DNA from: Rhodopirellula baltica SH 1
GTDB taxonomy: Bacteria; Planctomycetota; Planctomycetia; Pirellulales; Pirellulaceae
Reading direction: 5' to 3'
Assembly: GCF_000196115.1 (NCBI RefSeq)
Contig: NC_005027.1
Span: 2,170,001 to 2,234,000, forward strand
DNA length: 64,000 nucleotides
In this document: piece by piece, positions 1 to 64,000 of the stretch
How positions within the stretch are numbered: position 1 is the stretch's first letter
How the letters are laid out: every line of letters starts with the position of its first letter
Program-made: the position numbers and the translations under genes
Notes under the pieces: generated by a model
What the model was told of the DNA's origin: nothing
The model's input: only the letters and a program-made list of their open reading frames with translations
Databases searched by the model: none

Positions 1-1949
1 CCTTTCACGCCAAAGTTGTTTGGCGTCGCGACAATTCCACGACCGAAGTGATGCTGCCAAATTCGGTTGACGATCGACCGCGTGCTCATTGGGTTGTCAG
101 GATGGGCAATCCACTTTGCCAATCCCAACCGGCGCCCGTTAAGCGTATCCGGTAAAGCGTAAGGATCATCGTCGGGAGCACCTTCGACGGGCAGATTGCA
201 ACCGCTCAGCACACCCGGTGTCACAGGGTCGCCAGGTGCGGCCAACGATCCACCATTGAAGATAAACGACTCTGGCCGCCAATCCTCTTTGATCTTTTCC
301 GGTGCACGCAATTTGCGTGCGTTCATCCAGGTGTCTTGCGCGTTGACGACGGTTTGGACCATCGGCTGATATCGTTCCAGACGTCGATTCCAAATCCAAA
401 CGTCTTGCTCGCGAACTTTCAATCGTCCTTGTTCCATCTCGCTCAGCCCAACCGCACGCGGTGGCTTCTCCGCGTCTGGATCGTCCTTGCGAGCGTTCAA
501 CGATTTGTACTCTTTGCCATGTTCGGCGTACCACTCGCGAGCGGCCTCTTCACGCTGGCGAGTCAAACGATCCGCACGGGTTTTCGCGTAATCGTACAAC
601 GCTTGCGTTTGCTGCTTGCCCTCTTCAAATCCGGCCAAGTTCTCTTCGGCCAAGAAAGGTGCCTCCGCCTCAACGGGCTGGGCCGTCGATACGGCGGAGT
701 ACATGCGGTAGTAATCTTGAGTCGGCACAGGATCAAATTTGTGATCGTGGCACTTGCAACATCGCATCGGCATCGAAAGGAACGACTGGCCAATGCTGTG
801 CACCATGTCGTCTCGCAAGATCTGACGGGCTTCTTCGAGAGGCACCATGGCGGTGTCCCAAGGTCCCATTCGCAGGAAACCAGTCGCGATCAAAGCCTCA
901 ACGCGATCCGGATCATCGACCGGTTTGTCGGCATGCAGCTCATCACCGGCAATTTGTTCAATGATGAATTCGTTGTACGGTTTGTCTTCGTTCAAACTGC
1001 GAATGACATAGTCGCGGTATCGCCAAGCGTTGGAGCGTTCGTAGTCGTTTGAAAAGCCGCCCGTGTCTGCGTATCGAACGACATCCAACCAGTGTTGGCC
1101 CCAACGTTCGCCATAGTGCGGACTGGCAAGCAATTCTTCGATCAAGTTGTTCCAGGCCGCTTCTGAATCCTTTTCCCAAGCCGACAGGAACTCTCGTTTC
1201 TGGGTGGGAGTCGGCGGCAAACCCAACATGTCAAAGTAAACACGACGAATCAGCGTGTTGGGATCAGCTTCAGGTGCCGGCTCCAAACCGTTCTCTTCCA
1301 ATTTCGCGTCAACGAATGCATCAACGCTGTCGTGTTCGAATTCCGTTTGGCGAGGCAAAAACGCCCACACTTCGTCTTTGTTGTAACGACGATAGGTCCA
1401 CTCATCGCCTTGACCGCCACTGGTCGCCATCAGCACGCCGTCTTCGTTCTCCGCGACCATCGACTCTTCGTCGCGAATTTCTTTTTGGCGTTCTTCGCTT
1501 GGCCATGGAGCCCCCGCGTCGATCCACATGCGAACAATTTCGATTTGCTTATCGTTCAGCCGGTCGTTTTCTTTGGGTGGCATTTCCAAGCCATCCCAGT
1601 TGACTGCCCAAAAGAACGGGCTGTCTTCGGCGTTGCCAGGAATGATGGCGGCTTCTTCCGATTCACCACCCTGCAACAACGCATCTCGAGTGCGAACGTC
1701 ATAGTCGCCTTTGATGTCGTCCGCATCAGTGCCGTGACATCCCAAGCACTTTTCAGTAAGCAACGGCATGACCTTCAGCGTGAACAGACGCTCGATGTCT
1801 TCCGCGGAATGATTGGCATCGCCGGCGGCATGAATCGCTTCGTCGGCGTGTACATTCGCGCCGCCGTGCGACAGAATCAATCCGCCGCCGAACAGGAGTC
1901 CAGCAAATGATGCAGTGAGAACTTGCATCCATGAATCACGGTTTTCCAT
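1..1949 (-). CDS. PSD1-type cytochrome / DUF1549-DUF1553 protein, partial
   Basis: Reading the minus strand from an ATG at 1949 gives about 649 residues before the window ends; an in-frame ATG at 1928 is an alternative start. The N-terminus has a hydrophobic signal-like stretch (about residues 10-30), followed by a c-type haem motif CLGCH (Cys68, Cys71, His72) typical of the planctomycete cytochrome domain PSCyt1. Further on are DUF1549-like (YGERWGQHWLDVVRYADTGG) and DUF1553-like (NRIWQHHFGRGIV) motifs. Such proteins are exported, large and abundant in planctomycetes, often next to a DUF1501 sulfatase-like gene, which would lie beyond the left edge. The start overlaps the end of the FecR-LamG gene by about 14 bp, suggesting translational coupling. 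The exact biochemical role of the family is not established. Confidence 0.88.
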   Translation of the reverse strand, partial: MENRDSWMQVLTASFAGLLFGGGLILSHGGANVHADEAIHAAGDANHSAEDIERLFTLKVMPLLTEKCLGCHGTDADDIKGDYDVRTRDALLQGGESEEAAIIPGNAEDSPFFWAVNWDGLEMPPKENDRLNDKQIEIVRMWIDAGAPWPSEERQKEIRDEESMVAENEDGVLMATSGGQGDEWTYRRYNKDEVWAFLPRQTEFEHDSVDAFVDAKLEENGLEPAPEADPNTLIRRVYFDMLGLPPTPTQKREFLSAWEKDSEAAWNNLIEELLASPHYGERWGQHWLDVVRYADTGGFSNDYERSNAWRYRDYVIRSLNEDKPYNEFIIEQIAGDELHADKPVDDPDRVEALIATGFLRMGPWDTAMVPLEEARQILRDDMVHSIGQSFLSMPMRCCKCHDHKFDPVPTQDYYRMYSAVSTAQPVEAEAPFLAEENLAGFEEGKQQTQALYDYAKTRADRLTRQREEAAREWYAEHGKEYKSLNARKDDPDAEKPPRAVGLSEMEQGRLKVREQDVWIWNRRLERYQPMVQTVVNAQDTWMNARKLRAPEKIKEDWRPESFIFNGGSLAAPGDPVTPGVLSGCNLPVEGAPDDDPYALPDTLNGRRLGLAKWIAHPDNPMSTRSIVNRIWQHHFGRGIVATPNNFGVK

Positions 1950-3615
1950 GTTCAACCATTTCCTTGATTTCTGTGGGGGAAAGAGCGGCGGCAAAAATTG
2001 CCAGCTCGTCCAAGCTGCCATTCAGGTTTCGAATGGCAAAATGTTCGTCGGGTTCCAAAGGCGTGGACCAATTCCCGATCGACGCCATTCCAATTCGAGT
2101 GGTTCGAACGAGTTGGTGATCAGGGATGTGGTCCACACTCAAGACATCCCCGTTCAAATAATGTGTGGTCGTTGCGTTCTCAACGTCGTAAACCACCGCC
2201 AAGTGCAGCCATTGACCGCTGAGCGACGGATTCCAAAAGGATGGCGACAAAGCAACGTAGTGCGGTGGACCAACACTGGGTTGGTCTCCATTGGCCTCGG
2301 TCGATGCTCGGACCGAAAAATGAATCTCACCGGTATCGAGTATCTGCCAGTGAGGCTCGCCGAGCTGATAACTGTCCGTCAAAAACAACGAGTTGTACCA
2401 ACGGTCCAGACTGTCAATGCGAACCCAAGTCGCCATCGTGAGCGAACCAAATTCACCGGGAACGTTCACGCGAACCCGATCACCAGGGCGTTTGAATTGA
2501 AGCGCCGGCTTGGCATCCCAGCGGCCTCTCGTCACGGTGGCTCCAACAATCGCACCGTCCAAATCCGCGTTTCGTGGTACGGTGTCGTTCGTCAAAAAAC
2601 GCTGGCCTTTCAAGGGCGAGTCCATCGCGAAATAGGCGATCAATCGCGAATCTTTGCGAAGCGTTTCGCTTGCCAGCCGCCATTGTTGGTAACGTTCGTT
2701 TTCCTGGGTTTCGGCGAGACGTTGCAATTCGGCCGCGTCGACAAATCGCTCGGGAGTCATGGGCGAATCGATCAATCCGATCCCAACGCCGCTTCGTCGT
2801 TGCAACGACTTTCCAGCGCCGACCAATTGAGGCTGATCTTCATCGACCTGCAATTCGACTTCGCCGTCGAAGACCTGGACGTTGGAACCTTCTTCGGAAA
2901 CTTCCAAGCCGAATTCCGTACCAAGATCGACCACCTTCATGTCATTCGTTCGCACCACAAACCCGCGGGCTGCCGGCGGCACTTCCGCTCGGATGCGTCC
3001 GCGATGCATGATCGCTTCGGCGGCCGAGACCAATTCCATTTCGGCGGGTCCGTGCAGGACGACCGTCGCACCGTTCAAAAATTCAATCTGGGCCCAGCCG
3101 GATTCCAAACGAACCGAGCCTGGGTTGAGAGCCGCGTTGACGCTGAGCGATTGTGAAGTTGATCCGGACGCGTCACGGATGACCGCGTCTTTGGCATCGA
3201 CCAACTGAGTGACGACTGCAACACCCGACGATGTCGGTTCGTCCGACAACGTTCGAACACTCGCGACCGCGGTCTCGGCGACTGGAGCGGAGGGACGTGT
3301 TTCGAGTTGCACCCAGCGGAACGTGACCGCAATCAACAACGCGGCGGCCGAGGCGATCACCCATCGATAGATTTGTCGCTCAGCCCAAACCTTTCGATCC
3401 GTTTCGGCAGGAACAACGCTAGCGTGAGCTCGATTCTTCGACGGTGCCGGTGTTGCGTCTTGCAAGGCGATTGTCATCATCTGCCAACGAGCGAACTTAA
3501 CCCGCGACTCAGGGTCACTCCGCAGCAATTCGTTCAACTGCTGACGATCGGCGGGATCAAGTGTTCCCTCTTCGCTGGCCAGCAACAGTTCTTCGATGGT
3601 TTTGGATGAACTCAA
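1936..3615 (-). CDS. FecR-like anti-sigma / LamG-domain membrane protein
   Basis: A 559-residue protein. It has a cytoplasmic N-terminal segment resembling anti-sigma regulators (about 1-80), one transmembrane helix (about 82-100), a FecR-like beta-rich region (about 185-290, with VRTNDMKVVDLGTEFGLEV) and a C-terminal concanavalin/LamG-like fold (about 330-550). The start codon is TTG, overlapping the sigma-factor stop as TTGA and preceded by GGAGG about 7 nt upstream, which supports this start. Position between a sigma factor and a PSD1 cytochrome is the usual planctomycete arrangement. The inferred role is membrane control of the adjacent sigma factor, with the LamG domain sensing a glycan or other outer ligand; the ligand is unknown. 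Confidence 0.85.
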   Translation of the reverse strand: MSSSKTIEELLLASEEGTLDPADRQQLNELLRSDPESRVKFARWQMMTIALQDATPAPSKNRAHASVVPAETDRKVWAERQIYRWVIASAAALLIAVTFRWVQLETRPSAPVAETAVASVRTLSDEPTSSGVAVVTQLVDAKDAVIRDASGSTSQSLSVNAALNPGSVRLESGWAQIEFLNGATVVLHGPAEMELVSAAEAIMHRGRIRAEVPPAARGFVVRTNDMKVVDLGTEFGLEVSEEGSNVQVFDGEVELQVDEDQPQLVGAGKSLQRRSGVGIGLIDSPMTPERFVDAAELQRLAETQENERYQQWRLASETLRKDSRLIAYFAMDSPLKGQRFLTNDTVPRNADLDGAIVGATVTRGRWDAKPALQFKRPGDRVRVNVPGEFGSLTMATWVRIDSLDRWYNSLFLTDSYQLGEPHWQILDTGEIHFSVRASTEANGDQPSVGPPHYVALSPSFWNPSLSGQWLHLAVVYDVENATTTHYLNGDVLSVDHIPDHQLVRTTRIGMASIGNWSTPLEPDEHFAIRNLNGSLDELAIFAAALSPTEIKEMVEHGKP

Positions 3616-4172
3616 GAGGCACCTCCGGTTGCCAAGCGACGTTCAATGCATTCAGCCAACTGCCGGCGGACTCGCATCAACGTCACGCGGACGTTCGAGC
3701 TTCCCTGACTCATGGCGTTGGCGATTTGATCGATGGTTTGTGATTCGAAGTAACGATCCTGGATCATTTGCCGACGCTTTTCCGGCAACGAATTCAAACA
3801 TTCCGAAAGAGCGGACTGGATTTCGTGCAAACGTTCCGCCTCCGTCTCAACTTCCGTCGAAACCAATTCCGCAACGTCGGCGTCGAGCAGCGACGGGGCT
3901 CGGCGTTTGTCGCGCAGATTCGAAAGCACCTGCAACCGAGCGATTCCGAACGCCCAAGGCAAAAACGGCTTGCCGATTTGATAGTCCGCTTTGCGTCGCC
4001 AGAGCACCAAATTGGTTTCCTGCAACACGTCCGCGGCTCGGTTCGCGTCCCCCATCAACGATTGGATGTAGGCACCAATCCGAGGCTGATATTCCGTCAC
4101 CAGTTGCACAAAGTGCTCCTCCGCTGATTCAGCGGTCGGGCGGTTTGCGGCAGGATGGGAACGATCGGTCAT
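3612..4172 (-). CDS. ECF-type RNA polymerase sigma factor
   Basis: A 186-residue protein with sigma region 2 (about residues 25-90, including ADVLQETNLVLWRR and FLPWAFGIARLQVL) and region 4 (about 125-175, LPEKRRQMIQDRYFESQTIDQIANAM followed by a helix-turn-helix). Length and motifs fit the extracytoplasmic-function sigma-70 subfamily enlarged in Rhodopirellula and Verrucomicrobia. It is the first gene of the operon with the FecR-LamG protein and the PSD1 cytochrome, and its stop overlaps the next start by 4 bp. It presumably directs transcription of this operon under FecR control. The target promoter cannot be read from the sequence. Confidence 0.92.
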   Translation of the reverse strand: MTDRSHPAANRPTAESAEEHFVQLVTEYQPRIGAYIQSLMGDANRAADVLQETNLVLWRRKADYQIGKPFLPWAFGIARLQVLSNLRDKRRAPSLLDADVAELVSTEVETEAERLHEIQSALSECLNSLPEKRRQMIQDRYFESQTIDQIANAMSQGSSNVRVTLMRVRRQLAECIERRLATGGAS

Positions 4173-4389
4173 GAACAGATTTTAATGGCGGACATTTCGG
4201 TCTCACTAACAATTGCGGCGAGATTCCCATTCGTTACAGAAAACTCCGAGTTTTTAGACAGTTGTTCGCAAAATGGCGGATTTCGCGGTCAAAACCCCGA
4301 ACATTGGTGGCAAACTAGCTCTCTGGTCTGATATTCCAATGCGGCGTGCCTCCGGTCAACAAAACCGTCCCGGCTGGTAAACTGCTCGA

Positions 4390-4839
4390 ATGAGAAACAC
4401 TGCCCCGCTCGTCTACCCATCCGCCGTCGATCGTTGGCTGCTCGTTCTGCTGCTCGCCCCGATCTTCATGGCCATCGCGTTTTCCGCGTATCTGTTGAAC
4501 GAAGGCCGCGCCGATGAAGCTGGCACGATGATCCTGATGGCCGCTGCGATCGCCGCGGTGACCGGTGTATTCACGATTCCATGCCGCTACACCTTGTTGG
4601 ACGATGCTCTCTCGATTCGCTGTGGACTGATCTGTTACCAAGTCGCCTACGCCGATATCACCGAAGCGATTCCCTCGTCGACTTGGATCAGCGGTCCGGC
4701 GATGTCACTGAAAAGGGTGATTGTTCGCACCGCCAAACGCGATCACATCCTTTCACCCGAAGAACGAGAACGCTTCATCGAGGAATTGATGGACCGAGTT
4801 GCCCGATCGATGGATCCACGTGAATCAGAAACCAAGTAG
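4390..4839 (+). CDS. PH-domain-like small membrane protein
   Basis: A 149-residue protein with two N-terminal transmembrane helices (about 14-36 and 45-66) followed by a short beta-rich region of the bacterial PH type (YTLLDDALSIRCGLICYQVAYADITEAIPS, then LSPEERERFIEELM). This matches the SunI/YdbT-like bacterial PH families in which a PH fold hangs from a membrane anchor. Function in the family is poorly known. Its 3' end overlaps or abuts the start of the hrpA gene, so the two are likely co-transcribed. Confidence 0.75.
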   Translation: MRNTAPLVYPSAVDRWLLVLLLAPIFMAIAFSAYLLNEGRADEAGTMILMAAAIAAVTGVFTIPCRYTLLDDALSIRCGLICYQVAYADITEAIPSSTWISGPAMSLKRVIVRTAKRDHILSPEERERFIEELMDRVARSMDPRESETK

Positions 4840-7800
4840 CCCGCTGAAACCGCACAGTCCCTCCCTGCCCAGCGACGCCGAACTTCCACCGGTCGATCTC
4901 GCATCAACGGATCCTGGACCGAGCGACGATGGAGTTGCTGGCACCAATCGCCCAGTCGGAGCAACCGGTCCGGCCGATCCGCCGATCAAAATCGAATACC
5001 CGAGCGATTTGCCGATCACGGCCCATCGCGACGCGATTGTGGATCTGCTCGCCGAAAACCAGGTCCTGGTCGTGTGCGGCGAAACGGGCAGCGGCAAAAG
5101 CACGCAGCTTCCCAAGATGCTGCTCGATGCCGGTTTGGGTGAGCACGGCATGATCGGTCACACCCAACCCCGACGTTTAGCCGCTCGCAGCATCGCGACT
5201 CGGTTGGCGGAGGAAACCGAAACCAAGCTCGGTGGAGCGATCGGTTATCAAGTTCGCTTTGGAGATCAAACCAGCGATCGCACCAAGATCAAATTGATGA
5301 CCGACGGGATTCTGCTGGCGGAAACTCGAATAGATCGCGAGCTTCGCAACTACAGCGCGATCATCATCGACGAAGCCCACGAGCGTTCGCTCAACATTGA
5401 TTTCTTGATGGGCTACCTTCGGCAACTGATCGACCGCCGACCTGAACTGAAAGTCATCATCACATCGGCGACGATCGACGCTGAACGTTTTGCCGAACAC
5501 TTTGGCACCTATTCCGAAGAAGCCGCCAGCGATCCGGAAAACGAATCGAACGTCATTCCGGCTCCGATTCTGCAAGTCGAAGGCCGCGGTTACCCAGTCG
5601 AACTGCGTTACTTTCCCTGGGAAGACATCGCCGGCGAAGACGCTGAGATCGACGGTCGTCATTACGATCTTTCGCGACACGTGATCGGCGGTCTCGATTC
5701 GCTCTCGCGAGACGGCAGCGGCGACACGCTGGTGTTCCTGCCCACCGAACGCGACATTCGCGAAGTCAGCCACCACGTCGCGGGCCACTACAAACGGATG
5801 GGGCTGACCAACCGAGTCGAACTGTTGCCGCTGTATGCCCGGCTGCCTCAATCACAACAACAAGCGATCTTTCACCCCAGCGGCAACAAACGCCGGATCA
5901 TTTTTGCAACCAACGTCGCGGAGTCATCGCTGACGGTTCCCGGGATCCGTTACGTGATCGATTCGGGAACGGCTCGTATCAGTCGCTACAGTGCGCGAAC
6001 GAAGGTCCAGCGTTTACCTGTCGAAGCGATCAGCCGCGCCAGTGCCAACCAGCGTTCGGGCCGTTGCGGACGGGTCGGCCCCGGCATCTGCGTGCGACTC
6101 TACAGCGCCGAAGACTTTGAAACTCGCGACGCGTTCACGACTCCCGAGATCCGACGAACGAACCTCGCCAGCGTTGTGCTGCAGAGCAAAACGTTGCGTC
6201 TTGGTCGCCTGGAAGAGTTCCCGCTGATCGATCCACCCCGTGCCGAAGCCATCCGCGAAGGCATGCGAACGCTGCACGAACTGGGGGCCATCGACGAAGA
6301 CAAAGAACTCACGGAGATCGGCTGGCAACTCGGTCGCCTGCCCGTTGACCCGCGAGTCGGCCGCATCCTGATCGCTGCGAAAGAAATGGGCGTGCTGCCG
6401 GAAGTCCTTCCGATCGCCGCCGCGATGGAAAATCCCGATCCGCGTGATCGTCCGCCTGAGAAGCGTGCCGCCGCTGACGAAGCTCATGCGGCGTTCAAAG
6501 ATCCTGAAAGTGACTTCCTTTCGCTGCTACGACTTTGGCGTTTCTACGACACGATGCGTAGCGATCACAGCCGTGGAAAGCTCACGCGGATCCTTCGCAA
6601 GAACTTTTTGTCACCCACGCGAATGCGAGAGTGGTCGGACGTCTATCGACAACTCAAAGAGATGTCGGCATCGATCGGCGAAAACAAACGTCGATCCAAA
6701 AACAAATCGTTGACGTCCCGCGGATCCGTCGGAAAGATTCGCTACGCTGAGCTCGATCCAGCCAAAGCCGACCAAGAACAACCGGTCGTTGATTCGGACA
6801 AGTACGCTCTGATTCATCAGGCATTGATGACCGGCTTGCTGTCCGGGATCGCCATGGCCGGCGACAAGAACGAGTACACCGGTGCGGGCGGACTGAAGTT
6901 GTTCCTGTGGCCCGGCAGTGGCATCTTCGAAGCCAAACCCAAATGGATCGTCGCCGCGGAATTGGTCGAAACGGCCAAGCAATACGCTCGCACGTGTGCA
7001 AGGATCCAACCTGGATGGATCGAGGCGGTTGCGCCGCACTTGCTGAAGGCTTCCTACAGCGATCCACATTGGAGTCGCAAAAGTGGCGGTGCGTTCTGCT
7101 ACCAGCGTCAATCGTTGTTCGGTTTGCCTGTCGTCGTCCGCCGGCGAGTCCCCCTGGCGCCCATCGATCCAGCAACCTCGCGGGATTTGTTGATTCGCCA
7201 CGGATTGGTCGAAAACGAATTGCCGACGACGGCGAAGTTTGTACGGCACAACCGACGCTTGATCGAATCAATCGAAAAACTCGCCGCGAAAACCCGTCGA
7301 CGCGACTTGGTGGTTGACGATTATTCCCTGTTGTCGTTTTACGCGTCGCGTTTGCCCGAGGACGTTTGCGATCGACCGAGGCTGGAAAAGTTTGACCGTC
7401 AAAACCCAGCACCAGCCTGGGCATCCAAGCTGAACGACGACGTCGCGCTGGCGGCCTGGTTGGCCGATCCTCCCGCCACGGATTCCGATGACGAGCATTC
7501 CGAAACGACGCCCTATCTGCGTCCACAAGACATCCTGTCCGTCGATTCCGTCGCGATCGCCGCTGACGCTTACCCCGATGAGTTCGCCGCCGGTTCGTCA
7601 CGTTTGCCGCTTCAATATCACTTTCGTCCAGGAGCCGAGGACGACGGGGTTCACCTGACCATCCACGAAGCCGCGCTCCCGCAAGTCAGCGACGACGCGC
7701 TGGGATGGTTGGTTCCCGGACTGTTGGAACCCAAGGTCATCGCGATGATCAAATCGTTGCCCAAACGGTTGCGTCGCAACTTGGTTCCCGCCGCCGATGT

Positions 7801-8953
7801 CGCTGCCAGAGTGGTCGCCGAAATTTCTGACAAACGAGGGCAAGTCCCGTTCATGCCAACGCTATGCGAAGCGTTGACGCGTCACGCGGAAGTCCGAGTG
7901 GTTGAGTCCGATTTCCAAGACGAAAAACTTGAGCCTCATCTGCAGTTCCTCGTCAACGTCGTCGACGACACCGGCAACGTCATCGAGAAGACTCGTGGGG
8001 TCGACGCGGTCAAAGCCAAGCTTGGTTCACGAATCATCGACGACTCTGAAGTCGCCGCGGCGGCCAGCGGTCCGGAAGCGGATTGGTCACGCGAGAAGAT
8101 GACATCGTTCGATCTGGACGTGCTGCCTCGCGAGGTCGTCCGCAAACGCGGCGGCGTGCAAGTCGCGCAGTACCCCGGACTGGTCGATCAAGGCGACTCG
8201 GTGTCCACCAAATTGTTCTCCGACGAAGCGACCGCCGAAAACGCCACGCGTCTGGGCATGATGCGACTCTTTGCAATCGCTTGCCGCAAAGACCTGCGAG
8301 CCCAGGTTCGCCACTTGCCCGCCCTCGCCGAAGCCAAAATCAAATTGGCACCGATTGTCTCCTCAGCCGTGATTGAAACGGCGCTCGCGGATCTGATCGC
8401 TCGCGTGGCTTTGGTCGAAAGTCAACCGGGGCGGAAGATGCCGGTGGTTCGAAAGCGAGCCGAGTTTGACGAACGCATCCAAATGGCACCCCAGCGAATC
8501 GGAGAAGCCACGCAAGACATCGCTGGATGGCTGGGCAAATTGACCGACGCGTACCACTCCATGCGTTGCCAATGGGAAGAATCCAGTTCCCCCAAAATGA
8601 ACGACGTTCGAGCCGATGTCATGCAACAAATCGAATGGCTCGTCGCGGATCAATTCATTCAGTGGACACCATGGCAACACCTTCAGCATCTGCCCCGATA
8701 CTTGAGTGCGATCGCCTACCGTTTGGACAAAGCGTCCAGCGCAGCATCACGAGATGCGGAGGGACGGCAGTTGATCGATCGGTTGTGGCAACGTTGGTTG
8801 AGTGGTTTGCCGGAAGACCGCCGGGACCCGAAATCACAATGCACCAGCGAATTTCGCTGGTTGATCGAGGAACTTCGAGTCAGCCAATTCGCTCAGCCAC
8901 TCGGCACGGCGGTGAAAGTCTCCGAGAAACGCTGCGAAAAGCTGTTAAGCTGA
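4820..8953 (+). CDS. hrpA: ATP-dependent RNA helicase HrpA
   Basis: A DEAH-box helicase of about 1377 residues, close to the usual ~1300 of the HrpA family. Walker A GETGSGKST is near residue 88, the DEAH box (IIIDEAHERS) near residue 184, and motif III SATI follows; then come the C-terminal helicase, winged-helix/ratchet, OB and the long HrpA-specific tail. HrpA proteins act on RNA and have been linked to resolving stalled ribosomes in bacteria. The start is uncertain: no ATG is available, and either TTG at 4799 or GTG at 4820 is possible. I prefer GTG because it reduces overlap with the upstream gene. The stop is 4 bp from the next start. Confidence 0.93.
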   Translation: MNQKPSSPLKPHSPSLPSDAELPPVDLASTDPGPSDDGVAGTNRPVGATGPADPPIKIEYPSDLPITAHRDAIVDLLAENQVLVVCGETGSGKSTQLPKMLLDAGLGEHGMIGHTQPRRLAARSIATRLAEETETKLGGAIGYQVRFGDQTSDRTKIKLMTDGILLAETRIDRELRNYSAIIIDEAHERSLNIDFLMGYLRQLIDRRPELKVIITSATIDAERFAEHFGTYSEEAASDPENESNVIPAPILQVEGRGYPVELRYFPWEDIAGEDAEIDGRHYDLSRHVIGGLDSLSRDGSGDTLVFLPTERDIREVSHHVAGHYKRMGLTNRVELLPLYARLPQSQQQAIFHPSGNKRRIIFATNVAESSLTVPGIRYVIDSGTARISRYSARTKVQRLPVEAISRASANQRSGRCGRVGPGICVRLYSAEDFETRDAFTTPEIRRTNLASVVLQSKTLRLGRLEEFPLIDPPRAEAIREGMRTLHELGAIDEDKELTEIGWQLGRLPVDPRVGRILIAAKEMGVLPEVLPIAAAMENPDPRDRPPEKRAAADEAHAAFKDPESDFLSLLRLWRFYDTMRSDHSRGKLTRILRKNFLSPTRMREWSDVYRQLKEMSASIGENKRRSKNKSLTSRGSVGKIRYAELDPAKADQEQPVVDSDKYALIHQALMTGLLSGIAMAGDKNEYTGAGGLKLFLWPGSGIFEAKPKWIVAAELVETAKQYARTCARIQPGWIEAVAPHLLKASYSDPHWSRKSGGAFCYQRQSLFGLPVVVRRRVPLAPIDPATSRDLLIRHGLVENELPTTAKFVRHNRRLIESIEKLAAKTRRRDLVVDDYSLLSFYASRLPEDVCDRPRLEKFDRQNPAPAWASKLNDDVALAAWLADPPATDSDDEHSETTPYLRPQDILSVDSVAIAADAYPDEFAAGSSRLPLQYHFRPGAEDDGVHLTIHEAALPQVSDDALGWLVPGLLEPKVIAMIKSLPKRLRRNLVPAADVAARVVAEISDKRGQVPFMPTLCEALTRHAEVRVVESDFQDEKLEPHLQFLVNVVDDTGNVIEKTRGVDAVKAKLGSRIIDDSEVAAAASGPEADWSREKMTSFDLDVLPREVVRKRGGVQVAQYPGLVDQGDSVSTKLFSDEATAENATRLGMMRLFAIACRKDLRAQVRHLPALAEAKIKLAPIVSSAVIETALADLIARVALVESQPGRKMPVVRKRAEFDERIQMAPQRIGEATQDIAGWLGKLTDAYHSMRCQWEESSSPKMNDVRADVMQQIEWLVADQFIQWTPWQHLQHLPRYLSAIAYRLDKASSAASRDAEGRQLIDRLWQRWLSGLPEDRRDPKSQCTSEFRWLIEELRVSQFAQPLGTAVKVSEKRCEKLLS

Positions 8954-8957
8954 TCGA

Positions 8958-9545
8958 ATGTCGCCCGCCGATCCCGCCGAAGACCAACCCACCGGCAAAA
9001 GCCAACCTCTCTGGAAACGCATTTTTCGCGTGGCGTTGCCCATCGTTTTGCTGGTCGGATGCTGGTTCGCGTTCCAAACCAGTGGCGAAGACCTGCGAGC
9101 AATGCACCAACGTCTGGGCTGGATCGCACCGGTCGTCACGGTGCCACTGCATGCCGTGATTGCTGCCGCCCCGGTTCCCTCCGACGTGATCGTGATTGCC
9201 AACGGAGGCCTGTACCCCTATCCATTCGCAGTTCTGCTTGGGTGGCTGGGCTGGTTTCTCGGCTCGACGCTGGAGTTCCTCACCATCCGTTTGCTCACAG
9301 GCGTCGAGTCCGCGGAAGATGCCCGCCGCAAAATGCCAACATGGTTATCCCGTTGGCCCGCCGGCAGCCCTTGGTTCTTGGTTCTCGGCCGGCAAATCCC
9401 AGGCGTGGGTGCTCACCTGACCGCCGGAGTCGCTGCGGCAGGCGGAGTCTCCCTGAAGCGATACTTGCTGTGGACCGCGGTCGCCATCGTCCCCGGCGCA
9501 CTTCTGCTGTCCGCCATCGGTGCACACCTGCTCGGCAGCGTTTAG
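8958..9545 (+). CDS. VTT-domain (DedA / TVP38-TMEM64-like) membrane protein
   Basis: A 195-residue polytopic protein with hydrophobic segments at about 25-42, 55-75, 90-115, 135-160 and 170-192. It carries the family's re-entrant-loop motifs, AAAPVPSDVIVIANGGLY and, later, LGRQIPGVGAHLTAGVAAAG. VTT proteins are membrane transporters or scramblases implicated in lipid recycling and membrane homeostasis. It follows hrpA by only 4 bp, so it is in the same operon, although no functional link to the helicase is evident. The protein is somewhat shorter than E. coli DedA (219 residues). Confidence 0.85.
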   Translation: MSPADPAEDQPTGKSQPLWKRIFRVALPIVLLVGCWFAFQTSGEDLRAMHQRLGWIAPVVTVPLHAVIAAAPVPSDVIVIANGGLYPYPFAVLLGWLGWFLGSTLEFLTIRLLTGVESAEDARRKMPTWLSRWPAGSPWFLVLGRQIPGVGAHLTAGVAAAGGVSLKRYLLWTAVAIVPGALLLSAIGAHLLGSV

Positions 9546-9784
9546 CCACGTGGCACGAGGGAAGCAGGTACGCGGGAATGACTGGATGGAATCCCGTGAG
9601 CCGTTTTGGCGCTCGCCTGGACGGCGGAATGTTTGGCTTTGTGCAGCGTATCGGTTCGCGCAAATTCCGTTGGTCGCCTTCTCCATTGCACGACTTCGCC
9701 CCAACGGGGCAGCCCTACAACAGCCCAGGGCAACGCCCTGTGTAGCGGCGAGACCAAGATTTCAAAGTCCCAATGGGGCGGTCC
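9546..9784. other. Intergenic sequence with short palindromes
   Basis: No gene is supported here. The stretch contains the palindrome GCCCCAACGGGGC at 9698-9710, followed by CAGCCCAGGGCAACGCCCTG. The same 13-bp palindrome recurs at 56685-56697 and 58366-58378, each time within 90 bp of a MITE-like repeat. Confidence 0.6.
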
Positions 9785-9907
9785 TAGCAGGCTGTTGATT
9801 CAGTCGCATACCGAATGGCAATCATTAGCCGTTGGACGTTCGCCCCGGTTGGCGTCTCATCAACCGCCGCTAACGCGGTGCGGCTCAATAAATTAACAGC
9901 CTGATAG
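9785..9907 (+). repeat. MITE-like repeat, uninterrupted copy
   Basis: About 120 bp with imperfect terminal inverted repeats (GGCTGTTGATTCA at the left, AAATTAACAGCC at the right) and an internal hairpin around CCGCTAACGCGG. It is clearly the same element as the two repeats split by the IS4-family insertions at 49764-51378 and 56707-58321. At the insertion point this copy reads TTGGACGTTCGCCCCGG, against GGGCGTTAGCCCCGG reconstructed from the others. It has no coding capacity. Confidence 0.75.
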
Positions 9908-10302
9908 CTTTCGCAGGCGAAAGTTCGCGCCGGTTCAATGCGGGAACCGTGGCTAATGCCAGGCGGCTCATAAACCCATTGTGACCTGCCTACCTGGGTA
10001 GCCGATCACCGCCACACCTGATCGACTTTCTACCATCAATGAAACGATTTCGAGCAGCGTCACGACGCCCCATCAGCGAATCGCTTCCGGCCGACACCGC
10101 ATCGGTGCGTTGATCCACCCATCTTCAACGCCACACTCAATTTTGTTTTCAGTTTCGCAACTACGGAACACCGGTTGCAACCAACGTCTCCTCAACAAAG
10201 ACGCTTTCGGGGCATCCCCCATTGGGCGACACAGAGACATCGAGCTTTGCTCTTTGAACGTCGTCGCCCGTGCCCCATCACCCCACAATAAAGGAAAACA
10301 AC
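9908..10302. other. Intergenic region upstream of the secreted low-complexity protein
   Basis: Roughly 395 bp without a supported gene. It must contain the promoter for the gene at 10303; the only clear element is the ribosome binding site AAGGA at about 10291-10295. No convincing -35/-10 pair stands out. Confidence 0.5.
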
Positions 10303-11379
10303 ATGAGAAAATTCATCAACTCCGCCGCATTCTTGGGCTTCGTCGCAACAGGCACCATGGCGAGCGCACAAGGTGTCCTGAACAACGCAGCGAACCAAGT
10401 TGGCAATGCAGTCAGTCGAACGACCGGCCAAGCCCAAAACATGGCACGTGGAGCGGCGGATGGCTTTCGCAACCGAGTCGACGATGCGGCAGCAAATTCC
10501 TCTATTCAGTCCAACGGAATCGCCAACAGCCGAGCGAACCGAAACGGCAACGTTTACTCGGGACAAAACATTCGTGCCAATGTCGGTCAGAACGTCACCG
10601 TCAACGGCCAATCGTACAACCAAAATCTTGGCACCAACGCAGCAGCCGGATATCAGCACCACAACGGCTACACGAATCACGGCAACGTGCAATACGGACA
10701 GGGTCAAACCGCACATCACCTTGGTGGACACCACGTCGGCATGACTCATCATGCGGGTACCACCTACCACCATGGTTCGGTGAACCACCATGGTACAACC
10801 AGCCAAGGTGTTTACACGCTACGCCATGACGCCAGTGGCCGAGAATACATCTGTGTCTCCGGACAACGCGTCTACTTCGATGGCGGAATGAACGCTGATG
10901 CTACTGGCAGCCAGCAGCAATATCAGGCTGGTTACGGAAATGCTGACCAAGATTACGCCGCTCCATCACGCGATGGCCAATCGGACGAAAACGACTTCAA
11001 CCAAAATCAGAATACGGAAGTCGATGGAGCGGTCCAAACGAACCAATCCACCGATGCGAACCGGAACAGCGATCTCGACGCGGACGTCAGCGGTAATGCA
11101 AATGCCCAAACAGATGCCTCTACCGAGTCGCGTGCCGCCGCCAATACAAACGGTGATGCAAATCTGGACGCCAACACCCAAGTTGACAATCAGACCGACG
11201 CAAACGTTGTTGGCGAAACGCGAGCGAATGCCGAATCGAACGTGGACGCTGGCTTCACCCCCGATGGAGATGCTGGTGCTAGCACCGAAGTCAATTCCGA
11301 CTTGAATGGTGCAACTGGCAACACCGATGTGGATGCTGGTGTCGACGCCGCTGCTGATCTGGACAGCTCGATTAAATAG
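10303..11379 (+). CDS. Secreted His-, Asn- and Asp-rich low-complexity protein
   Basis: A 358-residue protein. I chose ATG at 10303 because AAGGA lies 8-12 nt upstream and the residues after it form a classic signal peptide (MRKFINSAAFLGFVATGTMASAQG, cleavage after ASA). An upstream in-frame ATG at 10270 would spoil the signal. The mature protein has an Asn/Gln/Ala-rich part (about 25-115), a His/Gly-rich part (about 116-165, with HHLGGHHVGMTHH), a short ordered-looking segment (YTLRHDASGREYICVSGQRVYFDGG) and a long Asp/Asn/Ala/Thr-rich acidic tail (about 205-358) with repeated DANxxxD-type units. The composition suggests an extracellular metal-binding or matrix protein. I recognise no family. 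It is monocistronic, with a strong terminator downstream. Confidence 0.8.
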   Translation: MRKFINSAAFLGFVATGTMASAQGVLNNAANQVGNAVSRTTGQAQNMARGAADGFRNRVDDAAANSSIQSNGIANSRANRNGNVYSGQNIRANVGQNVTVNGQSYNQNLGTNAAAGYQHHNGYTNHGNVQYGQGQTAHHLGGHHVGMTHHAGTTYHHGSVNHHGTTSQGVYTLRHDASGREYICVSGQRVYFDGGMNADATGSQQQYQAGYGNADQDYAAPSRDGQSDENDFNQNQNTEVDGAVQTNQSTDANRNSDLDADVSGNANAQTDASTESRAAANTNGDANLDANTQVDNQTDANVVGETRANAESNVDAGFTPDGDAGASTEVNSDLNGATGNTDVDAGVDAAADLDSSIK

Positions 11380-11422
11380 TTCCCACGGCACGACGGTGCC
11401 GAACAAATCGAATGATTTCCAG

Positions 11423-11459
11423 AACGTCCGGAAGCTCACGTGAGCACCGGACGTTTTTT
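11423..11459 (+). terminator. Rho-independent terminator
   Basis: The stem AACGTCCGG (11423-11431) pairs perfectly with CCGGACGTT (11447-11455), followed by a T-run to 11459. It lies 44 bp after the stop of the secreted low-complexity protein. Confidence 0.9.
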
Positions 11460-11702
11460 CATGGAATTTTCCCAATTCGAACGGTCGCTACCGATATTCG
11501 TCCAGCCCCATCCGCTCGAGAAAACCCGGGTTTGAGACCGGATGGCCTTCACTTAGCGATCGATCGCGCGGCAATTGACAACCAACCTGATATCAAATCA
11601 ATCAATTGGGTTATCATCTTCATCGTCGCGATACGATTCGCGGAGAAATTGGCTGTTCCGGATGCAAACGATCCGGGATCAAAACGATGGGAATGATGAT
11701 CG

Positions 11703-12491
11703 ATGAAATTGAAATGCCCGGGCTGTTCGAAGCTGCTCCAAGTTCCTGACACGGCGGCGGGTAAGACCGTGAAATGCCCCTGTGGAAAGCAACTCCGTGT
11801 GCCCGCCCCTAAAGGAGCGACTCCGGTTGCTGCCGCGACACGCACCGCCCCCGCATCGGCGAGGCCCGCAGCTCCAGCTCGCCGACCTCAACCGGTCGCC
11901 AGTCCCCTGGGTGCCGACGCGGGTCTGTTCGACGAACTCACCGAAACCGATTTGGCACCCGTCGCAGTCGCACCCAAACCAGGCATGATGCCAGCAGCAG
12001 CCACCGGTGGACACAATCCTTACGCGTCGTCCTTGAACGATGCCGCAGATTCATCGGAACTTGCCACTGGAGCCTTTGCGTCCCAGAACAAGCGGCTCGC
12101 AAACTACCTATTGGATTGGGTCTTCGTCCAAGTCTTCTCATTCGGCATCGGCATCGTCGTTGGGATCGTGTTTGTTGTCATGCACGGAGTCGACATGACT
12201 CCCGAACAAGAGGCAACGATGTCCCTCGTCTCGACATTCATGGGGCTTGGTTTCTTTGCCCTCTACTACATCCTGATGGAAGCAGTCTTTGGAGCGACAC
12301 TTGCCAAATTCATTACCAAAACTCGCGTGCGATCGGCGGATGGAGGCAAAGCAGGCTTTGGGAAAATTCTTGGTCGTAGTTTGGCTCGCCTGATTCCCTT
12401 CGATCCACTTTCCTACCTTTTCGGAGACAAACGCGTCGGGTGGCACGACTCACTTTCCGGAACTCGCGTGATCGATATCAGCAAATCTTGA
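11703..12491 (+). CDS. RDD-family membrane protein with N-terminal zinc-ribbon-like motif
   Basis: A 262-residue protein. The N-terminus (1-40) has a CPGC...CPCG ribbon (MKLKCPGCSKLL, then TVKCPCGKQLRVP) common in planctomycete proteins. A Pro/Ala-rich linker (about 40-105) leads to an RDD domain (about 120-260) with two or three transmembrane helices and the characteristic segments NKRLANYLLDWVFVQV and LAKFITKTRVRSADG...GRSLARLIPFDPLSYLF. RDD proteins are membrane proteins of mostly unknown role, some proposed to be ion transporters. The gene stands alone with short spacers. Confidence 0.85.
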   Translation: MKLKCPGCSKLLQVPDTAAGKTVKCPCGKQLRVPAPKGATPVAAATRTAPASARPAAPARRPQPVASPLGADAGLFDELTETDLAPVAVAPKPGMMPAAATGGHNPYASSLNDAADSSELATGAFASQNKRLANYLLDWVFVQVFSFGIGIVVGIVFVVMHGVDMTPEQEATMSLVSTFMGLGFFALYYILMEAVFGATLAKFITKTRVRSADGGKAGFGKILGRSLARLIPFDPLSYLFGDKRVGWHDSLSGTRVIDISKS

Positions 12492-12794
12492 ACGACCAGC
12501 GAGCAATCTGCACCTTCCGCGCCGCGTTACAAACTTGCCGAATCAAACATTGAGACGGCAAGCCTCATCTAACCGCGGAACATTGAGGAACACTGAATTC
12601 CGCTTATCAAATCCTCAGGTCGCCAGCTTTGGCAATCGCGGCAACTCGGCTGGCCGCAAGTTTCTGCGACGCCGCCCAGGACGAAGCTCGCGATGATTGA
12701 ATCCTGAGAAACGGCACCCAGCCCAGCCCATGCGGCCAACCGACGAAGTTGTGAGAAAGCCCAAGCTTGGAAACCCTGTTAGGCGATCGGCGAG
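12492..12794. other. Intergenic region between convergent genes
   Basis: About 300 bp between the RDD gene and the convergent small membrane-protein gene. No ORF with family resemblance and no clear terminator were found. Confidence 0.5.
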
Positions 12795-13157
12795 CTAAAA
12801 CTTGCCGATGAAGTCGCGGCGAAGCAGGTTGGTCACGAAAATCTCATGTGCAATGTAGCATGTGAGTGCAGCGAGAATCCAAGCGAGAATTCGATGTCGC
12901 GGCTTGCGGAAGAACAACGCAACGATCACGAGTGAGATCAGAAACGGGACGAGATTGCCAAGTAGCCCGTAAGCCGACCAGCTAATCTCGGGAACAGAAC
13001 GCCCGCCCCCAATCTCACGACGCGGTACAAGCGTGATGAAGCCAATCACCGATGCAACTGCCAGCCCTAAGGTGAGCATCGGGGCAAAAATGAGGACGCA
13101 AGCGACGGATTCCCGTTTGGCGTCGGCGTTCTCGCGTTCGGTCGGCGAAATTCTCAC
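12795..13157 (-). CDS. Small hypothetical membrane protein
   Basis: A 120-residue protein with three predicted transmembrane helices (about 17-42, 63-83, 88-108), a charged N-terminus and the C-terminus RRDFIGKF. I recognise no family. It lies alone between the RDD gene and the redox cluster, on the same strand as the latter but separated by about 350 bp. Coding potential rests on length, hydrophobic pattern and the absence of any better frame. Confidence 0.55.
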   Translation of the reverse strand: MRISPTERENADAKRESVACVLIFAPMLTLGLAVASVIGFITLVPRREIGGGRSVPEISWSAYGLLGNLVPFLISLVIVALFFRKPRHRILAWILAALTCYIAHEIFVTNLLRRDFIGKF

Positions 13158-13504
13158 GATTGGTCCGACAACGGAAGGTTTTTACGAAACCTTTACTGGC
13201 GTTTCGTAAATGGTTGCGAAATGCCAGTTAATGGCGACAAACCGTTCTAGTGCAAGAATTTGCTGATATTCAGGTGCGTTCAGCTGTGGTCATGCTTCGT
13301 CGGCTGTTGTCACAGTTTATGTCAAAACAATACTCTCGATCGACGGTTCCAAGGACTTCACTGGAGATTCCGCGCTCCATCTTCACTGCGGTAGACGCTC
13401 ATGTCCTTAGTTAGAAGGTGTAATTTAACACATCGAGAAATCTCGCGTGGTTTGGTGCCCCAAAGATAGCGTCTGAAGTCCGAGCGAGTGTTCAAATCAT
13501 GAAT
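13158..13504. other. Intergenic region with hairpin
   Basis: No gene seen. The main structure is a 12-bp stem, ACTGGCGTTTCG (13195-13206) and CGAAATGCCAGT (13217-13228), around a 10-nt loop. It could be a terminator or operator element; there is no clean T-run on either side. Confidence 0.5.
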
Positions 13505-14137
13505 CTACGAGAAGTTCGAGAGGACAAACCTTCGGTTAAGCGGCTGCGGAAGTCTGGCCGGCTCGGCGGCGAAACGGATCAGCTTATTAATCTCTTTGCT
13601 GGGGAGCTTCAACGGTTCTCTCAAAACGATCCAACTTACGATTTCGTCATACTCGGGCGTCGTGAGGGATCCCTCGTACCGGTAGAAGTGCTGGGTATTT
13701 GGTGGAAGCCATTCATGAGGATTTGTCTTGAAGTCCATGAATTTGCGGGCGTCGTCCTTCGCCATCGTTTCCATCAGTTCAATCAAACCCGGCACAGTCT
13801 TTGCCGAATTGTCAGCCTCGATCATGATTCCTAGGACCGCGAGCTTACCATCATCCGGATCGCAATTCTGATGAACGATGTGAAGTTCCATCTGGAACTG
13901 TTTGTCCTCGATCCAGTGCTCACTCTTGTGATGGAAGTGAAACTGCACAATGTGAAAGTCACGCCCATCAAACGAAATTCGCTCTTTCTTGTCACCGCTA
14001 AACACGACTTGCACCTTACCGTGATGCGGCTTGAGTGTTCCGTCGAGGTGCTTTGACCATCGAATCTTCAATGGCCTGGCGTACTTGGTAACGACTGGTG
14101 ATTTGATGTGAATCGGCGATTGTTGTTGGTTGTTCAT
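13505..14137 (-). CDS. Alpha-class carbonic anhydrase
   Basis: A 210-residue protein catalysing interconversion of CO2 and bicarbonate. It starts at the family motif QSPI (residues 6-9) and keeps the zinc ligands in QFHFHHKSEH and MELHIVH, the gatekeeper Glu of SEH, and the substrate-pocket motif YRYEGSLTTPEYDEIVSW near the C-terminus. Most bacterial alpha carbonic anhydrases are exported, but no signal peptide is present and no upstream ATG would add one, so it is probably cytoplasmic or released without Sec. It is the last gene of a unit with two trypsin-fold proteins, 63 bp after the preceding stop. Confidence 0.9.
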   Translation of the reverse strand: MNNQQQSPIHIKSPVVTKYARPLKIRWSKHLDGTLKPHHGKVQVVFSGDKKERISFDGRDFHIVQFHFHHKSEHWIEDKQFQMELHIVHQNCDPDDGKLAVLGIMIEADNSAKTVPGLIELMETMAKDDARKFMDFKTNPHEWLPPNTQHFYRYEGSLTTPEYDEIVSWIVLREPLKLPSKEINKLIRFAAEPARLPQPLNRRFVLSNFS

Positions 14138-14200
14138 TTGTGCCTCGGATTTTGATCAGATTCAGGATGAAATTTCTTCAAGTGTGCTTTGACATGACGG

Positions 14201-15049
14201 CTAAACTGTGCGAAGAATCGAACCCGCCCATTCCAGCAATTCAACGACTTGGTCTCCGTAGTAAGTCGAGCCTTGAATGTCTCCTGCTTGGCCTGGGTAG
14301 GGACCAACCTGGTGACCTCTGGCTCGCCATGTTTCGCCCACGTGCAGCGCCCAAGGCCCGCCAATGGATCCACCGCGAAAATCAGAGCTCATTGCGATTC
14401 GGTCTTCCGGATCTGACAACTCCGTCACGAACTCACCATCGCATTGCCACATGTTTTGAAGGCTGTGATTGGAAGGATAGCCCAGCGCAAGCAGCCGATC
14501 TCCACCTACGACTTGGTGCGTCAATGGTTCGATGAAGCCTACATCAGCGTCAAAATCTCGATCCAAGATACAAATCGCGACGTCGTTGTTTGAACTTGGG
14601 ATTTCCGGATAGGCGGAAGGAAACCTGTAGCTGACAACGGAATAGAGAGCGGTTGGTTGATCAGACCCAAATCCAGGGACAAAGACAATGTTGCTTGAGA
14701 ACTGAGCGCAGTTCGTCTCGTACAAATTGTGTGCGACTGTCATAATGGTACGCGGACCAATTGCCCAAGCGGATCCATAGGCGTCTTCCATGACGTTACA
14801 CTGACCTGCCCGTGCACTGCGAAAAAGTATTTTGCCAACAGCCGAGTAAGGCATCTCCTTGTATTGATCTTGCGGCACTTCGCTCGAAGTAAACGATGGT
14901 TGTTCGTCTAGAAATGACGCAGCCGCGCCGCGTTGAGGGAAGCGAACGCACCTATTGCACCGTTCGGGACAGGAGCCAAATCGCTGTTGATTCCAGTATT
15001 TGGAATTCAGCTTGTGCAGCGACTTTCGCTTTCTCGCATTTTTAGACAT
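14201..15049 (-). CDS. Trypsin-fold protein with catalytic Ser replaced by Ile (probable pseudoprotease)
   Basis: A 282-residue protein of the trypsin/V8-like fold. The His motif TVAHNLYE (His107) and the Asp motif NNDVAICILD (Asp156) are present. The Ser motif, normally GxSGGP, reads GGSIGGPW at 226-233, placing Ile229 where the nucleophile is expected (codon ATT; AGT would be Ser). Ser228 next to it is not in the usual position. The N-terminus has a Cys-rich stretch CPERCNRC (27-34) and no signal peptide. It is encoded between an apparently intact trypsin-nuclease fusion and a carbonic anhydrase. It may be a decoy, inhibitor or binding partner of the active protease; that is inference. Confidence 0.8.
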   Translation of the reverse strand: MSKNARKRKSLHKLNSKYWNQQRFGSCPERCNRCVRFPQRGAAASFLDEQPSFTSSEVPQDQYKEMPYSAVGKILFRSARAGQCNVMEDAYGSAWAIGPRTIMTVAHNLYETNCAQFSSNIVFVPGFGSDQPTALYSVVSYRFPSAYPEIPSSNNDVAICILDRDFDADVGFIEPLTHQVVGGDRLLALGYPSNHSLQNMWQCDGEFVTELSDPEDRIAMSSDFRGGSIGGPWALHVGETWRARGHQVGPYPGQAGDIQGSTYYGDQVVELLEWAGSILRTV

Positions 15050-15117
15050 GCTTCAATCTCGTAAAAGCATCTGCAGACGATGAGTGTGAACCTCGCCCTA
15101 CTGTGATTTGGCGATGC

Positions 15118-17340
15118 CTAGGTGAGGACAATCTCTTTGTATGAACGGAGCAGACGCGGCACCTGTGTGGCAGTCGACTCACCACCACCCCTGGCGTCGT
15201 TCAAGGGACCAAAATTCAGATGAGTCAGTTCTTCGATCTTGGTGACGGTAGTTTGAAACAAGTCTCGCTCGCGGAAGTCAAACGCTTCTTCGTCCATGCG
15301 CTCAATACGCGGGTCGTCATCGAGCATTCGTTTTTGGCTCAATAGGAACGCCGCAGCCTTCAGGTCATTACTCTCGTCCACCCATGCGATGACTTTCCAA
15401 TACTGAGTCGGAATGCGAACTCCATTGTCTCGGAAGTCGGGATCGGAATCACGAAATACAGGCCCAGTAAAGACGCTGATCTTCACATCATGCTTCTCGG
15501 CATTGTCGAGAGCGAAGTTTTCCAGGCCTAACCACAATCCATTTGCGTCATCACCGCGATCATCGGATTGGTTGAACGTGTCGTATTGGGGAGCACAGTT
15601 CACATAGTGGTAAGTGTCAACGATACCCCGAGCCGAATCGCGTAGTTGCCCACCCCAACCCGGATCAAGCCGCCGGACCAAGTGCCCGCGATCCAGCTTG
15701 TTGTCGCGGCCACGGTAATGGTCATTGTTGGTCTGTTCGTGTGCACCAATGCGTCGATCTTCGCTCCAACTCGCACTGCCGCCATCGTCCCCGCTACGAA
15801 TGCGAATCAGTTTTTCGCCGTCAATATTGACCGCTGTGAAGTACGCTAGGCGTCGCTCTCCGTTCATCACAACGCTGAAGTTGTGAAATCGTAACACGTA
15901 TGGCAAGTCGCCATTGATCGGATCGCGATTGATCGCCGCCGCTGCAATCTGATCTTCGGTCAACGCCGGCAGGTTAAGCTTATGAGCAAGAAACTCCGCG
16001 TCGTAGCCGTTGCGATTGGAGTAATCGCGATCAATTCCAAATCGTTCGCGCAAACGTTCAACCGACACAACGTCGAAGTCATTGTTGACTAGAATGTGGT
16101 CGTCCGGCTCGCCAATTCTTACAGTGATCTCCACGGGAACCCTGACACGAACTGTGCCCCTGCCTTGGGCAACGCGAACAACTCCATCTGCAACGGGTCG
16201 CTGAGGCAGATTGCCGTCTTCACAGTGCGGCTCATTGTGGCAGTTGGGCGAACGAAACTGAACGATTGACTCTTCTGAATCCGATTCCTCTAGAACACCA
16301 TCTACCAAACGTTGTTCCGATCCGCGAAACGTCGTATCTTTCAATAGTTCGACCAATGCGGAACTTTGGATTGCCTCGTTGGCAATCCAGGCGATGTGGT
16401 GATCCGGTGTTCTGTTCGTTGCCACGTTGCCGAAGATATCGAGCCAGTTCCCGTCATCGTCTTTGTCTGGCACACCAGAGTGATGAAGTCCGACCAATTG
16501 CCACTCATCGTTGAATACGGGCGAGCCACTGGATCCACGCTTTGTATCGGCGCGATAGTGCAAAAAGGTCTCGTCCGGAATCGCAATCACCGTGTTGTCG
16601 CGCAGCGCGACTTGTTTCGGCTCGCCTGCGGGATGCTGAACAATATTGAGTCGCTCTCCCATAATGACAGCATCCGAGTCTGGAAGTAGTCGCATGACAG
16701 GAAGTTTGTCTAGGTCAATACTTCCACTTGTGCGAGATCCGATGGCGACAATCGCAACATCGAGATCTCTGTCGGCAAAGAAAAGTTGACTTGCGTCGAA
16801 TCTGAATTTTGTTGGCGTACTCAATCCTCCGTCACGATTGAGTTCGCGGAATCCGAACTCGACTTGCACTCCCCGAGTCTCGGCCGCACTCCCAAAAACA
16901 TGATGATTGGTCATGATCACGCCGGGGCCGACCAAGAAGCCTGTCGCGAAACCACGGCCGCCAAAATTGATTCTTCCAACCGACGCGATTCGCGAAGCTC
17001 CATTGAGCAAGAATCGCACATCGACCAAATCGTTCCCGTTGAGAATCCTCTCCAACGCACTGGCTTCCGAGATCGTGGCCCGAGACATCGACGCACTGTC
17101 GAGCGAACGGTTTGCTGCACCAGCTCGTGACGCTTGCTTGGCGAGTTTGGGATCCACACCCGCTCGTTCGAGCCGATCTTGAATGGTTGAGAGTCCGTTC
17201 TGAGCAAGCAAATCACTACGTGACTTTTCCAGCGGGGAATCAAACTCTTGTTGGATGTTATGAAATCGCTTTTCGGTTGCCGCAATGACATCGTCTGGAA
17301 TGACAGAATGTTCATAATTTTGAGTCACAACTGGCTCCAT
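15118..17340 (-). CDS. Trypsin-like protease fused to DNA/RNA non-specific endonuclease
   Basis: A 740-residue protein from ATG at 17340. An N-terminal helical region (1-110, including LERILNGNDLVDVRFL, resembling adaptor segments of bacterial conflict proteases) is followed by a trypsin-like domain with His147 (TNHHVFG), Asp194 (DLDVAIV) and Ser271 (RGSSGSP), all intact. A linker leads to a C-terminal NUC/EndoG-type nuclease with DRGH at 550-553, NCAPQYDTFNQ and FTGPVF motifs. The open frame extends to 17721, overlapping the patatin gene. I choose 17340 because the shared promoter-like repeat lies at 17402-17430, 62 bp upstream. Protease and nuclease in one chain without a Sec signal suggests a toxin or cell-death effector. 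Confidence 0.85.
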   Translation of the reverse strand: MEPVVTQNYEHSVIPDDVIAATEKRFHNIQQEFDSPLEKSRSDLLAQNGLSTIQDRLERAGVDPKLAKQASRAGAANRSLDSASMSRATISEASALERILNGNDLVDVRFLLNGASRIASVGRINFGGRGFATGFLVGPGVIMTNHHVFGSAAETRGVQVEFGFRELNRDGGLSTPTKFRFDASQLFFADRDLDVAIVAIGSRTSGSIDLDKLPVMRLLPDSDAVIMGERLNIVQHPAGEPKQVALRDNTVIAIPDETFLHYRADTKRGSSGSPVFNDEWQLVGLHHSGVPDKDDDGNWLDIFGNVATNRTPDHHIAWIANEAIQSSALVELLKDTTFRGSEQRLVDGVLEESDSEESIVQFRSPNCHNEPHCEDGNLPQRPVADGVVRVAQGRGTVRVRVPVEITVRIGEPDDHILVNNDFDVVSVERLRERFGIDRDYSNRNGYDAEFLAHKLNLPALTEDQIAAAAINRDPINGDLPYVLRFHNFSVVMNGERRLAYFTAVNIDGEKLIRIRSGDDGGSASWSEDRRIGAHEQTNNDHYRGRDNKLDRGHLVRRLDPGWGGQLRDSARGIVDTYHYVNCAPQYDTFNQSDDRGDDANGLWLGLENFALDNAEKHDVKISVFTGPVFRDSDPDFRDNGVRIPTQYWKVIAWVDESNDLKAAAFLLSQKRMLDDDPRIERMDEEAFDFRERDLFQTTVTKIEELTHLNFGPLNDARGGGESTATQVPRLLRSYKEIVLT

Positions 17341-17651
17341 TGTATCGATTGCCTGTATCAAATTTTCGCCTATCATTAAACCTATAACCACACTGGATTG
17401 GTACGGAAGCCAGCAGGAATACAATGGGAATGAATATTGAATCGTCCCACGAGATTCCCATTCTGGTCGAGAATCATGTCGTACCTTGGCCCGTTGCCAT
17501 TCCGAACTCACTGTTGAATCATCCCAACGATTCATCAACTGAAACTGGTCACGGTTACTGACCTGCGTTCGTGTTCGGCTTGTTGCGTACAACCCAGCGA
17601 CAGCGTAAAAACCTGCGACGTTGCTCTTAGCCGGTTCTTCCCACTCAACTG
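17341..17651. other. Intergenic region carrying the cluster repeat
   Basis: About 310 bp between the patatin stop and the nuclease start. Apart from the triple 11-bp-phased repeat at 17402-17430 I see no feature. The frame is open through it but shows no recognisable domain. Confidence 0.55.
17402..17430 (-). promoter_or_regulatory. Phased direct repeat (cluster box 1), three half-sites
   Basis: Plus-strand half-sites TACGGAA (17402-17408), GCAGGAA (17413-17419) and ATGGGAA (17424-17430) are each separated by 4 bp, an 11-bp period. Read toward the minus-strand nuclease gene this is TTCCCAT-N4-TTCCTGC-N4-TTCCGTA. TTATAGG and similar AT-rich -10-like sequences follow. Confidence 0.65.
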
Positions 17652-20558
17652 TTACTTTGAAAGATTCAGCATTTCTCGGGGGGACAGGCTCTTGCTTTGC
17701 GGCAACGACTCGGTGATCCAAGGTGTTTCTTTGGATTCCGTATCTCTTCCAGACGAGGCTGTCGCGACGGTGTCGTTTCGGTGAAGTGCTTTCTCATGAC
17801 GTTTCCACGCAACTTCGATTGCCGCCAAGTCGGTCTGTGAAAGTCGCCAGGACAAAGGTGGTGAATAACTGCTAGTCCCTTCGCTGTCCTCCGGTTTACT
17901 AGATCGAGTGTCAAATCGGAACAATGCAGTCAAGACTTCGATCGACGATCCTTGTTCTTCGGTCGATTGTTGTTGCCGCTCCAATATCTGGTCGATTGCT
18001 CTGGCGATCTCCTTGACGGCAGGTGCCTTCATCTTTTCGGGGTCACTTTGTCGAAGTCCCAATTGAAAAGCACGCATGTGCCGTTCAAGACTAACATCGA
18101 TTTCGACACCATCCAGGCTTTTCTCGATAGAATCAGTCTGCAGATCCATGATCGCTTTATGCAGACGTTGATGCTTCTCCGGATCAACCTCTGCTTCGGC
18201 TCGCACGGAAGCCTCCTGGACTTGTTGCAATAGCTGATCAATATCGCGAGCCGTGGATTGCTGGTGCTCGATGAAATCCTCGCTACTTGTATTCATCAAA
18301 AGGCTTAGTTCCAGATTCGCACGCTCAGCTTGGGATGAAGTTCGGGTGGCCGCAAGTGCGGTGAGCGGCCCAAAAAATGCACTTTTGGTGCCTCGGTTGT
18401 CGTAAGTTGCTTGGGCAACGCTGGGTGGAAATGGCTCAATACGAACGAACAGTACGCGGTCGAACGGAGCGGTTTTTCTCCTCTTGTTCTTCATGTCCTC
18501 ATCGTACCGAGTGATGAGATCCTGAAACATGCTGATTGCCGAAACAAGCCCTGTATTGTCTGCATATCCTCCATCACACAGATGAATATCGAGTCGCGAG
18601 CGTAGCTCCGGCGCTGCGATCTGACCGTCATCAACAGGCAGTGGCAATGCTGCTGGCGTCACATAGGCAAATGTCGCTGACAGTCGTACCGCAGTGGTCA
18701 ATCGGGGATTGACGATCGTGGGTTCAGTGAAAATCGAGCCATAGAAATCGAGAAAGTCTATCGGCATGTTGACGCCATCGTACTGATTTGGCCGCGAATC
18801 TTCCGGCGGAACAGCCCTGCCTTTGACCTGAGAAATCAAAACGCGTTGCCCGGTCTCGACTGCTGTCGCATTGAACACCACCGGGGGAAATTTACCATCA
18901 ATGGTTGGTTGAACGAGATCCCTTACTCGAACCTCGCTCATCCAACTGGCGTCTGCTTCGGTTCGTCCCAATCGATTCCACCACGATCCTTCCAACGCCC
19001 AACCACGATCAGCACGACCGTCAAGTTTGAATGGCAAAATCAGTCGTGAAAAATCGGGGAACGCCATGCCCCAGCCGATCGCTTCAAGCGAAGACGCATT
19101 GGATCGAGCGTTGAGAAGAAGCTGATTTGCTGAAGGACTCATGGGGGGATGGTTGATGTCATTGACACGAGGATACCGATTCGCCAAGTAGTGCATCGTA
19201 CCGACACTGCCTCCTGAAACCGAACTTATCAGCCCAATCGATTCACCGAACGGTTCGATCTCCGCTTCGAGACTTGTAAGAACTTTCGACGTCCAAGCTG
19301 CGGCCTGAATTCCACCGCCGCTCGCTGATACAACGACACACGTTCGTTTGCCGTCACCCCATCGGGGAAAATGGTATTCGTCGTAAAGGTCATAAAGGTA
19401 AGGGGGATCGGGATAGTCGCTGCTTGACTCGGGGCGCTGCGCCAATGCGTCGATCAGATTATGCCCAGTATTTGATGGCGGACGATCGAGTTTTGTAAAA
19501 TTAGCTTCTTGAACACTCAATAACTCGAAATAGCGCTGTTTGTCTGACACAACCAGCATCCATGCCAAGATTGCTAGGCCAACCGGGATTCGGTAGCGAT
19601 CAAATAAAAATGCAATGAGTGAAACGAATCTTCCAGTCAAGAATATCAAGACAAGCAGATAGAATCCGACTGGCCATTTCGGGACATTCCACAAATCAGC
19701 ATGGATAGATTGCCAGAGCCAGACAAAATAGACGGTCACAGAAAGCAATAATCCAATTAACAACTGCAAATGGCCCGGCAGCAACACTTTCGTTTGAGCA
19801 TCGGTAACACCATGAATGTGGATTGGCAATTTGAGACGATGCAGTCGATGCTTAGACATTAATGTGGGAAGTATCCAGCTCGCGAAGTGCCTCGCCCACT
19901 CTTCACCGGGAAACATGCCACTACTACGGGAATCGGCACCGCCACACAACGCACGAATAAACGCTAGTAGCAAAAGGCTCGCCAATGCCGCAAACAGGCC
20001 GATCCCGATCCCAACAACAGCAGCACTCCATGAGGCACCGTTTGCGTTCGCCATTTGCAGCATTGCGTCTGCGCTAAGTTGATCAGCGATCGTTTCTCTT
20101 GAGGCTACGATTGGATAGATCAACGACATCGAGAACCACACAAACCATCCCAAAATCGGCCAGCCAGCAATGTGGAATTTTCCCGATTCGTTCAAAGTTT
20201 GCGTTTCGAATTGAGTTGGTAACTCATCGGACTGCGAAGCATGGCCTGCGAAGTAGTGACGACTTCGACTCTGCCAATGCAAACGGACGAGGCGATAGGT
20301 TGCGATTCCGAACGCGACATTCATCGCATTGAGCCAAGTAAGCCAACTCAGGTCAGTGCGAAAGAGAGAATCGGCGATCGTATGATCACCCAGTGTCAGC
20401 TCCGTACGAACCGTTCGTAACAGCACCAGTCCCCGCAGCATTCCAGGCAAGAACCAGACCGCTAGAACAATCAGCATCGGCGACAAGATGGTCGCGATTG
20501 CATAGCGTGACCACCACATTCGTCGAGCATGAAAAATGATCGATTTAGTTATTCTCAT
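17652..20558 (-). CDS. Membrane-anchored patatin-like phospholipase
   Basis: A 968-residue protein. The first ~340 residues contain about six hydrophobic segments. The patatin domain (about 395-690) has the oxyanion loop SASGGGIQAAAW, the nucleophile elbow GGSVG (Ser451) and the catalytic Asp in DGGYADN (Asp662). A charged helical tail follows (about 730-860). Patatins hydrolyse acyl esters of membrane phospholipids, releasing free fatty acids. Its start overlaps the caspase-like gene by 14 bp. It is last in a unit with the 772-residue protein, DyP peroxidase and caspase. A lipoxygenase encoded in another unit of the same cluster could use its products. Confidence 0.88.
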   Translation of the reverse strand: MRITKSIIFHARRMWWSRYAIATILSPMLIVLAVWFLPGMLRGLVLLRTVRTELTLGDHTIADSLFRTDLSWLTWLNAMNVAFGIATYRLVRLHWQSRSRHYFAGHASQSDELPTQFETQTLNESGKFHIAGWPILGWFVWFSMSLIYPIVASRETIADQLSADAMLQMANANGASWSAAVVGIGIGLFAALASLLLLAFIRALCGGADSRSSGMFPGEEWARHFASWILPTLMSKHRLHRLKLPIHIHGVTDAQTKVLLPGHLQLLIGLLLSVTVYFVWLWQSIHADLWNVPKWPVGFYLLVLIFLTGRFVSLIAFLFDRYRIPVGLAILAWMLVVSDKQRYFELLSVQEANFTKLDRPPSNTGHNLIDALAQRPESSSDYPDPPYLYDLYDEYHFPRWGDGKRTCVVVSASGGGIQAAAWTSKVLTSLEAEIEPFGESIGLISSVSGGSVGTMHYLANRYPRVNDINHPPMSPSANQLLLNARSNASSLEAIGWGMAFPDFSRLILPFKLDGRADRGWALEGSWWNRLGRTEADASWMSEVRVRDLVQPTIDGKFPPVVFNATAVETGQRVLISQVKGRAVPPEDSRPNQYDGVNMPIDFLDFYGSIFTEPTIVNPRLTTAVRLSATFAYVTPAALPLPVDDGQIAAPELRSRLDIHLCDGGYADNTGLVSAISMFQDLITRYDEDMKNKRRKTAPFDRVLFVRIEPFPPSVAQATYDNRGTKSAFFGPLTALAATRTSSQAERANLELSLLMNTSSEDFIEHQQSTARDIDQLLQQVQEASVRAEAEVDPEKHQRLHKAIMDLQTDSIEKSLDGVEIDVSLERHMRAFQLGLRQSDPEKMKAPAVKEIARAIDQILERQQQSTEEQGSSIEVLTALFRFDTRSSKPEDSEGTSSYSPPLSWRLSQTDLAAIEVAWKRHEKALHRNDTVATASSGRDTESKETPWITESLPQSKSLSPREMLNLSK

Positions 20559-21870
20559 GAAACGGAACTGCCGTTGTGTGGGTTGTTGTAATCATGCGTC
20601 TCAACTGGGGATTGACTGGTGGCAGCGCGTCGCGTCTGACTTGGTTTCGGAAGAGCCGAGTTCTCATCGATGTCTGACTGCGCAATCTCGCGAGTGTATC
20701 AGTAGGAATGCTGCCAGGATTCGCTAGGATTCGTTCTCGTTCTGCTACGTAGTATTTGTTTGACGCTTGTCCGACTTGCGATAGAAAGGGTGACCAGTCT
20801 GTGAGTGAAACGTCACTGGCAACCTGGACCCACTGGTTCGAGAAGAAACCACCACGCTCATTGCTGTACCAAGCAAATTGCCCAAAATCGGCCGCAGACA
20901 AATCAATTTGTCCTCGATGTCCGAGCAACAGCCATTCCAGCCCCGTCGCGCCGACAATCTGCATTGTTCTTGCGCGCAGTTCCATGCGGTATTCAAACGG
21001 ATCAGCCTCACCCTGAACATTGCAGGCATCGGTGACAACAGCCCGAAACTTGGCGGGGGCGGCGTTCAAGTATTTCCATACGGTTCGCCGTAGAAGATCC
21101 TTCCTCTTGAAATCCATAAAGTGACCTCGGGATGGATCGTTCTGCGATTGTAGAGGGTCGAACGCGCCGTGACCGAGGTAATACACGAAGACTGAATCGG
21201 CATCGGTGGAAGGAATCACGCCAAGCTCGCGAATGATCTTTTCTGGGTTGCAATCGTCTTCATCCAGGATCGTTAGTTCAAGTTGATCCTTACTGATAAG
21301 CTGTTTGAGCTGTTCGGAAATCTGGTCCAAGCTGACTTTCGCTCCATTTCCGATCGTTTCGTCTTGCGTATCGGCAATCAGAATGGCAAACAGAACTGGC
21401 TTGACACCGCTTGCCTGCGAAGTCGCCGCTGTTCGATTTGCCGTGAGCGTGATGACCACTGGGTCAACATCCCAGTCGCGTGTGCGCAGCGTATCGCTTT
21501 CCTTAATCGTCAATCGCACATTGCCATGACTAGCATCTGATGCGTCTCGCAGTCCTTGGCCGTTGCGAATGATTCTTCCGTTGAGATGAGTGATCTGATC
21601 GCCGGGACGCAATGCGCGAATGACAGGAGGATTGGCATTGGCGAGACGCAGTCTTTGCGTAGGACTATTGGGAAGCAACGAGCGAACGAAAACTCCTTCG
21701 ATAGACTCGTCGATGTGGATGTCAAGTCGATACTCGTAACCGACGGTGGGCGGAGAAATCTCAAAGGGATCAGCGTTTTGTGCTTTACATACGATTGGCG
21801 TCAGCGCTGTTGCGGCAATCATGATCGCATGTACGTAGCCAAGTCTTATGATCAACGGCTTGTTCTTCAT
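20545..21870 (-). CDS. Exported caspase-like (peptidase C14) protein with PDZ domain
   Basis: A 441-residue protein with an N-terminal signal-like hydrophobic segment (about 8-30, ending CKAQNA). A PDZ-like domain follows (about 55-125, with GVFVRSLLPNSP and LRPGDQITHLNGRII), then a caspase-fold domain (about 155-330) whose dyad is intact: His234 in YYLGHGAFD and Cys283 in VVTDACNVQG. Bacterial caspase homologues cleave after basic or other specific residues and act in cell death or conflict systems. It is placed between the DyP peroxidase (4 bp upstream) and the patatin (14-bp overlap). PDZ plus caspase suggests substrate recognition through C-terminal tails; that is inference. Confidence 0.82.
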   Translation of the reverse strand: MKNKPLIIRLGYVHAIMIAATALTPIVCKAQNADPFEISPPTVGYEYRLDIHIDESIEGVFVRSLLPNSPTQRLRLANANPPVIRALRPGDQITHLNGRIIRNGQGLRDASDASHGNVRLTIKESDTLRTRDWDVDPVVITLTANRTAATSQASGVKPVLFAILIADTQDETIGNGAKVSLDQISEQLKQLISKDQLELTILDEDDCNPEKIIRELGVIPSTDADSVFVYYLGHGAFDPLQSQNDPSRGHFMDFKRKDLLRRTVWKYLNAAPAKFRAVVTDACNVQGEADPFEYRMELRARTMQIVGATGLEWLLLGHRGQIDLSAADFGQFAWYSNERGGFFSNQWVQVASDVSLTDWSPFLSQVGQASNKYYVAERERILANPGSIPTDTLARLRSQTSMRTRLFRNQVRRDALPPVNPQLRRMITTTHTTAVPFHENN

Positions 21871-21874
21871 GTGA

Positions 21875-23431
21875 TTACGCTGTGGCTAATTGGTTCAGTG
21901 AATTGATCGATGGGCAAAAGAAGTAGCCGCCGCCGGTTGGGACGACCCAGTCTTTTCGCGTGGAAACGGTTGCCTCGGAGCCAGATGCGTTTTTGAAAAC
22001 GCAAAATCGCTCGCGGTCGGTTGCCGCCCCATTCTGACCGAGGATCATGTCATGACCTTCGTTGTTTCCTGGTTCTGGGTTCACCGTTGAATTGACCCAG
22101 CGGAACATTAACTGCTCAAATTGATCGCGAATGCTGGTTTGATAACACAGAAACAAAAGTCCTCGATTGTTTTCATTGGGAGCATCCTCGTACGCAGGGC
22201 CAAAGGGGATTCCGCGACGCAGGATTCGCATTTTCATCGTGTTTGTTTCTGCTCCAAGGTCCGTTGACCGGTCGCGAGGATTCACTTTACGGATGTGTGC
22301 GTGGAAAGGACAAACGATGCCATCGGCGTCTGCATCGGTCCCTTGAACGATTCGGCCATCGGCTAACTCAATCGGACATGTTTCGTCGCCGTAGCCGAAA
22401 TAGTTGATTCGTTCTTCGGATGTCATTTGTGCGGGTGGCCCATCAGGAGACTGCTGCATGGGAGTTCCATCCGGCCATCGGCCAACGATACTCGCCCGCA
22501 GCAGTTCTGCGTCGATATGTGAGAACTCCGAATGCGCAGCTAGCTCCGACGCCATCTTGTCCGTCTCTTCGCGGAAGAGCCGAACGTCCTGCTTGAGTCT
22601 TCGGAAAACCAAAAATGAACCGTTCTTCAGAAAGTCATCGGTGTTGGCAATCGAGGACGGATCGCGAAAGTTGTTTGAATTCTGGCGCGGGTATCCGAAC
22701 ACGAATTCACCCGGCCAAACCAGAGGCGATCCCGGCGACGCCCATTCCGGCCCGGTTGGCAAATTGCGCACCCGACGTTTGGCTAGAAAGTCATGGGTGC
22801 CGGCCGACACTCGACCACGCATCGCCGGCTGGGAGACTCCATCACGAAACCCAAAATGCTCTTGATCGTTCTCCAGGCGATTGCCACGTTCATCGTAAAT
22901 GACCGTATGCGTATTGCCTTCGATGGTGTCAATGAGTGACGCAACCCCTTCATCCAACGTGGCGTCATCGGACGACCCGATGATCAAGAACAGATCGGCC
23001 GCGTTGTCTGGACCGCCAACCAGCCAATTGTTCCTGTGTCCCTCACTTGCTGGATCGCGATGATCGCCGAGAGCAAAACTACGACTATGAAGCCCCAGAC
23101 GAAACGAACGGTCCGCGTCGTTTACCGAGTCGCCAATTAGACTCATGAGTAGTTCGTTACCCAAAGCGACATTAACCCACAAAGGGTGTGATTCCAGGGC
23201 ACGAAAGCTGGATATCCCAAAGTTGTAGCTTTGTCTCGCCCGTTCCAAACGACTCTCGTGAAACCGCAATGCCTGATCCATCGTGGTGACCTGAGGTAGC
23301 AATTCGCTAATCAATCGACGAATCTCATCGGCTCCCCCCGACTTGACCGCGATGAGATGCTGGAATGGGAAACGGAAACCCGGCGCGATGTTCGCTTGAA
23401 TCTGGTCGGTCGAAAGTAGCGGTTCGATCAT
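21875..23431 (-). CDS. DyP-type haem peroxidase
   Basis: A 518-residue peroxidase of the dye-decolourising family. It has the signature GFRDG (194-198) with the distal Asp, a proximal-His segment CPFHAHIRKVNPRD, the distal Arg region RILRRGIPFGP and the C-terminal GLLFLCYQTSIRDQFE. The length fits the longer DyP classes rather than the ~300-residue encapsulated type. It uses H2O2 to oxidise large aromatic substrates. No signal peptide is present. It sits between the 772-residue unknown protein and the caspase, so it shares their promoter. Hydrogen peroxide could come from the LodA-like oxidase encoded further upstream. Confidence 0.93.
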   Translation of the reverse strand: MIEPLLSTDQIQANIAPGFRFPFQHLIAVKSGGADEIRRLISELLPQVTTMDQALRFHESRLERARQSYNFGISSFRALESHPLWVNVALGNELLMSLIGDSVNDADRSFRLGLHSRSFALGDHRDPASEGHRNNWLVGGPDNAADLFLIIGSSDDATLDEGVASLIDTIEGNTHTVIYDERGNRLENDQEHFGFRDGVSQPAMRGRVSAGTHDFLAKRRVRNLPTGPEWASPGSPLVWPGEFVFGYPRQNSNNFRDPSSIANTDDFLKNGSFLVFRRLKQDVRLFREETDKMASELAAHSEFSHIDAELLRASIVGRWPDGTPMQQSPDGPPAQMTSEERINYFGYGDETCPIELADGRIVQGTDADADGIVCPFHAHIRKVNPRDRSTDLGAETNTMKMRILRRGIPFGPAYEDAPNENNRGLLFLCYQTSIRDQFEQLMFRWVNSTVNPEPGNNEGHDMILGQNGAATDRERFCVFKNASGSEATVSTRKDWVVPTGGGYFFCPSINSLNQLATA

Positions 23432-23464
23432 TCGGATTGCCTGTCGCAGAGGTGCCCCGGAATG

Positions 23465-25783
23465 CTACCGAGTGTAAGGATTCTTGATGCTCTTCAAGTT
23501 TGGCAGGGGATCTTGAGCAGCGTCCAGTTCGCGCGCTGCAGCAATACCTGCTGGGCCACCTGGCGGCGGGCACGGAACATCGATATCAGTAATTCTTTGC
23601 AAATCCGGAAGAGTTGGATGTGCGCAACAATGTGCGACACAGGACATCGCACTTGGAACAACACTCGCGTCAAAAGCTTTGCCAAAGATGACGATCGAGA
23701 TAAACTCCGCGATTTGCGAACCAAAACGAAGCGGTTCGCCGCCAACGTTGACATTGCTCAGCGGGCCGCCATCGGGAAGTGAAAATTCTGCCCGCAGAAT
23801 TTGCTTTTTGTCTTGATCTCCACGGATGACTTTCCAGCAGTCGTTGAACGTGACACCGGTTGGAAATTCGAACGGTGCTGGGTCAAGACTATGAATGTAC
23901 AAGCCGACTGGATCGTCGATGGTGACAAATTGTTTCTGCCGTACCAGGCCGTTGATCGCGGATCCGATTGTTGGGTCGCTAGAGCGATCAGGACCACCAT
24001 AGCCAGCACAACAAATTAGCGCGCCTGGCGCTGTAATCGGCCCAGTATCATTTTTCCGTAGGACAGTCGCATCGGCGGCTAGGAAGACCTCAGCGGAGAG
24101 TGAATTGGCTGGATGTGTCAGATGAATTGCACCGTCGGTCGTGTTCCATTTGTTGTAAGGATTGTATTTTCCGTTTTGATTGATCGCATTGCCATCCTGA
24201 TCCGGGATGAAGATGTCCTCACCGAAAAAAAGATCCGCCATCGCGACGGACTGGCCCGTTAAGTCTTGATAGAGCGTCAATAGTAGATCGGGGTCATCGT
24301 CCGCGATGAACCGCCAATACTCTGGGTTCTCACAAGTAAAGACAACTTTTCTTAGATCGTTGCCCGTGTCGCGGAAAGAATGCCACTCGCAATACTCGTC
24401 TTGATCGCGAAAAACGATATCGTCCGCAGGCACAAATCCGCCCGGCACTTGTCGGTAATAGCTCGCTCGTCTACCGGTTAAGTCTGCACTGGCGGTTTCT
24501 TCCACGATTCGCCAACGCTGTTCGACATCCTGAACAACCTGAGAATATTTCCGAGGGAAACCGCTCCACGGAATTTCTGCCACACTTCCGCCACCGTGTT
24601 GCGGCGTGTCAACCAGATTGAAAAGCCGAACGTCAGCCATCGACACTCCGATGTCTTGTACCAGTCGCGTCTCTGCCGAGCGAAACCACCCGTGAACGAC
24701 TTCGCTCCACTCTGCTTTCTGAGCTGGCGAAAGGTCTTCGACGTTTGCCGGTGGTGAGTACTGAAATGCTCCACTGGTGCTATCAAGTGAGTCAATCCAG
24801 TTTTCGATGTATTGAATATCGTCACTACTCAATGGCGGTTGGTTCAGCGGCATTTGCGGAATGCCAGAAAGCGTTCCCTTGAGAACTTTGACGAGAGCCG
24901 AGCGAGCCCCGCGATCCGGCCCAGGATCGGCAATCAACGCATGGCCATAGATCGGTGGCACCGCTAAAAATTCATCCTCGGGAAGTCGCCAAAATCTGGC
25001 CTGACCATCATGGTGCGGGAAGCTCATCCCAGAAGCCGATTCCAGAATTTGTTGAACACCCGCATAAGTCACGGGCGGTGCAGCACCGACACCTGCGAGT
25101 GCTGCGCGTTGCGATGGAGCGCAAATTGCATCGAAGGCCTCTGGTGCAGGTGCCCGAAAACGGTGCTTGGCAAACGCCCAATCAAGATGCTCAAACGTAA
25201 GTCCCATCCATCTGTCGCGCAACAAGTCCAATCGACTTGCGGGCAGCTCTGGATTGCTGGGACTGTCATTCACCGGAATCGCTTCCGTTTGAATCGCCCA
25301 AGAGAGTCCCATGCAACGATCGATGTGCAACCAACGATCCGCTGAATCGCCTAACAAACTTGCAGCACGGATAAATCCATGCCAGCGTTGCCAGCCAACC
25401 CAATTATCCGGAGTCCCATCCATCATGTGAACGCGTCTGCCTGGTGGTCGCGGCGGACGATCGTCAAACAAGACACCTTGCCCGAAGTCCTCAAACGCAC
25501 TGCGAATCGCATCATCGTCTTTCAAGTGTCGATCAATGATTTGCAATTGGATTGCGGCGAGGTCTAGCAATCCGCGTTTACCAGATTCGACCGTCGTCAC
25601 AAATGGTTCAGGATGACTCGGATTTGAAAACGAAGTCCGCAAAAACTCGGGAAGCGAGTCCAAGCCCCAACTCTGAGCAAAATACCCACGCTGAAACGCA
25701 TCGGCGATCACCCGCGTCCGCTGCCACAGTGTTTGATTGTCAAAGTCAAACCAAAACTCCCGACCAAGTTCTCGCGTATACAT
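23465..25783 (-). CDS. Uncharacterised 772-residue protein with haem-less cytochrome-like segment
   Basis: I recognise no named family for the whole protein. The N-terminal part (about 1-235) is rich in Trp/Asp/Arg. A middle segment (about 240-335) resembles planctomycete cytochrome-c domains in its ending (SALVKVLKG, IPQMPLNQPPLSSDDIQYIENWID) but has no CxxCH. The C-terminal part (about 400-730) begins EYCEWHSFR and contains NKWNTTDGAIHLTHPANSL and CAGYGGPDRSSDPTIGSAIN; it looks like a conserved enzyme-sized domain. A Cys-rich tail (MSCVAHCCAHP) follows. It is the first gene of a unit led by the repeat at 25852-25869 and is followed by the DyP peroxidase. The context suggests a redox role. 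Confidence 0.75.
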   Translation of the reverse strand: MYTRELGREFWFDFDNQTLWQRTRVIADAFQRGYFAQSWGLDSLPEFLRTSFSNPSHPEPFVTTVESGKRGLLDLAAIQLQIIDRHLKDDDAIRSAFEDFGQGVLFDDRPPRPPGRRVHMMDGTPDNWVGWQRWHGFIRAASLLGDSADRWLHIDRCMGLSWAIQTEAIPVNDSPSNPELPASRLDLLRDRWMGLTFEHLDWAFAKHRFRAPAPEAFDAICAPSQRAALAGVGAAPPVTYAGVQQILESASGMSFPHHDGQARFWRLPEDEFLAVPPIYGHALIADPGPDRGARSALVKVLKGTLSGIPQMPLNQPPLSSDDIQYIENWIDSLDSTSGAFQYSPPANVEDLSPAQKAEWSEVVHGWFRSAETRLVQDIGVSMADVRLFNLVDTPQHGGGSVAEIPWSGFPRKYSQVVQDVEQRWRIVEETASADLTGRRASYYRQVPGGFVPADDIVFRDQDEYCEWHSFRDTGNDLRKVVFTCENPEYWRFIADDDPDLLLTLYQDLTGQSVAMADLFFGEDIFIPDQDGNAINQNGKYNPYNKWNTTDGAIHLTHPANSLSAEVFLAADATVLRKNDTGPITAPGALICCAGYGGPDRSSDPTIGSAINGLVRQKQFVTIDDPVGLYIHSLDPAPFEFPTGVTFNDCWKVIRGDQDKKQILRAEFSLPDGGPLSNVNVGGEPLRFGSQIAEFISIVIFGKAFDASVVPSAMSCVAHCCAHPTLPDLQRITDIDVPCPPPGGPAGIAAARELDAAQDPLPNLKSIKNPYTR

Positions 25784-26121
25784 CCCAACGTTCCCATCAA
25801 GTGTTCAGTGAATTCGATCTGACCTAGCTTAATGATTCGGACCGTTCGTGCTACGGACTCCCATGGGATCGAAATTACGAAGAAGTCATCAATCTATTCA
25901 TGGAGAATTCTCGCTCATAGGTCTTGTTGCGTAGAAACTTCCTGATCGATCTCTACCGAAGTAACGCCTTCGACATTATTTAATTTTTCAATCTCGTCTC
26001 CAGCGGAGTCGATCAAGAGAATCCATAGTTGTCCGAAATTTGTTCGGATCGCATCAAAGTCGATGTCTGCGTCCAGCCTGTATCGATTGGTAATGGAAGT
26101 TTCAACAGACCCTGCCGTAAA
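25784..26121. other. Intergenic region carrying the cluster repeat
   Basis: About 340 bp between the stop of the ferritin/Ycf48-like gene and the start of the 772-residue gene. It holds the repeat at 25852-25869; nothing else is recognisable. Confidence 0.55.
25852..25869 (-). promoter_or_regulatory. Phased direct repeat (cluster box 2)
   Basis: Plus-strand TACGGAC (25852-25858), 4 bp, then ATGGGAT (25863-25869). Read toward the minus-strand gene this is ATCCCAT-N4-GTCCGTA, 69 bp upstream of the 772-residue gene. It is the most diverged two-site copy, although the flanking GC before TACGG is also kept. Confidence 0.6.
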
Positions 26122-28887
26122 CTATTTCAGTTTCAACAGGGAACTTTCTGACTCTTCGCCACGTGTCAAACGAAGAATAAAATATCCAGGTTGCACCCGG
26201 TTGCCGGTACTGTTTTTCATATCCCACTCAACCCCATTTATATCACCAGAAATGTTCTCAATAACCGCTACCTCATCTCCAAAACGATCCCAAATGCGCA
26301 GCGTTGCCGTTTGCTGTGCATCGAAACCGACTGGAATGTGAACGGTCTCAGTTTGGCTGGAACGGGTTAGCAGCCGAGCGGGCATGATTTGACGAGTTGA
26401 GGCAATCGCCTGGACCGCGATAGCTCCACTGTCGATGGACTCATACTTGTATACCGTGACGCCCGACGAATAACCCACGGTGACGGGATTACCGAAGAAA
26501 CGAAAGCGATTGATGGCTCGACCGATTTCGTTGGCGTCCCGCCAGGTGACACCGCCATCGTCGGTCGAGCTGCTGGACTGCCGTTCAAATTCCCGGTCTC
26601 CCCAGCCGCCGACCCAGCCAACGTGTTCGTCGATGAATCCAACACCCTCCAGGTTGGCATTCTGTTGCGGGTCATTAATTAGCAGCCGCACCCAATTTTC
26701 GCCACCATCGGTCGTTTTCAGAATGGCTCCTGTATCGAATGCCTCCAATGACACAAAACCGATTTGATCATTCAGGAACTGGATCTTCCAGCCCCATTCA
26801 CCTTTGACCAAAACTCCCGAAATGGAATCGAGCTTGTTCTCCCATGTCTTTCCGCCGTCAGTTGTTTTCAGAACGACCGGGAATGAGTTGTCGCGAATTT
26901 GCGGTTCGCCAGGTTCGATTTTTCCACCAACCACCCAGCCCGTGTTTTCGTCCGTAAAAAAGCAGTCGATCAACATGTCTGACCACGGTTCCATGTCAAT
27001 CGCTTCCCAGTTCGCGCCAGCATCGGTTGTCTTAAAGACGCCCGTTGGTCGATTCGGAAAGTTCGTTCCGGAGGCATAAATCACATCCTTGGAAACAACA
27101 GAAATCCCGCATATCGCCGAAGGTTGATTGCCTGGCAGGTTATCCACCGATTGCCAATTCTGCCCTCCATCAGTCGTATGAAAGAGTCGCTTGCCTGCTG
27201 TCAGGGTTCCCGCCCAACCCGTTTGTTCATCCGCAAAACCCAGGCAACGAAAATAAACCTCGGGGTCGCTTAACTGGTCTACCCATGAATCGCCACCATC
27301 TTCGGTAAAAATAATCTTCCCATTGCTGTTGGCAGCCCATCCTCGCTGCGGATCAATGAACCAGATATCGTCCGTGCGTGAACTGGCGTCCGGAGCATTG
27401 GTGCGCCGCCAGGCCATTTTTTCTTCAGGTTGTAGCGGGTCTTCCGGGCAACCATCATCAATCCATTGCTCAATAAATTGAATGTCTGAATTCGATACCG
27501 GATCAAAGCCTGCGGGCATGCGACTGAAACGAGCACCCGCAGGTGAATTTGGCAAATCGGCACCAAACGGCGCTTCACCCTTGAGGGCCTTTACCATGTT
27601 TGAGCCTGAACCATCGTTGACCACGATCAAATCCAATCCGGCGAATTGAAATGCAATAAACTCATTCCTTGTTTTGTTTCTCCAGAAAGCGCCGTGTACG
27701 CCGATTGTGACTGACGGTCCTCCGATGGATTCATCGAGAATCTCGATAACTCGATCAAACCGAGTCTTCGATGGCTCGTCTGCTCCGGCAACGTATTCAA
27801 AGCTTGGTGTCAAATGGTAGACGTCGTCGGCTCCGATCTGAATGGTCTTCAAAGAGTCCGGACTGATTCGTTTTGCGACCACATTTTCAGCATCCTGCTC
27901 CAGTTGTCTCATCGTTGCGACTGCAGTGAAAATCGCGGCTGGATTTCCATGAAACGCGGAATCGAGTTCCCGCAGCATGCGTGAATACGTCAAATTGAAC
28001 GTTTGCAAAAGCTCGTGTTCTTCCGAATCTCCGCGGAGATCCTGAAGTTTGAGGTTTGCCAGGAGAGGGAAAACTTGCTCAGGGTCATAACCAATGCGTT
28101 GCCCCGAATAGGAGAACCCGCCGGTGCTAGTCCAATCCGGTTTCAGCCTTCTTCCATGAAAAATGGCAGCAAATTTATAGTAGTGCGCATAGTCATCGAC
28201 GACGCCGGTGTTGGGATCGACAGGCGACTCATACGTCCCCTCGCCCTGTTCGACAATCACGTCGATTGCTCGCAGCGCGGACTCCAGCCTGGTGACGATG
28301 TCGGGAACCTGATTCGTATCAATGAACCTTCCAAACGCCTGATGAACAGAGACCTGGTTTGCGGGAGGGCCAGAGAATATTTCACTGCCAAAATGCATGA
28401 GCGCCTGTTTTATCGCTGCATAGAATTCACCAATTGTCGAGAAGGTAAACTGGGGTGCGACAAGAGCCGCAGACCTTTCGATGGTTGGAAATTCCCGTGG
28501 TCGCTCGGGCTCTTCGATTTCCATGAACACGTTCTTCAGGAGCTGTTTTGAGAATCGCTCGAGCGGAACAATCAGTTCATGGTCCGGGTCAGTCGATCCC
28601 ACGCCGAGCGGAAGCTTCGACGGATAATCCGGGACGAACTCTGGAAAGTCGATCCTGGGTGTGCCACCAATCGCGTTCAGGATGTTGGCAGCAAGCGTCA
28701 TGTGAAGCATTTCCTCAATCGCGACTTCTTTCAGACAGTCTCTGATTTCGGAATTGAGCGGGCCGTGAAGAGAATAGTGCGCCACGAGGTAGGGCGGGAT
28801 CGTCGCGTGCTCAAGTTCAATTGCTTTTTGCAAGAACTCCCTCAGGTCGTCGACGCTCGTGATCGCCCCTGTTTCGAGATGCAACAT
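26122..28887 (-). CDS. Ferritin-like (VioB-type) domain fused to Ycf48-like beta-propeller
   Basis: A 921-residue fusion. Residues 1-240 form a ferritin-like domain of the iminophenylpyruvate dimer synthase (VioB) kind, with IELEHATIPPYL (Glu24, Glu26, His27) and EVAIEEMLHM (Glu58, Glu59, His62). About 390-500 is a haem-less cytochrome-like segment (SNMVKALKG, RMPAGFDPVSNSDIQFIEQWIDDGCPED). About 515-830 is a propeller with repeated DGGxxW units as in Ycf48/BNR proteins. The last ~70 residues resemble FlgD-type C-terminal beta domains (WDMKNSTGNRVQPGYFILRL). GGAG precedes the ATG. The reaction is unknown; relatives couple amino-acid-derived imines or bind metals. Confidence 0.85.
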   Translation of the reverse strand: MLHLETGAITSVDDLREFLQKAIELEHATIPPYLVAHYSLHGPLNSEIRDCLKEVAIEEMLHMTLAANILNAIGGTPRIDFPEFVPDYPSKLPLGVGSTDPDHELIVPLERFSKQLLKNVFMEIEEPERPREFPTIERSAALVAPQFTFSTIGEFYAAIKQALMHFGSEIFSGPPANQVSVHQAFGRFIDTNQVPDIVTRLESALRAIDVIVEQGEGTYESPVDPNTGVVDDYAHYYKFAAIFHGRRLKPDWTSTGGFSYSGQRIGYDPEQVFPLLANLKLQDLRGDSEEHELLQTFNLTYSRMLRELDSAFHGNPAAIFTAVATMRQLEQDAENVVAKRISPDSLKTIQIGADDVYHLTPSFEYVAGADEPSKTRFDRVIEILDESIGGPSVTIGVHGAFWRNKTRNEFIAFQFAGLDLIVVNDGSGSNMVKALKGEAPFGADLPNSPAGARFSRMPAGFDPVSNSDIQFIEQWIDDGCPEDPLQPEEKMAWRRTNAPDASSRTDDIWFIDPQRGWAANSNGKIIFTEDGGDSWVDQLSDPEVYFRCLGFADEQTGWAGTLTAGKRLFHTTDGGQNWQSVDNLPGNQPSAICGISVVSKDVIYASGTNFPNRPTGVFKTTDAGANWEAIDMEPWSDMLIDCFFTDENTGWVVGGKIEPGEPQIRDNSFPVVLKTTDGGKTWENKLDSISGVLVKGEWGWKIQFLNDQIGFVSLEAFDTGAILKTTDGGENWVRLLINDPQQNANLEGVGFIDEHVGWVGGWGDREFERQSSSSTDDGGVTWRDANEIGRAINRFRFFGNPVTVGYSSGVTVYKYESIDSGAIAVQAIASTRQIMPARLLTRSSQTETVHIPVGFDAQQTATLRIWDRFGDEVAVIENISGDINGVEWDMKNSTGNRVQPGYFILRLTRGEESESSLLKLK

Positions 28888-29018
28888 TTAGTGTTCTCCA
28901 TTCCTAAAAAGCTCAAACTGATGAAGTGTTGTCCAGCCTGGTCTCGACAAGACACACTCGGTACACATAACCGTCCGTCGTCACCCGCACAGGCAACAAC
29001 ATTGACCAAAAACTCGCG

Positions 29019-29894
29019 TTACTCGATCGCAGAACGAGTATCAAAAAATCTCGGCGTAACCAATTCCCCAGCCTCATGGTATGGTGCGAATAGTCGAATT
29101 GGGGTGCCGTTGACATTTGTTAGGACCCCCGACCAAACAGCCCTGTAAAGCTCCCGCAGATCACTACGATCATCTTCAGTAAGCTCACTTTGTTCGCCAT
29201 AGTTCATAATCGAAAATGCGCGGTGTTTCCCAAAGATCACACTTGGCCATGCTTGCTCTCGAACTTGTGCAAAGAAATGCCGCAGGCCAAAAACGTGACC
29301 GAGTTCGTGAATAAATGTGTCCACCTGTTCTTTCCGCGATTGCTCGAACGCTTCAGGATAGACATGAAAGTTATGCCTGCCTGAGTCTGGAAAAAACGCG
29401 CTCGCGAGGGTACAGCCAAACGGAGTGCAGCGACTGTTGGCATTCACAACAACGCGGAAATCGTATGAGTCACGCTCTTCTTTCAATCTAATTGGTGCCG
29501 CGTCTCCCCAAGCCAACATTGCTTCCTGCATCAATTCACGCACCTTTCGCTTGACCCCGGATCGTTGTTCATGCGATGAAAGGGCAACTTCATCAAAACA
29601 CCATCTCAAAGTCGTGCCGTAGCGCCACAACGGGATAAACCCTTCCGAGGCATCAAGTACGATGGAGTTTGGGTCAACGTCATCAGGTGTCGCGAACCCA
29701 CGTTCGTCAGTAGTGCAAACCATTCGTTTGCTAGTTCGATGAATTTTTTTCTCTAGTTGCCGATCTGTGATTGGGGATTCGCTGCGTTCTTCTTCATCAT
29801 TATCGACAGCCCCCAACGCCCCCGACTCTGCCAAAGCTTTAATCAGCCTCTGTACCAAATCTTCGTAATCAGCCTTTAACATTGATCGCGCCAT
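29019..29894 (-). CDS. Matrixin-like zinc metalloprotease
   Basis: A 291-residue protein with the extended zinc motif HELGHVFGLRH (His196, Glu197, His200, His206) and a Met-turn at SIMNYG (Met230), diagnostic of metzincins, closest to matrixins (M10). The N-terminal ~85 residues are charged, could serve as a propeptide-like segment, and include a single Cys (Cys60). No Sec signal is present, unusual for matrixins. It lies between the tyrosinase-like and ferritin/Ycf48-like genes on the same strand (68 and 131 bp gaps), so it probably belongs to their unit. Confidence 0.88.
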   Translation of the reverse strand: MARSMLKADYEDLVQRLIKALAESGALGAVDNDEEERSESPITDRQLEKKIHRTSKRMVCTTDERGFATPDDVDPNSIVLDASEGFIPLWRYGTTLRWCFDEVALSSHEQRSGVKRKVRELMQEAMLAWGDAAPIRLKEERDSYDFRVVVNANSRCTPFGCTLASAFFPDSGRHNFHVYPEAFEQSRKEQVDTFIHELGHVFGLRHFFAQVREQAWPSVIFGKHRAFSIMNYGEQSELTEDDRSDLRELYRAVWSGVLTNVNGTPIRLFAPYHEAGELVTPRFFDTRSAIE

Positions 29895-29962
29895 GATAGT
29901 CTCACTTTCATTTAGTCAAACACGTAAGTATTCTGCTGCCAACGACTGGCAACGTTGATTGC

Positions 29963-31462
29963 TCATTCCAGCGGTGTCTCCAACTCCCTCCCAAAAAAGA
30001 ACTCGGTGGCGGACTGTTGCGACACGACTGCTGGCCTAGCCAATGTGATTGCTGCTACGGGGTCTACCAGTGGAGGCGGGAACAGCAGGTGCACGACTTG
30101 TTTCATGGTGTCGACGTCGAAGCCTTGTTGCGGTTTCGCCCAAGGCTGATCGTGCTCGACCCAGTTCTTGCCATGGAACCACGGCAGGCCGCCGACATCT
30201 GTTCGTTGGACCTCACCGGGATGAGCCGCTTCGTGAGCAGCGAACCAGTCTTCGATGCGATCGTCGACCCAGCCGTGAAGACGCCAAAACACTGGATTGA
30301 CGTGGGACGAATAGAAATCGCCCAAGTAGTCGTTGCTTGGATCCGCCCACTTCGAGTCGATGTCTCCAATGCCTCGCCCGGCAGGGACCTTGGTGCCTTC
30401 GGCTAACCTAGGAACCGATGCCCAACGCATGTGCATGTCGTTGTGGATGGAGAATTCAAGCAGTGCACCGAGTTGCCCGAGCGTAAGTCGCGACAGTCGC
30501 TCTGGGTTCTTAAACTCGCGATCCCACCAGCGCATTCTTGACCAGTAGTATTCGTCACTCTTAAGTGCGTGGATTCGACGCTCAAGGTTTAAGGAGGAAG
30601 GCCAATGCCAAGCCGGTGGCACGACAAAACCATCGGGGTTTCCAGGAACGGGAAGCTCCGGATGTGCTCGCGTGAAATCTGGCTCCGCTCTGACAGCACC
30701 AGGTTGAGGAGGCTCCGACCAATGTTGGATTGGGTCCAGACCAAGCCCATGCATCATGTGTGCAACGTGCGAGATCATCTCGCGATGCATGAACAAAAAG
30801 TCGATGCCGGATCCATTGTCCACCGCAGTCTTGCCGGACTCGGTCCCCAGTCGCGGAGGCTCCCAGCCGAGCTTGCGAATATGCTCCCGAGTTTCGTCTG
30901 ACACATCGCGGGAGAGCCAGAACTGCCGCAGCGAATGCCAAAGCAAATGGTGTAACCGGTGTTTTTCGCCTGCCAGCATACGAATAACAGGTTCAGGCAG
31001 CGGGATCACGATTCGCGGCTCCGGAAATTCCTGGGCCACTGCAACGAACGACGCGACTACGCCCGCTGGTGCATTGCCGTGCGCAGCACTGCGAATCACC
31101 GTACCAACAATCGCAGGAACTTGGTCCTTTCCGTCAGCCCATTCGGGTGCGAGGTAGCCAACGTAGTCATAAACCCAGCCTTCTGCACTTGTTCCGGCGA
31201 CACCTGTCCCGCGAAGACGAATTCGATGCGGCGTACCGTGTTCGATCCTGCCAACCATTTCTAACCGAGCGTCTTGTTGCGTTGGTGGATCGCTACGAAA
31301 AGACAGTTGACCACGGACGTCATCGTGGCCCACCACCGAGTCGAATACCAGTTCGCCCTGCCCGAAAAGCAATCGCTCGCCGAGCGGCTGCGTCGGATCA
31401 AGGTGATCCTGGACGTTAAGAAAGCTCCGGTAGACCCAAGCTCCAGCCAAAATATCGTTCAT
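29963..31462 (-). CDS. Tyrosinase-like (PvdP-type) copper protein
   Basis: A 499-residue protein. The N-terminal ~110 residues are beta-rich (GAWVYRSFL, GELVFDS, GRIEHGTPHRIRLRGTG), as in the beta-barrel of the pyoverdine tyrosinase PvdP. The C-terminal part has type-3 copper motifs: FLFMHREMISH (His226, CuA-like), FSIHNDMHMRW (His340 and His344, CuB-like HNxxH) and NPVFWRLHGWVDD (His396), matching the tyrosinase motif around PxFWxxH. Tyrosinases oxidise phenols to o-quinones. There is no signal peptide. It is the first gene of a unit led by the box at 31565-31593. Assignment rests on motifs; overall similarity could not be scored. Confidence 0.72.
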   Translation of the reverse strand: MNDILAGAWVYRSFLNVQDHLDPTQPLGERLLFGQGELVFDSVVGHDDVRGQLSFRSDPPTQQDARLEMVGRIEHGTPHRIRLRGTGVAGTSAEGWVYDYVGYLAPEWADGKDQVPAIVGTVIRSAAHGNAPAGVVASFVAVAQEFPEPRIVIPLPEPVIRMLAGEKHRLHHLLWHSLRQFWLSRDVSDETREHIRKLGWEPPRLGTESGKTAVDNGSGIDFLFMHREMISHVAHMMHGLGLDPIQHWSEPPQPGAVRAEPDFTRAHPELPVPGNPDGFVVPPAWHWPSSLNLERRIHALKSDEYYWSRMRWWDREFKNPERLSRLTLGQLGALLEFSIHNDMHMRWASVPRLAEGTKVPAGRGIGDIDSKWADPSNDYLGDFYSSHVNPVFWRLHGWVDDRIEDWFAAHEAAHPGEVQRTDVGGLPWFHGKNWVEHDQPWAKPQQGFDVDTMKQVVHLLFPPPLVDPVAAITLARPAVVSQQSATEFFFGRELETPLE

Positions 31463-31564
31463 GATCTGGCACTACTCCCCAAGGACGCCCGCAGCGACTC
31501 GCCTGCATTGCCATTCAACGCAGGATTCCCTTCTGACTATTAAAATGCGTGAAGCGAAAGTAGC

Positions 31565-31593
31565 TACGGAAGTCGATGGGAACTCAATGAGAA
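31565..31593 (-). promoter_or_regulatory. Phased direct repeat (cluster box 3), three half-sites
   Basis: Plus-strand TACGGAA (31565-31571), ATGGGAA (31576-31582) and ATGAGAA (31587-31593), each 4 bp apart. It lies 103 bp upstream of the tyrosinase-like start and in the short gap after the lipoxygenase stop. AATAGT follows TTCCGTA by 23 nt on the coding strand. Confidence 0.7.
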
Positions 31594-31610
31594 CGAAATC
31601 CGTTGTTCCC

Positions 31611-34136
31611 TTAGTAGCCCGCTCCGATATCTAGGTCCGATGGAAGCAGACGAAGGGTGCTGTAATTCTCGATTTCGTCGGAGGCGAATTCAGCTTGGAG
31701 CTTTTCGAGTTGCGTTTTCATTCTGTCGTGGGCTTTGCCGTACTTTTGACGGATTTCGTCGTCTTGGAGATCGTCGAAGACGTTTTTGAAGTCGGTCATG
31801 AGCTGGGTGTAACGCACTCGTGATGTAGCCATCGCAACGCAGGCGAGTGAACGCCATTCGTCGACACCGTAAGTTCCGCCGTCTTTGGGAACTTGCACTT
31901 TGTTGATGCGTGGGTCGAGTGCCAGACGGACGCCGGATGTTCCGTAGACTTCGTGACGGATAATCAGATGATGCATCATGTCGGCGATGAATCTTGCCAG
32001 CCCAGAGCGTGTTCTTAGTTCCTCGAACCGGTCTGGAAGCGGCTGAGAGTATGTGGCCGTGAGATTGGCGAATAAGACTTGAACACACTCGTCCGACGCG
32101 ACATCAGCATCACTGGCGTAAACGGCTTCGACCAAGCTGGTTGCGTATTCCAACCAAATCCGGGCGTATCGCTTCTCCCAAATCAGGCTCGATCTCGGCA
32201 GGACGTCCTCCAAAGACTGCCCCTCACGGCCGGTCAGCAGGACTTGCTCGCGACCAACGAAGTCCTCGTCTTTCGCCAATTGGTACTCGCCGAACCGATC
32301 GTTCAAATGTCGCATCAGCGATGCGTTCGTAGTCGCGAATATCTGCGGAAAGACCGCTTTGTCTTCCAGCAGGTTTTGAGTCGTTAGTTCCTCGGCGAGT
32401 TCGTGAGCGAAGAGATGCGGGTACAGAGCCAGTCGCACCGGATGAAACCACTGCCCTTTCGCGTCGAACGAGTTGAACAGTGCGACTTCGATCAGGTTCA
32501 ATCCCATGTGAATTTCGACAAGGTGCTTTCCACTGACGACGTAAAAGTAAACCGTGGCCAGAATCATATCCTCGGCATGACGGAACCTTGCATCGGCCGG
32601 ATCAACCACAAGCTCAATCGTCGACTCCGGAGCGTGAACGTGAGTCAGCTTCAAGCAACGATTGTCATCGTCGATCTCGAAGTACGCCTTGCCACCGTAG
32701 GACTCATAGTCTGCTTTGGTTTCGTATTTCTCGAAGAATGAGAGATCCAACTCAAAAGCCTGTTTACCATCTCGAACGACCGGCTGGACGAAGGTGCCCG
32801 CAATGCCGTACTCGACCAGAAATGCCAATAGCTGGCCACGGTGATAAGCTTCGATCGCGGTCGGCGGCGTGGGTTGGAAACCTGGGCCTTGAACACCTGA
32901 CTCGATCGAGAACCATCCAAGAGTTGGCAGATAGATGCGTTGAAGGAACTGTTTCGGCCAATAGTCACTGCCATCGCTCCAAGGCTCCATCCTAGGTTTT
33001 AGCCGAAGCGGAACGTCAACGTTGGCGATCGGGAAGATACGGTTGACGACGCTTGCGGCGCCGAAGGCGAATTTCACCAAGCGCGTGATCATCCCAAAAG
33101 CGTGCACCTTCAAGGTTAACGCTTTATCCAGACAGGGAACGCTGACCGGATGTGTCAAATTCCGCGGATGCGCGACGTAGTACGGCAAAATACCCAGCGG
33201 CCGAAGTTCCTTTTCACGCCCCGCGTAGAGTTCGCCTAACCGATCCGGTCTCGGGATTCGCACTCCACCGGCGATGAAAAGATAGAAATACGGCCAAGTC
33301 GCCCCGGACAGCATTGAACGGAACACGGCCCAAGTCTGAGGAAGCAAATAGAAAGCCAACGCCATCCCGACTGGGATCGAGACCAACAGCCGCAGGCCGA
33401 TTCCCGAAACTCCCCTGTGTGCTGCAGCGGCTACATCAAACTCAGTCCTCAATCCGAAATACAGCAACCCAACCACCGCGGTTGCGACAAGATGAAAGAT
33501 CGTGCTTCGACGCGGTGTTTGCGATCCGATGAAGGTGCTCGCGTAAAGTCCTATAGCGGCTATCGCCAGAGTAATCCTGATCCAAGCACCGGCCTTGATG
33601 CCGTCACATGTGAATACAAGAATCAACACCGCCAGCAAACCGACCGACAAGATTGCCGCGCCAATTTCTTGCGGACCGCGGAACAGGAACAGAATCAGCA
33701 GAAACCCCGTAACGACTCCCACGACTGTCGTCACCAGCCCCGAATAGCCAAACGCTCCGAGCGTCAACAATTCGTAGGTGAGATAAACCGATCCGAACAC
33801 AAGTGCGATATTGCCCAGCCGAATGGTTTGAATGAATCGGCCCATGGCGGTTCCCAATAGCTGGTACGGTGCTTTTCGGATGAGCAACCAAGATTCGTAA
33901 AGAAAGCCAATCCCGCTCCCCAGTGCCGTGAACCAAAACGGAGCCACCGCCCACCCAGGAAGATCTGGCAAATAGACGATTGCCAACACCGAAGCGACTA
34001 AGAAAACCAGCAAGCTGCCCGCCGAAAGGTAGGAGTCTCCCACGCTGAAAGTCGTTGGAATTGGCGCTGTGAATCTTTCGATCCCAGGCGGCGTGATCTG
34101 AGTATTTGCTTGCACGGCTATGTCTCGGTCGAACAT
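31611..34136 (-). CDS. Lipoxygenase with N-terminal multi-pass membrane domain
   Basis: An 841-residue protein. About eight or nine hydrophobic helices occupy residues 40-290. The C-terminal half resembles lipoxygenases: His538 and His543 in KHLVEIHMG (H-x4-H), HPVRLALYPHLFAHEL (compare HP..LL.PH..), and His728 in IRHEVYG. His538 to His728 is 190 residues; the corresponding iron ligands of soybean lipoxygenase-1 (His499, His690) are 191 apart. The fourth-ligand Asn (+4 from the last His) is Gly732, and the usual C-terminal Ile is absent. Lipoxygenases add dioxygen to polyunsaturated fatty acids. Few are known with membrane domains. It is last in the heme peroxidase-LodA unit, 3 bp after the hydrolase gene. 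Confidence 0.8.
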   Translation of the reverse strand: MFDRDIAVQANTQITPPGIERFTAPIPTTFSVGDSYLSAGSLLVFLVASVLAIVYLPDLPGWAVAPFWFTALGSGIGFLYESWLLIRKAPYQLLGTAMGRFIQTIRLGNIALVFGSVYLTYELLTLGAFGYSGLVTTVVGVVTGFLLILFLFRGPQEIGAAILSVGLLAVLILVFTCDGIKAGAWIRITLAIAAIGLYASTFIGSQTPRRSTIFHLVATAVVGLLYFGLRTEFDVAAAAHRGVSGIGLRLLVSIPVGMALAFYLLPQTWAVFRSMLSGATWPYFYLFIAGGVRIPRPDRLGELYAGREKELRPLGILPYYVAHPRNLTHPVSVPCLDKALTLKVHAFGMITRLVKFAFGAASVVNRIFPIANVDVPLRLKPRMEPWSDGSDYWPKQFLQRIYLPTLGWFSIESGVQGPGFQPTPPTAIEAYHRGQLLAFLVEYGIAGTFVQPVVRDGKQAFELDLSFFEKYETKADYESYGGKAYFEIDDDNRCLKLTHVHAPESTIELVVDPADARFRHAEDMILATVYFYVVSGKHLVEIHMGLNLIEVALFNSFDAKGQWFHPVRLALYPHLFAHELAEELTTQNLLEDKAVFPQIFATTNASLMRHLNDRFGEYQLAKDEDFVGREQVLLTGREGQSLEDVLPRSSLIWEKRYARIWLEYATSLVEAVYASDADVASDECVQVLFANLTATYSQPLPDRFEELRTRSGLARFIADMMHHLIIRHEVYGTSGVRLALDPRINKVQVPKDGGTYGVDEWRSLACVAMATSRVRYTQLMTDFKNVFDDLQDDEIRQKYGKAHDRMKTQLEKLQAEFASDEIENYSTLRLLPSDLDIGAGY

Positions 34137-34139
34137 GAA

Positions 34140-34865
34140 TTACAGGTGATCTGCAAAAAACTTGATTGTGTCATCAAGCGACTCTTTGCGAGCTGTCGCG
34201 CTATCTGCGTCTGTGCCTTGAAACCCGTGGCCGGCTCCGGAGTAGTACGTCGTCGTCACGGTGGCACCTTCGGCGATTAAGTCTGCCTTGATAGGTGAAG
34301 CATTTAGACTGATCGGCACCAAGGCATCCGCTTTTCCGTGATGAATGGCAGCCTTCAATGCTGGGTTCTTGTTGGGCCCAAGACCAATCAAAGGTGTCTC
34401 GGTTCCGAGATCAACATTCGGCGGAAACCGGTAAGGCGCATAGTGTTCGACCAATACGTTGACAGAATCGCGGATCTGCAGGGCGAGAAATCCCCCCAGA
34501 GATAACCCGACCAACCCGACTTTGGAGTCGTCCACCTTCGGCAAGGCTTTTGCGGCTTTGACCGCGTCCCGCAGAACCTGTGCCCACTGTTCATTCCTCG
34601 GCAAAATCGACGTGAACGCAGCTTCGCTACTTCCATGCGGAGTCGGCGGATCGACTTCAAAGTAGTCTGGCGTCAGGGCCAGAATCCCTGCCTCAGCTAA
34701 CTTCTTCGCGAAGTTTTCGATCTCGGCTTTCCAAGGAGAAACAAGACCGTCGCTACCGTAGGCGATGACGACAGCGCGGTCGTACGCCGATGCCGGTTCG
34801 TCAAAGGTCCAGGGGATGTTCTCCCGAGATGAATCAGTGCCGGTCTGGAAGGTCGATGGGATCAT
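34140..34865 (-). CDS. Dienelactone hydrolase-family alpha/beta hydrolase
   Basis: A 241-residue protein from ATG at 34865; a longer frame from 34970 would overlap lodB by 90 bp and adds no family sequence. The alpha/beta-hydrolase fold shows VVIAYGSDGLVSPWK near the N-terminus, the nucleophile elbow VGLVGLSLGGFLALQ (GLSLG, Ser where classical dienelactone hydrolases have Cys), a late Asp region HHGKADALVPI and the catalytic His in YYSGAGHGFQG. It probably hydrolyses an ester or lactone. It follows lodB by 14 bp and precedes the lipoxygenase by 3 bp. The substrate may be an oxidised product of the cluster; that is inference. Confidence 0.85.
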   Translation of the reverse strand: MIPSTFQTGTDSSRENIPWTFDEPASAYDRAVVIAYGSDGLVSPWKAEIENFAKKLAEAGILALTPDYFEVDPPTPHGSSEAAFTSILPRNEQWAQVLRDAVKAAKALPKVDDSKVGLVGLSLGGFLALQIRDSVNVLVEHYAPYRFPPNVDLGTETPLIGLGPNKNPALKAAIHHGKADALVPISLNASPIKADLIAEGATVTTTYYSGAGHGFQGTDADSATARKESLDDTIKFFADHL

Positions 34866-34879
34866 AGCTATCGAGTGCC

Positions 34880-36004
34880 TTAAGATTGCGGATTCGGAAT
34901 CACGGTGCCAACTGCTCGTTGCACAAGTGGGCTCTTGATTGACGGAAGAGTGCTGTGCCTCCGCTGCCAAAACGTCGTTGCCCAGCGTTTCTCTTGAGAG
35001 TAGGTAGCTCTCGCTTGAGCTTCGGATTCTTCCCTCATCGAAGCGAGGACTTCGTTGTATCTTTGGGATGCGTTCGTGTCGGTCGAAACGATGGCGTCGG
35101 CAGCCAGCAACCCTGTTTCCAAAGCACGAACGATTCCATTTCCGCTCAGTGGACTAGTGGCTATAGCGGCGTCTCCGACAGCAAACCAATGACTCGAACT
35201 AGGCCTAGAAAGACGACTAGTATTCGCACGAACCAACCGCGGCGAAAAGGCAGGACTTGACGGGGCAATTCCTCGATGAGCAAAGCGAGTCTGTTCAAGC
35301 AACTCAGTGAAGTAGGTGGTTCGTTCCTCTGGCCGCTTAGGAATGAGATCGACGTCGGTTAAAAACGCGGTCACCGAAACGTCGCCCGGCAGACCGGCTG
35401 AGTACCACCAACCGTCGGGCGTCGATTCAATTACAAGCCGCGGATCACAAGATTGCTCGTCGCGATAGCTGACGAGTGCAATGAGGTGGTCATCGTGTAT
35501 TCGTTGAACACCGAATCGCGTCGCCATGGCTGATGCTCTGCCGGTCGCATCGACAATGACTGGCGATCTGTACGAGTCCCGGCCAACTTGCAACTCCCAT
35601 CGGTCATGGCTGTAGACAAACTGTATCGACTGTCGCGAGAAGACCACTTTAACGCTACTTTGACGGCAGGCGTGGCTAAGCATTCGATCAAATCGAGCTC
35701 GATCGAGGTTCCAGCCTGAGCCAAAAGGACGTGTCAAGAAACTAGAGAAAGAAATGCCAACGCTTCCCCAGGAAACTAGCAACCCCGATGTCTGCTGAAA
35801 GGCTTCGGCGTCGAATCGATCGCGAACGCCAAGCTGATTGAGAAAGCCAATTGCCTCGGGTGCTAGCGATTCCCCCGGCCGCTGTTGCGAGTAGTCGCTT
35901 TTTTCAATCAGGGTGACGGTTGCTCCTTGCTGTCGCAGCCTTAGGGCAGTGGAACAGCCCGCCGGGCCACCTCCAATCACCATTACATCTGAATACTGGC
36001 TCAT
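34880..36004 (-). CDS. lodB-like: LodB-like FAD-dependent oxidoreductase
   Basis: A 374-residue flavoprotein with the N-terminal Rossmann motif VIGGGPAGCSTALRLRQQG and Glu at the end of the second strand (TLIEKSDY), a DATGRAS motif, and the FAD-binding GDAAIATSPLSGNGI late in the chain, as in group A flavin monooxygenases. In Marinomonas, LodB is the partner needed to form the cysteine tryptophylquinone cofactor of LodA. It lies 5 bp after the lodA-like gene, the same pairing. The role as a modifying enzyme for that protein follows from family and position. Confidence 0.88.
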   Translation of the reverse strand: MSQYSDVMVIGGGPAGCSTALRLRQQGATVTLIEKSDYSQQRPGESLAPEAIGFLNQLGVRDRFDAEAFQQTSGLLVSWGSVGISFSSFLTRPFGSGWNLDRARFDRMLSHACRQSSVKVVFSRQSIQFVYSHDRWELQVGRDSYRSPVIVDATGRASAMATRFGVQRIHDDHLIALVSYRDEQSCDPRLVIESTPDGWWYSAGLPGDVSVTAFLTDVDLIPKRPEERTTYFTELLEQTRFAHRGIAPSSPAFSPRLVRANTSRLSRPSSSHWFAVGDAAIATSPLSGNGIVRALETGLLAADAIVSTDTNASQRYNEVLASMREESEAQARATYSQEKRWATTFWQRRHSTLPSIKSPLVQRAVGTVIPNPQS

Positions 36005-36009
36005 AATGA

Positions 36010-37593
36010 CTAAGCCATGAACATTCCATCGGGATTTCGTTCCTGCTCGTGATACTCCTCTCCGACTTGAACAACGATGCCCAGCTCATGCCAACGCTGA
36101 ACCATGTCCTTGTGGTTTGAAATCTTTCCTCGAGTCCAAGCGACTTGTGAGCTTCCCGAGTGCTCAAACACTTCGTCAGGTCGCTGTGCCGGCCACCATG
36201 ACCCAGCGCACTTCAGAAAGTCAGCTTGCCAGGGAAGAGCATTGCCTTCGGTTAAGTAGCCCGGTGAGCGCAACTGGTCGATTGAAGCGGGTTTCAATCT
36301 AATTTCGTCAGCACGATCTGATGAATCGACGTCGTAGATGTTCAGCCGCAGTGCGACGATTCGGTTCACTTCGATACCTGGGAAAAACGCGCCACCAGCG
36401 CAAGATTCCAAAGCCGCGATGTCCAGTCCTCTTGCGGAGACTGTTGCTTCAGGCGTAAATGCACCGGCCCAGTCGTTGACAAATTTTCCGTCTTTCCATT
36501 GACGCATCAAATGAAACTGTGTTCTAGTGAACGTCAGTCCTTGGGTTGGGTAAACTGCACCATCAAGATCGCCCGTCAGGCGTGGCATGTTTCCACTGCT
36601 GCCTGGGTTGTCGGGGTCCCTGAGCTTACTAAAGATCGCGGTGCGAGCAGCTTGATGCGGATCGCCGTTCGCATCCGGTTCAAGACTTAGGTCGTCATGC
36701 CGGGACAAGTGAGCGCCGACATGCCCCAAGTTAGCAAGCTTGTTGACCCAGCCCTGTTGCGACGCACGATGCAGGATTGGATAAATTTCATTGGTGTAGG
36801 ACGGTCGATAGTCGCTGCGAAATTTGCCGCCGTCAAAGAGGGATGTGTTGAGCGAAAAATTGCGAACGCAGACATCCAACATCAAGTCATAGAGTGTCAC
36901 AACGTTGCCGACGCCTGGGGCAAAGTCGGCTGGCCCCACAATAATCCAAGCAGGTTTGACTGCTGTAGTGGTACCATCGGTGAACTCGATCGTTGCTTCG
37001 ACGGGACCATCGGAGGTATCGTCATACCAAAACGGGTTGTTGTCAAAGCTGAGGCTGCCACCAGCAGAATACCCGCCATTTTCCCCAGGCTTCAGGACGA
37101 AATCGGATTTGCCAAGTCCACCGGCAACGACCAACGTCCCGGATGGTTCCACCGTCGCGTCTCCCAAGAAGACTGGGTCACCGCGGAATGCCCCGTCGTC
37201 AAATTTTTCTTGTTGTCCCGGGGTGTCGAGGGTCTTTCCCGATGGTGCAATCACGAGGTCTGCTTCGGCAATACCCGGATTTCTTTTACTAGGAGTAACG
37301 CGAAGAATATTGTCGCCGGCAGCTTTGCGGTTGGCGAGACTCACACGCCATTGGATCTTTGCGACGTCGCCACGTGACAAGTCGACTTCCACTGGCTCCG
37401 CGTCAGGATGATCCGAGTCGTACTCAAAGACTCGAAATCGCGTTGCTTGGCGTTTCAACCGCCCGTCTCGCTTGAACTGTCCGTCTGATGGGCTTGGACT
37501 GGTGCCCGGAATCTCCGGCCCAACGAACGTTTCCATGCTGCTACCTAATCGGGCAACCCCAATGGCTGGATGAACGCGGTAGCTCTTGGACAT
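36010..37593 (-). CDS. lodA-like: LodA-like cysteine tryptophylquinone oxidase
   Basis: A 527-residue protein. The N-terminus RVHPAIGVARLG and EFVGPE-like start (TFVGPEIPG) match LodA, as do MPRLTGD, ESCAGGAFFPGIE (Cys398) and LPWQADFLKCAGSWWPAQRPD (Trp466/Trp467), which supply the Cys and Trp that crosslink to the CTQ cofactor. LodA oxidises L-lysine, and relatives oxidise other amino acids, producing H2O2 and ammonia; the marine enzyme is antibacterial. This member is shorter than LodA (726 residues), so substrate specificity cannot be assumed. No Sec signal is present, which is usual for the family. It is followed by a LodB-like gene and preceded by a ferritin-like/glucose dehydrogenase-like fusion. 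Confidence 0.92.
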   Translation of the reverse strand: MSKSYRVHPAIGVARLGSSMETFVGPEIPGTSPSPSDGQFKRDGRLKRQATRFRVFEYDSDHPDAEPVEVDLSRGDVAKIQWRVSLANRKAAGDNILRVTPSKRNPGIAEADLVIAPSGKTLDTPGQQEKFDDGAFRGDPVFLGDATVEPSGTLVVAGGLGKSDFVLKPGENGGYSAGGSLSFDNNPFWYDDTSDGPVEATIEFTDGTTTAVKPAWIIVGPADFAPGVGNVVTLYDLMLDVCVRNFSLNTSLFDGGKFRSDYRPSYTNEIYPILHRASQQGWVNKLANLGHVGAHLSRHDDLSLEPDANGDPHQAARTAIFSKLRDPDNPGSSGNMPRLTGDLDGAVYPTQGLTFTRTQFHLMRQWKDGKFVNDWAGAFTPEATVSARGLDIAALESCAGGAFFPGIEVNRIVALRLNIYDVDSSDRADEIRLKPASIDQLRSPGYLTEGNALPWQADFLKCAGSWWPAQRPDEVFEHSGSSQVAWTRGKISNHKDMVQRWHELGIVVQVGEEYHEQERNPDGMFMA

Positions 37594-37647
37594 GTCTTCG
37601 ATTCCTTATATGATTTGCCCGCGTCGGGCACCGGTTTCTGAACAGCG

Positions 37648-40527
37648 TCAAGTAGAGGAGATCCGAAAGATGTCACCAAGTATCGACACGATATAGATTT
37701 CGCCTTGGCTGTCTTGTCCAAACGAAACGATCGAGCTGATCGGACCACCAACGTTTATTTCGGCGGTTCTTTCCATATGATTGGAGATGCTGGTCCCGTC
37801 AAAACGGAACGACCAAATCCGGCTGGAAAGAAAATCAGCGTAGAAGTAAGTCCCTTGCAATCCGGCAAGGGCTTCTCCTCGGTAGACGTGCCCACCGATG
37901 ATCGTCCCACCATCACTGCGGCCGTACTGAAAAATCGGATCGACAAGGTTTGGCTGGTCTGAATCGAGCCCTGTCAGTACTGTGCCTTCGCGAATACGCC
38001 AACCGTAGTTTTCGCCGCCACGACTGTTTGTGTTTTGAAAGTTGATTTCCTCAACCGCAAACTGCCCAACATCTGCGATCCAAAGGTCTCCCGTCATTTG
38101 ATCAAAACTACATCGCCAAGGATTGCGCAATCCAGTCGCCCAAATCTCTCCTCGCGCTGCTGCACCTGACGCGAACGGGTTTGACGAGGGAATCCCGTAG
38201 TTCATGTCTGCGGCTGCAGGCAAATCATCCTTATCCACATCGACACGCAGCATCTTTCCCAGCAGAGAATTTTTGTTCTGAGCGTTGCCGATCGGCGGCG
38301 TTGGATCGTTGGCGGATCCTCCATCTCCTAACGCGATGTACAGGAAACCGTCATTAGGGCCAAAACCAATCCAGCCACCGTTGTGATTTGCAAAGGGCTG
38401 ATCTACCACCATCACGTTATGTCTACTTGCCGGATCAACACCGTTTGCGGTTGCCGTGTACCGCCGTACCGTGGTCCGGCCGGCGTGATCCGTGCAGTTT
38501 ACGTAGAAATGCCCGTTCTCTTGAAACTTCGGATGGAAGGCCAACCCCAGCAGTCCTCGCTCGCCGTCAACACTCAAGTCATCAACCTGAAACAAAGTAT
38601 GAGTAACCATCCCATCGGAAGCGTTCAGTACCTTGATCGCCCCGGTTTTCTCAACCAAATAGACCGCATCCGGTTTCCCCGGCGCTGACGTCAGGAACAA
38701 CGGTTGGTCAAGCCCCGATGCAAATCGTTTCGCAACGATGCTTCCCGCCGCCCCGCCCTGAGCTCCCGCTGCAGCACGCATACCCAACGCTACAGTTCGC
38801 CCTGATGCCGCTCCGCCAGAGTCCGTCGGCAAACTGCGTATCCAACGCTCGACAACTTTCGCCTCTTCATCCGTAAAGTTGGCGGCCATGATCCCATCCG
38901 TGATCTGTATGTAGAAACCACTTTGGCTGGGATTGCCTGGCACCACCAGCGGTTTGCCCGCCGCGGGCGGACGAGTCGCATTGGCTGTCGTCAGGAATTG
39001 TAAGATTCGTTCGTACGCCTCATCGGAAAACAGCCCGCTAAGATTGCCGCCATCATCGCCGACTTGCACGCCACTGTGCACGATCTGCGCCAGTGAGCAT
39101 TTGGACTTTAGCAGTTCAACAAAGTCTGCCTTGGCCTTGGTCCCGTCACTTGGCGCGGGCGGCTGATCGGGCGGGTTGACTGGTGTATCCGTTGGCAAAT
39201 TGTCGATAAAATCGTTTGCTGCGGAACGGATCAGATCGTTTGTACGCTCCAACGTGTTTCGCAGTGGTGCAGCAGTTGTTGTGTCTTTCAAAACGGAGTC
39301 GGTCGCGTCAACAATATCCAAGTACGTGCGCCATTGTGCCTCGATCGACTGCGGCAATGACAACGTATATGGCAACGCGAACGGTGGACCAGCTTTTTTC
39401 TCGCGTCCATCCGCATCTACTTGAGGCGGATCGTGCTGCGGACGCGATTGTAGATGCGAAATCACACCCATGAGGCCGGGTGTCTTCATCCCGAGGAAAC
39501 ACCAATTGATCACCGTGCCGCGTTGGGTCAATTGCGATGTGCGGTCCAATGTCACCGAGTGCGCGATCGCGTAGAGCAACAAACGATACTGTAGATCGGC
39601 GACGTGAGCCCAACGACGACTTTCTTGATCCGTTATCCGCCCATTCTCCATCTCTGCGTCGCTAAAGACCTCTTCCGATGTATTTGGATTGTTGGGCGTC
39701 GGATGGCTTGGATTCCAAGTTGTGGTGCTTGCAAACTCTTCGTAGATCGTCCTGAATTTTTGATAGTGTGATGTGACCGCCGCGTCGCCACCCTCACCTT
39801 GTTCGGCAATAGCATTTGCCAACTCCCTTGCTTCTTCCCGATTAGAAACCGTTTGTACGATGCGTCCGCCGAGTGCTCTCCATTCGCCAGCGATAGCTTG
39901 AACGGTGTCCGCCGAATCTGCGTAGAAATCACTGTCGCTTAATTCATCAAGTAACTCGTCGATTTTCTCGAACAACGCACCCACGCGATTCAGTGGCTCG
40001 CCTCCCTGCGCGCCCATCGCTTGGTCTATGATTGCCTGCAATTCTGCATCTGGCGCGATTTCAGGCATCTCGGTGACGACGTATTTCGCAAGTGAGTCGA
40101 GCGAAATTGGCTCCAGCTTGAAGTGAAACGGGTAGAACAAATCGCGAAAAGGGAAGTCTTCTCGATCAAGGTTGGTCGGACCACCGAGCGATATCAGCAA
40201 GTTTTGCATCGAGATCAGATGCGCCATTTCTTCGATCGCGATTTCAACGATCGCCGATTGCCATCCCCTGGCCTTCGTTCGTTCGGTTTCGTCAGGCGCG
40301 TTGCCGACGTCAATGGAATAAGCCGTGTACAAATATTGCACCAACAATGAGTGCTCGATCTCAGCAGCCGTTTGCAACAAGAAGATGGCCTCATCACGAG
40401 GCGTCATGACGCCCTCTACTACTAACTCTTCAGCGGTTGCAGCGAATGGCACTCTCTGTTCGGCAGCGGTGGCGGCGCGTGCCGAACGAGGGCGACTTCG
40501 GAAAAAAATTCTTGGCAATTTGGACAT
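37648..40527 (-). CDS. Ferritin-like (VioB-type) domain fused to PQQ sugar dehydrogenase-like propeller
   Basis: A 959-residue fusion. About 35-330 is a ferritin-like domain with AAEIEHSLLVQYLYTAYSI and IEIAIEEMAHLISMQNLL, carrying the expected Glu and His residues. About 480-590 is a cytochrome-like segment lacking CxxCH (SDEAYERILQFLTT, NFTDEEAKVVERWIRSLP). About 620-955 is a soluble glucose/sorbosone dehydrogenase propeller (GERGLLGLAFHPKF, WIGFGPNDGFLYIALGDGGS, ATGLRNPWRCSFD, GENYGWRIREG). A basic N-terminus (RIFFRSRPRSARAATAAEQ) is Tat-like only in charge and lacks a hydrophobic core. It lies 32 bp after the haem peroxidase gene. The substrate is unknown. Confidence 0.85.
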   Translation of the reverse strand: MSKLPRIFFRSRPRSARAATAAEQRVPFAATAEELVVEGVMTPRDEAIFLLQTAAEIEHSLLVQYLYTAYSIDVGNAPDETERTKARGWQSAIVEIAIEEMAHLISMQNLLISLGGPTNLDREDFPFRDLFYPFHFKLEPISLDSLAKYVVTEMPEIAPDAELQAIIDQAMGAQGGEPLNRVGALFEKIDELLDELSDSDFYADSADTVQAIAGEWRALGGRIVQTVSNREEARELANAIAEQGEGGDAAVTSHYQKFRTIYEEFASTTTWNPSHPTPNNPNTSEEVFSDAEMENGRITDQESRRWAHVADLQYRLLLYAIAHSVTLDRTSQLTQRGTVINWCFLGMKTPGLMGVISHLQSRPQHDPPQVDADGREKKAGPPFALPYTLSLPQSIEAQWRTYLDIVDATDSVLKDTTTAAPLRNTLERTNDLIRSAANDFIDNLPTDTPVNPPDQPPAPSDGTKAKADFVELLKSKCSLAQIVHSGVQVGDDGGNLSGLFSDEAYERILQFLTTANATRPPAAGKPLVVPGNPSQSGFYIQITDGIMAANFTDEEAKVVERWIRSLPTDSGGAASGRTVALGMRAAAGAQGGAAGSIVAKRFASGLDQPLFLTSAPGKPDAVYLVEKTGAIKVLNASDGMVTHTLFQVDDLSVDGERGLLGLAFHPKFQENGHFYVNCTDHAGRTTVRRYTATANGVDPASRHNVMVVDQPFANHNGGWIGFGPNDGFLYIALGDGGSANDPTPPIGNAQNKNSLLGKMLRVDVDKDDLPAAADMNYGIPSSNPFASGAAARGEIWATGLRNPWRCSFDQMTGDLWIADVGQFAVEEINFQNTNSRGGENYGWRIREGTVLTGLDSDQPNLVDPIFQYGRSDGGTIIGGHVYRGEALAGLQGTYFYADFLSSRIWSFRFDGTSISNHMERTAEINVGGPISSIVSFGQDSQGEIYIVSILGDIFRISST

Positions 40528-40559
40528 TGGGGCCTCAACGCAACAAGGTTTGGAACTCT

Positions 40560-42041
40560 TTAAGCACGGAATGCAACCAAATCAGCCATCGTGAAGCTAC
40601 CGATGTTTCCAGCACGATCTGGCAATGTTGGAGTCCAATCCTGTGGATCATGTGGAGCAAGAATCTCTTCTCTGACAACATCGATCATCCCAACGATCGT
40701 TTCAGCTACGATTCGGCCTCCAACCGGTCCCAAATGTTCACCGCCTGGGTCCCCAGTCAATCCGGACTCCTTCAGAATGTAGAACCAGAGCGGAGCCTTG
40801 CCACCAAGCCCGTCGATTTCGTTGATGCCTAGAGTGGCGTTATCTAGTGGCGTGATCCCCATCGCATCAGCAACGTCTTGGCCAGCTGGCAGTTTCAACG
40901 TACGCGCTCGCCGCATGTTTCGTTCTGGTAACGACGCGGGCGGATCTTCACCACGATGAATGAATGGAAGATCGAACAGCGGCTTAGCAATCTTTGCGTC
41001 TACCCTGCGACAAAACTGCAGATTGTCATGGTTGCCGAAGTCGAAGAAGTAACTCCAATCCAAGTTGTAGTTTGTCGATGGGCCGCCGTCTTCACCGCAG
41101 TCGCCATTAGGGCAGGTCCCAAAAAATGGCAGCTTAAACAGCTCTATGCCCTGGGTCGCAGCATTTAGGTTGTAAGTCTCTCGAATCAGCGTGTGCCCAA
41201 ATCGGTAAGCCGCACCACCGAATTCGACGGGAATGAATGGACGGTCTGAACGCTCCTCCCATTTGAAAAACTGACGGCCGTTCACTATTACGTCATTCGT
41301 TACACTCGTGCCAGCAATGTGGGGCAAGAACTCGTGCAAGACGATCCAGTGATAATGAAGCGTAACCAAGTTCCTCGCTTCCTCGAACAAATCTTTGTTG
41401 CCCGGTGGGTTGCCGTCGGCCTTGCTCAACAGGTACTTCACAACTTCATTGTGAAATCCAAGAAATGCTCGATGCACTTGCGATATGAGCAAGTTCTCAT
41501 CGTTTCGAGGGTCGCCAATGATTGCGGTTCCTTGGCGATTGCGTGGCAGATCAAAGTCGTTTTTTGCGGTGTCCGTTAACAGACGAAACGGTAGGCGGTG
41601 CTCGCTCTTAGGATTTCCTCCAACAGTATCGTATAGATGGCGTGATGCATCTGGCCCATCACCAAAGACGCTGTCAAGATCCAGTGCTGGCGTCCGGAAA
41701 TTGCGAATGGCGTCTGGATCCAGACGATCATCCAAGCGTGAAATTGGATCGAAAGTGACGTCATGATCTATAAACTGTCCTAAGAACGCGAAGCCAAGCG
41801 GAATCGTTGATTCGTTCGCGGCTGCGTCGTCCTCTCGCATGGTTTCCGCGACTTGACGAATCGCATTGTTGGTGGGTTCGTAGATTGGTAATCCTTCAAA
41901 AATACGTCCGAACTTTCCTGCCGGCACTTGCTCGGGCGATTGGGCATCCAGCCCCAGTGCATGAAACATCGACATTCGGCGACGATCTGATTTTGTAACC
42001 AACTCAATTCCGCGCTGACTCAATGCACCGTGGCTTGCCAT
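40560..42041 (-). CDS. Animal-type haem peroxidase (peroxidase-cyclooxygenase superfamily)
   Basis: A 493-residue protein from ATG at 42041, chosen because AGGAG lies 9 nt upstream; an in-frame ATG at 42074 has no such site. Signatures are the distal His in LGQFIDHDVTFD (His93, with adjacent Ca-binding Asp94), RNRQGTAIIGDPRNDENLLISQVHRAFLGFHNEVV, and the proximal His in AYRFGHTLIRETYNLN (His283). These place it with bacterial relatives of myeloperoxidase and lactoperoxidase, which use H2O2 to oxidise halides or organic substrates. No signal peptide is seen. It is the first gene of the unit that includes the LodA-like, H2O2-producing enzyme, a natural oxidant supply. Confidence 0.92.
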   Translation of the reverse strand: MASHGALSQRGIELVTKSDRRRMSMFHALGLDAQSPEQVPAGKFGRIFEGLPIYEPTNNAIRQVAETMREDDAAANESTIPLGFAFLGQFIDHDVTFDPISRLDDRLDPDAIRNFRTPALDLDSVFGDGPDASRHLYDTVGGNPKSEHRLPFRLLTDTAKNDFDLPRNRQGTAIIGDPRNDENLLISQVHRAFLGFHNEVVKYLLSKADGNPPGNKDLFEEARNLVTLHYHWIVLHEFLPHIAGTSVTNDVIVNGRQFFKWEERSDRPFIPVEFGGAAYRFGHTLIRETYNLNAATQGIELFKLPFFGTCPNGDCGEDGGPSTNYNLDWSYFFDFGNHDNLQFCRRVDAKIAKPLFDLPFIHRGEDPPASLPERNMRRARTLKLPAGQDVADAMGITPLDNATLGINEIDGLGGKAPLWFYILKESGLTGDPGGEHLGPVGGRIVAETIVGMIDVVREEILAPHDPQDWTPTLPDRAGNIGSFTMADLVAFRA

Positions 42042-42112
42042 ACGAATATACTCCTGTTTGAGAATTTGAACCATCTATAGAAACGATGATTGCTTGCAAC
42101 TGCTCGGGCGGC

Positions 42113-42130
42113 TACGGAAACGGATGGGAA
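42113..42130 (-). promoter_or_regulatory. Phased direct repeat (cluster box 4)
   Basis: Plus-strand TACGGAA (42113-42119), 4 bp, ATGGGAA (42124-42130). Read toward the peroxidase gene this is TTCCCAT-N4-TTCCGTA, 72 bp upstream of its start. A weaker third site, TATGGTA, follows at 42135-42141. TATAGA occurs 33 nt downstream of TTCCGTA on the coding strand. Confidence 0.7.
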
Positions 42131-42148
42131 CGGCTATGGTATGAACAC

Positions 42149-43036
42149 TCAGTTGACATCAGTGATGATGGATGGCCGAAACAACTCCGTCACATCCAGC
42201 CAATCTTCCGAGATTAGGCACCAATAATCGCGAGCGAGGTAGTTGCAAACGAAGCTGGCAGGAAGCCATCCATACCCATTGTCTCCCCATTGCTGTCCCC
42301 AGGAACTGCGAATCAAGATCGCGTCTTGATCCGCACCAACGCGATTCAATTGATATCCAACTGCGACAACAGATTGACCACCGCGCGGTGCGTCATGGGC
42401 TTTGCGAAAAAGAATCTCGGGACAATCAGCCAATGACGAAGGCACAGAGAACCCGAACAGTACTGGAAATCCGGCCGCGAGGAAGGATTTCAACGCACGC
42501 CATGTCTCTTGACCACTACATCCATCATCGACAATACGGAAATACCGAAGGGCCTTCGGGGCTGTTGCCAGCGAAAGCAGAAACGAGCTAGGTTCGGATC
42601 GAAAAGCCTCGATACTATATGGCCAGTATTCTTCCGGCGGGACGCCAACCTGAGCAAGTACTTTCAAGGTGGTCCTCAAATCCGCGCCTGAATCAGCAAG
42701 ATCTCGTCCTGCTTTCGCGATCCGGTAGCGTGCAGCTTGATACAGAAACAGGCGTGAGCCATCGTAGGTCCGTCCGGCAACACGCCGCTCAAAATACTCG
42801 ACCGCAGACAAGGCCGCGAACGCAGATGAAGCATTCAATGTTCGTTGGTCGTCTACTGCCGTGAAATACTCTGTGTCGCAATCGCAGCGTAGATCAACTA
42901 GGTCGGGTTGTTCGGAGTCCAGCATCTCCGGCAGGTCTAGAAGTAGACGCCGAACCTCAGGGTGCCGAAACGTGTAGTCGCGTCCATCGGGTAGGTCAGG
43001 TTGCCACCCCAATCCTCGCGGCACAAATTTAGCCAT
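42149..43036 (-). CDS. Papain-fold protein with all three catalytic residues replaced
   Basis: A 295-residue protein from ATG at 43036; an in-frame ATG at 43069 is possible. It follows bacterial C1A peptidases closely: GWQPDLPDGRDY near the start, the oxyanion Gln in VDDQRTLNASSAFA (Gln64), GGQSVVAVGY and IRSSWGQQWGDNGYGWLP. In this alignment the nucleophile Cys is Ser70, the catalytic His is Gln221 and the catalytic Asn is Ser244, so peptidase activity is very unlikely, although the fold motifs are kept. It is a single-gene unit with its own copy of the cluster repeat. It may be a binding, inhibitor or decoy protein. No signal peptide is present. Confidence 0.82.
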   Translation of the reverse strand: MAKFVPRGLGWQPDLPDGRDYTFRHPEVRRLLLDLPEMLDSEQPDLVDLRCDCDTEYFTAVDDQRTLNASSAFAALSAVEYFERRVAGRTYDGSRLFLYQAARYRIAKAGRDLADSGADLRTTLKVLAQVGVPPEEYWPYSIEAFRSEPSSFLLSLATAPKALRYFRIVDDGCSGQETWRALKSFLAAGFPVLFGFSVPSSLADCPEILFRKAHDAPRGGQSVVAVGYQLNRVGADQDAILIRSSWGQQWGDNGYGWLPASFVCNYLARDYWCLISEDWLDVTELFRPSIITDVN

Positions 43037-43115
43037 AGCGATCTCGTGATTGAACGAATAGCAAGGCAAAAACGCCTCTCTAAACGTCTATTCAATCGTT
43101 GCGATAGAAATCGGC

Positions 43116-43133
43116 TACGGAATAGAATGGGAA
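43116..43133 (-). promoter_or_regulatory. Phased direct repeat (cluster box 5)
   Basis: Plus-strand TACGGAA (43116-43122), 4 bp, ATGGGAA (43127-43133); CCGAGAA at 43138-43144 is a possible third site. Boxes 4 and 5 share GTTCCCAT-N4-TTCCGTAGCCG. AATAGA follows TTCCGTA by 23 nt on the coding strand, the same spacing as AATAGT in box 3. Confidence 0.7.
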
Positions 43134-43208
43134 CACTCCGAGAATAATGCGATTTTCAAATGAAGGACTCCACGCAACTGAGTCAGAACACTGCAACATT
43201 CAGTGAGC

Positions 43209-43931
43209 TTACTCGGGTAAGTCGACAATCTCCCAGATGACTCCTTCCCCGGTCCCGTCTCCCCGGAAATGAACAACCGCATAACACTGCTTCCGGTTTA
43301 GGCATTTTATCGTGTCGGCTAGTCGTCGCTTGGAGTCTTGCTCCGCGTTCGGTGGCAGTGGATCGTCGATTCGCGGTGGCCAACCGTCCTCTTCAAAAGC
43401 ATTTAGAATCGCCTGCTGGTTGACGGCCACCCATTTGAAATGCTTCACGACTTCCCCATCGAATCGCAGTTCGCGACGTTCCGCCTCCCAAATAGGGACG
43501 GACGTTTTTGACACGCCTTGCTTATGTACAGTGCCATTTTGCGAGACTTGTTCGATTCCAAGCTTAGAATCAACTGGCAAAGAGACATTGGCTGCTTGGT
43601 GAAACTGCTGGGCTATTCGTATGCCGCAGTCGGTCAGGACAAAACACGATCGCTCGCAATAGGTCAAATCACCCGCAGCTTGAAAATGCCGACCATTCTC
43701 TCCCTCCAACGTCACTTCTCGTCGGTGCGTCACCAATCCGCTGCGTACCAGCCATCGAAAATCGTTAGGAGCCAGTCCCAAGGCTACAAGTTGCTCAATC
43801 TCAACGGCGAACTCCCAAGGCTCGCAAGCCACCTGCTTTGCATATTGAGATGCCAACAGCAACGGTGCCATCGCCTCAATTAGGTGGTCTCGAAAGTCTG
43901 TTTTGCTCCGAGTGACGCTTCTTCTTGTCAT
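43209..43931 (-). CDS. Hypothetical protein
   Basis: A 240-residue protein that I do not assign to a family. An alpha-helical N-terminal half (about 15-120, with LVALGLAPNDFRWLVRSGLVTHRREV and CFVLTDCGIRIAQQF) has the look of a winged-helix or DprA/DUF-type domain, and a C-terminal part ends HFRGDGTGEGVIWEIVDL. It lies on the same strand as the redox cluster, just outside box 5, and has no box of its own. It could be a regulator of the cluster, but nothing in the sequence proves DNA binding. Confidence 0.65.
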   Translation of the reverse strand: MTRRSVTRSKTDFRDHLIEAMAPLLLASQYAKQVACEPWEFAVEIEQLVALGLAPNDFRWLVRSGLVTHRREVTLEGENGRHFQAAGDLTYCERSCFVLTDCGIRIAQQFHQAANVSLPVDSKLGIEQVSQNGTVHKQGVSKTSVPIWEAERRELRFDGEVVKHFKWVAVNQQAILNAFEEDGWPPRIDDPLPPNAEQDSKRRLADTIKCLNRKQCYAVVHFRGDGTGEGVIWEIVDLPE

Positions 43932-44463
43932 TTCAGTGCCCCTGAGATCGCATGTTTTCAGATGCTACTTCGTCAAGTCCCTGCCGCCTCTGGCGGGCCG
44001 GTGGCGCCCCCCCCGGCCTGTTGAATCATACGGGATCTCGAATCGTTATGCGACACTCTGTCTCACGTTTGCCAAGAATATAGAGCGATATAGCCCAAGA
44101 GCTGCATTCTTCGGTCTCGGGTGTTGAATCGCAGATTTAGAGTTCCCTAATCTTCGGTAAACGCCAAAAGCCTGCTATCTGTAGGCCGACGTCGCACGAT
44201 GTGAGAACAAAGCTTTACGCCGTCCGTCAAACTGGGGCAAAGCTCTCCGGACCAGTGGCTGAGCGGGGTATGCTCCACAGCCTTCGGAGGACAAGCTGCT
44301 AAACCCCCCAATCCGCTTGCCAATGGTGCAAGATCTGCGTGATATTGGGAACAAACCAGGCTTTGTGCAGTGCAAAACCGCCCGCAACTTTGGGCGAGAC
44401 AAGTCAGGGCAAGATAGTCGGCTTCCGATTGCTGTGTGCAAATCCACTGTGTCTTGTATGAAG
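43932..44463. other. Intergenic region left of the IS3 element
   Basis: About 530 bp. It contains a C8 run at 44010-44019 region and several short open frames on both strands, none with family resemblance. No terminator or promoter is clear. It may be the remnant of a gene disrupted by the IS3-family insertion. Confidence 0.45.
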
Positions 44464-44532
44464 TGGAATTGCCCACGGAAAGTTGACAGTGGGCCGGCGC
44501 ACGTCAGACTTCTCTGACAGGAGAACCGATCC

Positions 44533-44823
44533 ATGGACAAACGTCGAACATTTAGCCGCGAATACAAGCTGGCCGAAGTCAAGAAAGTCATCGAACAAGG
44601 CTTGTCGTACACCGCTGTCGCTAAAGACTTGGGGATCGGGGACAGCTTGATTCGCAAGTGGAAGAAGTCTTTTGACGAAGACGGAACATTCCAGGCCGAA
44701 GTAGTTGGTAGCCAATCCATTGAAGCCGAGCTGAGACGACTTCGCGAAGAGAATCGTCAACTCAAGATGGAACGCGACATTTTAAAAAAAGCGACGGCAT
44801 TCTTCGCCAAAGAAAGTCACTGA
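44533..44823 (+). CDS. IS3-family transposase OrfA
   Basis: A 96-residue protein with a helix-turn-helix (YKLAEVKKVIEQGLSYTAVAKDLGIGDSLIRKWKK) followed by a leucine-zipper-like coiled coil (IEAELRRLREENRQLKMERDILKKA). It binds the element ends. The run of seven A followed by G at 44784-44791 near its end is a likely -1 slippage site joining it to OrfB, because OrfB lies in the -1 frame and that frame is open from the run onward. Without slippage the protein ends with KESH. Confidence 0.9.
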   Translation: MDKRRTFSREYKLAEVKKVIEQGLSYTAVAKDLGIGDSLIRKWKKSFDEDGTFQAEVVGSQSIEAELRRLREENRQLKMERDILKKATAFFAKESH

Positions 44824-44825
44824 GG

Positions 44826-45704
44826 TTGAAGTTCATTGGAGAGTGCCGCGATCGCTGGCCGATCGCAGTGCTCTGCCGAACCCTCGAAGTCACTCGCGCC
44901 GCTTATTACCGATTCGCCGGTCGCGGTCCCACAGCCACCGAGATCAAGCAAACCCAAATCATTCAAGCCGTCAAGGAAATCCGACTGGAAAAACATCACG
45001 ATGCGTATGGAAGCCCGCGAATGCAACGAGCAATAGTCAAACGCGGTGTGGTGTGCTGCCGAAATACCGTCGCCAAATGCATGCGTCATGCGGGAATACA
45101 AGCCAATCGCCGCACCAAATTCAGAATATCGACCACTGACTCCAATCATGATCAGCCCATCGCCTCAAATTTGCTTGGCCAAAACTTCACGACCGAGGCA
45201 ATCAATCGCGTCTGGCTAACGGACATCACCTACATCCCAACCCAAGAAGGCTCCACTTACCTCTGTGCATTCGTTGACCTGCATTCCCGCAAGATTGTCA
45301 GCTGGAAAACGAGCCGGAACATGGATTCGGAATTGGTGGTCGGGGCATTCGATCAAGCACTTACTTTTCGCAAGCCAAACGCGGGCCTGATCGTTCACAG
45401 CGATCGTGGCTCCCAATTCGCGAGCGATCATTTCCGCAGACGCCTGGCAGCCAGTGGGCTAGTTCAAAGCATGAGCCGTCGCGGGAACTGCTACGACAAC
45501 GCACCGATGGAATCGTTCTTCAAGAGTTACAAAACCGAGGAAGCACAGCAGATTTACGACACGCACGAACACGCCACACGCGGCGTATCTGACTACATCG
45601 AACGATTTTACAACCCTCATCGCTTGCACTCGTCGCTGGGCTACCTCAGTCCAATCGATTTCGAGCAAGCGATCAAAGAACCGTCACTCGTAAGTGAGTC
45701 CTGA
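44826..45704 (+). CDS. IS3-family transposase OrfB (catalytic)
   Basis: A 292-residue rve-type integrase/transposase with the DDE residues in VWLTDITYIPT, VHSDRGSQFAS and DNAPMESFFKSYKTE (D-D-35-E), an N-terminal HTH_21-like region (LEVTRAAYYRFAGR) and the C-terminal YNPHRLHSSLGYLSP. The nominal start is TTG; it is probably made mainly as an OrfAB fusion through -1 frameshifting. It appears intact. Confidence 0.9.
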   Translation: MKFIGECRDRWPIAVLCRTLEVTRAAYYRFAGRGPTATEIKQTQIIQAVKEIRLEKHHDAYGSPRMQRAIVKRGVVCCRNTVAKCMRHAGIQANRRTKFRISTTDSNHDQPIASNLLGQNFTTEAINRVWLTDITYIPTQEGSTYLCAFVDLHSRKIVSWKTSRNMDSELVVGAFDQALTFRKPNAGLIVHSDRGSQFASDHFRRRLAASGLVQSMSRRGNCYDNAPMESFFKSYKTEEAQQIYDTHEHATRGVSDYIERFYNPHRLHSSLGYLSPIDFEQAIKEPSLVSES

Positions 45705-45797
45705 CTCACAGGACTCACCGTTTACCTTTCCCTTAAGACCGGTCCACTGTCAACTTTTCGTGGGCAATTCCACACTCCCTTCACTTGGAACAAAACC

Positions 45798-46506
45798 ATG
45801 ACCGACATTACACCCACACCGGGGAAAATACTGCCGAACGATCGCCTCCCGAATGACTTGGTTGATGCGTTCAAACTTCGCCATCGACTCTTCTACACGC
45901 TTCCGGACAGCCTGCTTCTGGCAATCGACGACGCCCTCCCCGAAGCCATTACCGCCGAAGCCATCGAACTTGAGGCTCGACTTTCGCGAAGTTTGAGGAC
46001 CGATGTCGCGGTTCGGAACGAGCAACCCGTGTCGTTCATCCGACTTGCCGCCTGCGTGACGCGAGTCGATCAAAACGTTTGTCACTTTTCTGCAAATCCG
46101 GATCTTATCGTTGCCGACCTAGCGGCGACACTTCAAGACGCACACGACTGGTCGCAGGGCTGGGGTTGTTGGTTCAATGCCCAGAGTTTCAATCCGACGT
46201 CCAGACGCTTCGGGAGTTAGGTTGCCAAGATTGCTCTCCGCTGGGGACGCCGCCGCCGTACCCAGGTGACACTGCAGGCCAGTTCAACATGCTTTTTCGG
46301 CCAGAACATCAACAAGCGGTTCGTGATGTCTGCAAGAGGTGGCGGCTTGATAGATTTGCCACTCTGGATCTACCTGTCCCGCTGGAGCCCCATTTTGTTG
46401 CCTGCAGTCCATACAACAAGAATGCCAGAGATGGTGGTGCAGCTCCGTTCACTCCCGATACTTACCCAGTGAAGGGCCGCGGGGCGGTGTTGGATCAAAT
46501 TCGCGC
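45798..46506 (+). pseudogene. Hypothetical gene, frameshifted and cut by IS66 element
   Basis: The first part reads in one frame from ATG at 45798 (MTDITPTPGKILPNDRL...) to a stop at 46220. From about 46165 the continuation lies in another frame (LLVQCPEFQSDVQTLRELG ... RPEHQQAVRDVCKRWRLDRFATLDLPVPLEPHFV ... YPVKGRGAVLDQIRAYLF), which looks equally protein-like and in register with the first part. One indel therefore broke the gene. The second part then runs into the left end of the IS66-family element at 46507. The IS3 element ends only 25 bp before the start, probably removing the promoter. I do not recognise the family. Confidence 0.6.
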
Positions 46507-47977
46507 GTACTTGTTTACCCAGCGAAAAACTGGTGTTGGTGAATTTGGCCTGAATCGACCACAATTCGCGGGTCATGGATGTGCCCAAGATCACCACCGA
46601 TTGCCCGGATTGCAAGCCGCTGCTTGAGAAGCAGCAGGCGATCATCGACATGCTGGTCAAGCAAGTTGAGTTGCTCACGGCACGTCTTGAGAAAGTTGAA
46701 CGCGAAGGTAAACGCCAAGCGGCTCCGTTTCGCAAGAAACGCAAAGCCGATCCGAAAAAGCCAGGGCGTAAAAGCGGTGAAGATCACGGCAAGCACCATC
46801 GCCGAGCCGTGCCCGAACAGATCGATGAAACGTACGACGTTCCCCTACCAGCGTGCTGTCCCGACTGCGGCCATGGCGAACTGACCAAGACCGAAACGCT
46901 CGTGCAGTTCCAAACCGATATCCCTCGCGTCGTCATCAACCGGCAATTCAACATCGACGCTGGAATTTGCTGTGGCTGTGGATCTCATGTCCAGGGTCGG
47001 CACAAACTGCAAACGTCCGACGCGGTCGGAGCCGCCGCGGCTCAACTCGGACCGAACGTTCACGCCGCGATGGCGCTTTTGAACAAAGAACTTGGGCTCA
47101 GTCACGGCAAGGTCAAGCGTCTGCTGGAAATGCTTTTTGAGATTCGGGTCAGTCGCAGCACCAGTTGCCGAAGCATGCTTCGCACCGCTGATCGACTAGA
47201 GGACGCCTACGCTCAGGTCCGAAGGGCCGTGCGTGGTTCGCCTCAGGTGGTCGGAGATGAAACGGGTTGGCGAGTCGATGGACGTGGGGCTTGGCTTCAT
47301 GCGTTCGTCGGACTGACCGCGACGTGTTACGAAGTGGATGCGACGAGAAGCATCGGGCCGGCGGAAAGACTGCTGGGCATCGACTGGTCGGGAATCTTTG
47401 GACACGACGGCTGGGCGGTCTATGACAAGTTCACCGCAGCGACTCATCAACAATGCTTTGCGCACCTGCTTCGGCGATGTGAATCGTTAATCCAAAGCGG
47501 GACCAGTGGTGCGTTGGCGTTTCCGCGTGGAGTGAAAGACTTGCTGCTCGCAGGCTTCGAGTATCGCAACCGTTTTCGATCCGATGAGATGACGGCACAT
47601 GGGATGAAGGTGATGGCGGGCCGATTGACGATGAAGATGTGGAAATTGGTTCGTCACCCAAAGAAGCATGCTGCCAATGAACGCTTCGCGAAGTTTTTGG
47701 AAAATCATCTTGATGATCTATTCACGTCCCTGCATCCTCCCGGTGCCGACGCAACGAACTGGCGAGGCGAGCAGGCGATCCGCCCAACGGTCGTGAATCG
47801 AAAAGTATGGGGCGGCAACCGCACCGAAGCCGGAGCGTTGACCCAGTCACGAATCATGAGCGTGATGCAAACGTGCAAGCAAAGACTGGCCGGTCCTTTC
47901 GACTTCATCCGCTGTCAATTGACCACGACGAGCCCGCTTGCCTTGCCTCTGCCCATCGCGGCACGGTAAACAAGTAC
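46507..47977 (+). mobile_element. IS66-family insertion sequence (single-gene type)
   Basis: A 1471-bp element bounded by perfect 13-bp inverted repeats GTACTTGTTTACC (46507-46519 and its complement 47965-47977). It encodes only the large transposase, with no tnpA/tnpB accessory genes, as in the ISBst12-like group. No clear target duplication is seen. Confidence 0.82.
46575..47969 (+). CDS. IS66-family transposase
   Basis: A 464-residue protein. An N-terminal coiled coil (LLEKQQAIIDMLVKQVELLTARLEKVE) is followed by a zinc-finger-like segment (CCPDCGHGEL, ICCGCGSHVQG) and the IS66 core with acidic residues in VVGDETGWRVDG, FGHDGWAVYDKF and NWRGEQAIRPTVVNRKVWGGNRTEAGA. The length is a little under the usual ~500 residues, but start, core and end motifs are present. 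The stop overlaps the right inverted repeat. Confidence 0.92.
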   Translation: MDVPKITTDCPDCKPLLEKQQAIIDMLVKQVELLTARLEKVEREGKRQAAPFRKKRKADPKKPGRKSGEDHGKHHRRAVPEQIDETYDVPLPACCPDCGHGELTKTETLVQFQTDIPRVVINRQFNIDAGICCGCGSHVQGRHKLQTSDAVGAAAAQLGPNVHAAMALLNKELGLSHGKVKRLLEMLFEIRVSRSTSCRSMLRTADRLEDAYAQVRRAVRGSPQVVGDETGWRVDGRGAWLHAFVGLTATCYEVDATRSIGPAERLLGIDWSGIFGHDGWAVYDKFTAATHQQCFAHLLRRCESLIQSGTSGALAFPRGVKDLLLAGFEYRNRFRSDEMTAHGMKVMAGRLTMKMWKLVRHPKKHAANERFAKFLENHLDDLFTSLHPPGADATNWRGEQAIRPTVVNRKVWGGNRTEAGALTQSRIMSVMQTCKQRLAGPFDFIRCQLTTTSPLALPLPIAAR

Positions 47978-48056
47978 AATTGTATTAATGCCAGCCCGCC
48001 TGACCAAACTCGGAAGGTGTGTCCGAATGGCCTCAGCGTAAAAACCATGTTGGTAG

Positions 48057-48530
48057 TCACCCAGCATAGCGTTCATTGGTTTGCGGATCATACAATGGGC
48101 ACTTGAATTCGTTCGCAATGTCGATGAGGCGGTTAAGTATTTCGTTTGACGCGCCGTGTGATTCGATGCAGAGATATGTCGTGCACGGCAACGCGATGAA
48201 GCATCCGTCGGTTTCGTGCTCCCAAACGAGTTGGACCGAACATTCGTCAAGCCCGAGAGGATTTTCGGCAATCGTCGGGAACTCGGCCTTGAGGCGAGCG
48301 ATCACAGCAGCAGTGTCCATCGGGACGATTCCATCGACGGACTGTGATTCTGAGAAACGCTGAATAACCACGTCCGGTGCGAGCGTGCAGTCGGATGTCT
48401 GTTTCCAGAAGTAAAGGTCGTAGCTCATGTAACTGTGACTGCCAACGGAAGTTTGGGCGACAGTGTGTCGTCCATGCTGCAAAAATGGGGGATTGAATTC
48501 CCCAATCATATCACTCAACAATTTCTCCAT
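48057..48530 (-). CDS. Hypothetical protein
   Basis: A 157-residue soluble protein (SYDLYFWKQTSDCTLAPDVVIQRFSE, VWEHETDGCFIALPCTTYLCIESHGASNEILNRLIDIANEFKCPLYDPQTNERY). The pattern of a small acidic protein ending in YDPQ is like several immunity-type or uncharacterised bacterial proteins in which the C-terminus describes a two-layer fold, but I cannot name a family. It lies between the IS66 element and the efflux operon, on the operon strand. Confidence 0.6.
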   Translation of the reverse strand: MEKLLSDMIGEFNPPFLQHGRHTVAQTSVGSHSYMSYDLYFWKQTSDCTLAPDVVIQRFSESQSVDGIVPMDTAAVIARLKAEFPTIAENPLGLDECSVQLVWEHETDGCFIALPCTTYLCIESHGASNEILNRLIDIANEFKCPLYDPQTNERYAG

Positions 48531-48594
48531 GGAATCGCGGCGGGAATAATCGCGTCTAGCGAGCCACGCTCGACTTAGCTGACCCGGTGTGATC

Positions 48595-49737
48595 TCACGC
48601 CTGACGCAGCGCGTCGACGATCGGGACGGTGGCGGCCTGAATTGCGGGTACTAATCCCGCGAGGACTCCGACCAAGACCGATACCACGGTTCCGGTGACC
48701 GCCAACCCCAGCGATGGACGAAACGCGATCGTGGCTCCCTCCGCACCGATCGCAAACCCTCCCAAACCGAGCGCCGTCAACGCGAGAACCGTTCCTACCA
48801 ATCCGCCCACCAAACACAGAATGGTGCTTTCGGCCAAAACCAACCGCATCGCTCGCAACGGACGGACGCCAACCGTTTGCAGCACCGCGTATTCCTTGAT
48901 TCGGTCCTGGACACTCATCACCGTGGTCGTCGCAACCAACGACAGCACCAGCGCGACACAGGCGTAACCAAGCCAATGTGCGAAACCAATCAGATCCACC
49001 AAATCCGACAAAGTGCTGGCCTGAAACGCCCCCTTTCGGCGTGTCTTGGTCGCGACCGCGCCTGCCCGAAGTTTCTGATCAATCGCTGCCGCCACACGAT
49101 CCGGATCGGCCGTGTCTGTCAGCAAGACTTCGTGCTGCGTCACCAAACCGGCCGCATCCAACCCGCGACTGTACTGCAAGAATTGCAGGCTGGTGTAAAT
49201 CAAGTTCTCTTCTGACGGAACGTTGGATTCGAAGATGCCAGCGACACGCACCGACAATTCTCCGATCGTGAATTGATCGCCCACTTTCAGCCCCCGACGT
49301 TGAGCCACATTGCGGCCGACGATGGCGGCATCGCGAGTTGACTCAAATTGTTGCCAATCTCCACTCGTCAACTTCAACGGACGTGTTTGCTGAATCTGTT
49401 TCGGGTCAGCACCATTGAACACCACGATGTCCAGACTAGCCCGGCAATTGTTCGTCCATACCTGAATGGGCATCACGTCCCGCACACCGGGGACCTCCGC
49501 GATCACACGTTCGTAGTCCTCCGGCAAACGGCTGCTGGTTGGGCAAAACCGATTCTCTTGAAAGACGATCAGATTGCGATCCGCGTCCGAACCCGTCGTC
49601 AGCCGATGCAGGCCTTCTTGGACCGAACCAACAAAGCAAAACACAAACATGGCAACAGCAGCCCCGGTGACGGTCAGCAGTGTCCGCGTGCGGTGTCGCC
49701 AAAGCGTTTTCAAAACATAACGAAACATAGTATTCAT
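48595..49737 (-). CDS. MacB/FtsX-type ABC transporter permease
   Basis: A 380-residue permease with an N-terminal transmembrane helix (about 19-42), a periplasmic MacB-core-like domain (about 45-255), and three C-terminal helices (about 260-375, with [33 protein letters not shown], the FtsX signature). It works with an ATP-binding subunit, most likely the one at 51424-52125, from which it is now separated by the IS4-family insertion. The organisation suggests an export or mechanotransmission complex rather than a sugar importer. Confidence 0.88.
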
Positions 49738-49763
49738 CCAAATTCGGTAGACCCCAATGTGGC

Positions 49764-49823
49764 ATAGCAGCCTGTTGATTTAGTCGTATACCGAGTGACA
49801 ACAATTAGCCGATGGGCGTTAGC
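49764..49823 (+). repeat. MITE-like repeat, left part (split by IS4 copy A)
   Basis: Left half of the ~120-bp repeat (ATAGCAGCCTGTTGATTTAG...GGGCGTTAGC). The right half resumes at 51307. The last 8 bp, GCGTTAGC, are duplicated on the far side of the IS. Confidence 0.8.
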
Positions 49824-51306
49824 CGAATGGCACTTACTTTAGATCCGAGTCTCTCATTTTAGACGGTGGTTTCGTGCGTTTTTCAAACTGCATGTTTTTG
49901 GGGCGTTTCCGGTAGGCCTCGCGGCGATAACTACGTTTGCTGCGAATCGGTAGCTTGTCCTTGCGGGCGATCGACAATGCTGTTTGGTAGGCCATTCTCC
50001 AACGCTCAGGCTCCGTGTGCATGTGCCGCAGGAGGAAGGTTTGAAACGTGGTCCACGTTCGTTTGAAGCTCATTCGACGCGGCGGAACTTTCTCGAAGGC
50101 CGCCGCTTCGATCCGAAGCTGGCTGGTCAGGTTGTAAGCCACCACCGACGTATAGAGTTCTTTCATGAATGTGTCGACGCTTTTGGCGCGAATGTTCTCG
50201 GCGTCCATGACCACCTTGAAGTTGCGAATGTCAATTTCTACGTCGTAGCGTCGCTCAAATAGCGAGGCAGACGCGAAAGCATCTTGCGCAAGCGTACTGA
50301 CCAGATAAAGTGTCAGCGTGTCGGTCGCCTGGACTTCATGCAAATAGACATCCAACTGGCAGTCGGACGGGAGATCTGGCTGCGTCTGGCGATTCTTCTT
50401 CGTGGGTTTCCAGGTGTGCCGATAAGTTTTGTGGTGCTCGGATTGTTCGATCAATTCGGCATCCTTCTGCAGCGACTGAAAGTTCACCTTCTTCATTCGC
50501 AGCAGGATGTCGTGACCTGCGTCGATTGCCCCATGTGCGATTCCAAAGATCCCAAATCCTGCATCGGACATGATGATCGAATTCTCCGGAAGCTGCTCAA
50601 ACCCCTGCCGAGCAAGTTGCGTTTCGGAGATCGCCTCAGGACCGTACATCGGTCCCACTTGTGGAAGCATCGCTGCACCGCTGGCGAGTTCGTGAAAGAC
50701 CGTCAACAGCACACAAGGCCACACGCCTTCACCGAGCTGATTGCTTGCCGGTGGAAACGCTTGCTGGAGTTCTTTTTCCGGGGCCAGTGCCAACGTGGTT
50801 CCATCGATCAAGAACACGCGTTGTTCGTCCACCGCCGGCTCGGTGGCAGAAAGGATCCCCGAGCTCACTTCCTCGGCAAACCAACGAACGACTTCTAACG
50901 GTAAGCGAGATCTAGCACGACTGTAGCCACCCGTTGCGACCGAGAGCGTGTTGTCTTCCAGGCGTTTGTTTTCGGGAAGATAAGTCGGTCGCGTATCGAG
51001 TAAATGCTTGACTGCGTTTTCAAGCGAGGCATCCGGCTTGAGTCGCTGGTAAACGAGCATCCACAGGACAACACATGCCGTATAGACGGTATGAGCTTGT
51101 TGCTCGAAGAGCTTGTTGGCATCTTCAAAGTTGACTAGCTGCTGCAACAACTCAAAAGAGCGGTCGAACTGGAGGTCAGCTTCGTGATTTGGACCGGTAT
51201 AGTTCATGCCAAAATGGCTCCTTATTGGGAAAAGAAGCCTCTATGCGCAAACCATGTGCCTAAAGTGCAGTTCGTCAAGAATTTAGCGCAAAGTAAGTGC
51301 CATTCG
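49824..51306 (-). mobile_element. IS4-family insertion sequence, copy A
   Basis: A 1483-bp element with inverted ends CGAATGGCACTTAC / GTAAGTGCCATTCG, flanked by GCGTTAGC at 49816-49823 and 51307-51314. The exact end is ambiguous by a few bases because the terminal CCGAATGG is also compatible with a shorter duplication. The element has the same length as copy B, and their transposases are identical in sequence; copy A lies in the opposite orientation. It lies inside the MITE-like repeat, between the ATPase and permease genes of an efflux operon. Confidence 0.92.
49834..51207 (-). CDS. IS4-family transposase (copy A)
   Basis: A 457-residue DDE transposase. Acidic residues are in RVFLIDGTTLAL, IIMSDAGFGIFG and the Y-(2)-R-type region FERRYDVEIDIRNFKVVMD, where Glu is followed by the Lys of the YREK-like motif. 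The C-terminus is very basic (SKRSYRREAYRKRPKNMQFEKRTKPPSKM). It is identical in sequence to the copy at 56866-58239, so transposition was recent. The start ATG is 99 bp inside the element end. Confidence 0.92.
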   Translation of the reverse strand: MNYTGPNHEADLQFDRSFELLQQLVNFEDANKLFEQQAHTVYTACVVLWMLVYQRLKPDASLENAVKHLLDTRPTYLPENKRLEDNTLSVATGGYSRARSRLPLEVVRWFAEEVSSGILSATEPAVDEQRVFLIDGTTLALAPEKELQQAFPPASNQLGEGVWPCVLLTVFHELASGAAMLPQVGPMYGPEAISETQLARQGFEQLPENSIIMSDAGFGIFGIAHGAIDAGHDILLRMKKVNFQSLQKDAELIEQSEHHKTYRHTWKPTKKNRQTQPDLPSDCQLDVYLHEVQATDTLTLYLVSTLAQDAFASASLFERRYDVEIDIRNFKVVMDAENIRAKSVDTFMKELYTSVVAYNLTSQLRIEAAAFEKVPPRRMSFKRTWTTFQTFLLRHMHTEPERWRMAYQTALSIARKDKLPIRSKRSYRREAYRKRPKNMQFEKRTKPPSKMRDSDLK

Positions 51307-51378
51307 GCGTTAGCCCCGGTTGGCGTCTGACTAACCGCCGCTAACGCGGTGCGGCTCATTAAATCAACAGCCCGATAG
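51307..51378 (+). repeat. MITE-like repeat, right part (split by IS4 copy A)
   Basis: GCGTTAGCCCCGGTTGGCG...TAAATCAACAGCCCGATAG: the duplicated target bases followed by the internal hairpin CCGCTAACGCGG and the right terminal inverted repeat TAAATCAACAG. Confidence 0.8.
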
Positions 51379-51423
51379 GCTTCCAGCCTGTGATTCCCCA
51401 CCCCAAACCGATGCCGCCTGAGT

Positions 51424-52125
51424 TCAACGAACGGCCGAAGAAGCATCCGGTTCAACCTCACGAAATTTGCCGCGATCCAACACCAACTGCCTCGATGCGA
51501 TTCTCGCCGCGTCCGTGTCGTGGGTGACCATCAACAGCGTGATGTCGAGTTCTTTGTTCAATCGTTGCAGCAAGATCTGGACCTGTTCGCTCGTTTCCGT
51601 GTCCAAACTGCCGGTTGGCTCATCAGCCACGACGACTTTCGGGTGCGCGACGATCGCTCGAGCGATCCCAACGCGTTGTTCTTGCCCACCTGACAATTGC
51701 CGCGGGTAATGATCAGCTCGATCGCTCAGCCCCACCGCTTCGAGTGCCAACTCGACACGCTGTCGCCGTTGCGAACCAGTCATCTTCAGCAGCAAAGTTG
51801 GCAATTCAACGTTCTCATAAGCCGTCAGCACCGGAATCAAATTGTGGGTTTGAAAGATGTAACCCAAATTCGCGGCGCGCCAATCAGCCAATTTGCTGCG
51901 AGAGAGCTTCGTCACTTCGGTTCCGGCCACGTGGATCGTTCCCGAATCAGGACGATCGATCCCGCTGACCAGATTCAACAACGTGCTTTTCCCGGTGCCA
52001 CTTGGCCCCATCAACGAGACGAAGTCGCCCGCCTCAATGTCGAGATCAATCTCGTCAAGGGGAGTGATCGTTTCATCGCCTTTGCGGAAACTTTTGCAAA
52101 CGCCCCGTAGTTCGACCAATGCCAT
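51424..52125 (-). CDS. ABC transporter ATP-binding protein (MacB/LolD type)
   Basis: A 233-residue ATPase with Walker [10 protein letters not shown], signature LSGGQEQRV and Walker [10 protein letters not shown], and the LolD/MacB-like opening [37 protein letters not shown]. It energises the FtsX-type permeases of the same operon. Its start overlaps the adaptor stop by an ATGA-type junction (52125). Downstream is the MITE repeat split by IS4 copy A, then the second permease. Confidence 0.95.
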
Positions 52126-53684
52126 CAGTTCATCCCCATGGTTGTATCTTCGCTCACGACTGAAATGGGATCGCCAGATTCCAGATCCGACGGAACATTC
52201 GCAATCAATTTGTCAGTCACGTTCAATCCAGATTCGATTTCCACCAAGCCATCACCTCCTGCACCACCAACAACCACGGGAGTTTGCCTCGCCGTCTCAT
52301 CCTCCGTGACACACCAAACAAATGATCCCGAATCGCCGGCCTGAACCAACGCCTCCGGCACGAACAACCGTTGCTTATCTTTTGCAGCGTCGACATCCGA
52401 TTCAGTCGCGGGTGAGAGAAACGTAGCCGTGACCAACATCTCAGGACTGACCGTGGGAGGCGGGTCGATCAGTTCGACCTTCACTTCCAACGTGTTCTTT
52501 TGAACGTTCGCGGCACTGGTGGCTTGCAACACTCGTCCTTGAATGACCAATGAAGAAGACGCGGTTTCGATCTCCACGGGCTGGCCCTTCCGAATCATTG
52601 GAACATCCTCCAAGCGAACGTCGGCACGGACCTGTAAGCGATCCGGATCGTACATTTCGACCACCGTGCTGGCACTGTGTCCTGTCGAAGATGCCATTCC
52701 CGAAACTCGTGTTCCAGGTGAAGCGATCAAACGCAGGATTCGACCATCCATAGGAGCCTTGACGACATTCCGTTCCAGAGCCAATTCCGCTTGCCGCAGT
52801 TCAATCTTCGCTTCTTCCCAAAGGGCTTTCGATGACGCGACCTTGGCTTTGGCTTCTTCGACCTGACGCGTCTCTTCCACCAACAGATTCAACTGCTTCT
52901 CGAACGCACGAACCTTGGTCTTCAAAGCATCGACCTCGCGTTGCAAATTCGGTTGGCGACGTTGCAACTCTTGCAGTTTGGCGGACTCAGCCGCATGGTC
53001 GCTCTCCGCACGGGCCACAATCCGACCTGAAATCGCTCCCTCGGCGGATCGTTTGCCTTGCATGTTGTTTCGCGCGTACTCAACGTTTGCCTGGGCCGCT
53101 TCGATCATGAACGGAAGTTTCGCAAGCTCGGTTTCCGCTCGTGCCAACATGCTTTCGGCGTCGGCAAGCTGAACTTCCAAGTGCACTGGGTTCTTGAACC
53201 GAACCATCGCAGCGTTCCATTCCGCCTCCGCACGTTGCAACTCGCCCTGCCGGATTGCAACCGTGTTCTTGGCTTGCTGGACATTCAGTTCCGCGTCAAT
53301 CGAGATCAACCGCGCAACAGGTTCGCCTCGCTTCACAGGTTGCCCTTCGACAACCAACAACGATTCAATCACCCCGGGGGCCAACGCCGCGACGCTGATC
53401 GCGGTCGGTCGCGGCTCGATCCACCCGGGCGATTGAAACAACGTTTGCCCCGCCTGAACGACCTCGGCACGTTTGGCAATCACCGGTATCACTGAGACGC
53501 TCTTGCGAGGCATCCAGTGCTGACCGGCGGCCACGGCTAGCAGCATCGCAAAACCGATTAGAATCCCAATCGGAAGCACGAAACGGCTGATCCAACGTCT
53601 CCGCCGAGGCGTCGACGAAGGATGGCTTGGCGATGGCGTGCGGTCGATGGCCAGTTGGCCCAGATCTAGCGGGGCTTCGGCCAT
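52125..53684 (-). CDS. HlyD/MacA-type periplasmic adaptor protein
   Basis: A 519-residue protein. A single membrane anchor (about 32-52, [20 protein letters not shown]) is followed by a lipoyl-like half ([22 protein letters not shown]), a long helical hairpin (about 125-300; a coiled coil rich in Glu/Ala/Arg), the second lipoyl half ([20 protein letters not shown]) and beta-barrel/MP domains to the end. It links an inner-membrane transporter to the outer envelope. It lies directly between the lipoprotein gene and the ATPase gene. Family membership is clear; the substrate is not. Confidence 0.92.
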
Positions 53685-53686
53685 GA

Positions 53687-54205
53687 CTACTTGCTCGAAC
53701 GAACGAAGACGTCGCTGGTTTCCACGGTCAAGTTGCCTTGGTCGTCGCGTTTAGCGACTCCGTGCACCACAACGGTGGCCAGCTCATTGACTCCCAGCAA
53801 ATCGCGTGCGGTTTTCGACACGGGGGCTCCGGACTCATCAACCACCTTCACGGTCGCGATGTTGTCTTTGACCTGGTCTTGCGTGCAGCAGTAATCCCAA
53901 GGCGTAGGACAACCTTCATCGTCGGCACAGTACGGGATCTTGGGATCGACGATCGTGAACGCGGCCAGTCCATCGACGAATGGCTCACTGGAACCACCAA
54001 TCAAACCGACCAATGTCAATTCTTCACCGTCGGCTGCCTTCTCACGGGCTTCGCCGACAGGCATCGCGTCAGCAGGTTCCGAACTGGCCAAGTAAGCCGT
54101 ATCGCCGGATGTGGTCGTCGCAGCCAGCTCGGCGACTTCCGCACCGCCACAACCAGCGATCAAAGCAATGGCTCCAGCCAAAACATATTGTTGAAAACGT
54201 TTCAT
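53687..54205 (-). CDS. Lipoprotein of the efflux operon
   Basis: A 172-residue protein with a lipoprotein signal (AIALIAGC, Cys19), then a soluble domain with a Cys-containing stretch [16 protein letters not shown], which could bind metal, and an OB-like beta region ([51 protein letters not shown]). It belongs to a planctomycete type found beside MacAB-like systems; I cannot name a family. It is 3 bp upstream of the adaptor gene. Confidence 0.8.
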
Positions 54206-54234
54206 CGTACTTCTCTATCGAAAGGGGTAATGAA

Positions 54235-55389
54235 TCAAACTGCCTTCAATCCCGTTGCGACTTCTTCTCGCAACGCTTTCAGTGCCGGTGGCAACGAACC
54301 AAGGACACCCAACAAAATTCCAACGCCGCAACCGATCAAGATTGCGACACTATCGATTCTCAATGTGAAAGCTCCCATCGTGAATCGAACCGCCATCCCG
54401 TTGAGCAGCAGCAACGCCACCACCCCGGACAACAACGATCCAGCGGCGGCCAACAAGACGCCCTCCTGGACCACACTCAGCAAGATCGCTCGCCTTCGAT
54501 AACCGATGGCTTGCAATGTTGCGATTTCTCGTATCCGTCCAGCGACGGATCCATACATCATGTTCAAACCGGCAAACACGCCCGCACCGGACACCAGCAC
54601 CACCACAAACCAAGCCAACACTCGGACAGGTTTGTAGTGCTGCTGCAGCGACGCGTAGTAATCCGTTTCGCGGATCGCTCTCAGCTCCAAATCCAATCGT
54701 TCCTTGCAAAACAATTGCACCTCAGCCGCCGATCGTCCGGGCTGCAATCGAATCGCGACCAAGCTCAAGTCCTGTCGTTTGGTTGCCGTTTGAAAGTCAC
54801 CCAGCGAACACCAGATTTCGGATTCGTACGCCGAGCCACCGGCAGCGAACCGGCCGCTGATCGTCCACTTGCGCCCCTCAAACTCGAGCTTCTTGCCGAT
54901 GGTCAACTCGTTCGTTTCACGGCCAAGCTTCGTCGCAACCAACCGGCCAACCATCACTTCACCGTCCTCTGGCCAGGTTCCTTCGATCAACTGAACCGAT
55001 CGACGGACCAACGGTGCGGACGTAGTCACACCGCGAACCAACCCCAGTCCACCCGGACCGGATTCTGTCGCGACTCGAGTTCCCAAGTACAACTCCGGGG
55101 ACACGTGACTGACGCCAAAACGTTTCATCGTGCCATCCAGGCTGGCGGCCAACAACGACGGAGTCCGCGCGGCGATCGATGAGTTCTCGATGTTCTCTTC
55201 CGAGTTCACCGAGTAAACCAACACCACGTCATCATCCCCGCTGATTGCGAGCGATCGTTCCAACCCACGAATGAATCCGACAACCACAAACACCAACATC
55301 ACCACGGTCGCCAAAGCAACCAAAGTCAACGCGGTTCGCACCGGCCGGCGGGCCAGATTGCGAACGCCGTATTCCCATGGCAACAGCAT
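54235..55389 (-). CDS. MacB/FtsX-type ABC transporter permease
   Basis: A 384-residue permease from ATG at 55389 ([37 protein letters not shown]). A longer frame from 55476 would overlap the HMA gene and adds 29 non-conserved residues. It has an N-terminal helix, a periplasmic MacB-core domain and three C-terminal helices with the FtsX-type segment [23 protein letters not shown]. With the permease at 48595-49737 it could form a heterodimer served by the ATPase at 51424-52125. Confidence 0.9.
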
Positions 55390-55444
55390 CAACGATCGCC
55401 TCGGTGGGTTGGTTGGCAAGTGAAACGCAGGTTCGATTTCATGT

Positions 55445-55813
55445 TCAACGCTTGGGCTTCGAGGTGAACGTGCCATCGGGAGTGATCATCTTCTTTGGCG
55501 TTTTGCCAATGCTTTCCATGATTTCCCAGATTCCCTTGGGGCTCAACTTAACTCCTTCTTTGGCAACCAACGCGACGGACTTCTTTTCGATGCTGCAGAC
55601 GACCTTTTCAACCGCGTCAACAGAATCAAACCGAGCGGTGATTCGTTTGACACAACCTCCGCACATCTCACCCACCGTCATCACCATTTGATGGGCGGGA
55701 TCCTTCTTGTCCGTTATCGTGTCAGCCGACACAGGTGCGGGGCCAATCAAAGCGGACACGAGAAAAGCCAAACCGGCCAAACCCAATCCATTCCGTTTCG
55801 AACCGAACATCAT
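55445..55813 (-). CDS. Exported heavy-metal-associated (HMA) domain protein
   Basis: A 122-residue protein from ATG at 55813; a GTG at 55828 is an alternative. It has a signal peptide ([22 protein letters not shown]) and an HMA fold with the metal-binding motif MCGGC ([16 protein letters not shown]) and the usual C-terminal strand. HMA proteins carry Cu(I) or similar soft metals. Its place at the head of the operon suggests the system responds to or exports a metal or metal-stressed components. Confidence 0.88.
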
Positions 55814-56041
55814 CGTCAAATCTTTCACTTAAAAGGGGAAACAAACATTTGGCGCGCACAGTCATCCGGTCCGCCGTCGCGGACACACGAAATGCATGCA
55901 CACCGATTCAAAATGGTTGGTCGAACGTGACGAATCCATCACGCCATGCGATCACGAACCAGTGATCCAATCAGGTAACAATCCATGAACGCGCAGCAAC
56001 GCATCTATCGCGTTGAATCAAATCCAGAACGATCACTTGGA

Positions 56042-56467
56042 TCAAATCAGCCAAGATTGGTGCGCAAGACGCACCTGACGGCCAGATCGACTCGCACAAC
56101 TCGGCAAGTCACAATGCGAAGTCAAAGCCGCATCAGAGAAGGATGGCAACATCGATCGCGCATCGACCACATGGGCCCAAACAACGACCAAACTCGGATC
56201 TGGCAGATCCATGTCGCTTTCAAGAACCGCACCTTCGCAAATGCAGTTCTTACAATTGCAATCGCCTCCGCACGGGGAGGAGTCACCATGTTTCGAATCG
56301 AGATCCGACGTGGGCGCTGGCCCGGCTTGTGCATCGTGATGGCAGCAACTGCAAGATGCTGCAGCAACACTTTCATCGCAAGTCACTTCCGCTTGGCACG
56401 GAAAGCAACGCAAGGGGCACATCAACAAGTTGACGACCAACAGAGCGATGAAGAGCGGGGTTTTCAT
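56042..56467 (-). CDS. Small secreted Cys-rich protein
   Basis: A 141-residue protein with a signal-like N-terminus (MKTPLFIALLVVNLLMCPLRCFPC) followed by many Cys and His residues (SCSCCHHDAQ, CGGDCNCKNCIC). The C-terminal 50 residues are ordinary. Clustered CxC/CC/HH motifs suggest metal binding. It precedes the HMA gene by about 230 bp on the same strand and is probably part of the metal-linked module. I recognise no family. Confidence 0.7.
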   Translation of the reverse strand: MKTPLFIALLVVNLLMCPLRCFPCQAEVTCDESVAAASCSCCHHDAQAGPAPTSDLDSKHGDSSPCGGDCNCKNCICEGAVLESDMDLPDPSLVVVWAHVVDARSMLPSFSDAALTSHCDLPSCASRSGRQVRLAHQSWLI

Positions 56468-56706
56468 ACCTCAAAGTCTACCAACGCTCAATTACCAGAG
56501 CAACCTGAATCTGGCAGAAGCCAAGCGTTTGACCGACTCGGAGAGCGTCGCTTGACTCGTCAACCACATGCCCACGCACTAGGACGAGCACTCTTGCCCG
56601 TCAGCCATTGAAGCGTTCACCCCAACTAAAGAGACATCAGGGGGTAACGCGGACATTGCGGCATTAAGTTTGTCTCTGCCTCACGCCCCAACGGGGCAAC
56701 TCTTTC
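56468..56706. other. Intergenic region with palindrome
   Basis: Upstream of the Cys-rich gene. It contains GCCCCAACGGGGC at 56685-56697 just before the MITE-like repeat. No gene is supported. Confidence 0.5.
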
Positions 56707-56766
56707 ATAGCAGCCTGTTGATTTAGTCGTATACCGAGTAACAGCTATTAGCCGATGGGCGTTAGC
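56707..56766 (+). repeat. MITE-like repeat, left part (split by IS4 copy B)
   Basis: ATAGCAGCCTGTTGATTTAG...GGGCGTTAGC, in the same orientation as the left part at 49764 and differing at a few bases (GAGTAACAGCTATTAG against GAGTGACAACAATTAG). It ends with the target duplication GCGTTAGC at 56759-56766. Confidence 0.8.
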
Positions 56767-58249
56767 CGAATGGCACTTACTTTGCGCTAAATTCTTGACG
56801 AACTGCACTTTAGGCACATGGTTTGCGCATAGAGGCTTCTTTTCCCAATAAGGAGCCATTTTGGCATGAACTATACCGGTCCAAATCACGAAGCTGACCT
56901 CCAGTTCGACCGCTCTTTTGAGTTGTTGCAGCAGCTAGTCAACTTTGAAGATGCCAACAAGCTCTTCGAGCAACAAGCTCATACCGTCTATACGGCATGT
57001 GTTGTCCTGTGGATGCTCGTTTACCAGCGACTCAAGCCGGATGCCTCGCTTGAAAACGCAGTCAAGCATTTACTCGATACGCGACCGACTTATCTTCCCG
57101 AAAACAAACGCCTGGAAGACAACACGCTCTCGGTCGCAACGGGTGGCTACAGTCGTGCTAGATCTCGCTTACCGTTAGAAGTCGTTCGTTGGTTTGCCGA
57201 GGAAGTGAGCTCGGGGATCCTTTCTGCCACCGAGCCGGCGGTGGACGAACAACGCGTGTTCTTGATCGATGGAACCACGTTGGCACTGGCCCCGGAAAAA
57301 GAACTCCAGCAAGCGTTTCCACCGGCAAGCAATCAGCTCGGTGAAGGCGTGTGGCCTTGTGTGCTGTTGACGGTCTTTCACGAACTCGCCAGCGGTGCAG
57401 CGATGCTTCCACAAGTGGGACCGATGTACGGTCCTGAGGCGATCTCCGAAACGCAACTTGCTCGGCAGGGGTTTGAGCAGCTTCCGGAGAATTCGATCAT
57501 CATGTCCGATGCAGGATTTGGGATCTTTGGAATCGCACATGGGGCAATCGACGCAGGTCACGACATCCTGCTGCGAATGAAGAAGGTGAACTTTCAGTCG
57601 CTGCAGAAGGATGCCGAATTGATCGAACAATCCGAGCACCACAAAACTTATCGGCACACCTGGAAACCCACGAAGAAGAATCGCCAGACGCAGCCAGATC
57701 TCCCGTCCGACTGCCAGTTGGATGTCTATTTGCATGAAGTCCAGGCGACCGACACGCTGACACTTTATCTGGTCAGTACGCTTGCGCAAGATGCTTTCGC
57801 GTCTGCCTCGCTATTTGAGCGACGCTACGACGTAGAAATTGACATTCGCAACTTCAAGGTGGTCATGGACGCCGAGAACATTCGCGCCAAAAGCGTCGAC
57901 ACATTCATGAAAGAACTCTATACGTCGGTGGTGGCTTACAACCTGACCAGCCAGCTTCGGATCGAAGCGGCGGCCTTCGAGAAAGTTCCGCCGCGTCGAA
58001 TGAGCTTCAAACGAACGTGGACCACGTTTCAAACCTTCCTCCTGCGGCACATGCACACGGAGCCTGAGCGTTGGAGAATGGCCTACCAAACAGCATTGTC
58101 GATCGCCCGCAAGGACAAGCTACCGATTCGCAGCAAACGTAGTTATCGCCGCGAGGCCTACCGGAAACGCCCCAAAAACATGCAGTTTGAAAAACGCACG
58201 AAACCACCGTCTAAAATGAGAGACTCGGATCTAAAGTAAGTGCCATTCG
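56767..58249 (+). mobile_element. IS4-family insertion sequence, copy B
   Basis: 1483 bp, ends CGAATGGCACTTAC / GTAAGTGCCATTCG, flanked by GCGTTAGC at 56759-56766 and 58250-58257. It is in the opposite orientation to copy A but at the same point of the same MITE-like repeat. Confidence 0.92.
56866..58239 (+). CDS. IS4-family transposase (copy B)
   Basis: 457 residues, identical to the copy A transposase, with the same DDE residues (LIDGTT, MSDAGFG, RYDVEIDIRNFK). It looks intact. The ATG is preceded by AAGGAG about 9 nt upstream. Confidence 0.92.
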   Translation: MNYTGPNHEADLQFDRSFELLQQLVNFEDANKLFEQQAHTVYTACVVLWMLVYQRLKPDASLENAVKHLLDTRPTYLPENKRLEDNTLSVATGGYSRARSRLPLEVVRWFAEEVSSGILSATEPAVDEQRVFLIDGTTLALAPEKELQQAFPPASNQLGEGVWPCVLLTVFHELASGAAMLPQVGPMYGPEAISETQLARQGFEQLPENSIIMSDAGFGIFGIAHGAIDAGHDILLRMKKVNFQSLQKDAELIEQSEHHKTYRHTWKPTKKNRQTQPDLPSDCQLDVYLHEVQATDTLTLYLVSTLAQDAFASASLFERRYDVEIDIRNFKVVMDAENIRAKSVDTFMKELYTSVVAYNLTSQLRIEAAAFEKVPPRRMSFKRTWTTFQTFLLRHMHTEPERWRMAYQTALSIARKDKLPIRSKRSYRREAYRKRPKNMQFEKRTKPPSKMRDSDLK

Positions 58250-58321
58250 GCGTTAGCCCCGGTTGGCGTCTGACTAACCGCCGCTAACGCGGTACGGCTC
58301 ATTAAATCAACAGCCCGATAG
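58250..58321 (+). repeat. MITE-like repeat, right part (split by IS4 copy B)
   Basis: GCGTTAGCCCCGGTTGGCG...TAAATCAACAGCCCGATAG. It differs from the copy A right part in one base of the hairpin region (GCGGTACGG against GCGGTGCGG). Confidence 0.8.
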
Positions 58322-58605
58322 CCCCAGGCATCGCCTGGGGTTTCGTTCGGAAGGCTCCAACGCGAGCCCCAACGGGGCGGCCCTACGCTTTTGTCTCGAA
58401 TGGCCAACGGCCTCGTTCAACATAGAGCAGAAAAACACCGCCCCATTTTGGCCAACGGCCAAACTCAATTCAGAACATGTGGGTTGATGTTGGCCGTAGG
58501 CCAACTCATTTCCCTTCGTTCTCGATCCCTGGAGCGATGCCCCAGGCTACGATGACGAAGGCCTTTGGCCAACAAAACCGAATGCAAAAAGCGCAACTTC
58601 AAAAC
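58322..58605. repeat. Cluster of short palindromes
   Basis: About 280 bp with a perfect hairpin CCCCAGGC-ATC-GCCTGGGG (58322-58340, followed by TTTCGTT), GCCCCAACGGGGC (58366-58378), and repeated TTGGCCAACGGCCAA / TTGGCCGTAGGCCAA-type units near 58400, 58448, 58489 and 58561. It contains no gene. It may hold the terminator of the MATE gene and looks like a landing zone for repeat families. Confidence 0.65.
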
Positions 58606-60054
58606 TCACGCGTCGGGTTGTGATGGGGGTGCTTGGCCGACTCTGACGGGCAAGAGTGCATTTGTCGACCAGAACAGGCTGCCCGCCAGAACGAACGCTT
58701 GAGCAGTCGACCAAAGCACCAACGCGGACCACCAATGGATCACGATTTGATTCTCCCGGACCAGCGATCCAGCCCGAAGCCATCCATCCGGCGCGAGCAA
58801 CCATCCACCAGCGACGACCAACACACCGGGTACCGCAGTTGCCACCAAAATCACAAAGGACTTGCCGATGCCTTTCGCAGACGCGGCCAGCAAGAGACTC
58901 GCGACGTCAACCAAAGCATAGATGGCCGCGAACCACATCAAGCGAATCGCCAGCGGTTGGATTTCGGCTCGCTCTTCGTCACTGATCCCACCCAACGGTA
59001 TTTGCAACAGAGTTTCTGGGAACGCGGCGAGTGCGATCGCCAATGTCAGTGCCACCACGACCCCCAGCCCCATCCCTCGCCGGATCGTATCCGACGCCAA
59101 ACCAATTCCTTTCGCTGCCAGTGCTTGCCCAGTCACAACCGTCACCGCGGTACCCAACCCAATCGCTGGGATCGATAACAACTGATACATGGTGAGCGCA
59201 GCGGAGGTCGCTGCCAGACCAGTGACGGATGCCGCACCAATCACCAGCAACACAAAACTGAACAATCCCGAACGAATCAATTGCTGCAATCCGATCGCGG
59301 ATCCTGGAACGATGATCTCAGTCATGACATGACGACTCGGCCGCCAGGCCGCCCGAAAATGACGTCCAAATGAATTCAAACGCATCAACATCACTGCAAA
59401 CACGGCCACTTTGAACCACATCGCGATGGTCGTTGCGAGAGCAGCACCGAAGACACCCATCGCGGGCAATCCCAACCCGCCAAAGATGAACCAATAGTCC
59501 AAACCGACATTCAAAACCGACGAGGCGATGTTGGTTTGCAAAATCGGTCGCGTCACCCTTCTTCCCACGAAGAACGCGGTCAGGCCGGCTTCTAACATCG
59601 ACGCGGGAGCGACCAATAACAACGTTTGAAAATAGCGTGCCTCCTGCTTCGCAAGTTCGACGTCGTGCCCAAACGCTTCGAACAGATTCGGGCTCATCCA
59701 ACCGATCAATGCGAAGGCGGGTACACAAGCCAACGTGAACCACAAGCATTGCCAGAGCAGAGACCAAACCCTCAGCGCGACCGCTCCCCGACCACGCTTC
59801 CTGCCCATCGCCATCGCAGCAAGTGGAGTGATGAAACCCATCGCGGTGACGGGAATACAAGCGATCGCCCAATACAAGTTGCCCGCTGCCATCGAAGCCG
59901 CTGACGACGTCGGCCCATACCACATCAACAGCGTGCGATCGGTGAAGAGCGTGATCGAGAAACAACCAACGGTGGCCGCCAGCGGAATCGCAACCGCCAC
60001 CATCGCTCGATAGCCGTACGCGTCGCGCTCGATTCGACGGGGCGATTCAGTCAT
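58606..60054 (-). CDS. MATE-family efflux transporter
   Basis: A 482-residue protein from ATG at 60054 (MTESPRRIERDAYGYRAMVAVAIPLAA). The frame is open to 60546, but the extra 164 residues are Arg/Cys-rich and unlike the family. It has twelve hydrophobic segments and NorM-type segments such as GFITPLAAMAMGRKRG and GLPAMGVFGAALATTIAMW. MATE carriers export cationic drugs or metabolites using Na+ or H+. The gene is alone, divergent from the glycosyltransferase operon. Confidence 0.88.
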   Translation of the reverse strand: MTESPRRIERDAYGYRAMVAVAIPLAATVGCFSITLFTDRTLLMWYGPTSSAASMAAGNLYWAIACIPVTAMGFITPLAAMAMGRKRGRGAVALRVWSLLWQCLWFTLACVPAFALIGWMSPNLFEAFGHDVELAKQEARYFQTLLLVAPASMLEAGLTAFFVGRRVTRPILQTNIASSVLNVGLDYWFIFGGLGLPAMGVFGAALATTIAMWFKVAVFAVMLMRLNSFGRHFRAAWRPSRHVMTEIIVPGSAIGLQQLIRSGLFSFVLLVIGAASVTGLAATSAALTMYQLLSIPAIGLGTAVTVVTGQALAAKGIGLASDTIRRGMGLGVVVALTLAIALAAFPETLLQIPLGGISDEERAEIQPLAIRLMWFAAIYALVDVASLLLAASAKGIGKSFVILVATAVPGVLVVAGGWLLAPDGWLRAGSLVRENQIVIHWWSALVLWSTAQAFVLAGSLFWSTNALLPVRVGQAPPSQPDA

Positions 60055-60614
60055 GGATTCCTGCGAGAGAGAGGACAGCGGCCAACCGCCAGGGCCAGCA
60101 AAATAAAAAAGATGGAAAGTGCGAGGATCACGACGCGACGTGGTTGATCGAAACGCGATCACCCTCTGGCTCAAAAAATGCAGTGCAAGCACGCAACCAA
60201 TTCGCGACTTCGCAAGCGAAACACGTGCCACCGCTTCGCGTCTCCCAACGTGACAACGCAAACAGGAAAAAACAATGTCCTCGACCAGCTTTTCGCAACG
60301 AAAACTCCACGGCCATGGGCACGCTCCAGCCGCCCAATTTCGCACCCGCCCCGGCAGTGGACTACTGACGCGAACGTTAAGCGCGTTGGTTGCTTTGATC
60401 AACCAATCTGATCGAAAGCTGACCGACGCCGGAGTCATCAATCCGATTGCGGAACGCGTGTCTGTGGTCGCAACTCGACGACGCTGAGCTACTCCCCACG
60501 ACCTTTGGCACGGTCGTTGCTTAAGCCGAAGCCGACGGAATCGCAAACAACATCACGGATGATCTGAGGATCAATCACCCGTTACCAACTCCATCGGCTG
60601 GGGAGCCATTCGCG
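60055..60614. other. Divergent intergenic region
   Basis: About 560 bp between the MATE gene and the glycosyltransferase operon. It must hold both promoters. No recognisable small gene or RNA structure was seen; GGGGAG about 10 nt before 60615 is the ribosome binding site of the first glycosyltransferase. Confidence 0.5.
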
Positions 60615-61700
60615 ATGAAAATCGGCATCATAGGTCATCTCAAATTTCCCATCGCGAAACCCTACGCAGGAGGTTTGGAAGCATTCACTCACGCGTACAC
60701 AAACGCGTTGAAGAACCGAGGTCACGAAGTCACATTGTTTGCTTCGGGAGACTCGGATCCGCAGTTGCCTCTGCAAAGCATCATCCCAAACGCAACCATC
60801 CCTGAATCCCACGCACGCCTCGGACGGATGTGCCATGACTGGATCGAAAGCGTTGAAGACGAAGCCTATGCGGCATTGATGCTGCAACTCAGTACGAGCG
60901 ACTTTGACGTGATTCACAATCACTCGCTCAGCCCCATTCCTTTGCAGTTCTCGCATTTGCTGCCAACGCGTTTGATGACCACGTTGCACGCTCCTGCCTT
61001 GCCCCGCATGGCAGCGGAACTGCGTCGCCGGGGCGGAGACGCTTGCGGACAGTTCATCAACATCTCCAATGCGAACGCGGATGCTTGGCGTTCGTTGTTG
61101 CCGGAACAAACGGTGATCCACAACGGAGTCGACACTTCGTTCTGGGTTCGTTGCAAAGAACAAAAACAACGGCGAGCCATTTGGTTTGGTCGTATCCTCC
61201 CTGACAAGGGAACTCACCTGGCTTTGCGTGCCGCCCATCGTGCTGGCATTCCGCTCGATGTTGTCGGCCCGATCTCCGATCAAAACTACTTTGATTCAGA
61301 AGTCTTGCCACTGCTTCGTCCAGACGACGCCTATCACGGGCACCGCACTCACGAAGAACTTTGCACGTTGATCAGTCGTTCCGCCGTGACCCTTGTCACA
61401 CCCTGTTGGGATGAACCCTTCGGATTGGTCGTTGCAGAATCGCTGGCATGTGGGACACCCGTCGCGGCATTCAATCGCGGTGCATTGCCTGAATTGATCG
61501 GCAAATCCACCGGCCGATTGGCCAAACCGGGAAGTGTTCGTGAACTGGCTCAAGCGATTCTTGGTTGCATGAAGGTACCCGGCGAAATCTGCCGCCGGGT
61601 CGCACAGGAACACTACAGCTTCGATCGCATGGTGGAGCAATACGAGTCGCTTTACCAAAACCAATCCGACTGGAGCTTTCCAAACGAGGTCGCAGCGTGA
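60615..61700 (+). CDS. Glycosyltransferase family 4 protein
   Basis: A 361-residue GT-B enzyme with the Gly-rich N-terminal loop (PYAGGLEAFTHAYTNALKNRGHEVTLFA), a middle segment VWFGRILPDKGTHLALRAAHRAG-like (IWFGRILPDKG), and the retaining-GT4 motif EPFGLVVAE (E-x7-E) followed by SLACGTPVAAF. It transfers a sugar from a nucleotide donor in polysaccharide or glycoconjugate synthesis. Its stop overlaps the next start (GTGA at 61697-61700). Confidence 0.92.
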   Translation: MKIGIIGHLKFPIAKPYAGGLEAFTHAYTNALKNRGHEVTLFASGDSDPQLPLQSIIPNATIPESHARLGRMCHDWIESVEDEAYAALMLQLSTSDFDVIHNHSLSPIPLQFSHLLPTRLMTTLHAPALPRMAAELRRRGGDACGQFINISNANADAWRSLLPEQTVIHNGVDTSFWVRCKEQKQRRAIWFGRILPDKGTHLALRAAHRAGIPLDVVGPISDQNYFDSEVLPLLRPDDAYHGHRTHEELCTLISRSAVTLVTPCWDEPFGLVVAESLACGTPVAAFNRGALPELIGKSTGRLAKPGSVRELAQAILGCMKVPGEICRRVAQEHYSFDRMVEQYESLYQNQSDWSFPNEVAA

Positions 61701-62815
61701 TCGATCAACAACCTCACGTGGGCTTTTACGTTCACTATCACGGAATGGGCCACAAGCATCGAACCGAGGCCATCCTTCGCCGGCTGCCGGTGCCCGCTTC
61801 GGTTGTTACCAGCCGAATTCATGACCTCGATTGGAGCGGACCGACGCTCGCAGACGTCATCGGCATCGATTGTGACAACGATCATGTTCCAGTACGTGGT
61901 ATGCAGCACGCACAGGATGTTTCCGCGTTGCACTACGCACCCCTGTGGACCGATTCCATCACCAAACGAGTCGCCCAGTACACGCGTTGGCTGGATGAGA
62001 CTCGACCGGATGTGATGGTGATCGATGTCTCCGCAGAAATATCGATGCTCACGCGTTTGGCGTCGATTCCGCAAATCGTGATGCGGCAACATGGGCGTCG
62101 CGACGACCCGGCTCATTTGGCAGCTTACGAAGCCGCACACTCACTGCTCGCACCATTTCCACAGTCGATGGAAGACGACATCACGCCCGATTTCGTACGA
62201 GAAAAAACGGTGTACCTGGACGGGTTTTGCCGTGAGCAAACGAATGAAACGTTGGACCCTACTCAAGAAACAATACAAATTCGCGAGCGGCCGATGATCG
62301 TGGTGATGTTTGGTCGAGGAGGAACGGGTGACGTTCACCAGCATTTGCGAGATGCGGCAACCATGGTTCCACACGCAGACTGGGTCGTTTTGGGAAAAGA
62401 CGACGATTCGAACGCCGAACGAACACCGTCGAATTTGTTCTTCGCCGGTTGGCAAGACAATCCTGGCAAATGGATCGCCAATGCCAGCGTCGTCGTCACT
62501 TCAGCGGGTCACAACAGCGTGATGGAACTCGGGCACGCACGGTGCCGATTCATTGCGATTGTAGAAGACCGTCCCTTCGAAGAACAAATTCGAAAAGCCA
62601 AAATTCTCAGCCGCGAGCGGTTGGCGATCGGACTGACAGGTTGGCCTGCATCAACCCGGTGGCCGGCTCTGATTGAGGAAGCAATGTTGTTGGATCCATC
62701 GCCATGGCGAGATGTCTTTGAACACGATGGAGCCTCCCAGGCGGCAGAGCATATTGCTCAAGTCGCTCGCTGGTCGCACGAAGCCAGAATGTCAGGGGAG
62801 TTGGTGACGCTATGA
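61697..62815 (+). CDS. GT-B fold glycosyltransferase (MurG/GT28-like)
   Basis: A 372-residue protein starting with GTG at 61697, overlapping the previous stop; the frame is open further upstream but that part lies inside the preceding gene. It has HVGFYVHYHGMGHKHRTEAILRRL at the N-terminus (the donor/acceptor glycine loop of GT28-type enzymes) and SVVVTSAGHNSVMELGHARCRFIAIVEDRPFEEQIRKA near the C-terminus (nucleotide-sugar site). The function is probably glycan assembly together with its two neighbours. Confidence 0.85.
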   Translation: MIDQQPHVGFYVHYHGMGHKHRTEAILRRLPVPASVVTSRIHDLDWSGPTLADVIGIDCDNDHVPVRGMQHAQDVSALHYAPLWTDSITKRVAQYTRWLDETRPDVMVIDVSAEISMLTRLASIPQIVMRQHGRRDDPAHLAAYEAAHSLLAPFPQSMEDDITPDFVREKTVYLDGFCREQTNETLDPTQETIQIRERPMIVVMFGRGGTGDVHQHLRDAATMVPHADWVVLGKDDDSNAERTPSNLFFAGWQDNPGKWIANASVVVTSAGHNSVMELGHARCRFIAIVEDRPFEEQIRKAKILSRERLAIGLTGWPASTRWPALIEEAMLLDPSPWRDVFEHDGASQAAEHIAQVARWSHEARMSGELVTL

Positions 62816-63672
62816 GAATCAGTGTTCTCACCATCGTTCGCGGACGCCAAGCACATCTCGAAAACCAACTGAAGGGATTGCTGCAATCAACCGTCTTGCC
62901 ACACGAATGGATCGTCGTCGGCATGAACCAGGAAGTCACACTGCCTGATTGCAAACGTTTTCCGATTCGTACATCTAGCGTTCATTATCTCACCGAGCCA
63001 CTTCCCTTGGCACAAGCCCGCAACCACGCGGCATCGCTATGCACGACGGACGGGATGGTGTTCTTGGACGTCGATTGCATTCCATCGCCCGACCTGATCG
63101 GAAAGATGGTGAATGCCATTCAAGCAGAAGACCGCTTGTGGATGGGACGTCCCCGCTACCTCCCTGCGGGAGCCGCCGACGGCGACTGGCAAATGGATCA
63201 ACTCCAACAGCAAGCTGTCGACCATCCTTTGCAACCACAACTCGGAGATCACGAACGACATAGCTCCGAACGATACGAAATGTTTTGGTCATTGTGCTTT
63301 GCAATCGGCCAGTCATCTTTCAAACGAATCGGAGGCTTTGATGACACGTTTGATGGCTACGGTGGCGAAGACACCGACTTCGCATTTTCTGCTAGGAATG
63401 CCGGTGTTCCATTTGGGTTCGTCAACGCAGTCGCCTATCACCAGCATCATTCGGTTTGCAAACCACCCCTGAACCATCTCAAGCCAATTGTCGAAAACGC
63501 TGAACGGTTTCGCCGCAAGTGGGGCGTATGGCCGATGGAATCCTGGCTCAACGCCTTTGCTGAACGAGAACTCATCGACTTCGACAAGGACGACGACTCA
63601 ATCGCAATCCATCGCCTGCCGACTGAATCGGAAATTCAAAAAGCAACGTCACTGACACCGGCCGGTTTTTGA
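62812..63672 (+). CDS. Glycosyltransferase family 2 protein
   Basis: A 286-residue GT-A enzyme with MRISVLTIVRGRQAHLENQLKGLLQ, the metal-binding acidic motif FLDVDCIP (DxD-like), and the later GFDDTFDGYGGEDTDFAFSARNAG that fits the galactosyltransferase-type C-terminal region of family 2. It overlaps the preceding gene as ATGA (62812-62815). This is the last of three coupled glycosyltransferases. Confidence 0.92.
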   Translation: MRISVLTIVRGRQAHLENQLKGLLQSTVLPHEWIVVGMNQEVTLPDCKRFPIRTSSVHYLTEPLPLAQARNHAASLCTTDGMVFLDVDCIPSPDLIGKMVNAIQAEDRLWMGRPRYLPAGAADGDWQMDQLQQQAVDHPLQPQLGDHERHSSERYEMFWSLCFAIGQSSFKRIGGFDDTFDGYGGEDTDFAFSARNAGVPFGFVNAVAYHQHHSVCKPPLNHLKPIVENAERFRRKWGVWPMESWLNAFAERELIDFDKDDDSIAIHRLPTESEIQKATSLTPAGF

Positions 63673-63916
63673 TCAAGCACCCAAGATTGAACAAGCGGAA
63701 CCAAGTGAACCGAGCGTTCCCTTGAATGGCTGAATGTCGGATGTGGTGGAGCCCATTCGTTTACACAATCTTCCCTGAGCTTTGTTCGCGCCCAAAGGTC
63801 GCGTTCCAAGATTCACCCTCCTGAACGCAAAGGTCATGCAGTTTCTAAGTGCTGTCCTGCCACGCGTTTGTCATCACCCTCCCTTGGGACGTTCGATTTA
63901 CAACTTGCGTATTCAA

Positions 63917-64000
63917 CTACTGTGGGTTGAACGTGTAGTTGTAGTCGGGGAGATCTTTGTCGTATTCCACGTTCGGTGGTTTCGGCACTCTTTTCCCGCT
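63917..64000 (-). CDS. C-terminal end of a gene entering from the right
   Basis: On the minus strand the last 84 bases read SGKRVPKPPNVEYDKDLPDYNYTFNPQ and stop at 63917-63919. The frame is open to the edge and has ordinary composition; the family cannot be told from 27 residues. Confidence 0.5.
   Translation of the reverse strand, partial: SGKRVPKPPNVEYDKDLPDYNYTFNPQ

Follow-up and report, generated by a model that had tools for sequence, protein, structure and literature searches.

A phased direct repeat upstream of five inferred transcription units in a Rhodopirellula baltica gene cluster, and a candidate cluster-situated regulator

In Rhodopirellula baltica SH 1, one short repeat recurs upstream of genes in a minus-strand cluster encoding oxidases, peroxidases, a tyrosinase, and hydrolases. 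The locus raises the question of whether this repeat is an operator and, if so, which protein reads it. To our knowledge, few operators and regulators have been worked out in planctomycetes. We analyzed a 64-kb stretch of the genome, referred to here as “the window.” The original prediction held that plus-strand half-sites TACGGAA-N4-ATGGGAA occur at five positions, that they form a PhoB/OmpR-type box, and that a single regulator controls five units. What is new here is a candidate regulator for the repeat, a 240-aa ORF (P0001; 43209..43931, minus strand) that heads the cluster; among the papers listed in literature searches, no title or abstract opening describes the motif or this candidate.

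The element is present at all five positions, while the exact pair is found at three of them (31565, 42113, and 43116). Read on the coding strand, it has the form TTCCYAT-N4-TTCCGTAGC, with TTCCGTA being the most conserved block. Half-sites and phase are kept between copies; the N4 spacers and the flanks vary. Operator 1 (43116..43133; this and the other operators are on the minus strand) is exact, TTCCCAT-TCTA-TTCCGTA, and is followed by the −10-like hexamer TTGAAT at 43090-43095. Operator 2 (42113..42130), also exact, reads TTCCCAT-CCGT-TTCCGTA and has no TNNAAT at the usual spacing. Operator 3 (31565..31593) comprises three half-sites, TTCTCAT-TGAG-TTCCCAT-CGAC-TTCCGTA, with a −10-like TTTAAT at 31539-31544. 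Operator 4 (25852..25869) is ATCCCAT-GGGA-GTCCGTA, i.e., TACGGAC-N4-ATGGGAT on the plus strand, two mismatches from the consensus pair, and has no TNNAAT at the usual spacing. Operator 5 (17402..17430), TTCCCAT-TGTA-TTCCTGC-TGGC-TTCCGTA, again has three half-sites and a −10-like TTTAAT at 17375-17380. Because its TACGGAA is followed by GCAGGAA, a diverged middle copy, with ATGGGAA coming third at 17424 in 11-bp phase, this site is a phased triple rather than the pair claimed for it. The third in-phase half-sites noted at 17402 (7/7) and 31565 (6/7) are indeed there; as a general feature, a third half-site is unsupported, being clear at two of the five window promoters. A −10-like TNNAAT lies 20–21 nt downstream at three of the five window sites, and the AATAG(A/T) correctly reported 23 nt after two copies belongs to this wider hexamer. 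The count of −10-like hexamers omits the papain site of Rubripirellula lacrimiformis, which is nearly identical to that of R. baltica, and site 6659 of locus L122, which lies inside an ORF. With up to three mismatches allowed, the window contains 11 matches, versus 4.83 ± 2.05 in shuffled sequences, and 0/100 shuffles reach 11.

The genes downstream of these sites, all on the minus strand, fall into five putative units. Unit 1 is a papain-like C1 peptidase (42149..43069; likely start at an internal Met at ~43036), homologues of which occur near other members of the 240-aa family. The putative unit 2 starts with an animal-haem-peroxidase-like gene (40560..42074; likely start ATG 42041) and continues, with short gaps, over 31611..40527 through genes for a ferritin-like/GSDH protein (37648-40527), a LodA-like protein (36010-37593), a LodB/GoxB-like flavoprotein (34880-36004), a dienelactone-hydrolase-like protein (34140-34970), and an 841-aa protein without a Pfam match (31611-34136). 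Unit 3 starts with a PvdP-like tyrosinase (29963..31462; score below the NCBIfam cut-off). Downstream of the tyrosinase are a metallopeptidase (29019-29894) and a ferritin-like/BNR protein (26122..28887). The putative unit 4 (17652..25783, short gaps) encodes a 772-aa protein (23465-25783), a Dyp-type peroxidase (21875-23431), and 441-aa and 968-aa proteins without Pfam matches (20545-21870 and 17652-20558, respectively). The putative unit 5 (13505..17328, short gaps) encodes a trypsin/non-specific endonuclease protein (15118-17328), a trypsin-like endopeptidase (14201-15049), and a carbonic anhydrase (13505-14137). All five sites had been placed in gaps longer than 100 bp. The listed ORF start leaves 74 bp for the gap at 42113. 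Starting the peroxidase at its internal ATG 42041, nine bases after an AGGAG, widens this gap to 107 bp, and we think that this start is the right one. Similarly, the trypsin-nuclease gene probably starts at GTG 17328. With the revised starts, a hand count agrees with the original prediction: five of the six cluster gaps >100 bp hold a site, the exception being 28888-29018, upstream of the ferritin-like/BNR gene, where there is no site among the window's best 15.

As in LodA/LodB quinoprotein oxidase operons, the LodA-like gene adjoins the LodB/GoxB-like gene. Unlike in those operons, scores are below the NCBIfam equivalog cut-offs, and the genes are embedded with a tyrosinase, peroxidases, peptidases, and a nuclease. 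Relatives are described as amino-acid oxidases, some of them antimicrobial (PMC4417212). We recognized no biosynthetic cluster at this locus, and a PADLOC scan of eight proteins for defence functions gave weak matches for the trypsin-nuclease protein alone. Among plasmids, 36 records carry LodA-like genes at <60% identity, with no bearing on the cluster.

The motif is local to the cluster. In the R. baltica genome, the only exact copies are the three in the cluster, and outside the cluster a refined pattern has no match with 0–1 mismatch; the random genome-wide scatter that would have argued against an operator is not seen. Allowing up to two mismatches gives 30 matches, versus 14 for a reversed control. 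Of these, 23 are inside ORFs of at least 150 aa; the remaining seven, outside long ORFs, are four cluster sites plus L014, L019, and L026. A global regulon is rejected, both by the missing 0–1-mismatch matches outside the cluster and by the intragenic position of 23/30 looser ones. A matrix built solely from the five sites in the two orthologous clusters places the five window sites at the top of the 64 kb, with scores of 26.2, 26.2, 26.2, 19.9, and 18.7; the next window match scores 12.7, and the maximum in 400 kb of control DNA is 16.9. A matrix from 16 outside sites, themselves picked with a matrix that contained window sites, scores the five at 27.3 (three sites), 19.9, and 19.4, followed by 12.3. 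A 10-site matrix omitted the near-identical R. lacrimiformis papain site. The matrix test is not fully blind, because the outside sites were originally located with the window consensus.

The cluster itself is patchily distributed. Its marker gene, the tyrosinase, is present in 3/241 genomes of the family and absent from all 12 other Rhodopirellula-genus genomes examined. In a phylum-wide sample, it was found in 2/392 genomes, i.e., R. baltica and one partial, weak match; a contig scan gave TBK1r and ten distant relatives (32–52% identity) with no other cluster genes nearby. As predicted for a functional element, the sites are kept before orthologous genes in two other genera, in R. lacrimiformis and Stieleria magnilauensis. 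The array of operator 3 is identical in R. lacrimiformis except for one base. Gene content varies among the three clusters. Across the 238 family genomes that lack the cluster, the motif was found once. G212, the only one of the 12 other Rhodopirellula-genus genomes with a match to the 240-aa family, has no site scoring at least 11 in 39.9 kb.

The idea of a single regulator gains support from the 240-aa ORF, which is the only match of its own family in the R. baltica genome (E ≤ 1e-10) and whose product may be the switch that recognizes the repeat. It has no Pfam, NCBIfam, or PADLOC family, and its 1,147 homologues are unannotated. The predicted layout is an N-terminal MarR-like winged helix, a low-confidence linker (117-141), and, over residues 139-240, a C-terminal winged helix that resembles OmpR/PhoB DNA-binding domains by fold comparison, with a modest Z. 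Sequence-level searches gave no such link: Trans_reg_C (PF00486) is absent from the matches of 57 family members (E ≤ 1), hhalign of the C-terminal domain against four R. baltica Trans_reg_C domains returned a probability of 0.2, and the PDB sequences yielded two matches, both at E 0.05 and both to an unrelated human protein. The C-terminal model had no Foldseek match at E ≤ 0.001. Response_reg is also absent from the matches of the 57 members (E ≤ 1); with no receiver domain seen, the protein is therefore no two-component response regulator. The family is carried by 58 of the genomes surveyed. Neighborhoods of other family members, in several genera, are enriched for motif-like sites. A site scoring at least 14 is present at 9/15 loci where regulator identity is at least 47%, versus 0/6 below (hypergeometric ~0.017, with the cut chosen post hoc; ~39 stretches were fetched for ~90 match rows, without further family loci from short contigs or from the last part of the listing). 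At locus L132, regulator identity is 47.06%. Before the papain genes of distant family members, a search for diverged 11-bp repeats gave nothing convincing.

We consider it likely, taking the explanation as a whole, that the repeat acts as operator for a transcription factor encoded within the cluster, with the 240-aa protein as the most likely candidate. The C-terminal domain of this protein would contact half-sites arranged head to tail at 11-bp intervals on a single face of the DNA, two of them or, in some cases, three. TTCCGTA(GC) would sit at about −40 to −33, with TTCCYAT one turn upstream and a third copy at two promoters. Since the proximal half-site would overlap the −35 position, with a −10-like hexamer ending in AAT 20–21 nt downstream at most sites, we infer a class-II-type activator that replaces the −35 element. 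Five units would be co-activated: the papain-like peptidase, the peroxidase/LodA/hydrolase operon, the tyrosinase, the Dyp-peroxidase operon, and the trypsin-nuclease. The N-terminal MarR-like domain may dimerize or sense a signal.

This arrangement partly resembles known systems. In classical Pho promoters, the last half-site is 10–11 nt from the −10; here, the distance is 20–21 nt. Of the proposed PhoB/OmpR-type box, the 11-bp head-to-tail repeat stands; the −10 spacing and the absence of a visible receiver domain do not fit. The predicted C-terminal fold of the 240-aa protein resembles, at a modest Z, the winged-helix DNA-binding domains of PhoB and PhoP; unlike them, the protein has no sequence-profile match, and its putative sites belong to a single cluster rather than a global regulon. 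In SARP regulators, a BTAD domain follows the N-terminal OmpR-like domain; BTAD is absent from the Pfam matches of the 57 family members. The Streptomyces PhoP site is described as a direct repeat of 11-nt units, with seven bases conserved in the unit, and PhoP binding needs two such units (PMC6988585). Streptomyces SARPs are described as encoded in the cluster that they control, with heptameric repeats in its promoters and an N-terminal winged helix (PMC6627628). The R. baltica cluster likewise has a candidate regulator gene within it and heptameric direct repeats at its promoters; unlike in SARPs, the OmpR-like domain is C-terminal, behind the MarR-like domain, and there is no convincing Pfam domain. 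MarR sites are usually palindromic, unlike the direct repeats here, and a second predicted winged-helix domain also sets the 240-aa protein apart from the MarR family.

The same protein could instead bind these sites as a repressor, which we regard as a minority possibility. Many MarR-type regulators, which the N-terminal half resembles, are repressors, and a site across the −35 could block polymerase. However, the site keeps a constant spacing to the −10 and leaves it uncovered, which better suits an activator, although this is not decisive.

It is improbable that the repeat serves an ordinary OmpR/PhoB response regulator whose gene lies elsewhere in the genome. The 7+4+7 architecture is typical of such regulators, and R. 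baltica has four Trans_reg_C matches; however, none of the four is inside the window, and a core regulator would leave unexplained both the concentration of motif-like sites around members of the 240-aa family in several genera and the motif's single occurrence in 238 cluster-less genomes. Less probable still is an alternative (e.g., ECF) sigma-factor promoter with TTCCGTAGC as the −35 and TNNAAT as the −10. While the fixed distance to the −10-like hexamer and the strong conservation of TTCCGTA would suit such a promoter, the phased TTCCYAT copies would be unaccounted for, the 20–21 nt exceeds the shorter ECF spacing, and no sigma-factor domain is present among the cluster proteins scanned. 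Finally, it is very improbable that the repeats are mobile or recombination sequences by which gene cassettes are shuffled: gene content is unequal among the three clusters and transposases lie directly upstream of the cluster, but spacers and flanks vary while half-sites and phase persist, and a −10-like element often follows the repeat.

Regulation by the 240-aa protein would give planctomycetes a concrete local regulon: its half-site is defined, it has a promoter geometry, and its candidate regulator belongs to an unannotated family of more than a thousand proteins that combine two predicted winged helices with no visible receiver. If true, the operator predicts targets of this family in other genera and offers a handle on when planctomycetes express clusters of oxidases, peroxidases, tyrosinases, and proteases. 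More speculatively, and with small odds in its favor, the 240-aa protein might work with the papain-like protease encoded next to it as one proteolytic switch, and its family might regulate protein-damaging arsenals in planctomycetes. The protease, whose own gene would be expressed from the direct-repeat promoter, would cleave the flexible linker that joins the two winged helices, thereby either releasing the OmpR-like DNA-binding half or destroying it. Lineages would differ in the cargo placed behind this operator (peptidases, oxidases, a nuclease), in Gimesia possibly including a RebB “killing trait” neighbor.

Because the genes of the cluster are encoded on the minus strand, that strand gives the most natural reading of the element, TTCCYAT-N4-TTCCGTAGC. 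The window covers bases 2,170,001–2,234,000 of a single contig of 7,145,576 bases. Of the five copies originally described, those at 31565, 42113, and 43116 (before the tyrosinase, peroxidase/LodA, and papain-like peptidase units) are exact; the copy at 25852 has two mismatches, and that at 17402 is a set of three half-sites in 11-bp phase whose middle half-site, TTCCTGC, has diverged. Allowing up to three mismatches, the pattern as first described matches the window 11 times, compared with 4.83 ± 2.05 times in shuffled sequences. A matrix built from five sites of two orthologous clusters, applied to both strands, places the five sites at the top (26.2, 26.2, 26.2, 19.9, and 18.7; the next window score is 12.7, and the maximum in 400 kb of control DNA is 16.9). 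The ranking is unchanged with a matrix built from 16 outside sites (three sites at 27.3, then 19.9 and 19.4; next window score, 12.3; 14.3 with the matrix reversed; 15.7 in control DNA), but the outside sites behind both matrices were found via the window consensus, so this test is not fully blind. The gap at 28888–29018, said to lack the motif, has no site among the best 15 in the window with the 16-site matrix.

Genome-wide, exact matches are limited to the three places in the cluster. Allowing up to two mismatches gives 30 matches (reversed pattern, 14), of which 23 fall within ORFs of at least 150 aa; four of the other seven are cluster sites. A refined pattern, TTCCYATNNNNTTCCGTAG, has three exact matches in the genome, all within the cluster, and no match with one mismatch. 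The motif is thus not scattered at random, and the regulon is local rather than global, being limited to the cluster. Across the 241 genomes of the taxonomic family, the refined pattern occurs eight times: three times each in R. baltica and Rubripirellula lacrimiformis (G214), and once each in Stieleria magnilauensis TBK1r (G231) and genome G149. The single-regulator regulon of the original prediction is right in outline; it needs to be restricted to the cluster, and a probable regulator can be added.

A match to the PvdP-like tyrosinase is present in 3 of the 241 genomes (R. baltica, R. lacrimiformis, and S. magnilauensis; 81–82% identity), with none in 12 other genomes of the genus. In R. 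lacrimiformis, sites precede the orthologues of the trypsin-nuclease, tyrosinase, and papain-like genes, with a further site before a 655-aa gene at the place of the R. baltica peroxidase; in S. magnilauensis, they precede the tyrosinase and a 631-aa gene. Sites are thus conserved before orthologous genes in related species, and none was recognized before the 772-aa orthologues of either genome. The R. lacrimiformis tyrosinase promoter array, TTCCCAT-TGAG-TTCCCAT-CGAC-TTCCGTAGC, differs from that of R. baltica by one base, and the flanks differ widely. An alignment of 11 sites shows no variation at six of the seven positions of the proximal half-site; the base at the seventh is shared by 10. 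Gene content varies: R. lacrimiformis has clostripain-, trypsin-, and astacin/matrixin-like genes where R. baltica has a ferritin/BNR protein and a metallopeptidase.

The 772-aa orthologue of S. magnilauensis (locus L040) is interrupted, with a plus-strand 387-aa ORF between two tblastn pieces. In the cluster of that species, the homologue of the 240-aa protein (L041, G231:C1:899265-900009) aligns only from profile position 92 onward, and the papain-like match is a 54-residue C-terminal piece only.

If the 240-aa protein heading the cluster (ORF 43209–43931, minus strand) reads the repeat, copies would be expected close to the genes of its relatives in other loci. A first look up to 1.5 kb away from 29 other family matches, with the R. 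lacrimiformis cluster itself (L094) left out, gave nine motif-like sites (up to two mismatches) in six loci. A 10-site matrix from three clusters was run on 22 stretches (416 kb) around 21 family loci, picked by score and contig size. At scores of at least 15, it found 12 sites in seven stretches, and the reversed matrix one; in 20 control regions of 400 kb, the counts were one (17.7) and none. Around more distant members, a second set (20 stretches, 268 kb) gave four sites in three stretches, one of which (G020) was picked with its site already known, and none for the reversed matrix. Read from their coordinates, 14 of 15 sites (G020 excluded) lie within 2 kb of the family gene, though the stretches mostly span 10 kb on each side. 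Sites scoring at least 14 are found in 9 of 15 loci at 47% identity or more to the R. baltica protein, versus none of six below this post hoc cut. Besides the three clusters, such sites are present in genera g37, g24, g29, g21, and g73 (Gimesia aquarii, G288); L120–L123 are loci of one genus, so the sites are not all independent. A same-strand ORF starts within 250 bp of 10 or 11 (one is ambiguous) of the 14 first-set sites scoring at least 14; none does so for L122 6659, L124 11662, and L127 12226. The pattern TTCCN7TTCCGTA-N20/21-TNNAAT matches the 241 genomes 10 times (reversed pattern, once): three matches in R. baltica and two in R. lacrimiformis, all in clusters; two single matches, in G028 and G020, that fall between ORFs and at most 2 kb from a family gene; and the rest in G108, G063, and G182, all inside ORFs on contigs with no family match. 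We consider the 240-aa protein the likely cluster-situated regulator of the repeat; our confidence is slightly lowered by a tool warning on Z, by the many family members with no recognizable site, and by the sites lacking a same-strand ORF.

Downstream of TTCCGTA, the hexamer TNNAAT peaks at an offset of 20–21, where it is present at 5 of 10 cluster sites (AAT alone at 8) and 7 of 14 sites in other loci (AAT alone at 8), or 6 of 13 without G020, which was found with the −10 in the search pattern; the background at non-overlapping offsets is 0 to 1. Within the window, it is present at 17402, 31565, and 43116, and absent from that offset at 25852 and 42113. With a −10 at about −12 to −7, TTCCGTA would cover about −40 to −33, and so overlap the place of the −35 element. 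In classical Pho promoters, the last half-site is 10–11 nt from the −10; in the R. baltica cluster, about one more helical turn separates the two. We propose that the predicted C-terminal winged helix of the 240-aa protein binds two or three phased half-sites, and that the protein would recruit RNA polymerase, in place of a −35, at promoters whose −10 ends in AAT. The five units, with operon limits taken from gene spacing, would then be switched together. Possibly, the protein acts by repression instead. That a response regulator encoded elsewhere reads the element is less probable, as is an alternative sigma factor accounting for it. The 240-aa protein would work much as OmpR/PhoB and SARP systems do; we do not file it as a member of either, since three features checked for it or its sites (receiver domain, sequence profile, and −10 spacing) were not found.

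Genes adjoining sites in other loci are rich in peptidases. Papain-like C1 peptidases are beside sites in L120, L121, L126, and L129 (Pfam) and L123 (tblastn), and subtilases in L120 and L124 (Pfam) and L122; other neighbors (Pfam) are a trypsin-like 1,021-aa protein (L129) and an M28/M36 protein (L131). Papain-like matches (tblastn, E ≤ 1e-4) are present in 10 of 21 first-set and 4 of 20 second-set stretches, two being short pieces; in seven papain-bearing distant loci, no site was found. In R. baltica, R. lacrimiformis, L129, and L120, the regulator is followed by a site, the papain gene, a second site, and the next gene, in that order.

At L124:11636-11681 (G230), about 1.3 kb from the family gene, two motif-like sites in opposite orientation are six bases apart; one faces a subtilase gene, and the other has no same-strand ORF nearby. 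At L175:9424-13046 in Gimesia aquarii, a 240-aa family gene and a gene for RebB ("Killing trait", PF11747), of the R-body protein family, are about 2.5 kb apart. At L173:6479-9638, motif-like sites, a 145-aa ORF, and an AAA ATPase that carries a variant winged-helix domain (PF22977) come after the genome's other member.

Within the R. baltica cluster, proteins of 441–968 aa encoded at 17652–20558, 20545–21870, 23465–25783, and 31611–34136 have no Pfam or NCBIfam match. The 282-aa trypsin-like ORF at 14201–15049 fits RB4269, which PMC2754498 describes as a "282 aa, glutamic acid specific endopeptidase"; the paper lists it in an overview table and names it under cold shock, a hint that the trypsin-nuclease unit responds to stress. 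Transposases (rve-type, 44826–45704; IS66, 46575–47969; both within 44826–47969) lie just upstream of the cluster, which fits its patchy distribution. Two 457-aa DDE_Tnp_1 transposase genes, at 49834–51207 and 56866–58239, are exact reverse complements over all 1,374 bases, and this inverted pair encloses ABC-transporter (MacB/HlyD-type) genes.
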